Source of the DNA: Burkholderiales bacterium
Lineage (GTDB): Bacteria > Pseudomonadota > Gammaproteobacteria > Burkholderiales > Burkholderiaceae_C
Assembly (NCBI GenBank): GCA_017307855.1
Contig: JAFKGD010000008.1
Location: 62,001-126,000 of the forward strand
Length of the DNA: 64,000 bases
Direction of reading: 5' to 3'
Shown: in pieces, positions 1 through 64,000 of the stretch
Numbering within the stretch: the first letter of the stretch is position 1
How the letters are laid out: each line of letters begins with the position of its first letter
Position numbers and translations under genes: made by a program
Notes under the pieces: generated by a model
What the model saw: only the letters and a program-made list of their open reading frames with translations
The model's database searches: none
What the model was told of the DNA's origin: nothing

Positions 1-618
<618 letters not shown>

Positions 619-621
619 GGC

Positions 622-709
622 TCCCCCCCATGGCGGCCTGCGGCCGCCTCCCCCTCAAGGGGGCGCAACCAGCGGCCCGGCGGAGCCGGTTCCGCGGTTG
701 CTCTGGCCT
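622..709. repeat. dispersed hairpin repeat, copy 1 (pyrG/coaBC gap)
   Basis: This copy contains CCCCCTCAAGGGGG (650-663), then GCGGCCCGGCGGAGCCGGTTCC, which forms a second GC-rich hairpin, and ends near CTCTGGCC. Nearly identical sequence recurs at 28,638-28,721, and a diverged version at 49,521-49,607. It fills most of the gap between the divergent pyrG and coaBC genes. Confidence 0.8.
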
Positions 710-761
710 TGGAGCGTGGCTCGCGCAGGCGGCGCCCCCCGGGCTCGGGGGATGGTTCACT

Positions 762-767
762 TACCAT
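762..767 (+). promoter_or_regulatory. weak candidate -10 box just upstream of coaBC
   Basis: TACCAT ends 7 bases before the coaBC ATG at 775. If used, transcription would start at or next to the start codon, giving a leaderless or nearly leaderless message. No clear Shine-Dalgarno sequence lies before this ATG, which fits. Evidence is only positional. Confidence 0.3.
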
Positions 768-774
768 TGCGGCC

Positions 775-2004
775 ATGAACGACCTCGCCGGCAAACACAT
801 CCTCCTGGGCCTGACGGGCGGCGTCGCCTGCTACAAGGCGGCCGAGCTCTGCCGTGCCTTCGTCAAGGAGGGTGCCACGGTGCAGGTGGTGATGACCGAG
901 GCGGCCTGCCAGTTCATCACGCCGGTGACGATGCAGGCGCTGTCGGGCCGGCCGGTGTACGTGTCGCAGTGGGACGCGCGCGAGCCCAACAACATGCCGC
1001 ACATCAACCTCACGCGCGGGGCCGATGCCATCGTGCTGGCGCCATGCAGTGCCGACTTCATCGCACGGCTCGTGCAGGGCCGGTCCGACGAGCTGCTGAG
1101 CCTGCTGTGCCTGGCCCGCCCCATGGGCAGCGTGCCGCTGCTGGTGGCGCCCGCCATGAACCGCGAGATGTGGGCCCACCCGGCCACACAGCGCAACCTC
1201 GCGCAACTGGCGGCCGACGGAGCCACCGTGCTGGGCGTGGGCAGCGGCTTCCAGGCCTGCGGCGAGACGGGTGACGGACGCATGCTGGAGCCCGACCAGT
1301 TGCTGCACGACGTGATCGCGCAGTTCCAGCCCAGGTCGCTCGGTGGACAGCGTGTGCTGGTCACGGCCGGTCCCACCTTCGAGGCGATCGATCCCATCAG
1401 AGGCATCACCAACCATTCGTCCGGCAAGATGGGTTTCGCCATCGCGCGTGCTGCGCATGAGGCCGGTGCCGAGGTCACGCTGGTGGCGGGCCCGGTATCG
1501 CTGCCCACGCCGCGCGGCGTGAAGCGGGTCGATGTGCAGTCGGCGCGCGACATGCTGGCGGCCTGCACGCGGCTGGCCGAAGGCGCCGACGTGTTCGTGG
1601 CCACGGCAGCCGTTGCCGACTGGCGGCCCGCCACGGCCAGCGAGCAGAAGATCAAGAAGGACGGCAGCGGCCAGGCGCCGGTGATCGCCTTCGCCGAAAA
1701 CCCCGACATCCTCGCCACGCTGGCGCAGGGCGAGCGCGCGAAGTCCGGCGATCTGTTCTGTGTGGGCTTCGCGGCCGAAAGCCACGACCTCGCCAACCAT
1801 GCGCGTGCCAAGCGCGAACGCAAGGGCATCCCGCTGCTGGTGGGCAACATCGGCCCGCTGGCGTTCGGGCAGGACGACAACGCCCTGCTGCTGGTCGATG
1901 CCCACGGCGAGCGCGAGTTGCCGCGCGCGCCCAAGCTCGATCTCGCGCGCCAGCTGGTGCGCGAGATTGCCCATCGATTGCCCCGGAATGGCAGTACCTC
2001 ATGA
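775..2004 (+). CDS. coaBC: Bifunctional phosphopantothenoylcysteine decarboxylase / phosphopantothenate-cysteine ligase
   Basis: This makes 4'-phosphopantetheine for coenzyme A in two steps: CoaB joins cysteine to phosphopantothenate and CoaC decarboxylates the product using FMN. In the 409-residue protein, the CoaC half (1 to about 180) shows the flavin motif LTGGVACYK, catalytic His76 in PHINL, PAMN at 126-129 and Cys162 in ACGETGDGRM. The CoaB half shows GPTFEAIDPIRGITNHSSGKMG and KIKKDG. The ATG at 775 gives the normal N-terminus MNDLAGKHILLGLTGG; the frame stays open upstream but reads through the repeat. The stop overlaps the next gene by ATGA, indicating translational coupling. Confidence 0.96.
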   Translation: MNDLAGKHILLGLTGGVACYKAAELCRAFVKEGATVQVVMTEAACQFITPVTMQALSGRPVYVSQWDAREPNNMPHINLTRGADAIVLAPCSADFIARLVQGRSDELLSLLCLARPMGSVPLLVAPAMNREMWAHPATQRNLAQLAADGATVLGVGSGFQACGETGDGRMLEPDQLLHDVIAQFQPRSLGGQRVLVTAGPTFEAIDPIRGITNHSSGKMGFAIARAAHEAGAEVTLVAGPVSLPTPRGVKRVDVQSARDMLAACTRLAEGADVFVATAAVADWRPATASEQKIKKDGSGQAPVIAFAENPDILATLAQGERAKSGDLFCVGFAAESHDLANHARAKRERKGIPLLVGNIGPLAFGQDDNALLLVDAHGERELPRAPKLDLARQLVREIAHRLPRNGSTS

Positions 2005-2312
2005 ACCACAACTGGGATACGCCGCCGGACGGCGACTTCGTTCGTTACGTCGAACAACTCACCGCCCGCCAGGCCGGTGCCAACGATATCGGCCGCGTGC
2101 GCGCCGAGGCCGCCGCCGCACGCGCGCGGTCCGCTGCGGTCGCGCGAAGGCCCGGTACACCGGCGCCGGCTCTCCCCGCAGCGCGTGCGCCGTCCGGTCA
2201 TCCGTCCAGCCGTCCTGCGGCACCGCCGGGGCCGCCCGATCTCTCGACCATCTTCAAACACCTGTTCGGCCAGTTGGCCGACGAGGTGAAGAAGGCCCAG
2301 CAAAAGCGCTGA
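2001..2312 (+). CDS. Conserved small hypothetical protein, Ala/Pro-rich
   Basis: This 103-residue protein starts inside the coaBC stop codon (ATGA overlap) and is followed 84 bases later by dut. The N-terminus (about 1-40) is hydrophilic, the middle (about 40-78) is low-complexity Ala/Pro/Arg, and the C-terminus DLSTIFKHLFGQLADEVKKA looks like an amphipathic helix. There is no signal peptide, membrane segment or catalytic motif. The tight coupling between two nucleotide/cofactor genes supports a real gene, but gives no function. Confidence 0.75.
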   Translation: MNHNWDTPPDGDFVRYVEQLTARQAGANDIGRVRAEAAAARARSAAVARRPGTPAPALPAARAPSGHPSSRPAAPPGPPDLSTIFKHLFGQLADEVKKAQQKR

Positions 2313-2396
2313 CCGCCGCCGGCCAACCCGTGCCGCACACGCGGCCTGCCGCCGCTGCCACGCCTATCCGACCTTCCAACGTTTTCTGCAATCACC

Positions 2397-2843
2397 ATGG
2401 ACATCGACGTCAAGATCATCGACGCCCGCATGCAAGACCAGCTGCCGGCCTACGCCACGACCGGCAGTGCCGGACTGGACCTGCGCGCCTGCCTGGACGC
2501 ACCCCTCACACTGGCGCCCAATGCCTGGCAGCTCGTGCCCACGGGCATCGCGATCTGGCTGCGCGATCCGGGCTATGCGGCGCTGATCCTGCCGCGCTCG
2601 GGCCTGGGCCACAAGCACGGCATCGTGCTGGGCAATCTGGTGGGGCTGATCGACAGCGACTACCAGGGACAGTTGATGGTGAGCGCCTGGAACCGCAGCA
2701 GCGCCGCCTTCACCATCGAGCCGATGGAGCGCATCGCGCAACTGGTGATCGTGCCTGTGATGCAGGCGAGCTTTCGTGTGGTGGACGAATTTCCGCCCAC
2801 GCAGCGCGGTGAGGGCGGCTACGGTTCGACCGGCAAGGGTTGA
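2397..2843 (+). CDS. dut: dUTP pyrophosphatase
   Basis: This enzyme hydrolyses dUTP to dUMP and pyrophosphate, keeping uracil out of DNA and feeding dTMP synthesis. The 148 residues match the usual length of the trimeric enzyme. The family motifs appear in order: SAGLDLRAC (motif 1), [10 protein letters not shown] (2), [11 protein letters not shown] (3), ERIAQLVI (4) and the C-terminal GYGSTGKG loop that closes over the nucleotide (5). It is the last gene of the coaBC group. Confidence 0.97.
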
Positions 2844-3013
2844 TCGAAACGGCCGGGTACGCAGGGAACCGTCGGATTGTCGGCCGACTCCTACGCGGTA
2901 CATCGCCCGGCTCGCACAGCGCGGCGCGCCACACCCTGATCGGTACGGCGCGCGGGCGGTTCTTTAATCGGTGCATGGGCGCTCCACGCCATGCTTTTCA
3001 AGGAGAGACCGAT

Positions 3014-3508
3014 ATGCGCAATTCTTCCCGCACCCTCAAGATCGCCGGCGCCGTCATGGCCGCCGCGGCACTTGCCGCCTGTGGCACCACGTCGACTTAC
3101 GAGCCGGCACCTGTCGTCACCTCTCAGCCGTATCCGCCGGCGTACCCGCCGGTCGCCTCCGCCAGCTACGTCGAGTTCGGCCGCGTGTCCGCCGTGGAGG
3201 TGGTGCGCGCCGAGTCCCAAGCCCGTCCGTCGGGTGCCGGCGCCATCATCGGCGGCATTGCCGGCGCGGTGGTGGGCAACCAGATCGGTGGCGGCACGGG
3301 CCGGGCGCTGGCCACGGTGGCTGGTGCTGCGGGCGGCGCAGCTGTCGGGAACCGTGTGGAGGGGAACCGCACCCAGGTCTCCGAGACTTACCGGGTGAGC
3401 ATCCGGGTGGACAACGGCACCCTGCGCGCGTACGACGTGCCCACGCCGGGCGACCTGCGTGTGGGCGACCGCGTGCGAATCCAGGACGGCCAGATCTCCC
3501 GTATCTGA
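3014..3508 (+). CDS. Glycine-zipper outer-membrane lipoprotein (SlyB-like / 17 kDa antigen type)
   Basis: This is a lipoprotein of 164 residues. The signal peptide ends in a lipobox ALAAC with Cys23 as the predicted lipidated residue. Residues about 75-115 form a glycine-zipper hairpin (GAIIGGIAGAVVGNQIGGG, then AGAAGGAAVGN), the feature of this family of two-segment membrane-embedded lipoproteins. The C-terminal part is a small beta-rich domain (VSIRVDNGTLRAYDV). AGGAGA about 8 bases upstream supports the ATG at 3014; the reading frame also stays open upstream of it. The exact role is unknown; members influence envelope integrity. Confidence 0.88.
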   Translation: MRNSSRTLKIAGAVMAAAALAACGTTSTYEPAPVVTSQPYPPAYPPVASASYVEFGRVSAVEVVRAESQARPSGAGAIIGGIAGAVVGNQIGGGTGRALATVAGAAGGAAVGNRVEGNRTQVSETYRVSIRVDNGTLRAYDVPTPGDLRVGDRVRIQDGQISRI

Positions 3509-3528
3509 CGCCTGAGCGCCGACGCGAC

Positions 3529-3563
3529 AGCGGCCTGCCACCTTGCGTGGCAGGCCGCTTTCT
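3529..3563. terminator. Rho-independent terminator between convergent genes
   Basis: AGCGGCCTGCCAC pairs perfectly with GTGGCAGGCCGCT (13-bp stem, 5-base loop) and is followed by TTCTC. It lies just after the lipoprotein gene and before the stop of the convergent isomerase gene, so it may act in both directions. The T tract is short. Confidence 0.75.
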
Positions 3564-3584
3564 CATGGGCCCTTAGCCCGCGTC

Positions 3585-4103
3585 TCAGTGCAGTTGCTGG
3601 CTGCCCGGGGCCATGGGCTGGATCCGGAAAAATCCCGTCCCGGCGCTGCCGCGGCCGATCTCTTCCTCCGTCGCCTCGCGCACGGCGCGTACATGCAGCG
3701 AAATGCGGATGGCGATGCCGGCGAGCGGATGGTTGCCGTCGAGTACCACATGCTCCGGATAGATGTCGGTGACGGTGTAGAGCCGGTCGGCCGGTGCCGT
3801 GGACTGGCTACCTGCAGGCAGCCCCTCGAACGTCATGCCTTCTTCCAGTTCCTTGGGAAACAGCGAGCGTGGCTCGAGGAAAACGAGCGACTCGTCGTAG
3901 TCGCCGAAACCCTGTTCGGGCTCGATGTGCAGGTCGACGCTTGCGCCGGCCTCGTGGCCCTGCAGCGCGTGCTCGATGACGGCCAGCAGGTCATCGCCGC
4001 CGAGCAGGAATTCGACCGGTTCTTCCAGCACATCGAGCTCCTCGCCGAGTGTGTCCTTGAGTGTCCAGGTGAGGGCCACGACGCATTGGGGTGTGATTTC
4101 CAT
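3585..4103 (-). CDS. FKBP-type peptidyl-prolyl cis-trans isomerase (SlyD/FkpB-like)
   Basis: Probable proline isomerase and chaperone of the cytoplasm. The 172-residue protein starts MEITPQCVVALTW and has the SlyD-like FKBP layout: a short N-terminal strand, an inserted flap domain after LHIEPEQGFGDYDE, and return strands ending LDGNHPLAG, the family signature before the last FKBP strand. The C-terminus lacks the His/Cys metal-binding tail of E. coli SlyD. The reading frame extends 15 codons further upstream, but MEITPQ matches the family start. It is divergent from roxA across only 53 bases. Confidence 0.88.
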   Translation of the reverse strand: MEITPQCVVALTWTLKDTLGEELDVLEEPVEFLLGGDDLLAVIEHALQGHEAGASVDLHIEPEQGFGDYDESLVFLEPRSLFPKELEEGMTFEGLPAGSQSTAPADRLYTVTDIYPEHVVLDGNHPLAGIAIRISLHVRAVREATEEEIGRGSAGTGFFRIQPMAPGSQQLH

Positions 4104-4156
4104 ACGAGAATTGTCGCAGTTCGGCTTTTCCTGCGCCGTGATGCGCATCTCCTCCC

Positions 4157-5275
4157 ATGAATGTGAATCGTCCCCTCGCCCTGCTGGGCGGCCTCTCTCC
4201 TGCCCGGTTCATGGAGCGTCACTGGCAACGCAAGCCACTGCTGGTGCGCCAAGCCCTGCCGGGTTTCACTGCCCCGCTCTCGCGCAGTGAGCTGTTCAAC
4301 CTGGCGGGCAGGGAAGAAGTCGAGTCGCGCTTGATCGCCCGTGATGCGCGGGGCGGCTGGTCGATGAAGCGGGGTCCGTTCGGCGAACGTGCGTTGCCCC
4401 CTGTCAAGCGCGCCGGCTGGACGCTGCTGGTGCAGGGCGTCGACCTGCACGACGACGGCATCCATGGGCTGCTGAACCAGTTCCGCTTTGTGCCCGATGC
4501 ACGGCTGGACGACCTCATGATCAGCTACGCCACCGATACCGGCGGCGTGGGTCCGCATTTCGACAGTTACGACGTGTTCCTGCTTCAGGCGCACGGCCGC
4601 CGCCGCTGGCGAATCGGCCGCCAGCGTGACCTGACACTGCAGGAAGGCCTGCCGCTCAAGGTTCTCAGCCACTTCGAGCCCGAGTACGAATGGGTGCTCG
4701 AGCCCGGCGACATGCTCTACCTGCCGCCGCGCTATGCGCACGATGGCGTGGCCGAGGGCGAGTGCATGACGTACTCCGTCGGCTTCCGGGCGCCGTCGCG
4801 CGACGAACTGGCCGCAGATCTGCTGTCGCGGCTGTCCGACGAGCCGGCGGACGAACCGGTGCTTTATCGCGATGCAGGGCAGCCGGCCGTCGCCGCGCCG
4901 GGTCGCATTCCGGCGGCCCTGGCCGACTTCGCGCGGCAGGCCATGCTGCGCGCGCTCGATGCGCCGGGCGCGGTCGAGCGTGCCCTCGGCGAACACCTTA
5001 CCGAGCCCAAGGAGGGTGTCTGGTTCGAACCGGCCGAGGCACCGCGCCAGCTGGACGCGATCGAGCTCGACCGGCGCACGCGCATGATGTACGACGGCCG
5101 GCATCTCTTCATCAATGGCGAGAGCTACCGCGCCGGCGGCGCCGACGCGCGCCTGATGCGCCAGCTGGCCGACGCGCGCCGGCTCGATGCCCAAGCCGTG
5201 CACGCGGCGAGCGCTGACGCCCAGGCGCTGCTGCGCGACTGGTGCGAGGCCGGATGGGCCAGGAGCACCCTATGA
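4157..5275 (+). CDS. roxA: 50S ribosomal protein L16 arginine 3-hydroxylase (JmjC-type cupin)
   Basis: An iron(II)/2-oxoglutarate-dependent oxygenase of the YcfD/RoxA group, which hydroxylates an arginine of ribosomal protein L16. In the 372-residue protein the iron ligands are visible as H134 and D136 in GPHFDSYDVF and H195 in PPRYAHDG, spaced as in E. coli YcfD. The C-terminal part (about 210-372) corresponds to the dimerisation and winged-helix regions. The stop overlaps the next gene by ATGA, so the two are probably co-translated. Confidence 0.92.
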   Translation: MNVNRPLALLGGLSPARFMERHWQRKPLLVRQALPGFTAPLSRSELFNLAGREEVESRLIARDARGGWSMKRGPFGERALPPVKRAGWTLLVQGVDLHDDGIHGLLNQFRFVPDARLDDLMISYATDTGGVGPHFDSYDVFLLQAHGRRRWRIGRQRDLTLQEGLPLKVLSHFEPEYEWVLEPGDMLYLPPRYAHDGVAEGECMTYSVGFRAPSRDELAADLLSRLSDEPADEPVLYRDAGQPAVAAPGRIPAALADFARQAMLRALDAPGAVERALGEHLTEPKEGVWFEPAEAPRQLDAIELDRRTRMMYDGRHLFINGESYRAGGADARLMRQLADARRLDAQAVHAASADAQALLRDWCEAGWARSTL

Positions 5276-5820
5276 TCGACCACGCTGATCCGCCTGCCGA
5301 GGGAACGGCTCCTGCGGCATCGCCTGCCGGGTCAGCGCATCCTGCGTGGGAGGGCCGCTTCAACGGCCGCGAGGACTTCCGCGCGCTCGTGCGGCAAGCC
5401 CTTGTGCAGGCTGCATCGCAAGGCTGGCAGCGTCTGGTCCTCTGCGATGCCAGTTTCGCCGACTGGCCGCTGGGAGAGCGGGCCGTGGCCGAATCGCTGC
5501 AGGCATGGTCGCGCACGGGCCGCAGCTTCGTCATGCTGGCGCGCAATTACGACGCCGTGGTCCGTGACCATGCGCGCTTCGTGACCTGGCGCCGTCAATG
5601 GAGCCACATCATTGATTGCCGCGCGTGCAGCTTCGCCGATCCCCTGGAACTGCCCAGTGCCATCCTGGGCGGCAACTGGGCCCTGCGGCGGCTCGATCCC
5701 GTGCGCAGCGCGGGTGTCGCGGGTACCGATGCGGCACCGCGCCTCACGCTGCGCGAGGAACTGGACGAATGGTTGCGCCGCAGCTCGCCGGCCTTTCCGT
5801 CGACGACGCTGGGGTTGTGA
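5272..5820 (+). CDS. Conserved hypothetical protein coupled to roxA
   Basis: 182 residues, starting MIDHADPPAEG in the roxA stop codon (ATGA). After a low-complexity Ala/Pro start (about 1-25) there is a compact alpha/beta region (RFNGREDFRALVRQAL, WQRLVLCDASFADWPL) with aromatic residues near the end (WRRQWSHIIDCRACSF). It has no signal peptide or membrane segment. It resembles a betaproteobacterial family of unknown function that I associate with roxA neighbourhoods, possibly the one called DUF7931, from memory. No role is assigned. Confidence 0.8.
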   Translation: MIDHADPPAEGTAPAASPAGSAHPAWEGRFNGREDFRALVRQALVQAASQGWQRLVLCDASFADWPLGERAVAESLQAWSRTGRSFVMLARNYDAVVRDHARFVTWRRQWSHIIDCRACSFADPLELPSAILGGNWALRRLDPVRSAGVAGTDAAPRLTLREELDEWLRRSSPAFPSTTLGL

Positions 5821-5881
5821 GCATTGGTAAGTTGCGTCGTCCAATTGGGTGAAACGACTTCGGTCAGTCACCCCGCCTTCC

Positions 5882-5887
5882 TATAAT
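5882..5887 (+). promoter_or_regulatory. candidate -10 box for the small lipoprotein gene
   Basis: A perfect TATAAT 95 bases upstream of the ATG at 5983, in an otherwise GC-rich 162-base gap. The -35 region is poor (TTCGGT-like at about 5859). The predicted leader would be about 90 bases with GAGGAA before the ATG. Confidence 0.5.
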
Positions 5888-5982
5888 TTTCGAAGGCACC
5901 CCCGCAGGTGCCCGACCCGCGCCGGCAAGCATCCCGTGCCCGGGCCCACAACTAGGTTCGCGTCATCCTGAGGAACACCGAA

Positions 5983-6228
5983 ATGAAGAAATCGCTCGTA
6001 CTGGCAACGCTGGTTGCCGCCGCCGCTCTGGCCGCCTGTGGCAAGCAGGAGACTCCGCCCGCTCCGGCAACTACGCCGGCTGTCGAAGCCCCTGTGCCGG
6101 CGGCCGCCCCCATGCCGACTGAACCGGCGTCGGCGCCTGCCGATGCCGCTTCTGCCCCGATGCCGGCCGACGCAGCGTCCGCTCCGGCGATGCCGATGCC
6201 TTCGACGACCGAAGCACCCAAGCAGTAA
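5983..6228 (+). CDS. Small Pro/Ala-rich lipoprotein
   Basis: 81 residues. The signal peptide MKKSLVLATLVAAAALAAC ends in a lipobox (Cys19). The mature part is almost all Pro, Ala, Ser and acidic residues, with an imperfect repeat (PADAASAPMPADAASAPAMP), so it is probably disordered and anchored to a membrane. GAGGAA lies 9 bases before the ATG, a perfect TATAAT lies upstream and a strong terminator lies downstream, so it is a monocistronic gene. Function unknown. Confidence 0.85.
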   Translation: MKKSLVLATLVAAAALAACGKQETPPAPATTPAVEAPVPAAAPMPTEPASAPADAASAPMPADAASAPAMPMPSTTEAPKQ

Positions 6229-6292
6229 CCGGCGAGACCGGCGGCGGGCTGCCACCCTGCGGGCTGGCGGCCACTGCATCTGCGTCGCGAAG

Positions 6293-6316
6293 AAGCCGCC
6301 ACCGGGCGGCTTTTTT
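6293..6316 (+). terminator. Rho-independent terminator after the small lipoprotein gene
   Basis: AAGCCGCC pairs with GGCGGCTT around an ACCG loop and is followed by a run of T. It lies between the lipoprotein gene and the convergent metallo-hydrolase gene. Confidence 0.85.
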
Positions 6317-6334
6317 GCGTCAATCGCTGTTCGT

Positions 6335-7111
6335 TCAGGCCTCCAGCCAGGCCGTCCCGGTGCCTGCGTCCGCCACGAGCACATCGGCCGCCGCGCAACC
6401 GAGCGCATCGGCCAGCGCCTGCGCCGCCAGTTCCGGCCGGTTGTTCTGCTGGCTCAGGTGAGCTGCGACCACATGGCACAGACCGTCGTGCCGCAACTGG
6501 CGAGCGATGTCGGCCGCTGAAGCATTCGACAAGTGTCCCCAGGGGCCGGCAACGCGGCGCTTGAGGAAAGGCGGATAGCTGGAAGCCTCCAGCAACGCCG
6601 GGTCATGGTTGCATTCGAGCAGCAGCGCATGGCAGCCGTCCAGCATGTCCAGCACGTGACGGGTGGCATGGCCCAGGTCGGTCAGCACGCCGAGGTGGCG
6701 CGCACCATCGCTGCAACGCAATTGCAGCGGCTCGCGGGCGTCGTGGGGCACCGTGAACGGCCGCACCTGCAGCGCGCCCAGGGCAGCAGTCTCGCCGTCC
6801 TGCACCAGACGCACCTCGACGCTGGCGTCCAGCCGGGCGATCGCATGGCGCGTGCCGTGGCTCATCCAGAGCGGAATGCCGCGGCGGCGAGCGAGTTCAG
6901 GCGCGCAGCCGATGTGATCGGCGTGCTCGTGCGTGATGAAGATGGCGTCGAGATCGGCGAGCTCGAGTCCCGCAGCGGCCAGGCGTGCCTCGAGCTGGCG
7001 CACACCCAGGCCGCAGTCGATCAGCAGCCGGGTGGTGGTGAGGCCGTCGCGCGCCTCGACCACGGTGGCGTTGCCCGTGCTGCCGCTGCCCAGGTTGCGA
7101 AAGCGCAGCAT
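6335..7111 (-). CDS. Metallo-beta-lactamase-fold hydrolase (YycJ/WalJ-like)
   Basis: 258 residues of the MBL fold. The metal-binding motif THEHADH is complete (about 59-65), with further His ligands in VPHD and AAHLSQQNN and an aspartate in VLTDLGH. The start MLRFRNLGSGSTGNATVVE is typical of the YycJ-like group, probably DNA- or nucleotide-acting nucleases. It is the last gene of the dapA-bamC group, 22 bases after bamC. Substrate uncertain. Confidence 0.88.
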   Translation of the reverse strand: MLRFRNLGSGSTGNATVVEARDGLTTTRLLIDCGLGVRQLEARLAAAGLELADLDAIFITHEHADHIGCAPELARRRGIPLWMSHGTRHAIARLDASVEVRLVQDGETAALGALQVRPFTVPHDAREPLQLRCSDGARHLGVLTDLGHATRHVLDMLDGCHALLLECNHDPALLEASSYPPFLKRRVAGPWGHLSNASAADIARQLRHDGLCHVVAAHLSQQNNRPELAAQALADALGCAAADVLVADAGTGTAWLEA

Positions 7112-7133
7112 GCGGCGCCGCGCCCCGCGCCGC

Positions 7134-8225
7134 TTACTTCAGCTCGTCCACCAGGACGCGGACGATGCGCTCGGCGTTGGGCGAACGATCGGGCGTGCCA
7201 GCGGCGTCGAGGACGGACACTGTCGTCGACGAGCCCTGGCTGCGCAGCGCGATGCGGTACTTGATGGGCGCGGGCTCGGCCTTGCTGGAACTGCCGAACG
7301 AGAAGATGCGGCCAAAGAATCCGGGCTGCTTGGTGTCCGGCACCGTGGGCTCGACGTAGCGCACGAAGTACAGGCCCTGGCTGCGGTCACGGTCTTCCAC
7401 CGTGAAGCCGGTGCGGTCGAGCGCCAGGCCCACGCGGCGCCAGGCGCGGTCGAAGTCGTCGTCGATCTGCACGGCGGGCAGGTTGTTCACGGTGGTCGCC
7501 CGCGCGGCAGCGCTGGTTGCGCCCGCGGCGACGATGGCGCGCGACTGTTCCTGCGTGACGCCCAGCTTGACGAGCAGGCGGCGAAGGAACTCGGCCTCAA
7601 GCTCGGGATCGACGGGGCGTGGTTGCCAGGTGGTGCGATCCTGTTGCGTGTTGCTGAACACCTCGATCATGCCGCGGTGACTGATGTAGATCTCTGTCTT
7701 GCCTGCGGGCGTGCGCTCAAGGCGGGTGCGGAACTTGTCGCGCTCGCTGGTGGAATACAGCGAATCCAAGGCCCGGCCAATCAGGTTGCGGATGGCGTCC
7801 TGCGGGATCTTGGCGCGGTTCTCGGCCCAGTCGGTTTCCATGATGCCGAGGTTGGCCTGATCGATCACCAGCAGGAAGCCGTTTTCCTGCCAGAAGTCGC
7901 GCACGTCGTCCCAGAGCTTTTCGGGAGCGCGGTCGACCACCAGCCAGCGCTGCGAGCCGGCGCGCTCCATGCGCACGTCGCCCAGCGTGCTGGCGGCTGC
8001 CGGCACGGCGGTGGTGACCTGGCCGACCTGGTAGCTGCTGGCGGTGACCGGGCGGCCCGGCACGACATACTGCGTGTCGCGCGAGAGCTGCGTGAGGTCG
8101 GGCGGCACGTCGAGCGAGGCCCCCTTGGTGGCGCTCTTGTAGTCGATCTTGTCCGATTCGAGCACCGAGCAGGCGCCCAGCGACAGGGCGAGGGCCAGCA
8201 GGCCGAGACGTTGGATCTTGTTCAC
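7134..8225 (-). CDS. bamC: Outer membrane protein assembly lipoprotein BamC
   Basis: Accessory lipoprotein of the BAM complex that inserts beta-barrel proteins into the outer membrane. The 363 residues have a signal peptide with lipobox LGAC (Cys19), a conserved unstructured start (DYKSATKGASLDVPPDLTQL) that in the family contacts BamD, and two helix-grip domains. The start is a GTG at 8223-8225 (NKIQRLGLLALALS), supported by AAGGGA 8 bases upstream; the open frame begins further upstream without a signal peptide. It follows dapA by 49 bases, the usual dapA-bamC arrangement. Confidence 0.92.
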   Translation of the reverse strand: MNKIQRLGLLALALSLGACSVLESDKIDYKSATKGASLDVPPDLTQLSRDTQYVVPGRPVTASSYQVGQVTTAVPAAASTLGDVRMERAGSQRWLVVDRAPEKLWDDVRDFWQENGFLLVIDQANLGIMETDWAENRAKIPQDAIRNLIGRALDSLYSTSERDKFRTRLERTPAGKTEIYISHRGMIEVFSNTQQDRTTWQPRPVDPELEAEFLRRLLVKLGVTQEQSRAIVAAGATSAAARATTVNNLPAVQIDDDFDRAWRRVGLALDRTGFTVEDRDRSQGLYFVRYVEPTVPDTKQPGFFGRIFSFGSSSKAEPAPIKYRIALRSQGSSTTVSVLDAAGTPDRSPNAERIVRVLVDELK

Positions 8226-8274
8226 GTTGGGAATCCCTTGAAAACCTGGAAGTGCGGGCGTTGCGCGCCCGCGT

Positions 8275-9159
8275 TCAGAGCAGTCCGCTGGCGCGCAAGG
8301 CAGCCTCGACGACGGGTTCATTGGCGGCCGACAGCGGCGTCATGGGCAGGCGCATGGCCGGGCCGCACAGGCCCATGCGCGCCATCGCCCACTTGACGGG
8401 AATCGGGTTGGCTTCGACGAACAGCTGCTTGTGCAGCGGCATCAGCTTGAACTGGATGTCCATGGCGCGACGCGTGTCGCCGGCCACGGCTGCCGCGCAC
8501 AGATCGTGCATGAGACGAGGCGCCACGTTGGCGGTGACGCTCACGTTGCCCTGGCCCCCGCACAGCATCAGCGCAACGGCGGTCGGATCGTCGCCGGAAT
8601 AGATCGCGAAGCCCTTGGGCGCTTCGCGGATCAGCCATTGCGCGCGCTCGATATTGCCCGTGGCTTCCTTGATGCCTACGATGCCGGGCACCTGTGCCAG
8701 GCGCAGCACGGTGTCGTGGGACATGTCGGCAACCGAACGGCCGGGCACGTTGTAGAGCACTGTCGGCAGATCGCCCACTGCCTCGGCGATGGCCTTGAAG
8801 TGCAGGTACTGGCCTTCCTGCGTGGGCTTGTTGTAGTAGGGCACGACCTGCAGCTGGCAGTCGGCGCCCACCTTCCTGGCGAAGCGGGCGAGTTCGATGG
8901 CCTCGGCCGTCGAGTTGGCGCCGCAGCCAGCCATCACGGGCACGCGGCCAGCGGCCTGCTCGACCGAGACGCGGATGATTTCCTGGTGTTCCTCGACGTT
9001 GACCGTGGGCGATTCGCCCGTGGTGCCGACCACGCCGATGCAGTCGGTGCCCTCGGCGATGTGCCAGTCGATCAGCTTGCGCAGCGTCGGGTAGTCCACG
9101 CTGCCGTCTTCGTGCATGGGCGTGACCAGGGCCACGATGCTGCCGGTGATGGGTGTCAT
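8275..9159 (-). CDS. dapA: 4-hydroxy-tetrahydrodipicolinate synthase
   Basis: Condenses pyruvate with aspartate semialdehyde, the first committed step of lysine and diaminopimelate synthesis. At 294 residues it has family length. Visible active-site features are [11 protein letters not shown] (about 42-52), Tyr136 in LYNVPGRS and the Schiff-base Lys164 in [10 protein letters not shown]. It is the first gene of dapA-bamC-hydrolase, read leftward, and lies 40 bases after the methyltransferase gene. Confidence 0.97.
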
Positions 9160-9199
9160 GTCCGGATGGGGCCGTTCAGGAGGTAAACCGGCATTCTAC

Positions 9200-9757
9200 T
9201 CAGAGCCCATGACGCGCCGGCGGGGCGCCATGGGGTTGCCGCACGGCGGCGATGCGTTGCACGAAGCGGGGCGGATCGGCCTCGAATCCGTCTTCATAGG
9301 CCACGATGCGCAAACCCTGGCAGACGGTGATGAGTTCCCCTGGCTGCAGCAGGAAATCGGGGCGCGAGGGCTTGCCGACGGTCTCGTTGCCTGCAGCGAA
9401 GGTTTCGTAGATCAGCGCGCCGCCCTCGTCCACGCTCTGCACGATCAGCGGCAGCGTCGGCCGCCACAGGTAATTGGTGACCACCACGGCGCCAAAGCGG
9501 CGCCCTGGCCAGGGCCAGGGACCGCTTTCGATGTCCGCCAGCAGCGCCTCGCCCAGCCGTTCGACGGCGGCGATGGCATCGGGCGACCGGTCCACGCCGA
9601 TCACGGGATGGCCGCGTTCACGAAACCAGCGCATGTGCCGCCCATGCCCACAGGCCACGTCGAGCACGCTCGCACCTGCGGGCACCAGATGGCTCCAGCG
9701 CCTGACCCAGGCCGACGGGGCCTGGATGCCATGGGCCGCGGGGGCCGCCGCCGTCAC
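9200..9757 (-). CDS. SAM-dependent methyltransferase (class I)
   Basis: 185 residues from a GTG at 9755-9757. The core shows the SAM-binding motif VLDVACGHGRHMRWF, an acidic strand-2 end (VIGVDRSPDAI) and a motif-IV-like segment FGAVVVTNYLWRP. The frame is open further upstream without a better start. The GTG overlaps the stop of the small membrane protein gene (GTGA), which both supports this start and couples the two. Substrate unknown; the family resembles TehB/YdjJ-like small methyltransferases. Confidence 0.82.
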   Translation of the reverse strand: MTAAAPAAHGIQAPSAWVRRWSHLVPAGASVLDVACGHGRHMRWFRERGHPVIGVDRSPDAIAAVERLGEALLADIESGPWPWPGRRFGAVVVTNYLWRPTLPLIVQSVDEGGALIYETFAAGNETVGKPSRPDFLLQPGELITVCQGLRIVAYEDGFEADPPRFVQRIAAVRQPHGAPPARHGL

Positions 9758-9891
9758 TGGAAGCAGGCCCACATCTGCTCGGACAGTGCCACCAGGAACT
9801 CGGGCTGCGTGTAGAGCGAGAACACGCCCAGCAACGCCGCGCCGAGGGCGGCGGCAACGAGCAGGCGGGGCAACAGGGTTCTCGTGTTCAT
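9754..9891 (-). CDS. 45-residue single-pass membrane protein
   Basis: This small gene starts MNTRTLLPRLLVAAALGAAL at 9889-9891, with one hydrophobic helix (about residues 7-26) and a short tail ending SEQMWACFQ. Its stop overlaps the GTG start of the methyltransferase gene (GTGA), and it begins 23 bases after the MFS gene ends. The tail with conserved-looking aromatic residues and Cys is reminiscent of short proteins at this locus in related bacteria, from memory only. Function unknown. It is short enough to be missed by automatic annotation. Confidence 0.7.
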   Translation of the reverse strand: MNTRTLLPRLLVAAALGAALLGVFSLYTQPEFLVALSEQMWACFQ

Positions 9892-9914
9892 GGCGCAGGC
9901 AGCGTGGCCGGATA

Positions 9915-11150
9915 CTAGCCGGCCTGCGGTGCCGGGCGGGCAATGGCCGTTTCGCGCACAGGGAAGTTGACCAGCGCCGCGAACACGCCCAGCGCTATCG
10001 AGATGTACCAGACGATGTCGTAGCTGCCGGTGCGGTCGTACAGGTAACCGCCCAGCCAGACACCCAGGAACGAACCGATCTGGTGGCTGAAGAACACGAA
10101 GCCGCCCAGCATCGACAGATGCGCCACGCCGAAGATCTGCGCCACCACGGCATTGGTGGGCGGGATGGTGGACAGCCACAGCAGCCCCATGGCCGACGCG
10201 AACAGGTAAACCGACAGCGGCGAGATCGGTGCGAGCAGGAACAGCACGATCACCACCGAGCGCGCGAAATAGATGAACGCCAGGATGTTCTTCTTGAGCA
10301 TGCGCTCGCCCAGCGTGCCGGCCAGGTAGGTGCCGAACACGTTGAACAGCCCGATCAGCGCCAGTGCATAGCTGGCCACTTCGGGCGCCAGCCCCTTGTC
10401 CTTGAGGTAGCTGGGCATGTGCACGCCGATGAACACCACCTGGAAGCCACAGACGAAATAGCCGGCCATCAGCAGCTGGAAGCTGGGGTAGCGGCAGGCC
10501 TCGGCCAGCGCCTGGCCGATGCTCTGTTCGCGTCGCACCGGTGCTGCGCCGCTGGCGAACCCGGGTTCGCGAAGGCCCCACGCCAGCGGAACGATCAGAA
10601 CGGCCGCGGCGCCGAGCATCAGCAGTGCCTCCTGCCAGCCGAAGCTGCGGATCAGGAAACCTTCGACCGGCACCATGAGGAACTGCCCGAAGGAGCCCGC
10701 CGCGGCGGCGATGCCCATGGCCCATGAACGGCGTGCAGCCGGGATGTTGCGCCCGATGACGCCGTACACCACGGCGTAGGTGGTACCCGCCTGCGCAATG
10801 CCGATCAGCACGCCGGTGGTGGCGGTGAAGAGAAGCGGCGTGGTCGCAAGCGCCATGCCCGTGAGGCCCGCCGCGTACACCACGGCGCCCGCCAGCAGCA
10901 CGCGGAAGGCGCCGAAACGGTCGGCGGCCATCCCCGCGAAGATGCCTGCAATGCCCCAGGTGAGGTTCTGGATGGCCAGGGCGAAGGCGAACGTTTCCCG
11001 CGTCCAGCCGTGGGCCTGCGTGATGGGCTGCAGCCACAGGCCGAAACCGTGTCGGATGCCCATCGAGAGCGTGACGATGGCAGCGCCGCACACCAGCACC
11101 TGCGCGATCGACAGCGTTCGTCTCTGTGTTGTTGTATCGATTGTTGTCAT
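9915..11150 (-). CDS. MFS transporter
   Basis: 411 residues with about 12 hydrophobic segments. The first loop region ADRFGAFRVLLAG is the MFS signature between helices 2 and 3. The N-terminal half has the pattern RHGFGLWLQPITQAHGW, common in oxalate/formate-antiporter-like and related monocarboxylate carriers. It heads the leftward run that includes the small membrane protein, methyltransferase and dapA. Substrate not deducible. Confidence 0.88.
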   Translation of the reverse strand: MTTIDTTTQRRTLSIAQVLVCGAAIVTLSMGIRHGFGLWLQPITQAHGWTRETFAFALAIQNLTWGIAGIFAGMAADRFGAFRVLLAGAVVYAAGLTGMALATTPLLFTATTGVLIGIAQAGTTYAVVYGVIGRNIPAARRSWAMGIAAAAGSFGQFLMVPVEGFLIRSFGWQEALLMLGAAAVLIVPLAWGLREPGFASGAAPVRREQSIGQALAEACRYPSFQLLMAGYFVCGFQVVFIGVHMPSYLKDKGLAPEVASYALALIGLFNVFGTYLAGTLGERMLKKNILAFIYFARSVVIVLFLLAPISPLSVYLFASAMGLLWLSTIPPTNAVVAQIFGVAHLSMLGGFVFFSHQIGSFLGVWLGGYLYDRTGSYDIVWYISIALGVFAALVNFPVRETAIARPAPQAG

Positions 11151-11305
11151 GGCGCCTGACTGTATAGAAAAGGCGCACGGCGAGTGTTGCTCGTGGCACG
11201 GGCGGCAGATGAAATTGCGGGCGCGAATTGATGCTCACCGCGCATCGGCTCGTGCTGCGGCCGCCAGGGCTGTATTTTCATCCAGTGGTTTCGCCGGTGG
11301 CGTTC

Positions 11306-11311
11306 TACAAT
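11306..11311 (+). promoter_or_regulatory. candidate -10 box close to the parE start
   Basis: TACAAT (5 of 6 to consensus) ends 9 bases before the parE ATG at 11,321, so the transcript would have only about 3 untranslated bases. No Shine-Dalgarno sequence is visible before the ATG. The divergent MFS gene has TATACA at a similar distance on the other strand (11,161-11,166). Confidence 0.35.
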
Positions 11312-11320
11312 CGCGCTCCC

Positions 11321-13288
11321 ATGGCAGTCAAACCACCCACAGACTACTCCGAGGGCTCGATCCGCGTCCTCAAGGGCCTGGAGCCCGTCAAACAGCGGCC
11401 GGGCATGTACACCCGCACCGACAATCCCCTGCACATCGTGCAGGAGGTGCTGGACAACGCGGCCGACGAAGCCCTGGCCGGACACGGCCGCAAGATCAAG
11501 GTCACGCTGCATGCGGACGGCTCGGTCAGCGTCGAGGACGACGGCCGCGGCATCCCGTTCGGCCTGCATCCCGAGGAAAACGCTCCCGTCATCGAGCTCG
11601 TCTTCACCCGGCTGCACGCCGGCGGCAAGTTCGACAAGGGCAAAGGCGGCGCCTACAGCTTTTCGGGCGGCCTGCACGGCGTGGGCGTGTCCGTCACCAA
11701 TGCGCTGGCCACCCGGCTCGAGGCCACCAGCCACCGCGAAGGCAAGGTCGCGCGCCTGGTGTTCTCGGGCGGCGACGTGGTGGAGCCGCTGTCCACGCGG
11801 CCGCAGGGCGAGGGCGACCGCAGGCAGGGCACCACCGTGCGAGTCTGGCCCGACGCGAAGTATTTCGAATCGGCGCAACTGCCGATGGGCGAACTGACCC
11901 ACCTGCTGCGCAGCAAGGCCGTGCTCATGCCCGGCGTCAGCGTCACGCTGACGGTCGAGAAGACGAAAGACAGCCAGACCTGGCTCTACAAGGGTGGCCT
12001 GCGCGACTACCTCATGCAGACGCTGCCGGCCGATCCGGTGATCCCGATGTTCGAGGGCGAGGGCTACGCCGAGAACAACGACAGCTTCGCCGAGGGCGAG
12101 GGCGCGGCCTGGGCCGTGGCGTTCACCGAAGACGGCGCGCCGGTGCGTGAGAGTTACGTCAACCTCATCCCCACCAGCGCCGGCGGAACGCACGACAGCG
12201 GCCTGCGCGATGGCCTGTTCAATGCCGTCAAGAGCTTCATCGAACTGCACAGCCTGCTGCCCAAGGGCGTGAAGCTGCTGCCCGAGGACGTGTTCGCCCG
12301 CGCCAGCTATGTGCTCTCGGCCAAGGTGCTCGATCCGCAATTCCAGGGGCAGATCAAGGAGCGCCTCAATTCGCGGGATGCCGTGCGCCTGGTGTCCACC
12401 TTCGTGCGCCCGGCGCTCGAGCTCTGGCTCAACCAGCACGTCGAATACGGCAAGAAGCTGGCCGAGCTGGCCATCAAGGCCGCGCAGACCCGCCAGAAGG
12501 CCGGCCAGAAGGTCGAGAAGCGCAAGGGCTCGGGCGTGGCCGTGCTGCCCGGCAAGCTCACCGACTGCGAAAGCCGCGACATCAGCCACAACGAGGTGTT
12601 CCTGGTCGAAGGCGATTCGGCCGGCGGCAGCGCCAAGATGGGGCGCGACAAGGAAAGCCAGGCCATCCTGCCGCTGCGTGGCAAGGTGCTCAACACCTGG
12701 GAAGTGGAGCGCGACCGCCTGTTCGCCAACACCGAAATCCATGACATTTCGGTCGCCATCGGCGTCGACCCGCATGGGCCGAACGACACGCCCGACCTCT
12801 CGGGCCTGCGCTACGGCAAGGTCTGCATCCTGAGCGATGCCGACGTCGACGGATCGCACATCCAGGTGCTGCTGCTCACGCTGTTCTTCCGCCATTTCCC
12901 CAAGCTGATCGAGACCGGCCATGTGTTCGTCGCGCGGCCGCCGCTCTATCGCGTCGATACGCCGGCGCGTGGCAAGAAGCCGGCCGGCAAGGTATATGCG
13001 CTCGACGACGGCGAACTCACGGCCATCCTCGACAAGCTGCGCAAGGAAGGCGTGGCCGAGGGCAAGTGGACGATCAGCCGCTTCAAGGGCCTGGGCGAGA
13101 TGAACGCCGAGCAGTTGTGGGAAACCACGCTCAACCCCGACACACGCCGGCTGCTGCCGGTGCAACTGGGCCAGCTGGACTTCGCGGCTACCGAAGCCGA
13201 GATCACCAAGCTCATGGGCAAGGGCGAAGCCGCCGCGCGCCGCGAGCTGATGGAACTGCACGGCGACGCTGTGGAAGTGGACGTGTGA
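11321..13288 (+). CDS. parE: DNA topoisomerase IV subunit B
   Basis: ATPase subunit of the enzyme that separates linked daughter chromosomes. The 655 residues show the GHKL ATP site (EVLDNAADEALAG, DDGRGIPFG, GGLHGVGVSVTNAL), the transducer domain and the TOPRIM motifs EGDSAGGSAKMGRD and SDADVDGSHI. The ATG at 11,321 gives the usual start MAVKPPTDYSEGSIRVLKGLEPV. It heads a rightward group with an acetyltransferase, a lytic transglycosylase and parC; its stop overlaps the next start by one base. Confidence 0.97.
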   Translation: MAVKPPTDYSEGSIRVLKGLEPVKQRPGMYTRTDNPLHIVQEVLDNAADEALAGHGRKIKVTLHADGSVSVEDDGRGIPFGLHPEENAPVIELVFTRLHAGGKFDKGKGGAYSFSGGLHGVGVSVTNALATRLEATSHREGKVARLVFSGGDVVEPLSTRPQGEGDRRQGTTVRVWPDAKYFESAQLPMGELTHLLRSKAVLMPGVSVTLTVEKTKDSQTWLYKGGLRDYLMQTLPADPVIPMFEGEGYAENNDSFAEGEGAAWAVAFTEDGAPVRESYVNLIPTSAGGTHDSGLRDGLFNAVKSFIELHSLLPKGVKLLPEDVFARASYVLSAKVLDPQFQGQIKERLNSRDAVRLVSTFVRPALELWLNQHVEYGKKLAELAIKAAQTRQKAGQKVEKRKGSGVAVLPGKLTDCESRDISHNEVFLVEGDSAGGSAKMGRDKESQAILPLRGKVLNTWEVERDRLFANTEIHDISVAIGVDPHGPNDTPDLSGLRYGKVCILSDADVDGSHIQVLLLTLFFRHFPKLIETGHVFVARPPLYRVDTPARGKKPAGKVYALDDGELTAILDKLRKEGVAEGKWTISRFKGLGEMNAEQLWETTLNPDTRRLLPVQLGQLDFAATEAEITKLMGKGEAAARRELMELHGDAVEVDV

Positions 13289-13869
13289 TGGCGCCGCAGG
13301 AGCCGTTCGGGACATCCGCTGCGCAGCCGCACGCGGGGGCGGTGCGCGTGCGCCTGCGGCCCACCCTGCAGTCCGACATCCCCTTCGTGCTCTCGCTCGA
13401 GCAGGATCCGGACAACCTGCCCGACATCACGCCCTGGGAGCGCACGCAGCATGAGGCCGCGATCCGCTTTCCCGATTTCCGCCACTTCGTCATCGAGGCC
13501 GGCGCCGATTTCGAGGCCACGGGTTTCGCGATCCTGATCGGCTGCCGCAGCCCACACCAGGCGCTGGAACTCAAGCGAATGGTGGTGTGGCACAAGGGCC
13601 AGGGAACGGGGCGTGCGGCGCTGCGTGTGCTCAAGCGCATCGCTTTCGATGATCTCGGCGCGCACCGCTTCTGGCTCGACGTGAAGTCGCTCAACTCCCG
13701 GGCGCGCGCACTCTACGAGCGCGAGGGCTTCGCGGTGGAAGGTACGCTGCGCGATGCAGTCAGGGTGGGCGATCGCACGCCGTCGGGCTACGACTCGCTG
13801 ATCGTGATGTCGATGCTGACCGGCGAATTCGCTGCCCGCCGCGCGGCAGCGCTGGAGCTGCCCGCATGA
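13288..13869 (+). CDS. GNAT-family N-acetyltransferase (RimJ/RimL-like)
   Basis: 193 residues. It shows the RimJ/RimL-type pattern: VRLRPTLQSDIPFVLSLEQ at the start, LELKRMVVWHKGQGTGRAAL as the acetyl-CoA loop (Q/RxxGxG/A), and the closing FWLDVKSLNSRARALYEREGF. Such enzymes acetylate protein N-termini, amines or antibiotics; the substrate is unknown. The ATG shares one base with the parE stop (TGATG), and the stop overlaps the next start (ATGA), so it is translated from the parE-parC message. Confidence 0.87.
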   Translation: MAPQEPFGTSAAQPHAGAVRVRLRPTLQSDIPFVLSLEQDPDNLPDITPWERTQHEAAIRFPDFRHFVIEAGADFEATGFAILIGCRSPHQALELKRMVVWHKGQGTGRAALRVLKRIAFDDLGAHRFWLDVKSLNSRARALYEREGFAVEGTLRDAVRVGDRTPSGYDSLIVMSMLTGEFAARRAAALELPA

Positions 13870-14789
13870 GCGCCGCCTGGCCTCGCCGGGGGGCTCGTAC
13901 CGCGGCCCGTCCGGGCGAAGTCACGCCAGGCGCGCGCGCCTGGCTGCTGCCCATCGCCATGGCGTGTGCGCTGCTAACCACCACCGCCGTGCGCGCCGAC
14001 GTGTGGGGCTATGTCGATGCGCAGGGCGTGGCGCACTTCGCGGCCGAACGGCTGGACGAGCGCTACGAGCTGTTCTTCCGCAACGGCACGTCGTTCGATT
14101 CGGCCGACGGCCTGCCCGCAGCCGCGGCCGATACGCCGCGCGCCGTCGCGGTGCCCACGCAGAAGGCCAAGCTGCTGGCGTTCTTCGACGTGTCGCCGGC
14201 CTACAAGTCGATCAAGCACCTGATGCGCGAATCGGCGCAGACCCATGGCGTCGAGTACGAGCTGCTGCAGGCCATCATCGCCACCGAATCGGGCTTTGAC
14301 GCGCAGGCCGTGTCGCCGCGCGGCGCCATCGGGCTGATGCAGGTGATGCCGGCCACGGCCGAGCGCTATGGGGTGCGTGGCGACGCGAGGATGTCGCTGG
14401 AGCGGCGCCTGGCCGATCCCCGCACCAACATCGGCGCCGGCACTCGCTATCTGCGCGACCTGATGCGCCGCTACCCCGGCCAGCTCGACCTGGTGCTGGC
14501 CGCCTACAACGCGGGCGAGGGCGCGGTACAACGCGCGGGCCACAAGGTCCCCAACTTCCGCGAAACGCAGAACTACGTGCGCACCGTGACCCAGCTCTAC
14601 ACACTGCTGCGCCCACCCGAGACGCTGGTGGCCCAGCGCCGCGGCGCAGTGCCTGCCCGCGTGCGCGTGGAACTCGCTGCCGGCGTGCCCGCGGGTGGCG
14701 CCGTGGGGCGCGGCAACATGCCGGCTCCGCTGGCCGCCGGCTCCACCACCGTGGCCGAGACCGCGCAGGGCGCAAAGGCCGGCTACTGA
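13866..14789 (+). CDS. Lytic transglycosylase (SLT domain)
   Basis: 307-residue murein hydrolase cleaving the MurNAc-GlcNAc bond. There is an N-terminal hydrophobic signal segment (about 25-44, ending VRADVWGYV) and an N-terminal DUF4124-like stretch ([16 protein letters not shown]). The SLT domain (about 110-240) carries catalytic Glu141 in [16 protein letters not shown], followed by [14 protein letters not shown] and AYNAGEGAV. The C-terminal 50 residues are Ala/Gly-rich linker. It is probably exported to the periplasm and is co-transcribed with parE and parC. Confidence 0.9.
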
Positions 14790-14853
14790 ATCCTTTCCCG
14801 CGCGGGCGGCAGCCTCGCCGCTGCCGCCCGCCAGACATCCGACGACGACAACG

Positions 14854-17199
<2,346 letters not shown>

Positions 17200-17211
17200 G
17201 CGCGGCGCACG

Positions 17212-17233
17212 CGCCGGGCCATAGTGCCCGGCG
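17212..17233. terminator. candidate hairpin between parC and the convergent gene
   Basis: CGCCGGGC pairs with GCCCGGCG around a 6-base loop in the 40-base gap between the two convergent stops. There is no T tract, so intrinsic termination is uncertain. Confidence 0.35.
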
Positions 17234-17239
17234 GCGGTG

Positions 17240-18400
17240 TCAGTAGCGCAGCTTGCCGTCCACGGCGATGACGCCGATGTCCACGAAGCTGCTGCCCACG
17301 TTGCCGCGCGAGAAGTTGACGCGGAAGCCCCCGAGGTCGATCTCGCCCATGCCGCGCAGCGCGGCGATCACGGCCTCGGGCGTGCGGTCGCGCGCGCGCC
17401 GCATCGCGTCGGTGACGATGCGCGCCGACATGTAGCCTTCGAGCTGGAACGGCGTGTATTCGGTGAGCGTGGGATGCGCGGCCTTCATCGCGGCCTGGAA
17501 CTCGCGCATCATCGGCAACGACTTGCCGTTGGGATTCGGATAAGTCTGCGCGATGCCCACGCCGCGTGCGCCCTGCGGGCCCGCGAGCTTGACGATGAGC
17601 TGGGCCGGCACATAGGACAGCACGAAGATCCACTGCGACACACCCGCCTTGCGCAGCGCGGCGACGCCGCCGGCCATGAAGGGCGGCGCGCCCAGCACCA
17701 GCACGCCCTGGGGATTGGCCTTGGCAATGTCCGTGCTGGCGGCGGCCAGTGCGGCCGGGTCGTTGGTGGATTGCACGGCCGTCAGCTCCAGGCCCTTCAC
17801 ACGCTCGGCTTCGGCCCTGGCCATGGCCAGGCCCGAGGTGCCGATGGGAATCTCCTGGTGCAGCACGGCCAGCCGTGTCATGCCCAGCGTGCGCGCGTGG
17901 CTCACGATCTTCTCGATCTGCTGCCTGTCGCCCGCGCGGATGTGGAACAGCCTGGGGTGGCCCGGATTGCGCAGGCTCTCGGCGCCGGGGATGGCATTCA
18001 TGATGAGCGTGTCGCCGTCGTCGAGCAGCTTGTCCCGCAGCATGGCCGTCAGCGTCGCGGAACCGATGGGCGACAGCAGGGCGATGGGCTGGCGCTGCCG
18101 CGCGCGCTCGAACTGTTCACGGAAGCCTTCGGGCGTGTAGCGGTCGTCGGCCTGGAAGAAATCGATCTTCTGCCCGCGCACTCCGCCCGCGGCATTGGCC
18201 TGTGCGACGTAGGCCGTGATGCCCTGGTTGACTTCGATGGCATCGGGTACCGGCAGGCCGCTGAAGGGGCCGATCTGTCCGAGCACCGCCGGTTGCGCCA
18301 TGGCGGGCCCGCCGATCGATGCGGCCACCATGCCCGCGAGCGCCATCGACGTGACCGCGATCCAGCGGCGCGCCGTCCTGTACTGCAACAGCCTGTTCAT
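17240..18400 (-). CDS. ABC transporter periplasmic binding protein (branched-chain amino-acid type), orphan
   Basis: 386-residue type I periplasmic binding protein of the LivJ/Peripla_BP_6 family. The signal peptide ends AMAQ at about residue 36 after a hydrophobic segment. The fold signature appears in QIGPFSGLPVPDAIEVNQGITAYVAQANAAGGVRG (two parts) and in the second-lobe segment FVLSYVPAQLIVKLAG. No permease or ATPase genes adjoin it, so it either uses a transporter elsewhere or acts as a sensor. It faces parC and is divergent from a lipoprotein gene. Confidence 0.88.
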   Translation of the reverse strand: MNRLLQYRTARRWIAVTSMALAGMVAASIGGPAMAQPAVLGQIGPFSGLPVPDAIEVNQGITAYVAQANAAGGVRGQKIDFFQADDRYTPEGFREQFERARQRQPIALLSPIGSATLTAMLRDKLLDDGDTLIMNAIPGAESLRNPGHPRLFHIRAGDRQQIEKIVSHARTLGMTRLAVLHQEIPIGTSGLAMARAEAERVKGLELTAVQSTNDPAALAAASTDIAKANPQGVLVLGAPPFMAGGVAALRKAGVSQWIFVLSYVPAQLIVKLAGPQGARGVGIAQTYPNPNGKSLPMMREFQAAMKAAHPTLTEYTPFQLEGYMSARIVTDAMRRARDRTPEAVIAALRGMGEIDLGGFRVNFSRGNVGSSFVDIGVIAVDGKLRY

Positions 18401-18556
18401 ATCCCCTCGCTCCTCGTTGTGCGTGTCTGCCCCGGCCGGCCTTGCCGGCGGGGCGCCGGCCGAGTCTATGCACCCCGCCGCCTCGGTGACAGCGGGTAAC
18501 CACGGGTCCGCCGCGCGCTGTTACGGTGGGTCGGACTTCGAGACGGAGCTTTTCCC

Positions 18557-19033
18557 ATGACATTCCTCAAACCTCTGGATCCCCGCACGCGTCGCATCGG
18601 CGCGGCCTGTGCGCTCGCCGCCTGTGCCGGCCTGCTCGCGGCGTGCGACCGACCTGCAACCGACGCGCCGTCGGCCGGAGTGCCTGGCGCGCCTTCTGTG
18701 TCGAGCCCTGCGGCCGACGCGCCGGCCACCGCCGCGTCCGCGTCCGCAGCCGCACCGCGCACAGCCGATGCCTGGTTGGGCCGATGGACAGGGCCTGAAG
18801 GCACTTTCGTCGACATCGCGGCCGATGGCGAGGGCTATCGCATCACCATCCAGTCGCTCGACGGCCCCGCCACCTATCCTGGCCGCGCTGTCGCCGACGG
18901 CATCGCGTTCGAGCGCGTCGGCAGCACGGAAATACTGCGCGCCACCGATGGCCCCGCCACGGGCATGAAGTGGCTGCAGGACAAGAAGAACTGCCTCACC
19001 GTGCGCACTGGCGAAGGCTTCTGCCGCGACTGA
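18557..19033 (+). CDS. Hypothetical lipoprotein with a beta-rich domain
   Basis: 158 residues. The signal sequence ends in lipobox LLAAC (Cys30). Residues about 31-72 are a low-complexity Ala/Pro/Ser linker. The rest (WLGRWTGPEGTFVDIAADG to KNCLTVRTGEGFCRD) looks like a small beta-barrel with two cysteines near the end that could form a disulfide. It is convergent with the P450 gene (21-base gap). Function unknown. Confidence 0.82.
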   Translation: MTFLKPLDPRTRRIGAACALAACAGLLAACDRPATDAPSAGVPGAPSVSSPAADAPATAASASAAAPRTADAWLGRWTGPEGTFVDIAADGEGYRITIQSLDGPATYPGRAVADGIAFERVGSTEILRATDGPATGMKWLQDKKNCLTVRTGEGFCRD

Positions 19034-19054
19034 CGCCGGTGGTGCGCGGCAGCT

Positions 19055-20359
19055 TCACGTCGTCGCGAATGGCGCGGCGAGGAAGCCGCGGAAGCGCGCC
19101 CTTCCGCCGCGTAGGGGCGGCGCTGTGAGCCGATAGTCCGGGAAGCGCTGCAGGAAGCGGCCAATGGCCACGCGGCCCTCGAGCCGCGCCAGGCTGAGCC
19201 CGGCACACTGGTGGATGCCGAAGCCGAAGGCGAGGTGCCGGTTGTCGGCACGCGCCAGATCGAGCCGTTCGGGATCGGCGAACTGCGCCGGGTCGCGGTT
19301 GGCCGCCCCGATGCACAGCGTGACCAGCGTGCCGGCCGGCAGCGACGTCCCACCCACCGTCACATCGCGTGCCGCGCGCCGGTTGCCCAGCTGGTTGGAC
19401 GATTCGAAGCGCAGGAACTCGTCCACGGCGGTGTCGAGCAGTGTGGTGCGCGTGTCGTCATCGGTGCGCTGCAGCGCACCGATCAGCCAGGCTTTCTGCG
19501 CGGGCCATTCCTGCAACGCCACCAGCGCGTTGCCGATCAGGTTGGTGGTGGTTTCGTGGCCCGCGTTGAGGATGAACACGCAGTTCTGCAGCAGCTCGGC
19601 TTCGCTGAGCGTGGCGGCTTCCTCGCCATCGCCGTCGCCGTGGATGAGCCGCGTGAGCACATCGTGGCGCGGATCGCCCGGATGCCGGCGGCGGTCGGCC
19701 ACCAGCTCGCGCAGGTAGGCCGTGAATTCGGCCACGCTGCGGTTGCCCAGCGCCTCCTGCTCGGGCGACAGGCGAGGCTCCAGCGCGCCCAGGATGGCCA
19801 GCGACCAGTCGCGCAGCGGTCCGCGGTCGGCATGCGGCACACCCAGCAGGTTGCCGATGATCTCCACCGGGATGGCGGCTGCGAAGTCCTCGATCAGATC
19901 GCCGCCGCCGCGCGCCTCGAGCGCGTCCAGCAGGCGATCGACCAGTTCGACCAGGCCCGTTTCCATGTCGGCGATGGCGCGGCGCGTGAGCGCGCCCATG
20001 ATGAGCCGGCGCACGCGCGTGTGCAGGGGCGGGTCGTTGAACACCAGGCTGGTCGTGTGGTGCTCGAACAGCGGCGCGGGCCGCGCCTCGCTGCCGTGCG
20101 GCGGCTGGTTGTACTTGGGGCCGAACTCGGCCTTCTTGTCGGAGCTGAACGATTGCGCGTCGCGGTACACGGCCACCAGGTCGGCATGCCGCGTGAGCAG
20201 CACCGAGCCGTCGGGCATGCGCCGCAGCGGCTCGCGCTCGCGCAGCGCGGCATAGACCGGATAGGGGTTGTCGTAGAAGTCTGCGGGCAGGCTGCGCAGG
20301 TCGAGGCTGGCGGCGATCTCGCCAGCGCGCTCGGGCGCCATGGGTGGGGTGATGACCAT
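19055..20359 (-). CDS. Cytochrome P450
   Basis: 434-residue haem monooxygenase. Diagnostic features are the I-helix AGHETT at 266-271, the ExxR pair Glu314/Arg317 in DEFLRFES and the haem-binding loop FGFGIHQCAG with axial Cys385. A conserved thermal hinge LVFNDPPLHTRVRRL is seen at 105-119. No ferredoxin or reductase gene is adjacent, so its electron donors must be encoded elsewhere. The neighbouring glyoxalase-like and hydrolase genes give no clear substrate. Class I soluble bacterial type. Confidence 0.94.
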   Translation of the reverse strand: MVITPPMAPERAGEIAASLDLRSLPADFYDNPYPVYAALREREPLRRMPDGSVLLTRHADLVAVYRDAQSFSSDKKAEFGPKYNQPPHGSEARPAPLFEHHTTSLVFNDPPLHTRVRRLIMGALTRRAIADMETGLVELVDRLLDALEARGGGDLIEDFAAAIPVEIIGNLLGVPHADRGPLRDWSLAILGALEPRLSPEQEALGNRSVAEFTAYLRELVADRRRHPGDPRHDVLTRLIHGDGDGEEAATLSEAELLQNCVFILNAGHETTTNLIGNALVALQEWPAQKAWLIGALQRTDDDTRTTLLDTAVDEFLRFESSNQLGNRRAARDVTVGGTSLPAGTLVTLCIGAANRDPAQFADPERLDLARADNRHLAFGFGIHQCAGLSLARLEGRVAIGRFLQRFPDYRLTAPPLRGGRARFRGFLAAPFATT

Positions 20360-20541
20360 CGTGGACTGCAGGTAAATGAGGCGCTCGGGAACGGCAGGGC
20401 GAAGCGCCGACTATCGCCAAACCTGCCGTGGCGCTCCATGGGGGTTGGCCCGGGGTTACGGCGGCAACCGGTGGTTTCGCGGCGTGCCGAGGCGCACGGC
20501 CGCGCCCACAATGGACACTCGTTTCCAGCCGGGCCCCCGCC

Positions 20542-20964
20542 ATGCAACCCCGCCTCACCGTCCTGACCCTCGGCGTCGCCGACCTCGAGCGCGCTGTCGC
20601 TTTCTATCGCGATGGCCTGGGCTGGCCCACGCAGGGCATCGTCGGCGCCGACCTTCCGGACGGCGCGGTCGCGTTCTTCAACCTGCAGTCAGGCCTCAAG
20701 CTGGCGCTGTGGCCGCGCCGCAGCATCGCGGCCGACACGGGCCTGGCGGAGCAGCCCGCGTCGGCGACCGAGCTCACGCTGGGCCACAACGTGGATTCGC
20801 AGGCCGAGGTGGACGCGATCATGGAGCGCGCGATGCGCGCTGGCGCCGCGGTGGTCAAGCCCGCGGGCAAGACCTTCTATGGCGGCTATGCCGGCTACTT
20901 CCAGGATCCCGATGGCCACGTGTGGGAAGCCGTGTTCAATCCGGATCTGCGCGGCCTGGGCTGA
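20542..20964 (+). CDS. VOC-family protein (glyoxalase/dioxygenase superfamily)
   Basis: 140 residues with two beta-alpha-beta-beta-beta units: LTVLTLGVADLERAVAFYRDGLGW and the C-terminal GGYAGYFQDPDGHVWEAVFNPDL. The last motif is typical of the superfamily, and Glu in VWEAVFN is a possible metal ligand. The ATG at 20,542 (MQPRLTVLTLG) is chosen over the longer frame, which covers the P450 upstream region. It is convergent with the hydrolase gene (9-base gap). Substrate unknown. Confidence 0.87.
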   Translation: MQPRLTVLTLGVADLERAVAFYRDGLGWPTQGIVGADLPDGAVAFFNLQSGLKLALWPRRSIAADTGLAEQPASATELTLGHNVDSQAEVDAIMERAMRAGAAVVKPAGKTFYGGYAGYFQDPDGHVWEAVFNPDLRGLG

Positions 20965-20973
20965 AGCGACCCC

Positions 20974-21795
20974 TCAGTCCGGCGACAGGAATCCGCGCAG
21001 CGCCGCCAGCGTCTCTTCGGGCGCCTCGGTCATCTGGTGATGGCCGACCGGCACATGCTTCACCGTGACATCGCGCGCGGCCGCATGCGCCGCATCGATC
21101 AGCCCTTGCGCTGCACGCGGTGGTGTCATCTGGTCGTGAGCGCCGAGCAGGAACAGGACGGGGCACTGCACGCGCGCGATGGCGGCGTCGCCACCCACAT
21201 AGTCGTTGCAGGCGGAAAAACCGCGATGGAACACGTTCACGCACGGGTTGCTGCGCAGCACGCGCCGCCCCAGCGCCAGGCTGCTGCCGTAGACCCAGGT
21301 ACCCGGGCCGAGCGCAGACGGCGGCGCGGCCAGCGTGCTGCGCGAGAACACGTTGATCATCTTCAGCGCGGCCTCGGGATCGTCCTGCGAGCTTTGCAGC
21401 AGCGCGGGCGACACCTTCATCGGATGCGCCGTGCCCACCAGCACCAGGTGCGTGATGCGCTCGCCCAGCCGCGCCGCGGCCTCCAGCGCAATCAGCGAGC
21501 CCCAGCTGTGGCCCACCAGCGCGGCACGCTGCACGCCGGCCGCATCGAGCAGGGACGCGATGAAACCGGCCGCGGCCTCGACCGACGCGGGCGCCTCGCC
21601 GCCGCTGCGGCAATGGCCGGGCAGATCCACCGCCAGCACGTTCCAGCCATGGTGCGCGAGGTAGCGGCTCTGCAGGATCCACACGCTGTGGTCATTGAGC
21701 ACGCCGTGAATGAACACCACCGTGGGCTGGCCCGCATCGAAGGGCTTGCCGCCGGTGTAGCAGTAGGCAGGTTGGCCGTTGACGGTGAGGTGCAT
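20974..21795 (-). CDS. Alpha/beta-fold hydrolase
   Basis: 273 residues of the alpha/beta hydrolase fold: oxyanion region VVFIHGVLNDHSVW, nucleophile elbow LVGHSWGSL (Ser), acid in FLLGAHDQMTPP and catalytic His in PVGHHQM. The start MHLTVNGQPAYCY at 21,793-21,795 is used; the frame continues upstream through the repeat at 21,799-21,880. It follows metY on the same strand, with the repeat between them. Confidence 0.88.
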   Translation of the reverse strand: MHLTVNGQPAYCYTGGKPFDAGQPTVVFIHGVLNDHSVWILQSRYLAHHGWNVLAVDLPGHCRSGGEAPASVEAAAGFIASLLDAAGVQRAALVGHSWGSLIALEAAARLGERITHLVLVGTAHPMKVSPALLQSSQDDPEAALKMINVFSRSTLAAPPSALGPGTWVYGSSLALGRRVLRSNPCVNVFHRGFSACNDYVGGDAAIARVQCPVLFLLGAHDQMTPPRAAQGLIDAAHAAARDVTVKHVPVGHHQMTEAPEETLAALRGFLSPD

Positions 21796-21798
21796 GGT

Positions 21799-21880
21799 CA
21801 GGCCTCCCGCCGGGCCGCCCCAAGGGGGGCCTGCGCCCCCTCGGGGGGCAGCGAATACACGAAGTGATGAGCGTGGGGGT
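21799..21880. repeat. dispersed hairpin repeat, copy 2
   Basis: Core CCCCCTCGGGGGGCAGCGAATACACGAAGTGATGAGCGTGGGGG at 21,836-21,879, given here as one element of two joined parts, preceded by a GC-rich arm CGGGCCGCCCCAAGGGGGGCC. It matches the copies at 33,005, 33,116 and 46,021. It lies between metY and the hydrolase gene, directly upstream of the hydrolase start. Confidence 0.8.
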
Positions 21881-21886
21881 ACATAT

Positions 21887-23194
21887 TCACTCCGCTTTCT
21901 CGGCGGCCTTGAGCGCGCGCTTGAGATCGTCGAGCAGGTCGTCGGCATCCTCAAGTCCGATCGACAGACGGATCGTGCCCTGCGCGATGCCGGCGCCGGC
22001 CAGTGCGTCGTCGCTCATGCGGAAATGCGTGGTGCTGGCCGGGTGGATCACCAGCGAGCGGCAGTCGCCCACGTTGGCCAGGTGGCTGAACACCTTGAGC
22101 GCCTCGATGAACGCGCGGCCTTGCGCGCGGTTGCCGCGGATGTCGAAGCTGAACACCGAGCCCGCGCCGCGCGGCAACAGCCGCCGCGCCAGCGCGTGGC
22201 TGGGATGGCTCTGCAGCATCGGGTGGCCCACGCGTTCCACCAGCGGATGCGCGGCCAGGAACTCGACCACGCGTTCGGTGTTGCGCATGTGCTGGGCCAT
22301 GCGCAGCGGCAGCGTCTCGATGCCCTGAAGGATCAGCCAGGCCGTGTGCGGGCTCATGGCGGCGCCGAAGTCGCGCAGTCCCTCGCGCCGCGCGCGCAGC
22401 AGGAAGGCGCCCACGGTGCTTTCCTCGCTGAACCTCATGCCGTGGAAGCCCTCGTAAGGCGCGGTCAGCTCGGCGAAGCGGCCCGCGGCGGCCGGGCCTT
22501 CCCAATCGAAGCTGCCGCCGTCCACCACCACGCCGCCGATGACCGTGCCGTGGCCCGAGAGGAACTTGGTGGCCGAGTGATAGACCAGGTCGGCCCCGTG
22601 TGCCAGCGGCTGCATCAGCCAGGGCGACGTGAGGGTCGAGTCGACCAGCAGCGGCACGCCCGCTTCGTGCGCGATCTGCGCGACGGTGGGAATGTCCAGT
22701 ACGTCGAGCCCGGGGTTGCCGACGGTTTCGCCGAACAGCAGCTTCGTCTCCGGACGGATGGCAGCGCGCCAGCCATCGATGTCGCCCGGCTTGACGAAGG
22801 TGGTCTCGATGCCGAAGCGGCGCAGCGTGTAGTGCAGCAGGTTCTGCGAGCCGCCGTAGAGCGCCGTGCTGGCCACGATATGCGAGCCCGCGCCCATCAG
22901 CGTAGCCACGGCCAGATGCAGCGCCGCTTGTCCGCTGGCCGTGGCGATGGCGCCGATGCCGCCTTCGAGCGCGGCTACGCGCTGCTCGAACACGGCGTTG
23001 GTGGGATTGCTGATGCGGCTGTAGACGTGACCCGCGCGCTCCAGGTTGAACAGCGAAGCTGCGTGGTCGCTCGACTCGAACACGAAAGACGTCGTCAGGT
23101 GGATGGGCACGGCGCGCGCGCCGGTGGCCGGGTCGGGTGCGGCGCCCGCGTGCAGCGCGAGCGTGTCGAAGCCGGGATCTCCGTAGCCGGGCAT
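21887..23194 (-). CDS. metY: O-acetylhomoserine sulfhydrylase / aminocarboxypropyltransferase
   Basis: PLP enzyme of the Cys/Met metabolism family that makes homocysteine from O-acetylhomoserine and sulfide in methionine synthesis. The 435 residues are typical of MetY. Motifs include YSRISNPTNAVFEQRVAALEGG, ASGQAALHLA (phosphate binding), VDSTLTSPWLMQP (PLP-ring aspartate) and the Schiff-base Lys210 in VYHSATKFLSGHG. It is divergent from the CBS-domain gene across 123 bases. Confidence 0.93.
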   Translation of the reverse strand: MPGYGDPGFDTLALHAGAAPDPATGARAVPIHLTTSFVFESSDHAASLFNLERAGHVYSRISNPTNAVFEQRVAALEGGIGAIATASGQAALHLAVATLMGAGSHIVASTALYGGSQNLLHYTLRRFGIETTFVKPGDIDGWRAAIRPETKLLFGETVGNPGLDVLDIPTVAQIAHEAGVPLLVDSTLTSPWLMQPLAHGADLVYHSATKFLSGHGTVIGGVVVDGGSFDWEGPAAAGRFAELTAPYEGFHGMRFSEESTVGAFLLRARREGLRDFGAAMSPHTAWLILQGIETLPLRMAQHMRNTERVVEFLAAHPLVERVGHPMLQSHPSHALARRLLPRGAGSVFSFDIRGNRAQGRAFIEALKVFSHLANVGDCRSLVIHPASTTHFRMSDDALAGAGIAQGTIRLSIGLEDADDLLDDLKRALKAAEKAE

Positions 23195-23239
23195 GGTGTC
23201 TCCTCGTGTGCCGGGGCCTGTGCGCGGGCGCCACGGCGG

Positions 23240-23267
23240 TTGAATCGCGCTGATTGTGGGCTATATT
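23240..23267 (+). promoter_or_regulatory. candidate sigma-70 promoter of the CBS-domain gene
   Basis: TTGAAT (23,240-23,245) and TATATT (23,262-23,267) are separated by 16 bases, a good vegetative promoter. The start would be about 43 bases upstream of the ATG at 23,318, leaving room for the GAGGAG ribosome-binding site. Confidence 0.6.
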
Positions 23268-23317
23268 TGCCGGCACGCCCGGCCCTGCGCCGCGCGCGCC
23301 CCCGAGGAGCACACACC

Positions 23318-23770
23318 ATGAAAGTCAGCGACATCCTGCGCGTCAAGGGCAACACGCTCTTCACCGTCACCCCCGACGAACCCCTGGCCGTGGCCATCGA
23401 GATCATGGCCGGCAAGGACATCGGATCGCTGGTGGTCATGGACCATGGCGACCTCGTCGGCATGCTCACTTTCCGCGAAGTGATCGTGACGCTGGTGAAG
23501 AACGGCGGTCAGGTGGGCTCCACCACCGTGCGGGCCGCCATGGACGACGCGCCGCTGACCTGCACCAACGAGACCGAACTCGACGAGGTGCGCCGCATGA
23601 TGCTCGACCGCCACGCGCGCTACATGCCCGTGATGGACAAGCGCATGCTCATGGGCGTGATCAGCTTCTACGACGTGGCCAAGGCCGTGGTGGACAGCCA
23701 GAACTTCGAGAACAAGATGCTCAAGGCCTACATCCGCGACTGGCCGGAAGAAGGCGACACGGCGGGCTGA
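23318..23770 (+). CDS. CBS-domain-pair protein
   Basis: 150 residues made of two tandem CBS domains (about 8-60 and 78-130), the Bateman module that binds adenine nucleotides. Typical turns are DIGSLVVMDHGDLVGMLTFREV and RYMPVMDKRMLMGVISFYDVAKAVV. There is no attached catalytic domain, so it probably acts as a nucleotide-sensing regulator. GAGGAG 8 bases upstream supports the start. Its 3' end overlaps the convergent LysR gene by 43 bases. Confidence 0.9.
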   Translation: MKVSDILRVKGNTLFTVTPDEPLAVAIEIMAGKDIGSLVVMDHGDLVGMLTFREVIVTLVKNGGQVGSTTVRAAMDDAPLTCTNETELDEVRRMMLDRHARYMPVMDKRMLMGVISFYDVAKAVVDSQNFENKMLKAYIRDWPEEGDTAG

Positions 23771-24666
23771 GCCGCGCCACCGCCAGCCAGCACGGAGCGC
23801 ATCCACTGCAGCGCTTCGTCGTTGTCGGTCCGCCGTGACCATGCCAGCTGCGTGGGGAACGGCGGCAGCTGCAGCGGCGGCTCGAACACCTTCAGCCCCG
23901 CTACCGCGCCCGCCGCGCGCAGCAACGAAGCCGGCCCTGTGTAGACCAGCGGCGTGCCGCGCAGCAGCGCCAGCGCCGTGCCGAAGTGGGCGACTGTCAG
24001 CACGATGCGACGCGTCAGCCCCTGGCGCGCCAGCGCCTCGTCGATCACACCCAGCGTATCGCCCTGTACCAGCACGTTGACGTGCTCGCACTGCAGGTAG
24101 TCGGTGCGCGTCATCGGCCGGCGAGGGCCGGTGCGCGCGTCCACGGCACACAGGTACGGGTCGTCATGCAGCGGCAGTGTGCCGAGGTCGGCCGTGAGGT
24201 GGTTGAAGACGCCGAGGGCGAGATCCAGCTCGCCCGAGCGAAGCATCGCAGGCGCATCGACACGGCCCGCATGGTGCACACGCAGGCGGATGTTGGGTGC
24301 CTGCTCCCGCATGCGCTCGAGCAGGCGCGGCAGCACGGTGGCCGCGGCATGGTCGGATGCGCCGATGTGGATGTGGCGGTCCACCGTGGCGGGGTCGAAC
24401 CGGCCGCCATGCGCAAACAGCCGCCCGACCTGAACGAGCAGCGAACGCACCTCGGGCAGGGCGGCCAGCGCGCGCGGCGTGGCTTCCATCGCGCGGCCGT
24501 GGCGCACCAGGATCGGGTCGCCGAAGGCCTCGCGCAGGCGCGCGAGCGAATGGCTGAGTGCGCTTTGCGAGAGGTGCAGCCGCCGGGCGGCGCGCGAGAC
24601 GCTGGTCTCGGAGACCACGGCCTCCAGCACCACCAGCAGGTTCAGGTCGATACGGCGCAGGTCCAT
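23728..24666 (-). CDS. LysR-family transcriptional regulator
   Basis: 312 residues. The N-terminal winged HTH is clear (DLRRIDLNLLVVLEAVVSE, then VSRAARRLHLSQSALSHSLARLR), followed by the effector-binding domain (about 90-290). The NodD/LinR-like start suggests an aromatic or organic-acid effector. It is divergent from a Bug binding protein and an isocitrate-lyase-family enzyme, its likely targets. A perfect T-N11-A inverted repeat lies 14 bases upstream of its ATG, placed for autoregulation. Its end overlaps the convergent CBS gene. Confidence 0.92.
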   Translation of the reverse strand: MDLRRIDLNLLVVLEAVVSETSVSRAARRLHLSQSALSHSLARLREAFGDPILVRHGRAMEATPRALAALPEVRSLLVQVGRLFAHGGRFDPATVDRHIHIGASDHAAATVLPRLLERMREQAPNIRLRVHHAGRVDAPAMLRSGELDLALGVFNHLTADLGTLPLHDDPYLCAVDARTGPRRPMTRTDYLQCEHVNVLVQGDTLGVIDEALARQGLTRRIVLTVAHFGTALALLRGTPLVYTGPASLLRAAGAVAGLKVFEPPLQLPPFPTQLAWSRRTDNDEALQWMRSVLAGGGAAQPAVSPSSGQSRM

Positions 24667-24680
24667 GTTCGTGCTGCACG

Positions 24681-24707
24681 CGGGCCATCGATTCCATGCA
24701 TGGCCCG
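24681..24707. promoter_or_regulatory. candidate LysR operator (T-N11-A inverted repeat)
   Basis: CGGGCCAT-N11-ATGGCCCG, with perfect 8-bp arms; the inner bases fit the LysR-type T-N11-A rule exactly. It lies between the divergent lysR and Bug genes. Nested inside is the palindrome CCATGCATGG (24,694-24,703). Confidence 0.7.
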
Positions 24708-24780
24708 GCTATCCAGATAAATCATTTTTCGGCGAAGGCGGCGGTCGATAAGGTAGCACTCCACAACGACAGGAGACATG

Positions 24781-25755
24781 ATGAGAACCCGAGCCCTCGT
24801 ACGGGCGGCCCTGGTGGCCGCCATCGCCAGCGCGGCATGGCCCGTGCTGGCGCAGAGCTACCCGAGTCGCCCCGTGCGCATCGTCGTGCCGTTCGCGGCG
24901 GGCGGCTCCACCGACGCAATGGCCCGCATCGTGGGCCAGAAGATGGCCGAGGGGCTGGGCCAGCCCGTCGTCATCGAAAACCGGCCCGGCGCTGCCGGTG
25001 GCCTGGGCAGCGAGCAGGTAGCGCGCTCGCCCGCCGACGGCTACACACTGCTGATGGCGACCACCAGCACGCACGCCATCCTGCCCGTGGCCAATCCGAG
25101 GCTCGGCTACGACGCGGTGAAGGACTTCGCACCGGTGGGCCTGGTGGCGCGCGCACCCAATGTGCTGGTCGTCGGGCCGGGGCTGGGCGTGGGCAGCGTG
25201 GACGAGCTGCTCAAGCTCGCGCGCAGCCGGCCCGCGCAACTCACCTTCGCGTCGAGCGGCACAGGTTCGATCACGCATCTGGTGGGCGAACTCTTCGCCG
25301 CGAGCGGCGGCATCAAGGCCATGCACGTGCCCTACAAGACCGGCGTGCAGGCGCTGCCCGACGTGGCGTCGGGCCAGGTGGCGTTCCAGTTCGACTCGAT
25401 CACGTGGACGGTGCCGCAGGCGCGGGCCGGCAAGTTGCGCGCGCTGGCGGTGACGGGCCCGACGCGCTCGCCGCTCGCCCCCGACCTGCCCACCGTGGCC
25501 GAGTCCGGCCTGCCGGGCTTCGAGGGCATCACGTGGTTCGGCTTCGTCGCACCCGCTGCCACGCCACCCGATGCGCTGGCGCGCCTGGGCGCCGAGCTGT
25601 CGCGGGCCCTCGCGAACCCCGAGGTGCGCGAGAAGCTCGCCGCCCAGGGGGCCGAAGCCGCCACGGGCCAGCCGCAGGAACTCTCGCGCCTGATGCGCGA
25701 GGACGGCGCCAAGTGGGCGAAGGTGATCCGCGATGCAGGAGTGAAATTCGAATGA
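24781..25755 (+). CDS. Bug/TctC-family tripartite tricarboxylate transporter substrate-binding protein
   Basis: 324-residue periplasmic binding protein. The signal peptide ends PVLAQ at about residue 25; the mature start YPSRPVRIVVPFAAGGSTDAMAR is the Bug hallmark, and PYKTG..ALPDVASGQV and PTVAESGLPGF follow. There are two ATGs in a row; the second (24,781) is preferred because AGGAG lies 5 bases before it and only 2 before the first. The ligand is probably a carboxylate related to the adjacent isocitrate-lyase-family enzyme. No TctA/TctB genes are adjacent. Confidence 0.9.
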   Translation: MRTRALVRAALVAAIASAAWPVLAQSYPSRPVRIVVPFAAGGSTDAMARIVGQKMAEGLGQPVVIENRPGAAGGLGSEQVARSPADGYTLLMATTSTHAILPVANPRLGYDAVKDFAPVGLVARAPNVLVVGPGLGVGSVDELLKLARSRPAQLTFASSGTGSITHLVGELFAASGGIKAMHVPYKTGVQALPDVASGQVAFQFDSITWTVPQARAGKLRALAVTGPTRSPLAPDLPTVAESGLPGFEGITWFGFVAPAATPPDALARLGAELSRALANPEVREKLAAQGAEAATGQPQELSRLMREDGAKWAKVIRDAGVKFE

Positions 25756-26597
25756 GCACGTTCCGCGAACTCGTGGCGAGCGAGCGCCCGCTGGTGCTGC
25801 CGGGTGCGCACGACGCGCTGTCGGCCCTGCTCATCAAGCAGGCCGGCTTCAAGGCGTATTTCATCGGCGGCTTTCCGGTGGCCGGTGTGCGCTACGGCGT
25901 ACCCGACATCGGGCTGCTGGGCGCGCGCGAATTCGCCGATGCCTACCGCGACATCCTGGCCGTGAGCGAGCTGCCCGTGCTGGTCGATGCCGACAACGGC
26001 TACGGCGACCACAAGAACGTGGTTCACGTGGTGCACTCGCTGGAGCGCATGGGCGCGCAGGCCATCTTCTTCGAAGACCAGGTGAGTCCCAAGCGCTGCG
26101 GCCACATCGCGGGCAAGGCGCTGGTCGACACGCGCGAGATGGAATCCAAGATCCGCGCGGCGGCCGGCGAGCGCCTGCGGCCCGACACCTTCCTCATCGC
26201 CCGCACCGACGCGCGCGAGGTGGTCGGCATGGACGAGGCGCTCAGGCGCGGCGAGCGCTACCTGCGGGCAGGCGCCGACGGGCTGTTCATCGAAGCGCCA
26301 CAGTCGGTGAAGGAGATGGAGCAGATCGCACGCGCCTTCGACGTACCGTTGCTGGCCAACATGCTCGAGGGCGGGCGCACGCCCATCCTGCGGCCGGCCG
26401 ATCTGGAGACGATGGGCTTTCGCATCGTCATCTACGGCATCTCGCTGTTGATGCGCGCCACGCGCTCGATGCAGGAGACGCTGGCGGACATCGCCAGCGG
26501 CGAATTGCGGCTCTCGGGCACGGGTGTGGGTTTCGAGGAATACAAGTCCATCGTCGGCATGGACGCCTGGTCCCGCATCGAGGACCGCTACCGCTAG
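25752..26597 (+). CDS. Isocitrate lyase / PEP mutase family enzyme
   Basis: 281 residues of the ICL/PEPM superfamily, which breaks or makes C-C or P-C bonds next to a carboxylate. The metal-binding VLVDADNGYGD (Asp79, Asp81) and the active-site loop SPKRCGH (114-118, with the lyase-type Cys116) are intact; the Cys favours a lyase such as 2-methylisocitrate, dimethylmalate or oxaloacetate cleavage over phosphonate chemistry. It overlaps the Bug gene by ATGA, so transport and cleavage of one acid are probably coupled. Exact substrate unknown. Confidence 0.88.
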   Translation: MSTFRELVASERPLVLPGAHDALSALLIKQAGFKAYFIGGFPVAGVRYGVPDIGLLGAREFADAYRDILAVSELPVLVDADNGYGDHKNVVHVVHSLERMGAQAIFFEDQVSPKRCGHIAGKALVDTREMESKIRAAAGERLRPDTFLIARTDAREVVGMDEALRRGERYLRAGADGLFIEAPQSVKEMEQIARAFDVPLLANMLEGGRTPILRPADLETMGFRIVIYGISLLMRATRSMQETLADIASGELRLSGTGVGFEEYKSIVGMDAWSRIEDRYR

Positions 26598-26619
26598 CGC
26601 CGCGGCCGGCGCCGCGCGC

Positions 26620-27843
26620 TCACCCCAGGCTCGCGTGGATCATCTCCCGCACGCGGGGGTAGATCTGCTGATTCCACTTGCGGCCGCTGAACACGCCGTA
26701 GTGGCCCACGCCGGTCTGGATGTGGTGGATCTTGCGATAAGGCCGGATGCCGCTGCACAGGTCTTGCGCGGCCACGGTCTGGCCTACGGCGCAGATGTCG
26801 TCGCGCTCGCCTTCCACCGTCAGCAGCCAGGTCTTGCGGATGGCGGCGGGGTTGACGAGGCGGCCGCGGTATCCGAGCTTGCCCAGCGCCAGGTCGTAGG
26901 TCTGGAACACCTTCTCCACCGTCTCCAGGTAGAACTCGGCCGGCAGGTCGTTGACGGCCAGGTATTCGTCGTAGAACGTGCGGATGACGTCGGCCTTCTC
27001 CATGTCGCCCTCGACGAGGTGATGGAACAGGTCTTCAAACGACTTCTTGTGCCGCTCCATGTTCATGCTCATGAAGGCCGTGAGCTGCACGAAGCCGGGG
27101 TACACGCGGCGCATGAAGCCCGCGTGCGGCAGCGGCACGTGGCTGATCAGGTTCTGCTCGAACCATTCGATCGGCTTCTGCACCGCCAGCCGATTCACCT
27201 CGGTGGGGTTCACGCGGCAATCCACCGGGCCGGCCATGAGGGTGAGCGAGCGCGGCTGGGCCGGATGGTCGTCCTCGGCCATGAGGGCGGTGGCGGCCAG
27301 CGCGGCCACGCAGGGCTGGCAGACGGCGACCACGTGCACGGGCTGGCCGGCATCGGCATGCACGGCCGCGATGAACTGCGTCATGTGCTCGATGTAGTCG
27401 TCCAGGCCGAAAGCGCCGTGGCGCAACGACACGTCGCGCGCGTTGTGCCAGTCGGTGATGTAGACGTCGTGGTCCTGCAGCAGGGTGCGCACGGTCTCGC
27501 GCAGCAGGGTGGCGAAGTGGCCCGACAGCGGAGCCACCAGCAGCACCGGCGGCTGGCCGGTGACACCGGCCTTGCGGAAGTGCAGCAGGGTGCCGAAGGG
27601 CGTGCAGTAGCCCGCCTGCTCGGTGACGGGCACGCTCTGGCCGTCCACCAGCACGTCGTGGATGCGCCAGGGTGGCCGGCTGTGGGTGAGGCGCATGCGC
27701 GAGAACACTTCGCCGGCGGCGGCCATGCGGCGCAGGGGGCTGCGGTCGGTGTCTTTCACCCACAGGGCGGTGCCCCAGTGCTGCGCGGCCATGCGCAGCG
27801 GTGACATCAGGTCGGACTGGAGCTGGTAGGCCTGATAGAGCAT
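26620..27843 (-). CDS. phaZ: Intracellular polyhydroxyalkanoate (PHB) depolymerase
   Basis: Mobilises stored polyhydroxybutyrate. The 407-residue protein belongs to the Ralstonia PhaZ1-like intracellular type: the nucleophile is a cysteine, Cys175 in the lipase-box-like VAVCQPCVAAL, rather than serine. The start MLYQAYQLQSDLMSPLRMAAQ at 27,841-27,843 is typical; the frame is open 14 codons further. It lies convergent to the isocitrate-lyase-family gene and divergent from the GST-like gene. Confidence 0.93.
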   Translation of the reverse strand: MLYQAYQLQSDLMSPLRMAAQHWGTALWVKDTDRSPLRRMAAAGEVFSRMRLTHSRPPWRIHDVLVDGQSVPVTEQAGYCTPFGTLLHFRKAGVTGQPPVLLVAPLSGHFATLLRETVRTLLQDHDVYITDWHNARDVSLRHGAFGLDDYIEHMTQFIAAVHADAGQPVHVVAVCQPCVAALAATALMAEDDHPAQPRSLTLMAGPVDCRVNPTEVNRLAVQKPIEWFEQNLISHVPLPHAGFMRRVYPGFVQLTAFMSMNMERHKKSFEDLFHHLVEGDMEKADVIRTFYDEYLAVNDLPAEFYLETVEKVFQTYDLALGKLGYRGRLVNPAAIRKTWLLTVEGERDDICAVGQTVAAQDLCSGIRPYRKIHHIQTGVGHYGVFSGRKWNQQIYPRVREMIHASLG

Positions 27844-27910
27844 GAATGTCCCGGACGGAGGATTCCGCCAAGTGGATGCAGGCAAGTTGCGGGCCAGCCG
27901 GAATCGGCGC

Positions 27911-27945
27911 CTGTTTCGCCCTTGGCACAGCGCTTGCTGAAACAG
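27911..27945 (+). promoter_or_regulatory. sigma-54 promoter flanked by an inverted repeat
   Basis: TTGGCACAGCGCTTGCT (27,922-27,938) matches the -24/-12 consensus TGGCAC-N5-TTGCW with exact GG-N10-GC spacing. The predicted start is about 27,949, 30 bases before the GST-like ATG. CTGTTTC (27,911-27,917) and GAAACAG (27,939-27,945) form perfect inverted arms on either side, perhaps a second regulator's site. Confidence 0.7.
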
Positions 27946-27978
27946 CGGCGTTCACGCAACCATCAGAGAGGAAGAGAC

Positions 27979-28635
27979 ATGGCCAGAGCGGTCCTGACGA
28001 TCAGCAGCAAGAACTATGGCGCCTGGGCGTTGCGTGGCTGGCTGATGACGAAGTTCTCGGGGCTGGAGTTCTCCGAGCGCGTCATTCCGCCGGACGATCC
28101 GGCGATGAAGGCCGAGATCCTGCTGCTGGCGCCTTCCATCCTGGTGCCTTCGCTCTCGCACAACGGCATCAAGGTGTGGGACACACTGGCCATCGGTGAG
28201 TACCTCAACGAGATCAAGCCGCGCGCGGGCTTGCTGCCGGCCGACGCCAAGGCGCGCGCGCACTGCCGCGCGGTGTGCGGCGAGATGCATTCGGGCTTCT
28301 CGGCCATGCGCGCATCGCTGCCCATGAACATCAAGGCGCGCTTCCCGGGCTTCAAGGTGTGGTCGCGCGCGCAGGGCGACATCGACCGCGTGATCGCCAT
28401 CTGGAAGGAATGCCTGGCGCTCAACGGCGGCCCGTTCCTTTTCGGCCGGCAGCCGTGCATGGCCGATGCGATGTACGCGCCGGTGGTGACGCGTTTCCTC
28501 ACCTACGACGTGCCGCTGGATTCGGTCTGCACGGCGTATTGCAAGCGGGTGATGGAACTGCCGGCGATGCAGGAGTGGGTGGAGGCGGCGAAGCAGGAGC
28601 CGGAAGAGATCGACGAACTCGACGCGGAATTTTGA
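27979..28635 (+). CDS. Glutathione S-transferase family protein
   Basis: 218 residues. The N-terminal half is thioredoxin-like (LTISSKNYGAWALRGWLMTKFSGLEF, with the conserved LVPSL-type cis-Pro segment SILVPSLSHNG and the glutathione-binding VWDTLAIGEYL), followed by an all-helical C-terminal domain. The Ser/Asn-rich start SSKNYG is like zeta/maleylacetoacetate-type or plasmid GSTs. GAGGAAGAG lies 6 bases before the ATG at 27,979. Its strong sigma-54-type promoter suggests control by nitrogen status or a specific activator. Substrate unknown. Confidence 0.88.
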   Translation: MARAVLTISSKNYGAWALRGWLMTKFSGLEFSERVIPPDDPAMKAEILLLAPSILVPSLSHNGIKVWDTLAIGEYLNEIKPRAGLLPADAKARAHCRAVCGEMHSGFSAMRASLPMNIKARFPGFKVWSRAQGDIDRVIAIWKECLALNGGPFLFGRQPCMADAMYAPVVTRFLTYDVPLDSVCTAYCKRVMELPAMQEWVEAAKQEPEEIDELDAEF

Positions 28636-28637
28636 CC

Positions 28638-28721
28638 ACCCCCGAGGCGCTTGCAGCGCTTCCCCCTCAAGGGGGCGCCACCAGCGGCCCGGCGAAGCCG
28701 GTTCCGCGGTGGCCCTGGCCT
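28638..28721. repeat. dispersed hairpin repeat, copy 3
   Basis: CCCCCTCAAGGGGGCGCCACCAGCGGCCCGGCGAAGCCGGTTCCGCGG, read here in two joined parts, is nearly the same as copy 1 at 622-709. It fills the gap between two convergent genes (GST-like and cupin). Its two hairpins could act as a bidirectional terminator, although no T tract follows. Confidence 0.8.
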
Positions 28722-28750
28722 GTGTCGTGGCCGGTTCGACCAGAGCGCCC

Positions 28751-29173
28751 CTACTCCCAGGGTGTCGGTGCGGGAATCTCGCAGACGGGCTCCACGTCCA
28801 CGGTCTTGAAATCGGCCGGCGAGACGATTTCGAGGTACTCCATGTCGGGCGAGTAGTCGAACAGGTAGTGGCGGATGCCGGGGCGCTGGTGCACCACGTC
28901 GCCGGCTTCCACCAGGGTTTCCTGGTCTTCGTACATGAACTTCGCCCAGCCCTTGACCATGATCACGATCTGGAAATCCGCCTCATGGCGGTGCCAGCCC
29001 GTGCCCGTTTCCGGTGCCATGTTGGCCTTGACGAGGTGCGCGATGACCTTGCCGTGCGTGGCTTCGGCGATGCCGAGGTCGCGATAGAGGAAGAAATCCC
29101 GCAGGCCGCCCGACACGTAGGTCGTGTCTTGCGGCTTCACGTGGGAGAACAGGGTGGCGGTCTTGTCCAGCAT
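28751..29173 (-). CDS. Cupin-domain protein
   Basis: 140 residues forming one cupin barrel. The two cupin motifs are present: GTGWHRHEADFQIVIMVKGW (His ligands, acidic residue) and GDVVHQRPGIRHYLFDYS (His). It probably binds a metal and acts as a small dioxygenase or isomerase. The start MLDKTATLFS is chosen because AAGGAGAGAA lies directly upstream; the frame is open 19 codons further. GCGCAGC-N14-GCTGCGC (29,188-29,215) upstream could be an operator. Confidence 0.87.
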   Translation of the reverse strand: MLDKTATLFSHVKPQDTTYVSGGLRDFFLYRDLGIAEATHGKVIAHLVKANMAPETGTGWHRHEADFQIVIMVKGWAKFMYEDQETLVEAGDVVHQRPGIRHYLFDYSPDMEYLEIVSPADFKTVDVEPVCEIPAPTPWE

Positions 29174-29275
29174 GACTTTCTCTCCTTGCGCAGCGGGTAA
29201 ATGGTTTTGCTGCGCTGCAGCACGAAGCATGAACCGTTCCCGTCGAGGCGGGCCGACGCGGGTGCGCGCCGGGCG

Positions 29276-30667
29276 TCAGCGTCCGCGAAGTTCGGCGCCT
29301 TCGTCCGGATCGAGGCGCCAGAACCACAGCAGTGGCAGCAGTGTCATCAGCCCGATGAGGAAGAAGGCCGGCGAGAAGTCGCGCGCCTGCAGGTGGGCCG
29401 AAGTGCCACCGTGCCAGTAGGCCACCAGCGTGACCAGGCCGGCGCCCAGCGTCACACCCAGCGCCTGCGCCAACTGCTGGGCCATGCTGTTGATGGCGGT
29501 GGCGTGGCTCATGCGCGGTTTGGGAATGCGGGTGAACCCCAGCGTGCCCAGCGACACCATGGCCATCGAATTGACCAGGCCGCCGGCCATCAGCGTGACG
29601 AACATCAGCGGGTGTGGCGTCGCCGGCGTGAACAGCCCATAGGCCGCATAGCAGAGACTGCCGGAAATCGTGGCTCCGATCAGCAGGGGCCGGAAGCCGA
29701 AGCGGCGGATCGCTGGTGTCATCACCGCGCGCGTGGCCAGCGAGCCGATGGCCGTGGCCACGGCGATCAGGCCCGATGCGAGCGGTGAGAGGCCGAAACC
29801 CAGCTGCAGCATCAGTGGCAGCAGGAACGGCGAGGCGCCGATGGCGATGCGCAGCGGCATGCCGCCCACGATGACCGCACGGAAGGTCTCGAATCGCAGG
29901 ATGCGCAGATCGATCAGCGGCTCCTCGCGGCGCAGCGCATGCAGCACGTAGCCCGCCAGCAGCGCCAGCCCGGCGGCCGCGCAGCTGGCCTGCAGCACGG
30001 GCGGCACGATGCCTTTGCCCACGGTTTCCAGGGCGCCCAGCGAGAGCGAAAGCCCCAGCGCCAGCAGCGCGAAGCCTTTGAGGTCGAACTTCACGCGCGG
30101 CGACTCCTCGCGCAGGTCTGCGATGAAGCGGCGCGCCAGCCAGATGCCCAGCAGGCCGAACGGGATGTTGACCAGGAAGATCCAGCGCCACGAGGTGTAG
30201 GTGACCAGCGCGCCGCCGAACAGGGGCCCCACCATGCGGCCGATGGTCGGCGGCACGGTGAACCACACCATGGCGCGCACCATCTCGGCCGGCGACACGC
30301 TGCGCAGCAGGATCAGCCGGCCCACCGGCACCATCATCGCGCCGCCCAGGCCCTGCAGCACGCGAAACAGCACCAGTTGCGGCAGCGAGGTCGCCAGCCC
30401 GCACAACGCCGAGCCCAGCGAGAACACGCCGATGGCCCAGCAGAACACGCGACGCGGGCCGTAGCGCTCGGCCAGCCAGCCGCTGATCGGCAGGAAGACC
30501 GCCAGGCTCAGCAGGTAGGAAACGATGGCGAGGTTCAGGTGCAGCGGCTCGACGTCGAGCGAGCTGGCGATGCTGGGCAGCGCCGTGGCCATCACCGACG
30601 TGTCCAGGTTCTGCAGGAACATCGGGCACGCGACGATGAGGGGGACGAGTCGGTCGCGCGCAGCCAT
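29276..30667 (-). CDS. MFS transporter, DHA2 (EmrB/QacA-like) family
   Basis: 463 residues with about 14 hydrophobic segments. The start [30 protein letters not shown] is the DHA2 family signature (motif D1-like [11 protein letters not shown]), and ERYGPRRVF is motif A. Members export drugs or other hydrophobic compounds by proton antiport. It is divergent from aroC across 57 bases. Substrate unknown. Confidence 0.9.
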
Positions 30668-30711
30668 GCGGCGATTCTAGGTGTGGGCGCGGAGGCGGAT
30701 GAGGGCTCTGG

Positions 30712-30717
30712 GATAAT
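30712..30717 (+). promoter_or_regulatory. candidate -10 box at the aroC start
   Basis: GATAAT (5 of 6 to consensus) ends 7 bases before the aroC ATG, so the transcript would start at the ATG itself. No Shine-Dalgarno sequence is seen, consistent with a leaderless message. Confidence 0.35.
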
Positions 30718-30724
30718 CCGGCGC

Positions 30725-31822
30725 ATGAGCGGCAATACCCTGGGCACCCTGTTTGCAGTCACCAATTTCGGCGAGTCCCATGGCCCGGCCATCGGCTGTG
30801 TCATCGACGGCTGCCCCCCGGGGCTCGAATTGTCGGAGGCCGACATCCAGGCCGAGCTCGACCGCCGCCGCCCGGGAACCAGCCGCCACGTCACGCAGCG
30901 CAACGAGCCCGATGCCGTGGAGATCCTCTCGGGCGTGTACGAGGGCCGGACCACGGGCACGCCCATCGGCCTGCTGATCCGCAACACCGACCAGCGCAGC
31001 AAGGACTACTCGGCCATCGCCCAGAGCTTCCGTCCAGGCCATGCCGACTACACCTATTTCCAGAAGTACGGCATCCGCGATCCGCGCGGCGGCGGGCGGT
31101 CGTCGGCGCGCCTGACGGCGCCCACGGTGGCCGCGGGCGCGGTGGCGCGCAAGTGGCTGCGCGAGCAGATGGGCATCCAGTTCCGCGGCTGCATGACGCA
31201 GATCGGCGAGGTGCCGATCCCGTTCGAGAGCTGGGAGCACGTGCCGAACAACCCGTTCTATGCGCCGGTAGCCGACGTGTCGCACCTCGAGACCTACATG
31301 GACGCGTTGCGCCGCGCCGGCGATTCGTGCGGCGCGCGCATCCGCGTCACGGCCACCGGCATGCCCGTGGGCCTGGGCGAGCCGCTCTATGACCGGCTCG
31401 ATGCCGACATCGCCAAGGCCATGATGGGCCTGAACGCCGTCAAGGGCGTGGAGATCGGCGCGGGCTTCGCCAGCGTGGCGCAGCGCGGCACCACGCACGG
31501 CGATTCGCTCACGCCGGAAGGCTTCGAGAGCAACAACGCGGGCGGCGTGCTGGGCGGCATCAGCACCGGGCAGGACCTGGAGGTGTCGATCGGCATCAAG
31601 CCCACCAGCTCCATCATCAGCCCGCGCCACTCCATCGACACCACGGGACAGAGCGTCGAGGTGGTGACCAAGGGCCGCCACGACCCGTGCGTGGGCATCC
31701 GCGCCACGCCCATCGCCGAAGCGCTGCTGGCGCTCGTGGTGATGGACCACGTGCTGCGCCACCGCGCGCAGAACGGCGGCGCCGAGCCGCCGCTGGCGCC
31801 CATCCGCGCTTCGTTCCTTTGA
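30725..31822 (+). CDS. aroC: Chorismate synthase
   Basis: Last step of the shikimate pathway: converts 5-enolpyruvylshikimate 3-phosphate to chorismate with reduced FMN. The 365 residues include [18 protein letters not shown] (signature 1), [34 protein letters not shown] and [14 protein letters not shown]. This is the biosynthetic enzyme, unrelated in regulation to the catabolic AroE-like genes further right. The next gene begins inside its stop codon. Confidence 0.97.
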
Positions 31823-33009
31823 GCTCGGGCACGGCCGCCAGCGACGGCGCGGGGCAGCGCCAGCTGGTGCCGTTCGCCGCGCTGTCGGCAAGCTACTTCG
31901 CCCACATCGGCTTCTTCAACCCGTACCTGCCGCTGTGGCTGCAGCACCTGGGGCTGCCGCTGCTGACCATCAGCCTGCTGACCTCGGTGCAGTCGTTCAC
32001 GCGCGTGTTCGCGCCGTATGCGTGGGGCGCTTTGAGCGACCGCACGGGCGAGCGCGTGCGCCTGCTGCGCTACAGCGCGGGCGCAGCGCTGCTGGCATCG
32101 GCCGGGCTGTGGTGGGGGCAGGGCGGCGCCGGGTGGCTGGCCTTCGTGCTGCTGGTACTGTTTCTTCACACCAGTTCGATGATGTCGCTCACCGAAGCCG
32201 CCATGGCGCACCTGGTAGCGGGCGACTGGGGACGCTACGGCCGCATGCGGCTGTGGGGATCGGCGGGCTTTCTCGTCACGGTGTTCGTCGCGGGGGCCTG
32301 GTTCGACCGATTCGGCATGGGCCACTTCCCGGGCTGGGCCGGCTTCAGCCTGCTGCTGGTGTTGGCGGCCACGCTGCGCCTGCCCGACGTGCGCGAGACG
32401 CCCGCGCACCATGCAGCCGCGCACGAGCCCGTGGGGCCGGTGCTGCGCCAGCCGGCGGTGCGCTGGTTCCTCGCCGCGCTGCTGTGCCACGTGATGGCGC
32501 ACTTCTCCATCTACGCATTCCTCTCGCTCTACCTGGATTCGATCGGCTACGGCAAGGGTCTGATCGGCCTGCTGTGGGCGCTGTCCGTGGTGATGGAGAT
32601 CGGCTGGTTCTTCCTGCAGGGCCGGGTGATCGGCGCGCTGCCGCTCACGCGCTGGCTCGCACTGTGCGGCGTGGCCATGGTGGCGCGCATGCTGCTCACG
32701 GGCTGGGCGGGCGACGTCCTGCTGGCCATCGTGATCGCGCAGTTCCTGCATGCGTTCACCTTCGGCGCGCATCACGCGGCCAGCATTGCGCTGGTGTCGC
32801 AGTACTTCCCCGGCCGCCTGCGCGGGCGTGGTCAGGCGCTGTTCACCGTCACCGGCTACGGCGTGGGCGGCATGGTGGGCGTGCTGGGTGGCGGCGCCAT
32901 CGCCTCGCGCTGGGGCTTCGAAGCCATGTTCGGCGCGGCCACCGTGCTGGCGCTGCTGGGCACGGCCTGCGCATGGCGGGTGCAGCGCTTCGGCAACCCC
33001 GCGCGCTGA
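31819..33009 (+). CDS. MFS transporter (3-phenylpropionate/nucleoside-permease-like group)
   Basis: About 396 residues with 12 hydrophobic segments. [25 protein letters not shown] at the start and [19 protein letters not shown] (MFS loop 2-3) fit the PPP/HcaT-like group. No ATG fits: the first Met-equivalent choice is TTG at 31,819, overlapping the aroC stop (TTGA); a GTG at 31,867 is the alternative, giving 380 residues. The long upstream frame only covers aroC. The stop lies inside the first copy of a tandem repeat. Substrate unknown. Confidence 0.82.
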
Positions 33010-33102
33010 CCGCGCAGCGGTCACGCCCCGGCTTCGCCGGGGCCCTGCGCGAGTGCCCCCTCGGGGGGCAGCGAGCTACACGAAGTGAGCGAGCGTGGGG
33101 GC
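33005..33102. repeat. dispersed hairpin repeat, copy 4 (tandem unit A)
   Basis: A 98-base unit: GCTGACCGCGCAGCGGTCACG, then CCCCGGCTTCGCCGGGG hairpin, then CCCCCTCGGGGGG hairpin and the tail AGCTACACGAAGTGAGCGAGCGTGGGGG. It begins at the last codons of the upstream MFS gene and covers its stop. It is almost identical to the next unit. Confidence 0.9.
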
Positions 33103-33115
33103 CGACAACCTCGAC

Positions 33116-33214
33116 GCTGACCGCGCAACGGTCACGCCCCGGCTTCGCCGGGGCCCTGCGCGAGTGCCCCCTCGGGGGGGCAGCGAGCTACACGAAGTGA
33201 GCGAGCGTGGGGGC
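33116..33214. repeat. dispersed hairpin repeat, copy 5 (tandem unit B)
   Basis: Second copy of the preceding unit with period 111. Only one base change (GCAACGG for GCAGCGG) and one extra G in the G run are seen, implying recent duplication. Between convergent MFS and EamA genes, the hairpins may stop transcription from both sides. Confidence 0.9.
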
Positions 33215-33224
33215 AAAGAAAATC

Positions 33225-34121
33225 TCAAGGTTCGGGCGGCGCGGCGCGGAACGGATTGAATCCCGTCACCAGCGCCGTGGCCAGCAGCACCAGCAGGCAG
33301 CCCGGCAGCATGCCGGCCGTGACGGGCTCGCCCAGGAACAGCCCGCCCCAGGTCACGCCGAAAAACGGGATCATGAACGCGGCCGACGTGGCCGCGCTGG
33401 CCGATATCTCGCGCATCAGCCGCATGCTGATCCAGTACATGAAGCCCGAGGTGAACGTGCCCAGCACCAGCAACGCGACAGCAGCCTCGGGCGTGACGCG
33501 TGCGGACGACGCGGTGCCCGCCAGTGGCAGGGCCAGCATGGCGGCGGCGGCCACGTGCACGGCGGCCGAGGCCGCCAGCGGCTCGTGGCGTTGTGTGGCG
33601 CGCTTCATGAGGATGGCGCCGATGCCGTAGCTGGCCGCGCCGGCCGTGCAGGCCAGCGCGGCCAGCACCACCGGCCAGGTGGCGGCGATGGGACCGAGCT
33701 GCACCAGCAGCGCCACGCCCGAGAAACCTACGCCGCAGCCCAGCAGGCGGCGTGTCGTCAGGCGTTCCTCGCCCAGCAGCGCCGCACCCAGCACGCCGAA
33801 CAGCGGCGCGGTGGCATTGAGCACGGCCGAGTAGCCGGCCGGCAGCACCAGGGCCGCGAGGTTGAACAGCACGAACGGTGCGGCCACGGTGAGCAGCGCG
33901 ACCACCGCCAGCCGGGGCCATGCCGCGCGCGCGGGCCAGTGCTGGCGCAGCAGGCGCATCAGCAGGCCCAGCACCAGCGATGCGAGGATGCAGCGCACGC
34001 CGGCGACCACCCAGGGCCCCAGTGCCGGGCTGGCGATGCGCAGCAGGGGAAACGACGCGCCCCACAGGGCGGACATGGCGATGAGCTGGAGGAAGTGGCG
34101 CGTGTGCATGCAGCCGGCCAT
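33225..34121 (-). CDS. EamA/DMT-family permease
   Basis: 298 residues with ten hydrophobic segments in two repeated halves (EamA domains about 10-140 and 155-290). The first begins MSALWGASFPLLRIASPALGPW, typical of the drug/metabolite transporter family. ATG at 34,119 is used; MHTRHF at 34,107 is an alternative. It is the last gene of the leftward module-1 operon, 36 bases after the TIM-barrel gene, and may carry the pathway's substrate or a product. Substrate unknown. Confidence 0.86.
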   Translation of the reverse strand: MAGCMHTRHFLQLIAMSALWGASFPLLRIASPALGPWVVAGVRCILASLVLGLLMRLLRQHWPARAAWPRLAVVALLTVAAPFVLFNLAALVLPAGYSAVLNATAPLFGVLGAALLGEERLTTRRLLGCGVGFSGVALLVQLGPIAATWPVVLAALACTAGAASYGIGAILMKRATQRHEPLAASAAVHVAAAAMLALPLAGTASSARVTPEAAVALLVLGTFTSGFMYWISMRLMREISASAATSAAFMIPFFGVTWGGLFLGEPVTAGMLPGCLLVLLATALVTGFNPFRAAPPEP

Positions 34122-34157
34122 TGTCGGGCCGGCGCGGTTTCCCGTGCCGTGCGCAGG

Positions 34158-34982
34158 TCAGGCGGGCGGGTCGAGCACGGCGCGCGCCGCGGCCAGCGCC
34201 TGCCGCGCGAACTCGATCGGCGGCAGCGCCGCCTGGCGCTGCAGGTGCGGGATCTCCACGCTCACCGGCAGGCCCGCGGGCAGCGCGCCAAACAGGCCAC
34301 GCAGGTCGATGCCGCCTTCGCCGGGCATCAGCCGTTCGCTGCGCGCGGTGTGCACCAGTTCGTCGTCGGTGAAGCGGTGACCCGGCGGCGCCGGTGCATC
34401 GCAGGCCTGCGCGTAGTGCAGCAGGTCGCGCGGCAGCGCCGCGATGTCGGCCAGCGTGGTGCCGCTGCGTGCGTAGTGCAGCGCATCGACCAGCACGCCC
34501 GCGTTGGACGGGTGGCCGGCGGCACGCACCACGGCCAGCGCCTCGCGCGCGGTCTTCACGGCGGTCCAGGGCATGAATTCGAGGTCGGCCGTGAGGCCGC
34601 GCGGCGCCATGGCTTCGCACAGGCGTGCGTAGCTGTCGGCCAGCCGCGCGGTGTCGGTGTCGTCGGCGGCCACCAGCACGGCGCGCGCGCCGATGGCCTG
34701 GCCCACGTCGAGCATCGGCAGGTGTGCCGTCACGTCGAAGCGCTCGCCGATGCGGATGATCTCCAGGTCGAACACGCCGGTGCCCGTGTCGGCCATCACG
34801 GCCTTGAGTTCGGCCAGCTCGGCCGGCGCATCCACCAGCGCCTGATAGGGCGTGCCCGGCAGGTTGGCGGCAATGCGCAGGCCCACGAAGCCGTAGCCGA
34901 TGGCATGGGCCGTGCGCAGCATCTCGGCCGCACGCAATGTTGGCGTGGTGAGGTAGGCCAGCGACCAGGCGCGTGTCGTCAT
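34158..34982 (-). CDS. Sugar phosphate isomerase/epimerase-type TIM barrel (3-dehydroshikimate dehydratase-like fold)
   Basis: 274-residue TIM barrel of the AP endonuclease 2 / xylose-isomerase-like family. The four metal ligands expected are visible in order: Glu135 (ADLEFMPW), Asp166 (VLVDALHY), Gln192 (HYAQACD) and Glu243 (SVEIPH). The same Glu-Asp-Gln-Glu set occurs in the module-2 protein at 48,604. It could be an epimerase, a dehydratase or a lyase for a hydroxylated ring acid. It is in the leftward module-1 operon, 10 bases after the NIPSNAP gene. Confidence 0.85.
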   Translation of the reverse strand: MTTRAWSLAYLTTPTLRAAEMLRTAHAIGYGFVGLRIAANLPGTPYQALVDAPAELAELKAVMADTGTGVFDLEIIRIGERFDVTAHLPMLDVGQAIGARAVLVAADDTDTARLADSYARLCEAMAPRGLTADLEFMPWTAVKTAREALAVVRAAGHPSNAGVLVDALHYARSGTTLADIAALPRDLLHYAQACDAPAPPGHRFTDDELVHTARSERLMPGEGGIDLRGLFGALPAGLPVSVEIPHLQRQAALPPIEFARQALAAARAVLDPPA

Positions 34983-34992
34983 CGGGCCGGCC

Positions 34993-35619
34993 TCACTGCA
35001 GCGGCGACACGGCCGTGGCCATGGCGATGGTGGAATGCATGTCGGTGGTCAGGAACGACGGTCCGCCCTTGGGCGGCCAGATGCCCTGCGCCACGGCGTC
35101 GGCGCGGGCCTTGCCGCGCGCTTCCACCGTGGGGTATGCCCAGATGTTGGTGAAGCGCGGCACGCCGTCCAGCGCCACCATGGCCACCACGCAGGGCGAT
35201 ACCTTTTCGCGTGCGGGAATGGCCTCGCGCCACAGGTCGATGGTCGGCTGCATGCCGCCGGGCCGGAACCCGTAGGTGCGGATTTCATAGACGGGCCCCC
35301 GCACGCCGCTTTCGGCGCTGGGCCGCACGGCCTTCATCCACGGGAAGCCGCGATAGCCCTGCAGCTCCAGCGACACGGCGAGCTCGCCGCAGCCGAAGGG
35401 CGAGGCCGAGGCCAGCGTGCGCTCGCGCTCGGCCTCCAGTGCGTTCAGGTCGGCGAAGCCACGCAGCACCAGCATCTGGTTGAGCCGCCCGATGTCGGTG
35501 AACCAGCAGCCCAGCAGTTCGCCTCCGGCATCGGCTGCGGTGGCGAATTGCTGCACGGCCGTGGCGGCCGTGCCGGCGCTGCCGAACGGAAGGGTGAGGG
35601 TGGCGAGCTGGTAGTACAT
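34993..35619 (-). CDS. NIPSNAP-family protein
   Basis: 208 residues with two ferredoxin-like NIPSNAP units (about 1-95 and 105-205). The second shows the family pattern VYEIRTYGFRPGGMQPTIDLWREAI and FTNIWAYPTVEARGKAR. Such proteins often accompany catabolic enzymes in Burkholderiales, but a defined reaction is not established. It lies between the flavoenzyme and TIM-barrel genes of module 1. Confidence 0.85.
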   Translation of the reverse strand: MYYQLATLTLPFGSAGTAATAVQQFATAADAGGELLGCWFTDIGRLNQMLVLRGFADLNALEAERERTLASASPFGCGELAVSLELQGYRGFPWMKAVRPSAESGVRGPVYEIRTYGFRPGGMQPTIDLWREAIPAREKVSPCVVAMVALDGVPRFTNIWAYPTVEARGKARADAVAQGIWPPKGGPSFLTTDMHSTIAMATAVSPLQ

Positions 35620-35650
35620 GGTGTGTCGGTCCGTTGGAAGAAGGAGAGGA

Positions 35651-37357
35651 TCAGTGGCCGGCCGCCGCAGCGTGCTGCGCCGCGAGGAAGCCGAACGTCA
35701 TGGCCGGCCCGAGCGTGATGCCGCCACTGGGGTAGTGGCCCTGCATGATGCTGGCCATGTCGTTGCCGGCGGCGTAGAGCCCGGCGATGGGCGCGCCGTC
35801 GGCGCCCAGCACGCGCGCCTGCGCATCGCAGGCCAGGCCCGCGAAGGTGCCCAGGCTGCCGGGCACCACGCGCACGGCGTAGTAGGGGCCGCGCGCGAGC
35901 GGGGCCATGCAGGGGTTTGGCAGGCCGCGCGAGGCGTCGCCCTGCACGCGGTTGTAGGGCGTCTCGCCCTTGGCGAAGTCATCGTCGTGGCCGGAGCGCG
36001 CCTGCGCGTTGTATCGCTCCACGGTGGCTTCGAGGGCCGCTGCGTCGATGCCGCACTGCGCCGCCAGCGCCGCCAGCGTCGGCGCGCGCTGCAGGTAACC
36101 GCTGGCCAGGTGCGTCGCCAGCGGCATCGGCGCCGGCTTGGCGGCACCCAGGCCGTAGCGGCGCACGAATGCGTGGTCGGCGACCAGCCAGGCCTGCACG
36201 GGCTGGCCCGTTGGGGTGGCGTCGATGAGCGCGCGCGTGAAGTCGTAGTAGGAGTCCGCCTCGCTCACGAAGCGCCGGCCGGCCGCGGTGACCGCGATCA
36301 CACCCGGCTTGGCACGCTCGATGAGGTGCGGGAAATGCGCCACGCTGCCATCGGCGCGCGGCACCAGCGACACGGGCGCCAGGGCCGCGGCGTGAGCGAG
36401 ATCGCCGCGCACGCGCGCGCCGGCGCGCTCGCCCATCCGCAGGCCGTCGCCGGTGGCGCTGCGTGCGGCGGCCGACCAGTGTTCGTGGCCCGTGGGCGCG
36501 TGCGGCAGCAGGTCGCGCTTGCGCGCCGTGTCGTGGGGGAAGCCACCGCAGGCCAGCACCACGCCGCGCGCGGCGCGGATGTCGCGCCACGCGCCGTCAG
36601 CGCCCTGCACGCGCGCGCCGTTCACGCGACCCTCTTCGTCACGCAGCAGCTCGCGCGCGGCCGTGTCCAGCAGCATCGCCACGCCGGCTTCGAAGGCCGA
36701 GGCGGCCAGCGCGGCCACCAGCGCGTTGCCGTTGACCAGCCGCTGGCCCCGGCCGTGCACCAGCCGGTCGCGCGCATGCGCCAGCACGCGCCGCGCCACG
36801 TAGAAGAACGAGCGCGGTGCGTGCAGCGCATTCAGGTAATGCCGCAACTCGGCCCCCGACGCGATGCCCATGCCCCACAGCGTCGTCTCGGCCAGCGGCG
36901 GCTTGAGCTGCGCCAGCCGAGGGCCCAGGCGCCTGCCGTCGAACGGCGCGGCGCAGACCGAGCGACCGCCGGTGGCCGCATGCGGCTGGCGCCCGTGGAA
37001 GTCGGGCACTGCATTGCCGTCGATGAACTGCAGCGCGGTGTGGCGGCGAAAGAACTCCACCATGCGCGGCGCAGCGTCCAGATACGCGCGGGCGCGGGGC
37101 TCGTCGAAACGCGCACCGAGCTCCTCGCGCAGGTAGGCCAGCGGCGCTTCGGCGGGTTCGTCGATGCCGGCTTCTCGCGCCAGCGGATTGCGCGGCACCC
37201 ACATCCAGCCGCCCGACCAGGCCGTGGTGCCGCCGTACTGCGGCTCCTTCTCGACCACGATGACCGACAGGCCCAGATGCGCGGCCGTGACGGCCGCCGA
37301 CAGGCCGCCCGCGCCCGAGCCGACGACCAGCAGGTCGCACTGCAGTTCGGCACTCAT
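35651..37357 (-). CDS. FAD-dependent oxidoreductase, 3-ketosteroid dehydrogenase / fumarate reductase type
   Basis: 568-residue flavoprotein of the FAD_binding_2 family. The dinucleotide fold is LLVVGSGAGGLSAAV (9-23) with acidic EKEPQYGGTTAWSGGWMWVP after it. The C-terminus carries YYAVRVVPGSLGTFAGL and HYPSGGITLGPAMTFG, where the Tyr and Gly match the catalytic region of 3-ketosteroid delta-1-dehydrogenases. It probably removes two hydrogens next to a ring carbonyl. It has no signal peptide. It lies 34 bases after the IclR gene in the leftward operon. The true substrate is unknown; see its relative at 39,163. Confidence 0.88.
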   Translation of the reverse strand: MSAELQCDLLVVGSGAGGLSAAVTAAHLGLSVIVVEKEPQYGGTTAWSGGWMWVPRNPLAREAGIDEPAEAPLAYLREELGARFDEPRARAYLDAAPRMVEFFRRHTALQFIDGNAVPDFHGRQPHAATGGRSVCAAPFDGRRLGPRLAQLKPPLAETTLWGMGIASGAELRHYLNALHAPRSFFYVARRVLAHARDRLVHGRGQRLVNGNALVAALAASAFEAGVAMLLDTAARELLRDEEGRVNGARVQGADGAWRDIRAARGVVLACGGFPHDTARKRDLLPHAPTGHEHWSAAARSATGDGLRMGERAGARVRGDLAHAAALAPVSLVPRADGSVAHFPHLIERAKPGVIAVTAAGRRFVSEADSYYDFTRALIDATPTGQPVQAWLVADHAFVRRYGLGAAKPAPMPLATHLASGYLQRAPTLAALAAQCGIDAAALEATVERYNAQARSGHDDDFAKGETPYNRVQGDASRGLPNPCMAPLARGPYYAVRVVPGSLGTFAGLACDAQARVLGADGAPIAGLYAAGNDMASIMQGHYPSGGITLGPAMTFGFLAAQHAAAAGH

Positions 37358-37391
37358 CGCTTGTCGCCCTTCGCTCGAATGCGCAACGTGT

Positions 37392-38225
37392 TCATGGCGC
37401 GTAGATCGCGCGGCGTTCGCCCGCGTCTCCGCCCTGCGCGCCGCTGCGGCTGCGGAAGAAGGGCGACGCGCCGCTGGCGGCGGCCAGCCGGGCGGCCGTG
37501 GCCAGCAATTCGGGCGCGAGGGCGTGCATGCGCTCTTCGGTGAAGCGCGCCGAAGGTCCGGCCACGCTCACCATGCCCAGCGGACGGGGCTGGCCCGAGA
37601 GGCGCACCGGAGCCGCCATGGCCGACAGGCCGGCGGTGTAGGTGTCGACCGTGACGCTGTAGCCGCGCGCGCGGGTGTCCTTCACCGCCTGCATCACGGC
37701 CTGCAGCGAGGTGGGCGCATTGGGCCCGTAGTCGGCCGGATCGCCCAGCCCCTGGCGTGACACCAGCGCCAGCGCCTCGTCGTCGGTCAGTGCCGACATC
37801 AGGGCCCAGCCGGAGGACGAGCACGACAGCCGCGCGTCGCTGCCCATGTCGGGGTCGTAGCGCAGGCCCTGGCGCGCGCCCTGCGACCGCGCCACCCAGG
37901 TGAGCCGGTCGCCGTCCAGCACCGACAGCCGCACCAGTTCGCCCGAGGCGGCGGCCAGGTGGTCCAGCAATGGCTGGCCAATGTCGACGATGCCGGTGTT
38001 GCTGAGGTAGGTGAGGCCCATCGACACCAGCTTCGTCGTGAGCATGTAGTCGCCATGCCCTCGCGTTTGCGTGACGTAGCCGCAGCGCACCAGGTCTGCG
38101 AGCAGGCGGTGGACGGCGCTGTTGGGGATGTCCAGACGCTCGGCGATGACGCTGAGCTCCATGGGCTCGCCCTGCGAGGTCAGCAGTTCGAGGATGCCGA
38201 GGGTGCGTTCGAGGATGCCGTTCAT
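37392..38225 (-). CDS. IclR-family transcriptional regulator (module 1)
   Basis: 277 residues. Winged HTH at about 1-65 (LERTLGILELLTSQGEPMELSVIAERLDIPNSAVHRLLADLVRCGYV), quoted here as successive motif parts, followed by the effector-binding GAF-like domain. The ATG at 38,223-38,225 is used; the frame opens at a TTG 9 bases earlier. It is first in the leftward operon with the flavoenzyme, NIPSNAP, TIM-barrel and EamA genes and divergent from the AroE-like gene. A sequence close to the E. coli IclR box lies in the gap. Confidence 0.9.
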   Translation of the reverse strand: MNGILERTLGILELLTSQGEPMELSVIAERLDIPNSAVHRLLADLVRCGYVTQTRGHGDYMLTTKLVSMGLTYLSNTGIVDIGQPLLDHLAAASGELVRLSVLDGDRLTWVARSQGARQGLRYDPDMGSDARLSCSSSGWALMSALTDDEALALVSRQGLGDPADYGPNAPTSLQAVMQAVKDTRARGYSVTVDTYTAGLSAMAAPVRLSGQPRPLGMVSVAGPSARFTEERMHALAPELLATAARLAAASGASPFFRSRSGAQGGDAGERRAIYAP

Positions 38226-38236
38226 GTCGATCAATT

Positions 38237-38272
38237 TTCCGGAATCATATTCAAAATTGGAAATATTTTCCA
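38237..38272. promoter_or_regulatory. candidate IclR operator region of module 1
   Basis: TGGAAATATTTTCCA (38,258-38,272) differs at one base from the E. coli IclR box TGGAAATNATTTCCA. Two more inverted motifs lie beside it: TTCCGGAA (38,237-38,244) and GAAT-CAT-ATTC (38,242-38,252). The stretch is strikingly A/T-rich for this genome and sits between the divergent iclR and AroE-like genes. Confidence 0.65.
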
Positions 38273-38353
38273 GTCATGCTACATTCGCGCCGCATTCCGG
38301 GGTTCGGCAGCGGCCCGCCCCGTCCCGACGGACCCAGCAAAGAGACAGAAGCC

Positions 38354-39166
38354 ATGCAGATTCCTCTCGACGGCGCTACGCGCGTGCACTACATCGTGGG
38401 CGATCCCATCGCCCAGGTGAAATCGCCCGGCGGCGTGACGGCCGACTTCCACCAGGCCGGCCTCAACGCGGTGGTGGTGCCCGCCCATGTGGTGCCGACC
38501 GACCTCGCGGCGTGGGCGGCCGGCGTGTCGCTGGCTCGCAATGTGGACGGCATCATCGTCACGGTGCCGCACAAGTTCGCCTTCCACGCGTTGTGTGCTA
38601 CGGCCTCGGAGCGCGCCACCTTCCTGGGCGCCGTCAACACCCTGCGCCGCAATGCCGATGGCAGCTGGCACGGCGACATGTTCGACGGCCTGGGCTACGT
38701 GCGTGCCATGGCGCTCAAGGGTTGCGATGTGGCCGGCCGGCGCGTGCTGCTGGTGGGCGCGGGCGGGGCCGGCTCGGCCATCGCGCATGCGGTGGTGATG
38801 GCCGGCGCGGCGCAACTGGTGATCCACGACGAGAGCGACAGCCGTCGCGACACGCTGGTGGCGCGGCTGGCCGTGCTGGGCCGCGGCGAGGTGCTGGCCA
38901 GCCGCACGGGCCGGCCGGCCGCCGCTGGTTTCGACATCGCACTCAACGCCACTCCCATGGGTATGCAGGCGGGCGACCCGCTGCCGTTCTCGCTGGAGGG
39001 TGCGGGCGCCGACACCTTCGTGGGCTGCGTCGTCACGCAACCGTCGGTGCCGCCGGTGATCGCCCAGGCGCGCGCGCTGGGTTGCGAGACCAGCACCGGC
39101 GCCGACATGTTCGCCCAGGTGCGCGAACTGATGGTGGCCTTCCTGCGCGGCCAGGACACGCCATGA
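38354..39166 (+). CDS. Shikimate dehydrogenase-like NAD(P) oxidoreductase (module 1)
   Basis: 270-residue AroE-like protein. The catalytic pair is kept: Lys74 in TVPHKFAF and Asp111 in MFDGLG, and the nucleotide loop VLLVGAGGAGSA (131-142) is normal. In the substrate pocket, the usual AroE SxS segment reads PIAQVKSPGG, so one of the two serines is replaced; this points to quinate/shikimate-like ligands other than the biosynthetic one. Start ATG at 38,354 (MQIPLDGATRVHYIVGDP). Its stop overlaps the next gene by ATGA. Confidence 0.87.
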   Translation: MQIPLDGATRVHYIVGDPIAQVKSPGGVTADFHQAGLNAVVVPAHVVPTDLAAWAAGVSLARNVDGIIVTVPHKFAFHALCATASERATFLGAVNTLRRNADGSWHGDMFDGLGYVRAMALKGCDVAGRRVLLVGAGGAGSAIAHAVVMAGAAQLVIHDESDSRRDTLVARLAVLGRGEVLASRTGRPAAAGFDIALNATPMGMQAGDPLPFSLEGAGADTFVGCVVTQPSVPPVIAQARALGCETSTGADMFAQVRELMVAFLRGQDTP

Positions 39167-40911
39167 TCGACACCCGGCTGTCGTCGCATGCGGAGGGCGC
39201 CGCCTTCGACGTGGTGGTGATCGGCGCGGGTGGCGCGGGCCTTTCGGCAGCGCTGTTCGCCTCGCTGGCCGGCGCGCGCGTGCTGCTGGTGGAGCGCACC
39301 GGCTACGTGGGCGGCACCACGGCGTTCTCGGCGGGCACGACGTGGGTGCCGCTGTCGGCGCCCGGCCTGGCCGTGGCGCCGGGCGACACGGCCGATACGG
39401 TGCTGGGCTTTCTCGATCACGCCGTGGGCGAGCGCTCGCCGCGCGCGCTGCGCGAAGCCTTCGTGGCGCACGGCGCGCAGGCCGTGGCCGAGCTCGAACG
39501 CCATACGGCGATGCGCTACCAGGTGCGCCGCTTCCATCCCGATTACCTCTCGGAACTGGAAGGCTCGGCCACGGCCGGCCGCGCCATCGAGCCCGTGCCC
39601 TTCGACGGCCGCCTGCTCGGCGACGACCTGCGGCTGGTGCGCCCGCCCATCCCCGAATTCACGGTGCTCGGCGGAATGATGGTGGACCGCGACGACATCG
39701 GCCACCTGCTGGGTTTCACGCGTTCGCTGACCTCGCTGCGGTACGTGCTGCGCATCCTCGCGCGCCATGCGGGCGACCGATTGCGCCACGGGCGCGGCAC
39801 ACGCCTGGTCATGGGCAACGCGCTGGTCGCGCGAATGCTGTATTCGCTGCGCGAGCGCGGCGTGCCGCTGGTCACGCACACCGACCTGCGCGCCTTGCGC
39901 CGCGATGCCTCCGGCGCGATCACCGGCGTGTTGCTGGCGCAGGACGGCGACGGCGGCACGACCGAGCGCGCCTTCTCCGTGCACGGTGGCGTGGTGCTGG
40001 CCAGCGGCGGCTTCAACCGCCACCCCGCGCGGCGCGCCGAGCTGTTGCCGGGTATTGACGCCCACTGGTGCCCGGGTGCGCCCGGGCACACCGGCAGCGC
40101 GCAGGATCTGGCGCTGGCCGCCGGCGCACGGCTGGGGCAGGGCCATCGCACGCATGCATTCTGGGCGCCGGTCTCCACGCGCATGCGCGCCGACGGCAGC
40201 ACGGCCGTGTTTCCGCACTTCGCCATGGATCGCGGCAAGCCCGGCATGCTGGCGGTGGATGCGCACGGACAGCGCTTCGTCAACGAATCCACCTCCTATC
40301 ACCTGTTCGGCCGCGCCATGCAGGACGCAGCCCGCCCCGCCGTGCCGGCCTGGCTGGTCTGCGACGCGGCGGCGCTGCGCCGCTATGGCCTGGGCATGGT
40401 GCGGCCTGGCGGGCGCGGGCTGGCCCCCTATCTGGCCGACGGCTACCTGCAGCAGGGCGACACGCTGGCCGCGCTGGCCGGCCGCATCGGCGTGCCGGCC
40501 GCCGCGCTCGAAGCCACGGTGCAGTCGTTCAATGCCATGGCGCGCGCGGGCGACGACGCCGGCTTCGCGCGCGGCACCACGGTCTACCAGCGTGCGAACG
40601 GCGATGCCGGCTGGCCCGGCCCCAATCCTTGCCTGGGCGAACTGACGCAGGCACCCTTCTATGCGGTGCGGCTCGTGCCCGGCGACATCGGCGCCACGAC
40701 CGGCCTGGTGACCGATGCGAACGCGCGCGTGCTGGGGGATGGCGACCAGGCCATCGCCGGCCTCTATGCCTGTGGCAACGACATGAACTCGATCATGGCG
40801 GACACCTATCCGGCACCGGGCATCACGCTCGGGCCCGGCCTGGTGTTCGCGCGCCAGGCCGCGCGAGATGCCTGCCGCCGCGCCGGGGTGCTGCCGAAGG
40901 AGACCGTGTGA
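39163..40911 (+). CDS. FAD-dependent oxidoreductase, 3-ketosteroid dehydrogenase type (module 1, second copy)
   Basis: 582 residues, homologous throughout to the flavoenzyme at 35,651. FAD fold VVVIGAGGAGLSAALFAS (16-33) and ERTGYVGGTTAFSAGTTWVP; C-terminal FYAVRLVPGDIGATTGL and TYPAPGITLGPGLVFAR. In the last motif Pro replaces the first Gly of the family's YPSGG/YPGAG segment, so activity or substrate may differ from its partner. It is coupled to the AroE-like gene (ATGA), suggesting sequential oxidation of one ring compound. Confidence 0.88.
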   Translation: MIDTRLSSHAEGAAFDVVVIGAGGAGLSAALFASLAGARVLLVERTGYVGGTTAFSAGTTWVPLSAPGLAVAPGDTADTVLGFLDHAVGERSPRALREAFVAHGAQAVAELERHTAMRYQVRRFHPDYLSELEGSATAGRAIEPVPFDGRLLGDDLRLVRPPIPEFTVLGGMMVDRDDIGHLLGFTRSLTSLRYVLRILARHAGDRLRHGRGTRLVMGNALVARMLYSLRERGVPLVTHTDLRALRRDASGAITGVLLAQDGDGGTTERAFSVHGGVVLASGGFNRHPARRAELLPGIDAHWCPGAPGHTGSAQDLALAAGARLGQGHRTHAFWAPVSTRMRADGSTAVFPHFAMDRGKPGMLAVDAHGQRFVNESTSYHLFGRAMQDAARPAVPAWLVCDAAALRRYGLGMVRPGGRGLAPYLADGYLQQGDTLAALAGRIGVPAAALEATVQSFNAMARAGDDAGFARGTTVYQRANGDAGWPGPNPCLGELTQAPFYAVRLVPGDIGATTGLVTDANARVLGDGDQAIAGLYACGNDMNSIMADTYPAPGITLGPGLVFARQAARDACRRAGVLPKETV

Positions 40912-40970
40912 ACGGTGCCGCCGCGCGTGCGGGCGGGATGAGCGGACCTGTGGGGTTCGTGCGCACCGCC

Positions 40971-41786
40971 TCAGATCAGCGGCCGCAGCGCCGCCGCTGT
41001 CTCGCGCAGCACGCCCAGCACGCGCGCCACGGCGGCGTCGCTGCTTTCCTGGCCGATGGGCATGGTCACGTTGAGCGCGCCCACCAGCTGGCCCCGCGCA
41101 TCGCGCAGCGGCACGGCGATGCCGCGGTAGTTGAGTTCGAGTTGCTGCTCGGACAGCGCCCAGTCCTGCTGGCGGATGCGTGCGAACTCGGCGCGCATGT
41201 GCTCGGGGTTGGTGATGGTGAAGCTGGTGTAGGTGCGCAGCGTGTTGCGGGCCAGCCAGTCCGGCGCGCCCGGCGGCTCGCGCCAGGCCAGCATCAGCAT
41301 GCCGGCGGCGGTGACGTGCGCTGGCGTGCGCGCCCCCAGCACGAAGCCGGTGTTCATGGCCCGATTGGGACCGTTGCGGGCCACGTAGACCACGTCGTCG
41401 CCATCCAGCGCCGACAGGTAGGCGATCTCCTGCGTGCCGGCCGTGATGCGTTGCAGGAAGGGCTGCACCAGCTTGGCCAGCCGCGACGATTCGATGAACG
41501 CCTGGCCCAGGCGCAGCACGCGCGGCGTCAGCCAGAACAGCTTGCCATCGCTGCCCACGTAGCCCAGGTGGAGCAACGTGAGCAGGTGGCGGCGCGCGGC
41601 GGTGCGCGTCATGCCCACGCGCTCGCCCATCTGCGCGGCGGTCAGGCGCGGTGTGGCGTCGCCGAAGGCTTCGAGGATGGCCAGGCCTTTCTCGAGCCCG
41701 GCGATCCAGTCGCGCCGCAGCAGCGGGCTGTCGGCTGCGGGGCCGTCGAGCGAAGGGGGTGCGTTGGGGGCCTGGATGCGTGTCAT
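40971..41786 (-). CDS. IclR-family regulator of the quinate/shikimate-type operon (PcaR/PobR-like)
   Basis: 271 residues. The start LLRRDWIAGLEKGLAILEAFGDATPRLTAAQMGERVGMTRTAARRHL, seen as consecutive motif parts, is characteristic of the PcaU/PcaR/PobR branch of IclR, whose members sense protocatechuate, beta-ketoadipate or related acids. The effector domain follows (about 95-265). It is divergent from the AroE-like gene at 41,937; several inverted repeats lie in the 150-base gap. Likely activates or represses the operon to the right in response to a pathway compound. Confidence 0.9.
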   Translation of the reverse strand: MTRIQAPNAPPSLDGPAADSPLLRRDWIAGLEKGLAILEAFGDATPRLTAAQMGERVGMTRTAARRHLLTLLHLGYVGSDGKLFWLTPRVLRLGQAFIESSRLAKLVQPFLQRITAGTQEIAYLSALDGDDVVYVARNGPNRAMNTGFVLGARTPAHVTAAGMLMLAWREPPGAPDWLARNTLRTYTSFTITNPEHMRAEFARIRQQDWALSEQQLELNYRGIAVPLRDARGQLVGALNVTMPIGQESSDAAVARVLGVLRETAAALRPLI

Positions 41787-41822
41787 GGCGGCTCTGAGAC
41801 AAACCCTAGTTACGAATGCTTG

Positions 41823-41847
41823 TCGAACATTTCCGTTCGATCATCGA
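41823..41847. promoter_or_regulatory. candidate IclR/PcaU-type operator
   Basis: TCGAAC-N6-GTTCGA (41,823-41,840) has perfect 6-bp arms, and overlaps TCGAT-C-ATCGA (41,837-41,847). It lies 36 bases upstream of the iclR start and about 90 before the AroE-like gene, a suitable place for a divergent regulator. Confidence 0.55.
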
Positions 41848-41915
41848 TCAGCAGCCGTCGGCTAAGCTCGAACGCCGCACGTTGCACTGGGAAAATCCTG
41901 ACAAATCAAGTCAAT

Positions 41916-41927
41916 CTGATCGATCAG
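41916..41927. promoter_or_regulatory. 12-bp palindrome before the catabolic operon
   Basis: CTGATCGATCAG is perfectly self-complementary and ends 9 bases before the AroE-like ATG. A related ATCATCGATCAGC lies at 41,840-41,852. Could be a second operator half or a repressor site overlapping the translation start. Confidence 0.4.
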
Positions 41928-41936
41928 CGCACACGC

Positions 41937-42854
41937 ATGTCAGCATACCGCACAGAAAACGCTTCTCCGGTGATCCGGGGGACGACCGACGTCTATCTCA
42001 TCGTCGGCGATCCCGTGGAGCAGGTGAAGGCGCCGGAAATCTTCAACCGTGTGTTCGCGCAGACGGGTGTCGACGCCGTGCTGGTGCCCGCGCAGGTGGC
42101 GCCTGCACAACTGGAGAATTTCGTGCGCACCGTGCTGGGCGCGGGCAACATCAAGGGCCTGTGGGTGGCGATTCCGCACAAGGCGCCGATCACGCAATGG
42201 CTGGACCGCTGCACCGACCTGGGCCGTCTGGCCGGCGCCGTCAACGGCGTGCGCCGCGAAGCCGATGGCAGCCTCACGGGTGGCCTGTTCGACGGTGAAG
42301 GTCTCAAGGGCGCGCTGCGCTTCCATGGCACCAGCGCCACCGGCCGCCGCGTGCTGGTGCTGGGCGCGGGCGGCGGCGCGGCCGCCATCGCCGCCTCGCT
42401 CGCGCTGGGTGACGATGCCGCGGCCGAGATCGCGCTGTTCGACCCGGTGCCCGGCAAGGCCGAGGCCGTGGCCGCGCGCATCCGCGCCGGCAGCGCCACG
42501 CCCGTGCGCGCGGTAGCGTCTTCCGACCCGGCGGGCTTCAGCCTGGTGGTGCATGCCTCGCCCCTGGGCATGAAGGCGGGCGATCCACTGCCGCTGGACG
42601 TGTCGCGGCTGGACGCGGACGCCGAACTGATCGACATCCTCATGAAGAACCAGCCCACGCCGCTGGTTCGCGCCGTGCGCGCACGTGGCCTGAACGCCTG
42701 GGCCGGCTTCGAGATGCTGATCCAGCAGGCGCCGCTGTACCTGGAGTTCTTCGGCTTCCACGATGCCGCCGCGCGCGTGCGCGCCGACGCCGGCTTCCTG
42801 CGCGAGCAGATCTATCCGCCCGAGTTGCTGCGCGAGGTGTCGCCAGCCGGCTGA
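41937..42854 (+). CDS. Quinate/shikimate dehydrogenase-like AroE-family enzyme (module 2)
   Basis: 305 residues. It probably oxidises shikimate or quinate to the 3-dehydro compound with NAD(P). Catalytic Lys82 (AIPHKAP) and Asp119 (LFDGEG) are kept; nucleotide loop VLVLGAGGGAAA at 139-150. The substrate segment reads PVEQVKAPEIF, so the usual serines are Val and Ala, as in AroE-like catabolic paralogues. It is the first gene of a rightward operon containing an ABC transporter, a 3-dehydroshikimate dehydratase-like protein and AroQ, which argues for a degradative role. Confidence 0.85.
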   Translation: MSAYRTENASPVIRGTTDVYLIVGDPVEQVKAPEIFNRVFAQTGVDAVLVPAQVAPAQLENFVRTVLGAGNIKGLWVAIPHKAPITQWLDRCTDLGRLAGAVNGVRREADGSLTGGLFDGEGLKGALRFHGTSATGRRVLVLGAGGGAAAIAASLALGDDAAAEIALFDPVPGKAEAVAARIRAGSATPVRAVASSDPAGFSLVVHASPLGMKAGDPLPLDVSRLDADAELIDILMKNQPTPLVRAVRARGLNAWAGFEMLIQQAPLYLEFFGFHDAAARVRADAGFLREQIYPPELLREVSPAG

Positions 42855-42918
42855 CGCTTCCTGCCATCGCCAACGCTTTTCCTCAACCACCATCAATCGC
42901 ACACCACCAAGGAGACAG

Positions 42919-44073
42919 ATGATGAACAAGCGCTTCACCCTCAAGCTGATCGCCGCCAGCGCGCTGCTGGCCACGGCCGGCACGGGCTTTGCCCAGAGCA
43001 CGATCAAGATCGCCAACATCGTGGAACTGTCGGGCGGCGGCGCCACGGCGGGCACCAACTTCAAGAACGGCGTCGAGCTGGCCATCAAGGAAATCAACGC
43101 CGCCGGCGGCATCCTGGGCAAGAAGATCCAGTCGTCCACCTTCGACACGCAGTCCAACCCCGGCGTCGCCAAGGGCCTGACGCAGAAGGCGGTGGACGAC
43201 GACGTGTTCGCCATCTTCGGTCCGGTGTTCTCCGGCTCCATCATCGTGAGCATGGCCGAGAGCCGCCGTGCCGAAATCCCGAACTGGACGGGCGGCGAGG
43301 CCGCCAACATCACCACGCAGGGCAACCCCTACGTGTTCCGCACCAGCTTCACCCAGGCCACCGCCATGCCCAAGGTGGCCAAGTACATCACCACCAAGTC
43401 CAAGAACCTGGCGGTGCTGTACGTGAACAACGACTTCGGCAAGGGCGGCCTCGACATGATCAAGAAGGCGCTGGCGGGCTCGCCCACGAAGATCGCCGCC
43501 GAGGTGTCGACCGAGCCGGGCCAGGTGGACTGGTCGGCCGCCGTGCTGCGCGCCAAGAACAGTGGCGCCGACGCCGTGTTCGTCTACACCAACGAAGAGG
43601 AATCGGCCCGCGCGCTGCGCGAACTGCGCAAGCAGGGCTGGGACAAGCCCATCATCGGCGAGACCACGCTCACCGGCCAGAAGGTGATCGAGCTCGCGGG
43701 CGAAGCCGCCAACGGCGCCATCGCCCACGTGGGCCTGACGGTGGACGCGCCCAACCCCGAGATGCTGAAGTTCAAGGCCAAGTTCTACCAGGACTACAAG
43801 TACATCAGCGACCACAACGGCATCAAGGGCTACACCGGCGTCTACACGCTCAAGGCCGCGATCGAGAAGGTGGGCAAGCTCGACCGCAAGGCCGTGGCCA
43901 AGGCCATGCACGGCATCACGATCAGCGCCGCCAAGTACCCCGGCGTGATCATGGACGTGACGTTCGACCAGAACGGCGACCTCGACCGCGAGAGCTACAT
44001 GGTCGAAGTCAAGGGTGGCAAGCAGGAAGTCGTGGCCACGCTGCCGCCGCTGAACGCGCCGGCCAGGAAGTAA
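42919..44073 (+). CDS. ABC transporter substrate-binding protein of the quinate/shikimate-type operon
   Basis: 384-residue type I periplasmic binding protein (LivJ/HmgA-like). The signal peptide ends GTGFAQS at about residue 27. The mature start IKIANIVELSGGGATAGTNFKNGVELAIKEIN is the family lobe-1 pattern. AAGGAG precedes two adjacent ATGs; 42,919 is listed and 42,922 is equally possible. With the four genes that follow it makes a complete importer. The ligand is probably a hydroxylated cyclic acid, by context only. Confidence 0.9.
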   Translation: MMNKRFTLKLIAASALLATAGTGFAQSTIKIANIVELSGGGATAGTNFKNGVELAIKEINAAGGILGKKIQSSTFDTQSNPGVAKGLTQKAVDDDVFAIFGPVFSGSIIVSMAESRRAEIPNWTGGEAANITTQGNPYVFRTSFTQATAMPKVAKYITTKSKNLAVLYVNNDFGKGGLDMIKKALAGSPTKIAAEVSTEPGQVDWSAAVLRAKNSGADAVFVYTNEEESARALRELRKQGWDKPIIGETTLTGQKVIELAGEAANGAIAHVGLTVDAPNPEMLKFKAKFYQDYKYISDHNGIKGYTGVYTLKAAIEKVGKLDRKAVAKAMHGITISAAKYPGVIMDVTFDQNGDLDRESYMVEVKGGKQEVVATLPPLNAPARK

Positions 44074-44103
44074 GAAAGCAGCGCAGTTTCGAGCGAGAGA
44101 GAG

Positions 44104-44979
44104 ATGACCGACTTCCTTCAGCTTTTCTTCAGCGGCCTGGCGACAGGCAGCATCTACGCACTGGCGGCGCTGGGCTTCACCCTGCTGTGGCAGGCAGCGG
44201 GCACGATCAACTTCGCGCAGGGCGAATTCGTGATGCTGCCAGCCTTCATGATGATCGGCTTCATGGGGCTGGGCGCACCCCTGCTGGTCGCCTTTGCCCT
44301 GGCCGCCATCGTGTCGGTGCTGGTGCTGGGCTGGGCCTTCAAGAAGTCGGTCGTCGATCCGCTGCTGCGGTTCGGGATGATGCCGATCGTGGTGGCGACC
44401 ATCGGGCTCTCGCTGGTGATGAGGAACGGCGTGCGCGCGGGCTACTCGGCCGAGGCGCATCCGTTCCCCAGCCTGTTCGGCGACGAGCTGTTCCGCGTGG
44501 CGGGTGTCGTCATCACCGCGGCCGACCTCGGCACGCTGGTGCTGGCGCTGCTCATCGTGCTGGGCACGCAGGCCTTCCTGGCCAAGACAGTGACCGGCCG
44601 CGCCATGCAGGCCGTCGCGCAGAACACCGAGAGCGCCTCGGTGCTGGGCATCAACGTGCCGCGCATGATCTTCTACACCTTCGCGATCAACGCGGTGCTG
44701 GCCTGCGCTGCGGCGCTGCTGGTCACGCCCACTTATCTGGCCAAGTTCGACATGGGCGAGGGCCTGGGCACCAAGGCGTTCTTCGCCGCCATCATCGGCG
44801 GCTTCAACAACTCGCGCGGCGCGCTGCTGGGCGGGCTGATCGTGGGCGTGTCGGAAAACCTGGCCGCTGCCTACATCTCGCCGGCCTACAAGGACGCGGT
44901 CGCCCTCGTCATCTTCATGGTGGTCATCCTCTTCAAGCCGCAGGGTCTGCTGGGCAAGAAGGTAGAGCGCAAGGTCTGA
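44104..44979 (+). CDS. livH: Branched-chain-type ABC transporter permease (LivH family)
   Basis: 291-residue inner-membrane permease with about eight hydrophobic segments. It starts FLQLFFSGLATGSIYALAALGFTLLW and has AAGTINFAQGEFVMLPAF, the LivH signature. It has GARGAGAGA just upstream. It forms the translocation channel with the LivM-like protein 24 bases downstream. Name given by family, not by proven substrate. Confidence 0.92.
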   Translation: MTDFLQLFFSGLATGSIYALAALGFTLLWQAAGTINFAQGEFVMLPAFMMIGFMGLGAPLLVAFALAAIVSVLVLGWAFKKSVVDPLLRFGMMPIVVATIGLSLVMRNGVRAGYSAEAHPFPSLFGDELFRVAGVVITAADLGTLVLALLIVLGTQAFLAKTVTGRAMQAVAQNTESASVLGINVPRMIFYTFAINAVLACAAALLVTPTYLAKFDMGEGLGTKAFFAAIIGGFNNSRGALLGGLIVGVSENLAAAYISPAYKDAVALVIFMVVILFKPQGLLGKKVERKV

Positions 44980-45003
44980 ACGAGAACGCGGAAGACAACA
45001 ACC

Positions 45004-46005
45004 ATGAAGAAGACATATCTCATCGCGCTGGCCGTCGCGGCCGTGCTGCTGCTGGTCACGCCGCTGTTCCTCAAGAACTACGGCATCTACCTGCTCACCT
45101 ACTGGCTGGTGTTCGTCATCGCCACCATGGGCCTGAACCTCACCGTGGGCTACGCCGGCCAGAAATCGCTGGGCCACGCCGCTTTCTTCGGCATCGGCGC
45201 CTACACGGTGGCCATCCTCATGAAGGCCGGCATCAGCTGGTGGATCGGCGCGCCGCTGGCGGCGGCGCTGTGCTTCGTGGTCGGCCTGGCGCTGGGCTTT
45301 CCGGCGCTGCGCGTGCAGACCATCTATCTCGCGTTCGCCACGCTGGGCTTCAACACCGCCGTGTGGCTGTTCATCCGCAACGAGGAGTGGCTCACGGGCG
45401 GCACCTTCGGCATCAACAACGTGGCGCGGCCCGAGCTGTTCGGCATCTCGCTGGAGCGCAATCTGCCGTACTACTACTTCGTGCTGGCCGTGACGGTGCT
45501 GCTGTCGCTGCTGCTGCTGGGCCTGCTGCGCAGCCCCTGGGGCAAGGCGTTCACCGCGCTGCGCGACAACCCGATCCGCGCCGAGAGCCTGGGCGTGAGC
45601 ATCCGCAGCTACACGCTGCTGTCGTTCGCCATCGGCGCGGCCTATGCCGGCATCGCCGGCGCGCTGTTCGCCTCGCTGGTGCAGTTCATCGAGCCGGCAC
45701 CGTTCGCCGTGGCGGCCTCGATCATGATGTACCTGATGGTCGTCGTCGGCGGCCCGGGCTACTTCTTCGGCCCGGTGCTCGGCGCCGCGATGGGCGTGGT
45801 CGTGCCCGAATGGATCCGTGACGTGCCCGGCGTGGCCAACTGGTACCTGCCGCTTTTCGGCGCCGCCGTGGTGGCGCTGATGGTCTGGCTGCCCGACGGC
45901 CTGTTGAGCCTGCCCGACCGCATCCGCGACAAGCGCGCCTCGCGCGAGGCCAATGCCGCGCGCCAGGCTGCTGCTGCCGCGCAAGGCAAGGGAGCACAAG
46001 CATGA
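45004..46005 (+). CDS. livM: Branched-chain-type ABC transporter permease (LivM family)
   Basis: 333 residues, about nine membrane segments. LNLTVGYAGQKSLGHAAFFGIGAYTVAIL is the LivM signature (read in two parts), and ALRDNPIRAESLGVSI is the conserved cytoplasmic EAA-like loop that contacts the ATPase. The C-terminal 25 residues are charged and Ala-rich. Its stop overlaps the livG start (ATGA). Confidence 0.92.
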   Translation: MKKTYLIALAVAAVLLLVTPLFLKNYGIYLLTYWLVFVIATMGLNLTVGYAGQKSLGHAAFFGIGAYTVAILMKAGISWWIGAPLAAALCFVVGLALGFPALRVQTIYLAFATLGFNTAVWLFIRNEEWLTGGTFGINNVARPELFGISLERNLPYYYFVLAVTVLLSLLLLGLLRSPWGKAFTALRDNPIRAESLGVSIRSYTLLSFAIGAAYAGIAGALFASLVQFIEPAPFAVAASIMMYLMVVVGGPGYFFGPVLGAAMGVVVPEWIRDVPGVANWYLPLFGAAVVALMVWLPDGLLSLPDRIRDKRASREANAARQAAAAAQGKGAQA

Positions 46006-46841
46006 CCAGCCTGAACGCCGCACGGCCGCCCGAAGGCGTGAGCACCCCCTCGGGGGGCAGCGCAGTACACGAAGTGACAAGCGTGGGGGCCTCATTGCTC
46101 AAAGTCACCGACCTCAAGAAGTCCTACGGCGCCATCCAGGCCGTGGGCGGCGTGAGCTTCGAAGTCCAGCCCGGAGAAATCTTTGGGGTGATCGGTCCCA
46201 ATGGATCGGGCAAGACCACGCTGTTCAATTCCATGCTCGGCCAGATCACGCCCGACGCGGGCCGCATCGAGCTCAAGGGCGAGGACGTCACGCGCCTGGG
46301 GCCGCTGGCGCTCAGCCGGCGTGGCGTGGGCCGCACCTTCCAGACGCTGCAGGTGTTCGGCAAGATGTCGGTGCGCGACAACCTGCTGGTGGCCGCGCAG
46401 GAGCACCACGGCAGCATGTTCAGCCGCATGTTCGCGCCCGGCGATTCGGGCCTGGGCGCCAAGGCCGACGCGCTGATCGACCGCTTCCGCATCCGCCATG
46501 TGGCCCATCTCAAGGCGGGCACGCTGTCGTATGGCCAGCAGAAGCTGGTGGACATCGCCATGGCCTTCATGAGCGAACCCGACCTGGTGCTGCTCGACGA
46601 GCCCTGCGCCGGTGTGAACCCGAGCCTGGTGGGCGGCATCTCGACGCTGCTCAAGGACCTCAACCGCAACCCCGCCTCGGGCAAGAAGACCAGCTTCGTG
46701 GTGATCGAGCACAACATGGACTTCGTGATGGACCTGTGCCACCGCATCATGGTGATGGTGGAAGGCCGCGTGATGGCCATCGGCACGCCGGCCGAAATCC
46801 GCGCCAACAAGCAGGTGCTCGACGCCTATCTGGGAGCCTGA
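46002..46841 (+). CDS. livG: Branched-chain-type ABC transporter ATPase (LivG family) with repeat-derived N-terminus
   Basis: 279 residues. Walker A GPNGSGKTT (about 66-74), ABC signature here LSYGQQKLVDIAMA, Walker B LVLLDEPCAGVNP and switch His in VIEHNMD; LivG-type length after the core. The first 30 residues (to about VTSVGA) are encoded by a copy of the dispersed hairpin repeat at 46,021-46,091, in frame; homologous ATPases begin near SLLKVTDLKKSYGA. The start overlaps the livM stop (ATGA), so the repeat is within the translated gene unless a later start is used. Confidence 0.9.
   Translation: MTSLNAARPPEGVSTPSGGSAVHEVTSVGASLLKVTDLKKSYGAIQAVGGVSFEVQPGEIFGVIGPNGSGKTTLFNSMLGQITPDAGRIELKGEDVTRLGPLALSRRGVGRTFQTLQVFGKMSVRDNLLVAAQEHHGSMFSRMFAPGDSGLGAKADALIDRFRIRHVAHLKAGTLSYGQQKLVDIAMAFMSEPDLVLLDEPCAGVNPSLVGGISTLLKDLNRNPASGKKTSFVVIEHNMDFVMDLCHRIMVMVEGRVMAIGTPAEIRANKQVLDAYLGA
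46021..46091. repeat. dispersed hairpin repeat, copy 6, inside the livG coding sequence
   Basis: CACGGCCGCCCGAAGGCGTGAGCA leads into CCCCCTCGGGGGGCAGCGCAGTACACGAAGTGACAAGCGTGGGGGC (46,045-46,090), matching copies 2, 4 and 5. The insertion has no stop in the livG frame and encodes roughly residues 8-30 of the predicted LivG. Confidence 0.85.
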
Positions 46842-46843
46842 CG

Positions 46844-47620
46844 ATGAGCCAAGACAACACCCAAGGCATGGGCCATCCCGCCATCGAGTTCGACGACGTC
46901 GTCGCCGGCTACAAGGACTTCATGATCCTCAACAACCTGAGCTTCAAGGCCAGGCGCGGATCGATCACGCTGCTGCTCGGACCCAACGGCGCGGGCAAGT
47001 CCACGGTGCTCAAGACACTGTTCGGCATCCTCAAGCCGCGCCAGGGCCGCGTGCTGCTGGACGGCCAGGACATCACCGGCATCACCCAGAAAGAGCTGCT
47101 GGCCCAGGGCGTGGCCTTCGTGCCGCAGGGGCGCAACCTGTTCGGCCAGCTCACGGTGTGGCAGAACCTGGAGCTCGGTGGCATCACGCTGGGCATGAAG
47201 ACCACGCACGAGCGTATTCCCGAGGTGCTGGAGTTCTTCCCGCGCGTGAAGGAGCGGCTGCACAGCATGGCCTCGAGCCTGTCGGGCGGCGAGCAGAAGC
47301 AGCTGGAGATCGGCCGCGCGTTGCTGCTGCGGCCCAAGGTGCTGCTGATCGACGAGCCCTCCATCGGCCTGTCGCCCATCGTGGTGCAGGACGTGTTCAA
47401 GCTGCTGCGCCGGCTCGCCGACCAGGGCACCACGGTGCTGATGGTGGAGCAGAATGTGAAGAGCGCGCTCAAGATCTCCGATGACGCCATCGCGCTCGAA
47501 TCCGGCCGCATGGTGCTGCACCGCCCGGCGGCCGAATTGCTGGCCGATCCCGACATCGAACGGCTGTTCCTCGGCGGCGCGCACGCGGCGGCGGTGGCCG
47601 CGGCCGGCGCCCCGGCCTGA
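46844..47620 (+). CDS. livF: Branched-chain-type ABC transporter ATPase (LivF family)
   Basis: 258 residues. Walker A GPNGAGKST, Q-loop in VPQGRNLFGQLTV, ABC signature SLSGGEQKQLEIGRAL, Walker B VLLIDEPSIGLSP and switch MVEQN. These are LivF-specific variants. It has a C-terminal Ala-rich tail (AAAVAAAGAPA). It begins 2 bases after the livG stop and completes the importer. Confidence 0.93.
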   Translation: MSQDNTQGMGHPAIEFDDVVAGYKDFMILNNLSFKARRGSITLLLGPNGAGKSTVLKTLFGILKPRQGRVLLDGQDITGITQKELLAQGVAFVPQGRNLFGQLTVWQNLELGGITLGMKTTHERIPEVLEFFPRVKERLHSMASSLSGGEQKQLEIGRALLLRPKVLLIDEPSIGLSPIVVQDVFKLLRRLADQGTTVLMVEQNVKSALKISDDAIALESGRMVLHRPAAELLADPDIERLFLGGAHAAAVAAAGAPA

Positions 47621-47665
47621 CTGCGGCCCCCGGCCCTTCCTCACAACTCATTTCCAAGGAGTTTC

Positions 47666-48592
47666 GTGGCAATGAATGCACCCCACAACCCCGACGCCGA
47701 CGGCCAGCTGCGCGAGCCGCTGCAGGCTTCGTTCAGCGATGCGGCCAACCCGGTCGGCCTCGACGGCGTCGAGTTCATCGAGTTCGCCGCGCCGCGCCCG
47801 CAGGCGCTGGGGCAGGTGCTGGAGATGATGGGCTTCCGTCCGGTGGCGCGGCACCGATCTCGCGAAGTGCTGCTGTACCGGCAGGGTGGCCTCAACGTGA
47901 TCGTCAACGCCGATCCGCTCGATGCCCGGGGCGCCGCCCACGGCAGCGACGAGCCGGCCATCGCCGCGATCGCGCTGCGTGTGCGCGATGCGCGCGCGGC
48001 CTACGACTACGCCCGTGAGCGCGGCGCCTGGGAAGTGCCCACCAAGGCCGACGTGATGGAGCTCAACATACCCGCCATCCACGGCGCGGGCGGCAGCCGC
48101 ATCTACTTCATCGACCGCTGGCGCGAGTTCTCGATCTACAACGTCGACTTCGTGCCCATTCCCACGGTGGACCAGAATCCGCCCGCGGTGGCCGGCGCGC
48201 ATTTCTTCGGCGTGGTGCAGTACATCGGCGTGGGGCGCAGCTACGACTGGATCGAGTTCTATGCCGAGCTGTTCGGCTTCACCGAAATACCGGACGACGA
48301 GCGCTTCGGCATCATGCCCAAGGGCAAGCTGCTCAAGAGCCCGGCCAGCGAGGGCGGCGACGGCTTCATGATCCAGCTGATCGAGCCCGACGCGCTGGTG
48401 CTCGACGGCGAGGAGAAGCTCCAGCGCATTGGCATCGGCGTGCCCGACGTGCTGGCGGCCGTGCGCGAGTTCCGCCGCCTGGGCATGGAGTTCGTCGAGA
48501 CGCCGGCTGCGCACACCGAATCGCGCGGCGCCATCACCAAGACGTATCTGGGCTCGGTGGTGTTCGAGCTGGTCCATTCCGCCAAAGCCTGA
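47666..48592 (+). CDS. HPPD-like VOC-superfamily protein (C-terminal-half relative of fused 3-dehydroshikimate dehydratases)
   Basis: 308 residues with two VOC modules: GVEFIEFAAPRPQALGQVLEMMGF and, in the second half, SYDWIEFYAELFGFTEIP, both similar to 4-hydroxyphenylpyruvate dioxygenase. The C-terminal VVFELVHS keeps the possible metal Glu, but the HPPD-type QHIA motif here reads LQRIGIG, so the iron triad looks incomplete. In some pseudomonads a comparable domain is fused behind a 3-dehydroshikimate dehydratase (QuiC1); here it is a separate gene placed before it. GTG at 47,666 or ATG at 47,672 (after AAGGAG) starts it. Confidence 0.8.
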   Translation: MAMNAPHNPDADGQLREPLQASFSDAANPVGLDGVEFIEFAAPRPQALGQVLEMMGFRPVARHRSREVLLYRQGGLNVIVNADPLDARGAAHGSDEPAIAAIALRVRDARAAYDYARERGAWEVPTKADVMELNIPAIHGAGGSRIYFIDRWREFSIYNVDFVPIPTVDQNPPAVAGAHFFGVVQYIGVGRSYDWIEFYAELFGFTEIPDDERFGIMPKGKLLKSPASEGGDGFMIQLIEPDALVLDGEEKLQRIGIGVPDVLAAVREFRRLGMEFVETPAAHTESRGAITKTYLGSVVFELVHSAKA

Positions 48593-48603
48593 GAGCACGT
48601 GAT

Positions 48604-49488
48604 ATGAGTGTTCACATCTCCGGCTTCGGCATGGACACCATCACGCTGGCCGGCCCGCTCGAGGCCAAGCTGGCGGCGATGAAGGGCGCGGGCTTCTCGC
48701 AGGTGATGCTCAAGGCCAACGACCTCGTGGGCCACCCCCAGGGCCTGGACGCCGCCGTCGCGGCCGTCAAGGCCAGCGGCCTGCGCGGCACGGGCTTTCA
48801 GGTGCTGCGGGATTTCGAAGGCCTCTCGGGCCACCTGCACAGCTACAAGATCGACATCGCGAAATCGATGCTGCAGATGTGCGCGGCGCTGGGCTGCAAG
48901 GTGCTGCTGTGCTGCTCGTCCACCTCGCAGCACGCCACGGGCGACATGGACCACATCGCGCGCGACCTGCGCAAGCTGGCCATGCTGGCGTTGCCGCTGG
49001 GTATCAACATCGCCTACGAAGGCCTCTCGTGGGGCCGCACCATCAACGAGTACACCACGGCCTGGGACGTGGTGGCTCGCGCCGACTGTCCCAACCTGGG
49101 CGTGGGGCTGGACAGCTATCACATCTTCGCCGCCGGGACCTCGCTCGAATACATCGAGGACATCGATCCGGCGAAGATCTTCCTGGTGCAACTGGCCGAC
49201 TTCATGTGGCAGGAAACGCCCACCTTCCAGGACCGCATGACCACGGCGCGCACCTTCCGCGTCTTCCCTGGCGAAGGCGTGCACAGCGAGGCGCTGGTCG
49301 ATCTGGTGCAGCGCCTGGATGCGCTGGGCTACCGGGGCGACTACAGCTTCGAAGTCTTCAACGACGACTACCTGAACCTGCCGCTGCCCACGGTGGCCGA
49401 GCGCGCGCGCAAGAGCGCGGTGTGGCTGGCCGAGGGTGTGCTGCGCCGCTCCACGCCGTTGCCCGGTGCGATGCGGCTGAAAAAATAG
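48604..49488 (+). CDS. Probable 3-dehydroshikimate dehydratase (TIM barrel)
   Basis: 294 residues. The predicted reaction is 3-dehydroshikimate to protocatechuate. The xylose-isomerase-like barrel carries the metal-binding set Glu139 ([10 protein letters not shown]), Asp170 (GLDSYHIF), Gln196 (VQLADF) and Glu250 (SFEVFND), as in AsbF/QuiC-type dehydratases. The neighbouring AroQ would supply 3-dehydroshikimate from 3-dehydroquinate, and the AroE-like enzyme from shikimate, which supports the call. Another TIM-barrel isomerase activity cannot be excluded from sequence alone. Confidence 0.78.
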
Positions 49489-49520
49489 CTCGCCCCCAGA
49501 GATTTGGACTCGTCACCAGG

Positions 49521-49607
49521 CTGCGCTCGCTTCGTGTGCTTCGCCAACCCCCTACCGGGGGCAACACCGACGGCCCGGCGGAGCCGGTTCCGTGGTGTTC
49601 CTGGTCC
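49521..49607. repeat. dispersed hairpin repeat, copy 7 (diverged)
   Basis: CTGCGCTCGCTTCGTGTGCTTCGCC, CCCCCTACCGGGGG hairpin, then CGGCCCGGCGGAGCCGGTTCC. Its first part is the reverse complement of the tail of copies 2, 4 and 5, and its second part matches copies 1 and 3, which shows that the two kinds of copy are one family. It lies within the operon, between the dehydratase and Gfo/Idh genes. Confidence 0.7.
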
Positions 49608-49634
49608 CGATTCGTGCTGCGCGGAGATTTGCTC

Positions 49635-50690
49635 ATGACCTCTTCCATTTCCATCGCCGTGGCCGGCGCGGGCGCGATCGGCCGGCGCCATGCCGAACTG
49701 CTGGCGGCCTCGCCGCGCGCCCACCTGGCTGCCGTGGCCGATCCGTCACCCGCCAGCGTGACCTGGGCGGCGGAGCAGGGGGTGCCGCACTACCCGGCGC
49801 TCGACGCGCTGCTGGCGTCCGGCACGCGCATCGACGGCGTCATCCTCGCCACGCCCAACCACCTTCACGTGCCGGGCGCGCTGGCCTGCGCCGCGCATGG
49901 CGTGCCCGCGCTGATCGAGAAGCCCGTGGCCGACACCGTGGCGGGCGGCCGCGTGCTGGCCGATGCCGTGGCGCGCGCCGGCGTACCCATGCTGGTGGGC
50001 CACCACCGCCGCCACAGCCACACGCTGCTGCGCGCGCGCGAGGTCATCGCCGCTGGTGGCCTGGGCCGCATCGTCACGGTGATGGGCAGCGCGCAGTTCG
50101 CCAAGCCCGACGCGTATTTCGAAGGTGGCCCGTGGCGCAGGGTGAAGGGCGGCGGCCCCATCCTCATCAACCTGATCCACGAGATGGACAACCTGCGCTA
50201 CCTGTGCGGCGAGGTCGAATCGGTGCACGCCATCGCCTCCAGCGCCGTGCGCGGCTTCGAGGTGGAAGACTCGGCCGTGATCAGCCTGCGCTTTGCCTCG
50301 GGCGCGCTGGGCAGCTTCACGCTGTCGGACACGGGCGCGGGCCCGTTCAGCTGGGAACTCACGTCGGGCGAGAACCGCGACTATCCGCACCAGGACGGCA
50401 GCGATTGCTATGTGGTCACCGGCACGCAGGGCTCGCTGGCCGTGCCCACCTTGCGCACCTGGCACTACGAAGGCGAGGCGAGCTGGTGGCGACCGCTGGC
50501 CCAGGGCCGCGAGGACGGCGCGCGCAACGATCCGCTGGCCGCGCAGCTCGACCACTTCTGCGACGTCATCGCGCGTACAGTAGCGCCTCGCGCCACCGTG
50601 GCCGATGCGCTGGAGAGTCTGCGCGTGGTCGAGGCCGTGCGCCTGTCCATCGAAACTGGCGCCAGCGTGGCGCCTTCCGACATCCAGTGA
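49635..50690 (+). CDS. Gfo/Idh/MocA-family NAD(P)-dependent oxidoreductase
   Basis: 351 residues. N-terminal Rossmann fold [17 protein letters not shown] (6-22), the conserved EKP motif in [10 protein letters not shown] and a C-terminal alpha/beta substrate domain with [19 protein letters not shown]. Family members oxidise hydroxyls of sugars or cyclitols, e.g. inositol. In this operon it may oxidise a cyclic polyol feeding the AroE-like/AroQ route. It is separated from the gene before it by the repeat at 49,521. Confidence 0.85.
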
Positions 50691-50707
50691 AACCGCCTGA
50701 CGCCACC

Positions 50708-51151
50708 ATGAAAACAGCCCTCGTCCTCAACGGCCCCAACCTCAACCTGCTGGGCACGCGCGAACCGGCGGTCTACGGATCGCAGACCCTGGCCGATGTC
50801 GAGAAGCTCTGCGAGGCCGCCTGCGCCCAGCATGGCTTCACGCTCGACTTCCGCCAGACCAACCACGAAGGCCAGCTCGTCGACTGGCTGCACGAAGCCG
50901 GCCGCGCGCAGGCCGCGGGCACGCTGGCCGGTGTCATCCTCAATGCCGGCGCCTACACGCACACCAGCGTGGCCCTGCACGACGCCATCAAGGGCACGGG
51001 CGTCACGCTGATCGAGCTGCACATCAGCAACGTGCACGCGCGCGAGGCGTTCCGCCACCACTCGTATATCTCGCCCGCCGCCAAGGCGGTGATGGCCGGC
51101 TTCGGCGTCAAGGGCTATCCGCTGGCGATCGCGGCACTGGCGGGGTTCTGA
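50708..51151 (+). CDS. aroQ: Type II 3-dehydroquinate dehydratase
   Basis: 147 residues, normal for the dodecameric type II enzyme that interconverts 3-dehydroquinate and 3-dehydroshikimate. Signature [18 protein letters not shown] (7-24) with Tyr23 and Arg18 in the flexible loop, [12 protein letters not shown] (about 80) and [20 protein letters not shown]. Being last in a catabolic operon and not in an aro cluster suggests a role in quinate breakdown (often called quiB), in addition to or instead of biosynthesis. Confidence 0.93.
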
Positions 51152-51177
51152 GCCGCCGACCCCGGCGCGAAATGAGA

Positions 51178-51204
51178 AAAGGGCCGGTGATACCGGCCCT
51201 TTGC
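51178..51204. terminator. bidirectional Rho-independent terminator
   Basis: AAAGGGCCGGT pairs perfectly with ACCGGCCCTTT (11-bp stem, GAT loop); A and T runs flank both sides. It lies between the end of the aroQ operon and the convergent Bug gene. Confidence 0.9.
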
Positions 51205-51225
51205 GTTTCTCCAGTGGCGTGACCT

Positions 51226-52203
51226 TCACTCGATCTGGATGTTCGCCTCCTTGATGAGCTTGGACCACTTGTCGGTGTCGCGCTTCATCAGCGCCTCCAG
51301 TTCCGGGCGCGTGCTGGCCTGCAGGTCCACGCCCTGGTCCGACAGCTTCTTGCGCAGCGGCGCATCGGCCACTACCTTGCGCATTTCGGCGTTAAGCCGG
51401 TCGGCCACGGCAGAGGGCGTGCCCTTGGGCACGTAGAAGCCGTACCAGGTGCTGTATTCCATGCCCGGCACCGTGGCCGAGATCTGGGGCACCTTCGAGG
51501 TGTCGGCGCCGTCGCTCGGCGCGGTCAGTCCCAGGATGCGGATGCTGCCCTTGTCCACCAGCGGCTTGAGCGAGGGCATGCTGGAGAACATGGCCTGCAC
51601 TTCACCCGAAGTGATGTCGATCATGATCTGCGAGGTGCCCTTGTAGGGGATGTGCGCCACGTCGGTCTTGGTGAGCGACTTGAACAGCTCCATGCCCAGA
51701 TGGGCCAGGCCGCCCGTGCCGGCCGAGCCGAAGTTGACCTTGCCCGGGTTGGCGCGCGCGTAGTCCACCAGTTCCTTGACGCTCTTCACCGGCAGCTTGG
51801 CCGTCACGGCCAGCACGTGCGGGCTGGTGGACACGAGGCCCACGGCGTCGAGGCCGGCCAGGGCATCGGCGCTGGACTTCATCGTCAGCGGCTGGATGGT
51901 GACGTTGCCCGACGCGGCCATCAGCACCACGTGGCCGTCGGCGGGCGAGCGCACGACCGCGTTCATGGCCGGCACGCCGTGGCCGCCGCCCATGTTCTCG
52001 ACCACCACGGTCTGGCCCAGCTGCGCGCCGAGCTTGAGCGCCACTTCGCGCGCCACGATGTCGGCCGGGCCGCCCGCGGCGAACGGCACGACCAGGCGGA
52101 CCGGCTTGCTCGGCCAGGCCTGTGCCTGCGCCAGTCCCGACGCGGCGAGCAGCGCGGCACCGGCAGCGGCCGCGAGGAGGGAGCGTTTGGTCATCTTCAT
52201 CAT
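51226..52203 (-). CDS. Bug/TctC-family tripartite tricarboxylate transporter substrate-binding protein
   Basis: 325 residues. It has a signal peptide ending LAQAQA (about 28), then the Bug start WPSKPVRLVVPFAAGGPADIVARE, IPYKGTSQIMIDITSGEVQAMF and PQISATVPGMEY. The first of two ATGs (52,201-52,203) is used, with AGGAGA 8 bases upstream. It is the last gene after the MFS and RraA-like genes. The ligand is unknown, presumably a carboxylate connected to the neighbours. Confidence 0.9.
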   Translation of the reverse strand: MMKMTKRSLLAAAAGAALLAASGLAQAQAWPSKPVRLVVPFAAGGPADIVAREVALKLGAQLGQTVVVENMGGGHGVPAMNAVVRSPADGHVVLMAASGNVTIQPLTMKSSADALAGLDAVGLVSTSPHVLAVTAKLPVKSVKELVDYARANPGKVNFGSAGTGGLAHLGMELFKSLTKTDVAHIPYKGTSQIMIDITSGEVQAMFSSMPSLKPLVDKGSIRILGLTAPSDGADTSKVPQISATVPGMEYSTWYGFYVPKGTPSAVADRLNAEMRKVVADAPLRKKLSDQGVDLQASTRPELEALMKRDTDKWSKLIKEANIQIE

Positions 52204-52205
52204 CT

Positions 52206-53438
52206 TCAAGGTCTCCTGGGGGTTGGAATCGGTTTGGTGAAAGAGGCAGGCGCGGCAACCAGCGCGGCCAGCAGGCCCAGGCTGGACACCAGCGCGATCG
52301 ACAGCGCGGCAAAGGCCCAGCGCGGACCCGTGGCGGCCGACAGCGCGCCCACCATGAGATGGCCGATCGGCGCGCTGCCGATGAAGGCCATGCCATACAG
52401 GCCCACCATGCCGCCGCGCACGGCATCGGGGGCGCGGTGCTGCAGCGTGGCGTTGACGCATGTGGACGTGAACGTGAAGGTGAAGCCGATCAGCACGAAG
52501 CAGGGCGCGGCCAGGGCCGGCCACGCCGATGCGGCCACGCCGGCCAGTGCCGCCGCGCTGAGCCAGGGCGTGCACCGCAGCGCTGCTTCGCCCGGCGCGT
52601 GGCGCGAGGCCAGCAGCAGGGCTGCGCACAGCGAGCCCGCGCCCGCGCAACTGAAGAACAGGCCGGTGAAGGCGGCAGCCTGCCCGTACTCGCGCGCGGC
52701 CAGCACCGGAATCAGCGTCTGGTAGGAGCCCACGAACAGTCCCATGCATACCAGCGTGGGCAGGTAGCGGCGCGCGAACGCATCCTGCCGCGCGAAGCTC
52801 AGCGCGCCGCGCAGGCCGGCTGCGCGTGCCACGGGACCTGTGTGGACGTGCGCATGAAGGCCCGCCAGGCACAGGCGCATCAACAACAGCCCCAGCAGGT
52901 TGAGCACGAAGGCCGAGACGTGGCCGGCCAGCGAGAACACCACGGCCGCGATGGCCGGGCCCACCATGCGGCCCACGTTGAACACCACGGTGTTCATCGC
53001 AACTGCGTTGGGCAGGAGCGTGCGGTCGGCCAGCGAGGACGTCAGCAGCAGCTGGCGCGCAGGCATTTCCATGGCCGACAGCACACCCTGCACGCCGGCG
53101 GCCACCAGCAGAACCACCGGCGTGAGTCCGCGCGTGAACGCAATGGCCAGCAGCGTGGCGGTGACCAGCATCGAGCCCGCGAGCACGCGCAGCACGGTGG
53201 CGCGTGCCGTGGCCGGAGCGAGCCGGCTGCCGGTGAGCGGCCCCACCACCAGCGCCGGGCCGAACAGAAGGAAGTTCAGCACGCCCAGCATCACGGGCGA
53301 ATGCGTCAATTCCCACAGCAGCAGGCTCAGCGTGATGTTCTGCACCCACGTGCCCAGCACCGACGCCACCTGGCCGGCCATGTAGCGACGGACACCGGGC
53401 TCGGCCAGGGCGGGGAACTGACGCAGCAGGGACAGCAT
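52206..53438 (-). CDS. MFS transporter (enterobactin-exporter-like / MFS_3 type)
   Basis: 410 residues, about 12 hydrophobic segments. The start FPALAEPGVRRYMAGQVASVLGTWVQNITLSLLLWEL (as motif parts) is typical of the MFS_3 group with EntS-like exporters. Start MLSLLRQ at 53,436-53,438; the frame is open far upstream through the RraA-like gene. It ends 2 bases before the Bug gene starts and begins 8 bases after the RraA-like stop, so the three form one unit. Confidence 0.87.
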   Translation of the reverse strand: MLSLLRQFPALAEPGVRRYMAGQVASVLGTWVQNITLSLLLWELTHSPVMLGVLNFLLFGPALVVGPLTGSRLAPATARATVLRVLAGSMLVTATLLAIAFTRGLTPVVLLVAAGVQGVLSAMEMPARQLLLTSSLADRTLLPNAVAMNTVVFNVGRMVGPAIAAVVFSLAGHVSAFVLNLLGLLLMRLCLAGLHAHVHTGPVARAAGLRGALSFARQDAFARRYLPTLVCMGLFVGSYQTLIPVLAAREYGQAAAFTGLFFSCAGAGSLCAALLLASRHAPGEAALRCTPWLSAAALAGVAASAWPALAAPCFVLIGFTFTFTSTCVNATLQHRAPDAVRGGMVGLYGMAFIGSAPIGHLMVGALSAATGPRWAFAALSIALVSSLGLLAALVAAPASFTKPIPTPRRP

Positions 53439-53446
53439 GGGGGCGC

Positions 53447-54100
53447 TCAGCGCGCGGTGTCGTCCGCGAATTCCACGCCACCGGCCGCGAGTGCGTCGGC
53501 CAGCCAGGCGGCCACCAGCTCGCCGCGCGCGATGGCGGCCAGCCGGGCCTGTTCGCGCGCCAGCTTCGCGCCGGCGGCAGCCACGATCTGCTCGCGTCGT
53601 GCGGCGGGCACCACCACCACGCCGTCGTCGTCGCCGAAGATCCAGTCGCCCGGCCGCACCTCGACGCCGGCGCAATGCACGGGGTGGCCCACGCGCCCGG
53701 GACCTGCCTTGTGCGGCCCGGCCGGATGCACGCCGCAGGCGAAAGCCGGCAGACCGATGGCTGGCAGCTCGGCCACATCGCGCATCGCACCGTCGATCAC
53801 CACGCCGGCCACGCCCGCAGCCTTCGCCTGCGTGGACATGATGCCGCCCATGAGGGCGCGCTCCAGGTGGGCCTGCCCGTCGATCACTAGCACGTCGCCG
53901 GGGCGCGCGCGCGACAGCGCGGCGTGGATGGCGAGGTTGTCGCCCGCAGGGACATGCACGGTCAATGCGGGCCCTGCCAGGCGCAGGCCGGGTGTGAGCG
54001 TGCGCAGGCGGCTGGCCAGCGGCAGCGCGCCGGAATCGGCCAGCAGGGTCGAGGTGATCCAGGCGTCGGCGGGGGAAGAAGGGGTCTTGGGAGAGATCAT
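53447..54100 (-). CDS. RraA-family protein (HMG/CHA-aldolase-like)
   Basis: 217 residues of the RraA/dimethylmenaquinone methyltransferase-like fold. Motifs: HVPAGDNLAIHAALSRARPGDVLVID and AKAAGVAGVVIDGAMRDVAELPAIG; the Arg-Asp pair of GAMRD and a downstream acidic residue are those used by class II pyruvate aldolases such as 4-carboxy-4-hydroxy-2-oxoadipate aldolase of protocatechuate 4,5-cleavage. This would fit a genome making protocatechuate, but many RraA-like proteins have other roles. It is divergent from an IclR gene. Confidence 0.82.
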   Translation of the reverse strand: MISPKTPSSPADAWITSTLLADSGALPLASRLRTLTPGLRLAGPALTVHVPAGDNLAIHAALSRARPGDVLVIDGQAHLERALMGGIMSTQAKAAGVAGVVIDGAMRDVAELPAIGLPAFACGVHPAGPHKAGPGRVGHPVHCAGVEVRPGDWIFGDDDGVVVVPAARREQIVAAAGAKLAREQARLAAIARGELVAAWLADALAAGGVEFADDTAR

Positions 54101-54157
54101 GGATTCTTCGAGGCAGGTGCCGCACCGTGGACCGGCGAAGCGGACGGAATTGTATTT

Positions 54158-54171
54158 AACGGAATGCCGTT
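54158..54171. promoter_or_regulatory. candidate IclR operator in the rraA-like/iclR gap
   Basis: AACGG-AATG-CCGTT, perfect 5-bp arms, in an A/T-rich part of the divergent gap. On the minus strand it lies just upstream of TACAAT (54,149-54,154), a possible -10 for the RraA-like operon, so a bound regulator would cover that promoter. Confidence 0.5.
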
Positions 54172-54232
54172 GTATCTGGCAAAATCATGCCGAGGCCCGC
54201 TAATTGCACGGGCCAACAGATGGAGCAGGCAG

Positions 54233-55000
54233 ATGGGCAACGACGGCGTGGTGGCAGTGGAGCGGGCGCTCGCGTTGCTGGATTGCTTCCGCCCCGGCGA
54301 GGAGCGCCTGGCCCTGGCCGGCTTCGCCGCGCGCGTGCCGCTGCACAAGACCACCATCTACCGCCTGCTCAACTCGCTCACGCGCGCAGGCTACGTGCTG
54401 CGGCAGGCCGATGGCAGCTACACGCTCGGCCCGCGGGTGCTGTACCTGGGCCGCGTGTACGAGCGCGGCTTCCGCATGTCCGACTGGGTGATGCCGCGCC
54501 TGCAGGAACTCTCGCATCAGACCGGCGAGACCGCCACCTGGTACGTCGAGAGCCAGGGCCAGCGCCTGTGCCTGTTTCGCGTGCAGCCCCAGGAAGGAAT
54601 GCACCAGCACATGATCCAGGGCAGCCTGAGCCCGTTCGACGACAGCTCGACTGGCCAGGTGTTCCGCCACTTCGGCGAGGCCGGCAGGCACGCGCTGGGC
54701 GAACGCGCGCCGCGCCTGCCTACCTTCTCCACGGGTGTGCGCGATGGCTATACCTCGTCGCTCTCGGTACCGGTATTCGGACAGGACGACCAGTTCATGG
54801 GCGCGATGACGCTGTCGGGCCTGGCCGACCGCATCGCCACCGGCCGCAAGGGCTTTGCGCCGCTGCTGCTGGCGCAGGCAGAATCGCTGGGTGCCGCGCT
54901 CGGGGCGTCTGCCGCGTTGCGGTCACGCCTCTATGCGAAGGCCGCGCCAGCGCGTGCGCCGGCTCCAGTGCCCCGCAAGAAGAAAGCTCCTTCCGCTTGA
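54233..55000 (+). CDS. IclR-family transcriptional regulator
   Basis: 255 residues. HTH at about 5-60 (VAVERALALLDCFRPGEERLALAGFAARVPLHKTTIYRLLNSL, as consecutive parts), effector domain about 80-240, and a basic Ala/Pro/Lys-rich tail (PAPVPRKKKAPSA). ATG at 54,233. It is divergent from the RraA-like/MFS/Bug operon and overlaps the next gene, so both are probably its targets. Confidence 0.9.
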   Translation: MGNDGVVAVERALALLDCFRPGEERLALAGFAARVPLHKTTIYRLLNSLTRAGYVLRQADGSYTLGPRVLYLGRVYERGFRMSDWVMPRLQELSHQTGETATWYVESQGQRLCLFRVQPQEGMHQHMIQGSLSPFDDSSTGQVFRHFGEAGRHALGERAPRLPTFSTGVRDGYTSSLSVPVFGQDDQFMGAMTLSGLADRIATGRKGFAPLLLAQAESLGAALGASAALRSRLYAKAAPARAPAPVPRKKKAPSA

Positions 55001-55878
55001 TCACCTCACCGTCCCACCCATCGACCGGTCCGGCCACGCCCGCGCTGCCAGCGGCCGCGTCGCAGTTGCTGACCGAAGCCACGCGCCTGACCACGCCGTG
55101 CGGCGACGGACACATCGTCTGGCACGCCTGGGGTCCGGCGAGAGGCCGGCCCGTGCTGCTGTTGCACGGCGGCAGCGGCAGCTGGACGCATTGGCTGCGC
55201 AGCATCGCGCCGCTGGTGGCTGCCGGCCGCCGCGTGATCGCACCCGACCTGCCGGGGTTCGGCGATTCGGCCAGGCCGCCCTCCGGCGAAGACGCCGATG
55301 CCATGCCCGAACCGCTGGAAGCGGGTCTTTCCACCGTCGTGGGCGATGAGCCCATCGACATCGTCGGCTTCTCGTTCGGCGGCATGCTGGCCGGCCTGTG
55401 GGCCGCGGCGTATCCGAGGCGGGCGGCGCGCCTCGTGCTGGTGGGCCCCCCCGCCATGGGCGTGGCTGACAGCCGCCAGGTGGATCTGCGCGCCTGGCGC
55501 CACCTGCCCGAGGGTGCCGGGCGCGACGCCGTGCACCGCCACAACCTGGCGGTGCTCATGCTGCACGACCCGGCGGCGGTGGACGACGAGGCGCTGGCCC
55601 TGCACCGCGCCAACGTGCTGCGTGACCGCCTGCCGCGCCGCCGCCTGGCGCGCACGCGCGCACTGGCCGAGGCGCTGGCTTGCGTGCGGTGCCCCGTGTA
55701 CGCGATCTATGGCGAACATGACGCCATCCACGCCGGCCACGCGGCCGAACTCACGCGCGCCTTCACGGCCGCCACACCGCGCTTCGTGCGCCTGCACTGG
55801 ATCGCCGGTGCCGGCCACTGGGTGCAGCACGAGCGGCCCGAGGCTTTCAACGCCGCACTGGCCGAGGCCCTGGCCTGA
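54997..55878 (+). CDS. Alpha/beta-fold hydrolase
   Basis: About 293 residues. Oxyanion segment VLLLHGGSGSWTHWLRSIAPL, nucleophile elbow VGFSFGGMLAG (Ser), acid in YAIYGEHDAIH and His in GAGHWVQHERPEAF; this resembles meta-cleavage-product hydrolases and esterases. No ATG precedes the domain: TTG at 54,997, overlapping the IclR stop (TTGA), is the best start, though a later non-ATG start is possible. Substrate unknown. Confidence 0.83.
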   Translation: MITSPSHPSTGPATPALPAAASQLLTEATRLTTPCGDGHIVWHAWGPARGRPVLLLHGGSGSWTHWLRSIAPLVAAGRRVIAPDLPGFGDSARPPSGEDADAMPEPLEAGLSTVVGDEPIDIVGFSFGGMLAGLWAAAYPRRAARLVLVGPPAMGVADSRQVDLRAWRHLPEGAGRDAVHRHNLAVLMLHDPAAVDDEALALHRANVLRDRLPRRRLARTRALAEALACVRCPVYAIYGEHDAIHAGHAAELTRAFTAATPRFVRLHWIAGAGHWVQHERPEAFNAALAEALA

Positions 55879-55926
55879 CGGCCCGACGATGACCCCCTGT
55901 TCCAGCCCGAGACGAGGAGACCCCCG

Positions 55927-56520
55927 ATGAGATTCAAGATGGCCCACAACTCGCTGTTCGCGATCCTGCTGCGATCGGCCTGGTGGTGGAGCCTGCTCAT
56001 CGCCTGCCTGCTGGTGGCGGTGGCGCATGCGCTGCTGCCGCGCGACTACGCCATCGTGGGCTCGCTGTCGGCCGTGCCCTTCCTGGGCATCGGCGCGGTG
56101 GCCGCATGGCGTCAGTGGCGCCGCCCCAGCGAGCGCCAGGTGCAGGCCACGCTGGATGCCGCAGGCGCGCTGCCGTTCAAGGACTTCGCCCGACTGCTGG
56201 CTGATGCCCTGCGCCGCGATGGCCACGAGGTGACGCTGCTCAACGGCGGTGCCGCCGACCTCCGGCTGGAGAAGAACACCCGCGTGGTGCTGGTGTCCGC
56301 GCGCCGCTGGAAGGCCGTCACCGTGGGCGCCGAGCCGCTGCGCGAACTGGCCGCCGCCGCGCGAGCCGCGCAGGCCGATGCTGCCTGGTACGTCGGGCTG
56401 GGCGATCTCACTGACAACGCGCGCAGCCAGGCCGCCGGCGACGGCACGCGCCTGATCGGCCGCGACGAGCTCGCGCGGCTGTTGCACGGCCTGGTGCCCT
56501 CCGCCGGGCAAGGGCGTTGA
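55927..56520 (+). CDS. Membrane-anchored Mrr-like restriction-endonuclease-fold protein, probably inactive
   Basis: 197 residues. Two hydrophobic helices (about 14-36 and 44-62) are followed by an Mrr/PD-(D/E)XK-type domain (about 75-190): LPFKDFARLLADALRRDGHEVTLL, then DLRLEKNTRVVLVSARRW and VGAEPLRELAA. In active Mrr proteins the strand reads (Q/E)-x-K before RW; here it reads SAR, so the acidic/Gln and Lys positions are lost. Probably a nucleic-acid-related or scaffold protein of the inner membrane. It is 48 bases after the hydrolase and 43 before the DsbA-like gene. Confidence 0.78.
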   Translation: MRFKMAHNSLFAILLRSAWWWSLLIACLLVAVAHALLPRDYAIVGSLSAVPFLGIGAVAAWRQWRRPSERQVQATLDAAGALPFKDFARLLADALRRDGHEVTLLNGGAADLRLEKNTRVVLVSARRWKAVTVGAEPLRELAAAARAAQADAAWYVGLGDLTDNARSQAAGDGTRLIGRDELARLLHGLVPSAGQGR

Positions 56521-56563
56521 AGACGGCGCAGAATCCGCCTTCTTTCCCATTCAGGATCACGCC

Positions 56564-57223
56564 ATGCAGCGCGCCCTCAAGATCGATTTCGTTTCCGACA
56601 TCTCGTGCCCCTGGTGCGCCATCGGCCTGTCGGCGCTGGAGCAGGCCATCGAGCGCGTCGGCCCCGAAGTGCGCACCGAGCTGCACTTCCAGCCGTTCGA
56701 ACTCAACCCGAACATGCCCGCCGGCGGGCAGGACGTGGGCGAGCACCTGGCTCAGAAGTACGGCTCCACGCCCGAGCAGCAGGCCGCCGCGCGCGAGGCC
56801 ATCCGCCAGCGTGGCGAGGGCGTGGGCTTCACCTTCCGCAAGGAAGGGCGTGGCCGCATCTACAACACATTCGATGCGCACCGCCTGCTGCACTGGGCCG
56901 ACCTCGAAGGCGCGCCGGGCCAGCAGCACGATCTGAAGAAGGCGCTGATGGTGGCCCATCACGGCGAAGGTCAGAGCCCCGAGTCGCACGACGTGCTGCT
57001 GGCGGCCGTGCGCGCCGTGGGGCTGGACGAGGTCCGGGCAAAGGCCGTGCTGGCCAGCGACGAATTCGCCGCCGACGTACGCGAGCGCGAGGCCATGTAC
57101 CAGCAGGCCGGCATCCACTCGGTGCCCGCCATCATCTTCAACGACCGCCATCTGATCTCCGGCGGCCAGCCGGTCGAGGTGTTCGAGCGGGCGTTGCGCG
57201 AGCTGTCGGCCAGCGAAGGCTGA
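56564..57223 (+). CDS. DsbA-family oxidoreductase (FrnE-like)
   Basis: 219 residues, thioredoxin fold with a long helical insert. The active site is SCPWCAIG (14-21), CPWC as in FrnE-like proteins, and the cis-Pro loop is HSVPAIIFND. It has no signal peptide, so it acts in the cytoplasm, like the FrnE group of dithiol oxidoreductases or 2-hydroxychromene-2-carboxylate isomerase relatives. A 340-ordered hydrophilic helix insert (EKYG-like HLAQKYGSTPEQ) is typical of this group. Confidence 0.88.
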   Translation: MQRALKIDFVSDISCPWCAIGLSALEQAIERVGPEVRTELHFQPFELNPNMPAGGQDVGEHLAQKYGSTPEQQAAAREAIRQRGEGVGFTFRKEGRGRIYNTFDAHRLLHWADLEGAPGQQHDLKKALMVAHHGEGQSPESHDVLLAAVRAVGLDEVRAKAVLASDEFAADVREREAMYQQAGIHSVPAIIFNDRHLISGGQPVEVFERALRELSASEG

Positions 57224-57243
57224 GTCATGCTGCCGCCCGATGA

Positions 57244-57269
57244 ACAACGGCCCCGCGAGGGGCCGTTGT
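57244..57269. terminator. candidate bidirectional terminator hairpin
   Basis: ACAACGGCCCC pairs perfectly with GGGGCCGTTGT (11-bp stem, GCGA loop) between the convergent DsbA-like and bactofilin genes. There is no clear T tract on either side. Confidence 0.6.
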
Positions 57270-57303
57270 CATGGGTGGCAAATGCCGCGCCCGCGGCGCT
57301 CAA

Positions 57304-57864
57304 TCACGCCACGGCCTGGATGCCGGACTTGTTGGCCGCCGGCCGCGCGGTGGCGGTGACGCCCGCGCATTCGATCTCGCCGGCCAGTTGGCCGCCTTCC
57401 TCGATCACCAGCTTGCCGTAGCGGATCTTGCCCGTCACGCGACCGCTGGCATGGATCACGAGCTTGTTGCGCACGGTGAGGTTGCCGTCGAAATCGCCGT
57501 GGATTTCGGCGATATCGATCTCGGCCGAGCCCTTGAACGCACCCTTTTCGGCGATCTGGATCACGCGCGAGTCCATCGTCGCCTCGACCGTGCCTTCCAC
57601 CACCAGCGTGTCGCAATCGGTGATCTCCACGCCCTTGAGCTTGATGTTGGGGCCCACCGTGAGCTTGCTGCCGCCTTCGCTTTTGGCCGCGGTCGTGGAC
57701 GCAGCGGCACTGCCGCCAGGCTGCGGCGCCGTACTGGCCGACGGCATGCCCTGGCCCGCGCCGAGGTTGCCCCCCAGGGCATGGCCGGCCATCTGCCCGC
57801 CGGTGCGGGAGTTGAGCGGCTCGACGTCGCGTTGTTTGCCGAAGAACGGGGATTGCATTGCCAT
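57304..57864 (-). CDS. Bactofilin (polymer-forming cytoskeletal protein)
   Basis: 186 residues. The N-terminal 65 residues are low-complexity (Gly, Ala, Pro, Ser). The rest is a right-handed beta-helix of short repeated strands: KLTVGPNIKLKGVEI, EGTVEATM, VIQIAEKGAFKGSAEIDIAEIHGDFDGNLTVRNKLVIHASG (as repeats) and GKIRYGKLVIEEGGQLAGEI, the bactofilin fold. Such proteins polymerise without nucleotides at the membrane and influence shape or polarity. Confidence 0.9.
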   Translation of the reverse strand: MAMQSPFFGKQRDVEPLNSRTGGQMAGHALGGNLGAGQGMPSASTAPQPGGSAAASTTAAKSEGGSKLTVGPNIKLKGVEITDCDTLVVEGTVEATMDSRVIQIAEKGAFKGSAEIDIAEIHGDFDGNLTVRNKLVIHASGRVTGKIRYGKLVIEEGGQLAGEIECAGVTATARPAANKSGIQAVA

Positions 57865-57946
57865 CAGGACCTCCAGTGAATGAAGTCCCGGATGCTACGG
57901 AGCGCTCACTCACAAAGCGCCATTTGTTTTGCAAGTTCCGTAACGA

Positions 57947-57994
57947 AATGGCAGCTAGCCCAAGCGCGTTGACGCGCGTGTGATAGCTGCCATT
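57947..57994. repeat. nested long inverted repeat in the bactofilin/dioxygenase gap
   Basis: AATGGCAGCTA (57,947-57,957) and TAGCTGCCATT (57,984-57,994) are exact inverted copies. Inside them GCGCG-TTGA-CGCGC forms a second hairpin. The element lies in the 229-base gap between divergent genes and resembles a dispersed inverted repeat I associate with related Comamonadaceae genomes. It is unlike the GC-hairpin family above. Confidence 0.7.
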
Positions 57995-58093
57995 CGCCTC
58001 GTTGGCGCAACAATCCATTGCGCTCGTCGTCGTTGATTGCGCTCCCGACGGCCCCTACATTCCTTCCATAGCCATCACCGTCTGGTTTCCGCC

Positions 58094-58918
58094 ATGTCTG
58101 CCCCGCTGATTCCCCCGCTCTTCATCTCGCACGGTGCGCCGCTGTTCGCGCTCGATCCCGGCACCACAGGGCCTGCGCTCACGCGCTGGGGCCGGGGCCT
58201 GCGCGAAATCGCGGGCGATTCGTTGCGCGGCATCGTGATCATGTCGCCGCACTGGATGTCGCGCCGTCCGGCCGTGATGACGGGCGAGCGGCCCGAGACG
58301 TGGCATGACTTCGGTGGCTTCCCCGCTGCGCTCTACCAGCTGCAGTATCCGGCGCCCGGCCATCCGGCCCTGGCGCACGAGGTGCTGGCGCGCCTGAAGG
58401 ATGCCGGCATCGAGGCGCAACCCGACGCTGGCCGCCCGTTCGACCACGGTGCGTGGGTGCCGCTGATGCACCTGTTTCCGCAGGCTGACGTGCCCGTGGT
58501 GCAGGTGGCGCTGCCCGCCGGTGCGGGTCCGGCCGAGGTGCTGGCCATGGGCCGGGCGCTGGCAGGCTTGCGCGCCGAGGGCGTGCTGGTGGTGGGCTCG
58601 GGCAGCATGACGCACAACCTCGCCGAGTTCTTCGGAGGCGAGCGCGAGCCGCTGCCCTACGTGCTGGAGTTCAGCCGGTGGGTCGAGGACGCGATCGCGC
58701 GCCGCGACGTGCAGGCGCTGCTCGACTACCGCACGCGCGCCCCGCATGCGCAGCGCGCGCATCCGAGCGAGGACCATTTCCTGCCGCTGTTCTTCGCGCT
58801 CGGCGCGGCCGGCTGGGACGAGGAGGGCGGCGCGCTGCCCGATTACCTCAGCCGTGAGGTCATGTACGGCATGCTGGCCATGGACAGCTTCGCGCTGACC
58901 CGGCGAGCGGCCGCCTGA
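58094..58918 (+). CDS. DODA-type extradiol aromatic ring-opening dioxygenase
   Basis: 274 residues of the LigB/DODA (YgiD-like) family. Metal-ligand histidines are seen in FISHGAP (His13) and MSPHWMSRR (His53), with further His in GSGSMTHNL and HPSEDHFLPLFFALG. YgiD-like enzymes open the ring of catechol-type compounds such as DOPA, not protocatechuate. ATG at 58,094. It lies alone between a divergent bactofilin gene and a terminator. Confidence 0.9.
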   Translation: MSAPLIPPLFISHGAPLFALDPGTTGPALTRWGRGLREIAGDSLRGIVIMSPHWMSRRPAVMTGERPETWHDFGGFPAALYQLQYPAPGHPALAHEVLARLKDAGIEAQPDAGRPFDHGAWVPLMHLFPQADVPVVQVALPAGAGPAEVLAMGRALAGLRAEGVLVVGSGSMTHNLAEFFGGEREPLPYVLEFSRWVEDAIARRDVQALLDYRTRAPHAQRAHPSEDHFLPLFFALGAAGWDEEGGALPDYLSREVMYGMLAMDSFALTRRAAA

Positions 58919-58956
58919 GGCCGATGCCGCGGCCGGCACGCGCCCGCGCGCAATGA

Positions 58957-58984
58957 AAAACGGCACCCCGAGGGGTGCCGTTTT
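58957..58984. terminator. bidirectional Rho-independent terminator
   Basis: AAAACGGCACCCC pairs with GGGGTGCCGTTTT around a very short GA turn; A and T runs on both sides suit both strands. It lies between the dioxygenase gene and convergent tctA. Confidence 0.9.
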
Positions 58985-59010
58985 CATGACGCAAGGGCGC
59001 CTTCTGTGGG

Positions 59011-60525
59011 TCAATCCTCCACGAAGGCTTCCTCTCGCTTCTTCTTCACCGAAGGCAGCAGCACGACGATGAGCAGCAGGGCGGCGGCGGCCAGCAGGCC
59101 GGCCGACAGCGGACGCGTGACCAGCACGCTCCAGTCGCCGCGCGAGAGCAGCAGGGCGCGGCGCAGGTTCTCTTCCATCATCGGGCCCAGGATGAAGCCC
59201 AGCAGCAACGGCGCCGGCTCGGTTGCGAGCTTGACGAACATGTAGCCGACGATGCCGAAGATGCCCACCATCCACACGTCGAACGTGTTGTTGTTCTCCG
59301 AGTACACGCCGATCGCGCAGAACAGCACGATGGCCGGGAACAGCCAGCGGTAGGGGATGGTCAACAGCTTGATCCAGACGCCGATCATCGGCAGGTTCAG
59401 CACGATCAGCATCAGGTTGCCGATCCACATCGAGGCGATCAGGCCCCAGAACAGCTCGGGGTTGCTGGTCATCACCTGCGGACCCGGCTGGATGTTGTGG
59501 ATGGTCATCGCGCCCACCATCAGCGCCATCACCGCGTTGGGCGGGATGCCCAGCGTCAGCAGCGGGATGAACGACGTCTGCGCGCCGGCGTTGTTGGCCG
59601 ACTCGGGACCCGCCACGCCGCGGATGTTGCCCTGGCCGAACGGCACTTCGCCCGGCTTGAGCTTCACGCGCTTCTCGATGGTGTAGGCCGCGAAGGCGGA
59701 CAGCAGGGCGCCGCCACCGGGCAGGATGCCCAGCGTCGAACCCAGGGCCGTGCCGCGCAGCACGGCGGGCGTCATGCGCTTGAAGTCTTCCAGGGTCGGC
59801 ATCAGGCCCTTGACCTTGGCGGTGAAAACCTCGCGCTGCTCTTCGGGCACCGAAAGATTCTTGATGATCTCGCCGTAGCCGAAAACGCCCATGGCGATGG
59901 CGATGAAGCCGATGCCGTCCGTCAACTCGGGGATGTCCAGGCTGTAGCGGGCAACGCCGGAGTTCACGTCCGTGCCGACCAGACCCAGCAGCAGACCCAG
60001 CAGGATCATGCTGATGGCCTTGAGCAGCGAACCCGATGCCAGCACCACCGCGCCGATCAGGCCCAGCACCATCAGCGAGAAGTATTCGGCCGGGCCGAAC
60101 TTGAAGGCCACTTCGGTGAGCGGCGGCGCGAACGCCGCCAGGATCAACGTGCCGACGCAGCCCGCGAAGAACGAGCCGAGCCCGGCGGCGGCCAGCGCAG
60201 GACCCGCGCGGCCCTTGCGCGCCATCTGGTAGCCGTCGATCACCGTCACCACCGACGAAGCTTCGCCCGGCAGGTTGACCAGGATGGCGGTGGTGGAGCC
60301 GCCGTACTGCGCGCCGTAGTAGATGCCGGCCAGCATGATGAGCGCCGATACCGGAGGCAGCGCGTACGTGGTGGGCAGCAGCATGGCAATGGTCGCCACG
60401 GGGCCGATGCCCGGCAGCACGCCGATGAGGGTGCCCAGCAGGCAGCCCAGGAAGGCGTAGAGCAGGTTCTGGAACGTGAAGGCCACGCCAAAACCCATCG
60501 AGAGATGGCTGATCAGATCCGTCAT
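59011..60525 (-). CDS. tctA: Tripartite tricarboxylate transporter, large membrane subunit TctA
   Basis: 504 residues with about 12 membrane segments. GCLLGTLIGVLPGIGPVATIAMLLP and the second related repeat LGSTLGILPGGGALLSAF are the two TctA signature halves; AGIYYGAQYGGSTTAILVNLPGE follows the first. Together with TctB it imports tricarboxylates or similar acids delivered by a TctC-type binding protein. tctC is not in this operon. The C-terminus is charged (KKKREEAFVED). Confidence 0.96.
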   Translation of the reverse strand: MTDLISHLSMGFGVAFTFQNLLYAFLGCLLGTLIGVLPGIGPVATIAMLLPTTYALPPVSALIMLAGIYYGAQYGGSTTAILVNLPGEASSVVTVIDGYQMARKGRAGPALAAAGLGSFFAGCVGTLILAAFAPPLTEVAFKFGPAEYFSLMVLGLIGAVVLASGSLLKAISMILLGLLLGLVGTDVNSGVARYSLDIPELTDGIGFIAIAMGVFGYGEIIKNLSVPEEQREVFTAKVKGLMPTLEDFKRMTPAVLRGTALGSTLGILPGGGALLSAFAAYTIEKRVKLKPGEVPFGQGNIRGVAGPESANNAGAQTSFIPLLTLGIPPNAVMALMVGAMTIHNIQPGPQVMTSNPELFWGLIASMWIGNLMLIVLNLPMIGVWIKLLTIPYRWLFPAIVLFCAIGVYSENNNTFDVWMVGIFGIVGYMFVKLATEPAPLLLGFILGPMMEENLRRALLLSRGDWSVLVTRPLSAGLLAAAALLLIVVLLPSVKKKREEAFVED

Positions 60526-60544
60526 GGTGTCTTTCCTGTGGCGG

Positions 60545-61033
60545 TCAGCCGGTGATGAAGGTGGGCCACACGGGGAACTGCAGCTTCAGCGCCACGACGA
60601 ACGCGAAGTAGCTCCCGGCCGCCAGGATGGTCGCCAGGATGAGCACCGGCTTGAACGCGAACTTGTCGCCCGCCAGGCTGGCGACGAAGGTCAGCACGTA
60701 GATCGCCACGATCATTCCCATCGCCGGAATGCCAAGCGAAGGCATGCCGGCGAGCAGGATGCCGAACAGCAGGTTGGCGCCGATGATGAAGATCAGCGGT
60801 CGCCACGCGATCGCGCCGATCGGGTCGCCGTCTTCGCCGCCCTTGCGCAGCGCGTTGATCATGATGAGCGCGCCCATCAGCAGGGTGAGCAGGCCCACGA
60901 GCAGCGGGAAATATCCCGGCCCCATGCGCGCGCCCGTGCCCACGTTGTAGTTGGTCGCTCCCCAGGCGAAGATGCCGCCCACGGTGGCGAACATCACTCC
61001 TGAATAGAAATCTCTCTGGCTCTTTATCTTCAC
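60545..61033 (-). CDS. tctB: Tripartite tricarboxylate transporter, small membrane subunit TctB
   Basis: 162 residues, four predicted membrane helices. The start SQRDFYSGVMFATVGGIFAWGATNYNVGTGARMGPGYFPLLVG is the TctB pattern (read in parts). It is upstream of tctA (19-base gap) and divergent from the tctD-tctE regulators, with phased direct repeats in the shared gap. Confidence 0.93.
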   Translation of the reverse strand: MKIKSQRDFYSGVMFATVGGIFAWGATNYNVGTGARMGPGYFPLLVGLLTLLMGALIMINALRKGGEDGDPIGAIAWRPLIFIIGANLLFGILLAGMPSLGIPAMGMIVAIYVLTFVASLAGDKFAFKPVLILATILAAGSYFAFVVALKLQFPVWPTFITG

Positions 61034-61091
61034 GATGCTCCGGTCCTCTTGAAGTTGTTGCGGCCAGGCGGCCCCGCACGCGAGGTGCCTC

Positions 61092-61138
61092 CTGACTCGC
61101 GGCTGACTCTAGGTGGGGGCGGCTGACCTCAGGCTGAC
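61092..61138. promoter_or_regulatory. phased direct repeats, candidate TctD binding site
   Basis: CTGAC occurs four times at 61,092, 61,103, 61,123 and 61,134, giving spacings of 11, 20 and 11. Three are the longer GGCTGAC. Pairs one helical turn apart are the usual site for OmpR-type response regulators. The array lies between divergent tctB and tctD. Confidence 0.65.
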
Positions 61139-61195
61139 CTTTCCGTAAGTGATTCCTCGTACCGGCATGGACCACAGGGGCGGCATCATTGGGGC

Positions 61196-61900
61196 ATGCG
61201 AATCCTGCTGGTGGAAGACGACCTCGTTCTGCGCGACATGGTGGCGCGCAGCCTGACCGATGCGGGTCACCGCGTCGACGTGGCCCAGAGCGTGGAGGAG
61301 GCCGAGCATTTCTGGCTCGTGCAACCCTTCGACGCCGTGCTGCTCGACCTCAACCTGCCCGCGACCTCGCACCCGCAGAGCGGCCTCTCCAGCGGCCTGC
61401 GCGCGCTGCGCAATGCGCGCGCCGCCGGCAACCGCACGCCGGTGCTCATCCTCACCGCGCGCAACCGGATGGAGGAGCGCGTCGCGGGTCTGGACGCCGG
61501 CGCCGACGACTACCTGGGCAAGCCGTTCGAGCTGGCCGAGGTCGAGGCGCGCCTGCGTGCCCTCGTTCGACGCAGCCAGCAGACCGACGACCGGGTCGAG
61601 CTGGGCCAGCTCGTGCTCGACCGGCGCGACCGCCGCTTCCTGCTGGCCGACCGTCCGCTCACGCTGCCGGGCCGCGAGTTCGAGGTGCTGTGGGAGCTGA
61701 TGACGCCGCCGGGGCGCGTGGTCAACAAGCGCATGCTCTCGCACAAGCTCTCGGGGTTCGACGAGTCGCTGGGCGACAACGCACTCGAAGCCTTCATCTC
61801 GCGCCTGCGCAAGAAGCTCGCGGGCGCCGACCTGCAGATCCGCACGCTGCGCGGCCTGGGCTACGTGATCGAGCCCGTGTCCGTCACTCAGGACGCTTGA
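61196..61900 (+). CDS. tctD: Response regulator, OmpR family (TctD-like)
   Basis: 234 residues. Receiver domain with MRILLVEDD, phospho-acceptor Asp51 (LLDLNLP), Thr87 and Lys109 (LGKPF), then a winged-helix DNA-binding domain with [14 protein letters not shown] and [24 protein letters not shown]. The receiver has about eight extra residues after LNLP (TSHPQSGLS), seldom seen in the family. It is followed 8 bases later by the kinase gene. Confidence 0.92.
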
Positions 61901-61908
61901 CACCCCCC

Positions 61909-63333
61909 ATGACGCCCGCCCGCGCCCGGCCTTCGCTGCGCGCGCGGCTCTCGCGCCACGTGCTGCTGCCGCTGGCGCTCACCTGGCTCACGGGCTCGCT
62001 GATCGCTGTGGAAGTGGCGCAGTACTTCACCGGCCGCGCATTCGACCGCTCGCTGCTGGACGACGCCTACATGGTGGCTTCCAACGTGAACGAGAACGAG
62101 GGGCGCCTGCAGCTGGACATGTCACAGGGCGAGCTCGACGGCGTCCTGTTCGACCAGGCCGAAGCCATGCTGCTCAAGGTGCAGGCGGGCGATGGCACGC
62201 TGGTGGCGGGCCAGGCCGAGCTGCCTTCGCAGCCCAGCGAGGAGACGGATCTGCCCTACCAGTTCCACGACGAGGTGGTGCAGGGCCGTGCCGTGCGCGC
62301 GGTCACGCTGCGGCGCGACCAGCCCCAGCCCTTCCTGGTGGTGATGGCACAGACCGACCGCAGCCGCAGCATCATGCTGCGCAACGTGCTGGTCTATGCC
62401 ACGGTGCCGCAGTTGCTGCTGCTCACGGGCCTGGCACTGTGGCTGCGCCGTGCCATCGGCGTCGATACCGAGTCGCTCAGCCAGTTGCAGCAGACGGTGG
62501 ACCGGCGCGGCGAGGACGACCTCGGGCCCATCCATGTCGATGCCAGCACCAGCGATGTCGCGCAGCTCGGCGAGGCCATCAACTCGCTGCTGGCGCGGCT
62601 CTCGCGCAGCCTGGAGGCGCAGCGCGAGTTCGCGGGCAACGTGGCGCACGAGCTGCGCACGCCGCTGGCCGGCATCCGCGCGCTGGCCGAGTACGGGCTG
62701 GCGCAGAAGGATCCGCAGGTGTGGCGCACCCAGCTCGAGCGCATCGCCGGCAGCCAGGCGCGCGCCAGCCGCATGGTCGACCAGTTGCTGGCGCTGGCGC
62801 TGGCCGACGAGGTGCGCACCGGCCTGCGCCTCACGCCCGTGGCGCTGGATGCGCAGGTGCAGGAGGCGGTGCTCCGGTTCCTGCCGCGCGCCGACGCGGC
62901 GGGCGTCGATCTGGGCGCACGCGGCATCGACGCCGCGGTCACGGTGCAGGCGGACGCGATCCTGGTCGAAGGCATCCTCAACAACCTGCTCGACAACGCG
63001 CTGCGCTACGGCCGCCCGGCCGAGGGTGACGCGAGCATCACGGTGGAAGTGTCGCGCGAGGGCGGCGCCGACGGCGCGGTCGTGCTGTCGGTCAGCGACA
63101 ACGGCCCCGGCCTGCCCCCCGACCGGCGCGAAGCACTCACGCAACGCTGGATCCAGGGCGAGGCCGGCGCGTCACTCGGCCATGGATCGGGCCTGGGCCT
63201 GTCGATCGTGACCCAGTACGCGCAGCTGCTGGGTGCGCGCTTCACGCTGGAGGACGTGGCCGGCGGGCCCGGCCTGTGCGCCAGCGTGCGCTTTACGCCA
63301 CCCGCGCCGCGCGAGGGGCGGGCTCAGGCGTAG
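61909..63333 (+). CDS. tctE: Sensor histidine kinase (TctE-like)
   Basis: 474 residues. Two membrane helices (about 18-36 and 160-180) bound a periplasmic sensor of the 2CSK_N type (about 37-155). The H-box is [17 protein letters not shown], the N-box [12 protein letters not shown]1 SDNGPGLP and G2 [11 protein letters not shown]. It likely senses the TctAB substrate. ATG at 61,909 ([14 protein letters not shown]). Its end overlaps convergent gcvP by 10 bases. Confidence 0.92.
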
Positions 63334-64000
63334 TCTGCCACCGGCACGCAACTGCAAAACAGGTTGCGGTCGCCGTGGACGTTGTCCACGCGGCCTACGG
63401 GCGACCAATACTTGCCGGCCTTGAGCGCGGCCAGCGGATAGGCCGCCACCTCGCGGCTGTAGGGATGGGTCCAGTCTGTGGCCAGCAGCGCGGACGCAGT
63501 GTGCGGCGCATTCTTCAGCGGGTTGTCCTCGCGCGGCCACACGCCTTCTTCCACGCGGCGGATCTCGCCGCGGATGGCGATCATGGCGTCGATGAAGCGG
63601 TCCAGCTCGGCCAGGGGCTCACTCTCGGTGGGCTCCACCATCAACGTGCCGGGCACGGGGAATGACAGCGTGGGCGCGTGGAAGCCGTAGTCGATCAGGC
63701 GCTTGGCCACGTCTTCGGCGGTGACGCCGCTCGTATCCTTGAGCGGGCGCAGGTCGAGGATGCATTCGTGCGCCACATGGCCGCGGCCGGCGCCGGACTG
63801 GCTGGCGTAGAGCGTGGGGAAGTGGTCCTGCAGCCGCGCGCTGATGTAGTTGGCCGAGAGGATGGCCGTCTGCGTGGCGGCCGTGAGGCCGTCGGCGCCC
63901 ATCATGCGGATGTACATCCAGCTGATGGGCAGCACCGCAGCGTTGCCATACGGCGCCGCCGACACGGCGCCCACGCCGCCCGCGATGCCGCCCGACTCGT
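63324..64000 (-). CDS. gcvP: Glycine dehydrogenase (decarboxylating), C-terminal part (cut by window edge)
   Basis: The last 225 or so residues of the P protein of the glycine cleavage system, which decarboxylates glycine with [80 protein letters not shown] and the ending [16 protein letters not shown] are all strongly conserved P-protein motifs, read here as separate pieces. The rest lies beyond the right edge. Confidence 0.96.

Follow-up and report, generated by a model that had tools for sequence, protein, structure and literature searches.

The described systems closest to the locus analysed here are pathways for ring acids. In the chc pathway, which leads from cyclohexanecarboxylate to 4-hydroxybenzoate, oxidation of a hydroxy acid gives a ring ketone, which is then aromatized by two desaturases acting in succession, in the outline given in PMC9795900. 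The qui/qsu pathway combines a quinate/shikimate dehydrogenase, AroQ and the dehydratase QuiC/QsuB with a transporter. Two further systems share parts with the locus: the 3-ketosteroid dehydrogenases (KstD), whose fold family is common to both flavoenzymes described below, and inositol catabolism (IolG, IolE, IolI), which shares the TIM-barrel fold and, in some related loci, a Gfo/Idh partner. We found no description of a flavin-dehydrogenase route from a quinate-like or shikimate-like ring acid.

The window, a stretch of 64,000 nucleotides from a Burkholderiales bacterium of the Burkholderiaceae_C (GCA_017307855.1, contig JAFKGD010000008.1, positions 62,001–126,000), contains two adjacent modules (Table 1), whose genes and coordinates are those given in an earlier note on this DNA. 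Module 1 (33,225–40,911) encodes an EamA-family transporter, a metal TIM barrel, a tandem NIPSNAP protein, two flavoenzymes (FADa and FADb), an IclR regulator and an AroE-like dehydrogenase. Module 2 (40,971–51,151) encodes an IclR regulator, an AroE-like dehydrogenase (starting at about 41,937–41,970, inside a longer frame, 40,068–42,854), a Liv-type importer, a split QuiC (an HPPD-like protein and a TIM barrel), AroQ and a Gfo/Idh oxidoreductase, the last of these missing from the earlier gene list. Identity between the modules is 35% over 262 residues for the AroE-like proteins, 27% over 140 for the TIM barrels and 30% over 111 for the regulators, and the matching parts are, as judged from sequence, old homologues rather than recent copies.

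Table 1. Features of modules 1 and 2, numbered from the first letter of the window.
Feature	Position	Strand	Basis
EamA-family transporter	33225..34121	-	Pfam EamA, 106.6 bits
Metal TIM barrel (AP_endonuc_2), dehydroshikimate-dehydratase/IolI-like	34158..34982	-	Pfam, residues, predicted fold
Tandem NIPSNAP (dimeric alpha+beta barrel)	34993..35619	-	Pfam NIPSNAP, two stretches
FADa, KstD-like flavin dehydrogenase	35651..37357	-	NCBIfam PRK06134
IclR-family regulator, module 1	37392..38225	-	Pfam IclR_C and HTH_IclR; start per gene caller
Palindrome TGGAA-N5-TTCCA, putative IclR operator	38258..38272	.	Between IclR and AroE-like genes
AroE-like dehydrogenase, module 1	38354..39166	+	Pfam Shikimate_dh_N
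FADb, KstD-like flavin dehydrogenase	39163..40911	+	NCBIfam PRK12843; start overlaps AroE-like stop
IclR-family regulator, module 2	40971..41786	-	Pfam
Palindrome TCGAAC-N6-GTTCGA, candidate module-2 operator	41823..41840	.	Pattern match
AroE-like dehydrogenase, module 2	41937..42854	+	TIGR00507; alternative start 41,970
Substrate-binding protein, Liv-type ABC importer	42919..44073	+	Pfam Peripla_BP_6 on longer frame 42,763–44,073
LivH-type permease	44104..44979	+	Pfam BPD_transp_2
LivM-type permease	45004..46005	+	Pfam BPD_transp_2
LivG-type ATPase	46002..46841	+	Pfam ABC_tran, BCA_ABC_TP_C
LivF-type ATPase	46844..47620	+	Pfam ABC_tran on longer frame 45,953–47,620
HPPD-like (VOC) protein, QuiC C-terminal domain counterpart	47672..48592	+	Pfam Glyoxalase_5
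TIM barrel, QuiC N-terminal (dehydroshikimate dehydratase) domain counterpart	48604..49488	+	5hmq match
Gfo/Idh/MocA oxidoreductase	49635..50690	+	TIGR04380
AroQ, type II 3-dehydroquinate dehydratase	50708..51151	+	TIGR01088

Module 2 had been credited with everything expected for conversion of quinate or shikimate to protocatechuate, which overstates the case: its AroE-like dehydrogenase is atypical and its dehydratase is split. The NCBIfam cut-offs for AroE and quinate/shikimate dehydrogenases (196 bits and more) are reached by neither AroE-like protein, the maxima being 120.2 bits for module 1 and 134.5 bits for module 2 (to TIGR00507, cut-off 200.2). In both, the SxS motif, which we take to be the carboxylate-binding motif of these enzymes, is absent, HSxSP being replaced by QVKSP in module 1 and QVKAP in module 2. 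The catalytic lysine and aspartate, presumably Lys65 and Asp102 of AroE, are present in both proteins; among 73 module-1 sequences they (Lys74 and Asp111) are invariant, as is Thr70, and Ser24 is found in 72. The module-2 TIM barrel matches 5hmq (E 3.2e-38) and retains nine of the ten active-site residues of 3-dehydroshikimate dehydratase that are listed in PMC7442255, with Ser206 replaced by Ala. It scores 150.9 bits against the 1200 of the NCBIfam QuiC model, which describes a two-domain fusion of 635 positions. The HPPD-like protein reaches 88.2 of the 277 bits set for 4-hydroxyphenylpyruvate dioxygenase (TIGR01263), and in an alignment to 1cjx both iron-binding histidines, which we take to be His161 and His240, are replaced, by Val and Arg. 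AroQ passes its cut-off (178.5 bits against 169.85) and the Gfo/Idh protein scores 134.1 bits to its model (cut-off 355). Like the qui/qsu pathway, module 2 has AroQ and both QuiC domains, the latter as separate genes.

Module 1 shares with the qui/qsu pathway an AroE-like dehydrogenase, a dehydratase-like TIM barrel and a transporter, but it lacks AroQ, and a NIPSNAP protein and a pair of flavin dehydrogenases are added. The suggestion that the flavoenzymes replace AroQ is too simple, because the dehydratase-like TIM barrel is also kept. The Glu-Asp-Gln-Glu metal ligands noted earlier were found in the TIM barrels of both modules; in module 1 these residues (Glu135, Asp166, Gln192 and Glu243), together with Arg77, His169 and Arg217, are invariant in 60/60 sequences. 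Eight of the ten residues listed in PMC7442255 are conserved, the equivalents of Arg64, Glu134, Asp165, His168, Gln191, Arg210 and Glu239 in 60/60 sequences and Leu103 (Leu97 of the list) in 59/60, with deviations at two positions (Leu136 to Met and Ser206 to Ala). Several other key residues are also found in IolI, and the predicted model (pLDDT 95.1) has IolI as its first fold match, with Lmo2234 and QuiC1 also at the top. The NIPSNAP protein exceeds the Pfam gathering score (85.8 bits, cut-off 22.3), and fold matches to its model (pLDDT 91.3) include a putative monooxygenase, an anthrone-oxidase-like protein, PenE and coproheme decarboxylases.

FADa and FADb belong to NCBIfam families PRK06134 (862.8 bits, cut-off 747) and PRK12843 (831.9 bits, cut-off 758), respectively. 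The four catalytic residues of KstD, presumably Tyr119, Tyr318, Tyr487 and Gly491 in Rhodococcus erythropolis numbering, correspond in FADb to Tyr128, Tyr379, Tyr549 and Gly553, which are kept in 79/79 sequences. FADa has this set only in part, since the first tyrosine position (residue 120) is Phe in 62 of 66 sequences, Tyr in three and Val in one; Tyr370, Tyr542 and Gly546 are kept in all 66. Both proteins match the ChcC2 model below its cut-off of 900 bits (FADa 481.7, FADb 404.1) and fall short of the 1000 bits set for ChcC1 (336.4 and 261.3). They are found paired at their loci, like ChcC1 and ChcC2; that they act consecutively is proposed from the genes. Module 1 differs from the chc pathway in having an AroE-like protein instead of the Chc alcohol dehydrogenase, an added TIM barrel and NIPSNAP protein and no P450 among its core genes.

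The co-occurrence search proposed in the earlier note showed that six core genes (TIM barrel, NIPSNAP, FADa, IclR, AroE-like and FADb) stand together in 51 of the 62 FADb loci of at least 14 kb (51/61 when the identical loci L090 and L093 are counted once), and the arrangement is therefore not due to chance. The cluster recurs in soil and freshwater bacteria, with its genes mostly in one of two orders, seen at 23 and 22 loci. Close FADa orthologues have AroE-like and FADb genes nearby in 5/5 loci and NIPSNAP and TIM-barrel genes in 3/5, whereas 15 control loci of FADa paralogues (46–54% identity; two of them short) contained no AroE-like or NIPSNAP gene and a TIM barrel in one only (L048, 30%). 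The EamA gene reads in the same direction as module 1 but occurs near 0/80 related loci and thus lies outside the conserved unit; a 55% homologue lies near a module-2-type TIM barrel in one family relative (L141).

In other lineages, module-2-type importer or QuiC-like genes adjoin module 1. Among the 62 long loci, LivH of the module-2 type (60% identity or more) occurs in 11, a QuiC-type TIM barrel (35% or more) with HPPD in seven (two of them identical) and AroQ in three, and a PcaK-like MFS gene adjoins FADb in 12 (37–100% identity to the L057 copy, which itself scores below the PcaK cut-off). Within the order sample, a QuiC-type TIM barrel was found in 5/6 module-1 genomes versus 18/300 overall. 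Of 46 genomes with FADb loci (37 with the complete six-gene core there and nine with an incomplete module), 45 encode a protocatechuate dioxygenase (3,4- above its cut-off, or 4,5- with E no higher than 1e-140), versus 44/200 in the order. Genome size and kinship confound this comparison; when only order-sample genomes are counted and the genome of the window is excluded, the figures are 4/5 versus 40/196 (p 0.009). The genome of the window encodes a protocatechuate 4,5-dioxygenase elsewhere.

Each palindrome in Table 1 is the sole match of its kind within the window. A relative of the one in module 1 was found in 31/33 orthologous IclR/AroE-like intergenic regions, versus a shuffled mean of 0.22, and it is likely to be an IclR operator; the other is a possible operator of module 2.

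Module 1 had been read earlier as a plausible second route, in which flavin dehydrogenation would oxidize or aromatize a related cyclohexane carboxylic acid. Cluster conservation, linkage to genes of the quinate/shikimate type and the KstD residues make this the best-supported reading. We consider it probable that module 1 is a second hydroaromatic-acid route ending in an aromatic acid, most likely protocatechuate, to which the dioxygenase counts point. The substrate that we infer is a hydroxylated cyclohexane- or cyclohexene-carboxylic acid akin to quinate or shikimate. Against this reading stand the low scores and missing SxS motif of the AroE-like proteins, the two substitutions in the module-1 TIM barrel and the key residues that this barrel shares with IolI. 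The AroE-like dehydrogenase would oxidize a ring hydroxyl to a ketone, FADa and FADb would then take hydrogen from the carbons flanking the ketone, each introducing a double bond in the manner of ChcC1 and ChcC2 on 4-oxocyclohexanecarboxylate, and the TIM barrel would eliminate water by taking off a hydroxyl in the beta position to the ketone, by analogy with dehydroshikimate dehydratase. The NIPSNAP protein may help in isomerization or further oxidation, the weakest step of the scheme. Protocatechuate would be cleaved by the 4,5-dioxygenase, and IclR may regulate both divergently transcribed operons by way of the palindrome at 38,258. Module 2 would be a sister route for quinate and shikimate proper, under separate regulation.

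The same cassette might instead yield a trihydroxylated arene, either gallate, by dehydrogenation of 3-dehydroshikimate (which minus two hydrogens is gallate by formula), or hydroxyquinol, if the carboxyl group is lost oxidatively, with intradiol or gallate-type ring cleavage to follow. The G137 cluster (L033), from the sole genome of the 46 without a protocatechuate dioxygenase at the thresholds used, contains a catechol/hydroxyquinol-type intradiol dioxygenase, and a Sinorhizobium meliloti pRM41A cluster (AroQ, TIM barrel, FADb) encodes a comparable dioxygenase along with a protein annotated as maleylacetate reductase, so that the product there may be a trihydroxybenzene; the genome of the window has at least one such dioxygenase. 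We nevertheless consider this fairly unlikely here: L033 was the sole match to the S. meliloti dioxygenase at E 1e-15 among 105 loci (L030–L129 and L163–L167) and the window, of the five LigB-domain proteins in the window's genome, the three scanned gave at best 303.9 and 257.7 bits to gallate dioxygenase (cut-off 412), and a gallate route has no need of a dehydratase-like TIM barrel. The IolI match could point to an inositol-like polyol without a carboxyl group, made into a ketone by a Gfo/Idh or AroE-like enzyme, handled by a TIM barrel resembling IolE or IolI and then aromatized or desaturated by the flavoenzymes. Gfo/Idh genes (40% identity or more to that of module 2) in 20/62 long loci, the missing SxS motif and 7cok, an SDH-family relative that is a 5-ketofructose reductase, fit such a cyclitol. 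It is made improbable by the linkage to QuiC-type genes, AroQ and PcaK-like transporters, by Ser24 and Thr70 of the AroE-like protein and by the third metal ligand, which is Gln as in dehydroshikimate dehydratase and not His, as we take it to be in IolI; module 1 also differs from inositol catabolism in its flavin desaturases and in having no ring hydrolase in its gene list.

An acyl-CoA dehydrogenase (76–80% identity to that of L050, L050 included) and a CoA-transferase (82–87%) each occur in 14/62 loci, directly 3' of the TIM-barrel gene in L050, which could mean that the acid is activated and that the module-1 enzymes work on ring CoA thioesters without full aromatization. The L050 dehydrogenase scores 235 bits to the cyclohexane-1-carbonyl-CoA dehydrogenase model (cut-off 650). 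Such a route is very improbable: the CoA genes are missing from about three quarters of the long loci, neither matches the window at E 1e-5 and they may belong to another pathway or act on the products of ring cleavage. Degradation of steroid or terpenoid rings, as the KstD name would imply, is hardly credible. The nearest solved relatives of FADa and FADb are 3-ketosteroid dehydrogenases, and in an epimerase-type recurrent neighbour (L062) the Pfam model 3Beta_HSD ranks second with 82 bits (Epimerase 122), but both flavoenzymes fall far short of the KstD cut-offs (PRK12844, 789; PRK07843, 788), FADa scoring 440.2 and 424 bits and FADb 392.4 and 376.7. Their context in the loci analysed is hydroaromatic, not steroid, and the ten neighbour proteins scanned resemble transporters, general dehydrogenases, CoA enzymes and a P450, with no steroid set.

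Bacteria that reduce quinate and shikimate form dihydroshikimate and 3,4-dihydroxycyclohexanecarboxylate. We tentatively suggest, as a bolder form of the hydroaromatic-acid reading, that module 1 may be a widespread aerobic route of Proteobacteria, not described before, that aromatizes such partly or fully saturated polyhydroxy ring acids by AroE-family oxidation followed by a pair of KstD-type desaturations. A paralogue of dehydroshikimate dehydratase and a NIPSNAP enzyme with a novel function would take part, and the route would lead to protocatechuate or a trihydroxybenzene. If the hydroaromatic-acid route is correct, it would assign a function to PRK06134 and PRK12843, for which NCBIfam has no name beyond 'FAD-dependent oxidoreductase', and likewise to a NIPSNAP protein conserved among bacteria and a clade of AroE-like proteins that hit shikimate dehydrogenase models below cut-off. 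It would also mean that soil and freshwater bacteria keep dedicated routes for hydroaromatic acids beyond quinate and shikimate, and that dehydration is not the only way in which such rings are aromatized, flavin desaturation being another. The module-1 enzymes are candidates for the production of aromatics from ring acids.

The window, C15:62,001-126,000 of a 5.0 Mb genome, carries two adjacent catabolic gene groups, modules 1 and 2, and the gene list that the earlier note proposed for both was borne out by family scans. Module 1 encodes members of the families EamA, AP_endonuc_2 (a TIM barrel), NIPSNAP, FAD_binding_2 (two proteins, FADa and FADb), IclR and Shikimate_dh_N (AroE-like), and module 2 an IclR regulator, an AroE-like protein, a complete Liv-type importer, an HPPD-like protein, a TIM barrel, a Gfo/Idh oxidoreductase and AroQ. 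In module 1 the start of FADb overlaps the stop of the AroE-like gene, and the IclR, FADa, NIPSNAP and TIM genes are co-directional with short gaps, so that two divergent operons seem to meet between these groups. A third AroE-family gene, on contig C16, is probably the biosynthetic copy. Past module 2 lie genes for a binding protein of the TctC type and for another HTH_IclR protein, and a LigB-domain dioxygenase (115 bits) lies outside both modules.

Coordinates of features in the window and in related loci
Feature	Sequence	Coordinates
Chorismate synthase	window	30,725-31,822
FADa	window	35,651-37,357
Apparent meeting point of the two module-1 operons	window	38,226-38,353
FADb	window	39,163-40,911
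Split QuiC (HPPD-like gene, then TIM gene)	window	47,672-49,488
HPPD-like gene	window	47,672-48,592
TctC-type binding protein and HTH_IclR protein	window	within 51,226-55,000
LigB-domain dioxygenase	window	58,094-58,918
Intradiol dioxygenase in the module 1+2 cluster	L033 (genome G137)	2,407-3,168
FADb-like/TIM cluster	L132 (S. meliloti Rm41 pRM41A)	7,716-16,680
Acyl-CoA dehydrogenase and CoA-transferase	L050	2,208-4,971

A FADb-alignment scan of one genome per species (84,980 species) gave 294 relatives, the best 80 of which were used. EamA was found at none of these 80 loci and was rejected as a member of the conserved unit. Full counts cover the 62 loci of at least 14 kb (18 shorter loci were left out; L090 and L093 are identical, leaving 61 distinct), with core genes called at identity limits of 35-55% set gene by gene. 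The co-occurrence search that the earlier note had proposed finds the module-1 genes conserved together: all six core genes (TIM, NIPSNAP, FADa, IclR, AroE-like and FADb) are present at 51 of the 62 loci. Many of the loci are non-independent, coming from Caballeronia, Paraburkholderia and Comamonadaceae; isolates of Paraburkholderia, Variovorax and Polaromonas are represented. Five core genes were found at four loci, four at three, three at two and two at two. Two main gene orders, TIM- NIPSNAP- FADa- IclR- AroE+ FADb+ (23 loci) and AroE- FADb+ FADa+ NIPSNAP+ TIM+ IclR+ (22 loci), show that the content of the module is kept and its order is variable. The unit also occurs in Zobellella, in Marinobacterium and on a Rhizobium plasmid, where it adjoins a Liv importer. 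At 15 control loci carrying FADa paralogues (46-54% identity) there was no AroE-like gene, no NIPSNAP gene and one TIM gene, at 30%. Clustering of neighbouring genes, for which ten representatives were named, returned recurrent reading frames that include antisense shadows.

More distant genomes (L163, L164, L165 and S. meliloti L132) share a smaller core of FADb and a module-1-type TIM barrel. L166 and L167 hold weaker FADb homologues (46-48%) with neither module 1 nor the FADb-TIM core, and genome G180 has a 51% homologue (L155) with no other module-1 gene, for which reason it was left out of the co-occurrence count; these three loci contradict the use of FADb alone as a marker of the module. 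Within the order, FADb at E <=1e-150 is patchily distributed (seven of 300 genomes, G180 included). This patchiness, together with a GC content of 0.726 over 34,158-40,911 against 0.68-0.70 in the surroundings, suggests that module 1 was gained horizontally. That either module arose from its neighbour by recent duplication was rejected on the low identities between them (AroE-like, 35%; TIM, 27% over 140 residues; IclR, 30% over 111 residues), their differing palindromes and the lower GC content of module 2 (0.678 against 0.727 in module 1).

FADa and FADb (45% identical to each other) fall into the NCBIfam families PRK06134 and PRK12843, respectively, each titled merely 'FAD-dependent oxidoreductase'; the closest characterised models are ChcC2 and KstD, and both proteins fall short of the cut-offs. 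We take the catalytic residues of KstD to be Y119, Y318, Y487 and G491. Mapped through alignments to 4c3x, their equivalents in FADb are Y128, Y379, Y549 and G553, which do not vary among 79 sequences; in FADa, all 66 sequences carry Y370, Y542 and G546, and 62 have Phe at the first position. Since the KstD residues are kept, both enzymes would be expected to desaturate a ring beside a ketone. Steroid degradation, considered given the similarity to KstD, was rejected on family cut-offs and on genomic context as judged from the ten named neighbours. The AroE-like proteins of both modules keep the catalytic Lys and Asp, lack the SxS motif, score below the listed AroE cut-offs and have 4k28 as their best structure match. 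The predicted model of the module-1 TIM barrel (pLDDT 95.1) is nearest in fold to IolI, Lmo2234 and QuiC1. An excerpt of PMC7442255 lists ten active-site residues for dehydroshikimate dehydratase, of which the module-2 barrel keeps nine and the module-1 barrel eight (L136 is Met and S206 is Ala); several of these are common to IolI, and Gln192 and Arg77 are the more telling residues in module 1. NIPSNAP is predicted to be a tandem barrel (pLDDT 91.3), with fold matches that include putative monooxygenases and coproheme decarboxylases.

Links to quinate/shikimate genes were counted within 10 kb on either side of FADb at the 62 loci. LivH sharing 60% or more identity with its module-2 counterpart and a module-2-type IclR (at least 50%) were each found at 11 loci, a QuiC-type TIM (at least 35%) with HPPD at seven (six distinct, the Derxia ones being 35-40% identical), AroQ at three, and a PcaK-like transporter gene, scoring under the PcaK cut-off, at 12, mostly in Paraburkholderia. 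At L165 a FADb-TIM pair, HPPD, a QuiC-type TIM, a Liv importer and an AroE-like gene are all clustered. By a statistic that ignores kinship, 18 of the 300 genomes sampled from the order encode a QuiC-type TIM, against five of the six module-1 carriers among them (p 2.5e-6), or four of five with the genome under study removed (p 3.5e-5); in G038 and G192 it lies away from module 1. Both halves of the split QuiC are present at 13 of 14 module-2-type loci; HPPD activity of the first was rejected on the loss of both His at what we take to be the iron-binding positions. Acyl-CoA dehydrogenase and CoA-transferase genes (76-87% identity) each occur at 14 of the 62 long loci, and at L050 they directly follow the module-1 TIM gene.

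The aromatic product was approached through ring-cleavage dioxygenases in the 46 genomes with FADb loci (the locus holds the complete six-gene core in 37 and fewer of these genes in nine). Protocatechuate dioxygenase is encoded in 45, without overlap between the 3,4-type (over cut-off in 30) and the 4,5-type beta subunit (E <=1e-140 in 15). The latter limit was chosen because the control search ran at it, and was applied on both sides; the PRK13366 family cut-off alone would count 24 of the 46. Among 200 control genomes of the order 25 have the 3,4-type and 19 the 4,5-type, again without overlap, and four of these 44 are module-1 genomes; the contrast of 45/46 with 44/200 is inflated by large genomes and kinship. 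Restricted to the order sample, with the genome under study left out, the figures are 4/5 against 40/196, and G137 may be among the 196.

G137 is the sole genome of the 46 that lacks protocatechuate dioxygenase at the limits used, and its module 1+2 cluster contains a catechol/hydroxyquinol-type intradiol dioxygenase between an AroE-like gene and FADa. On pRM41A, typed as a conjugative plasmid, a FADb-like gene and a TIM gene are accompanied by AroQ, NIPSNAP, another intradiol dioxygenase of this type and an annotated maleylacetate reductase, a cluster that possibly encodes a route from a hydroaromatic acid to hydroxyquinol. Protocatechuate is favoured as the product of module 1, albeit tentatively, at slightly under an even chance; given these two intradiol enzymes, a trihydroxybenzene is a less likely alternative.

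The palindrome [TG]GAA-N5-TTC[CT]A is present in 31 of 33 IclR/AroE intergenic regions, the window's included (shuffled mean 0.22, maximum 2), the pattern having been picked after inspection and the 33 sequences being related. The sole TGGAA-N5-TTCCA of the window sits in this region of module 1 and resembles what we take to be the IclR consensus. Module 2 has its own, differing candidate palindrome, and each module probably responds to an inducer of its own.

No description of the module-1 gene combination was found in the literature searched, most subscription journals being outside its coverage. Precedent comes from the chc pathway, where, according to an excerpt of PMC9795900, two consecutive desaturases aromatise a ring ketone; module 1 sets desaturation chemistry of this type beside quinate-type parts. 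It is somewhat probable that module 1 represents a conserved catabolic cassette that would convert a quinate/shikimate-like hydroaromatic acid to an aromatic acid by flavin-dependent desaturation.
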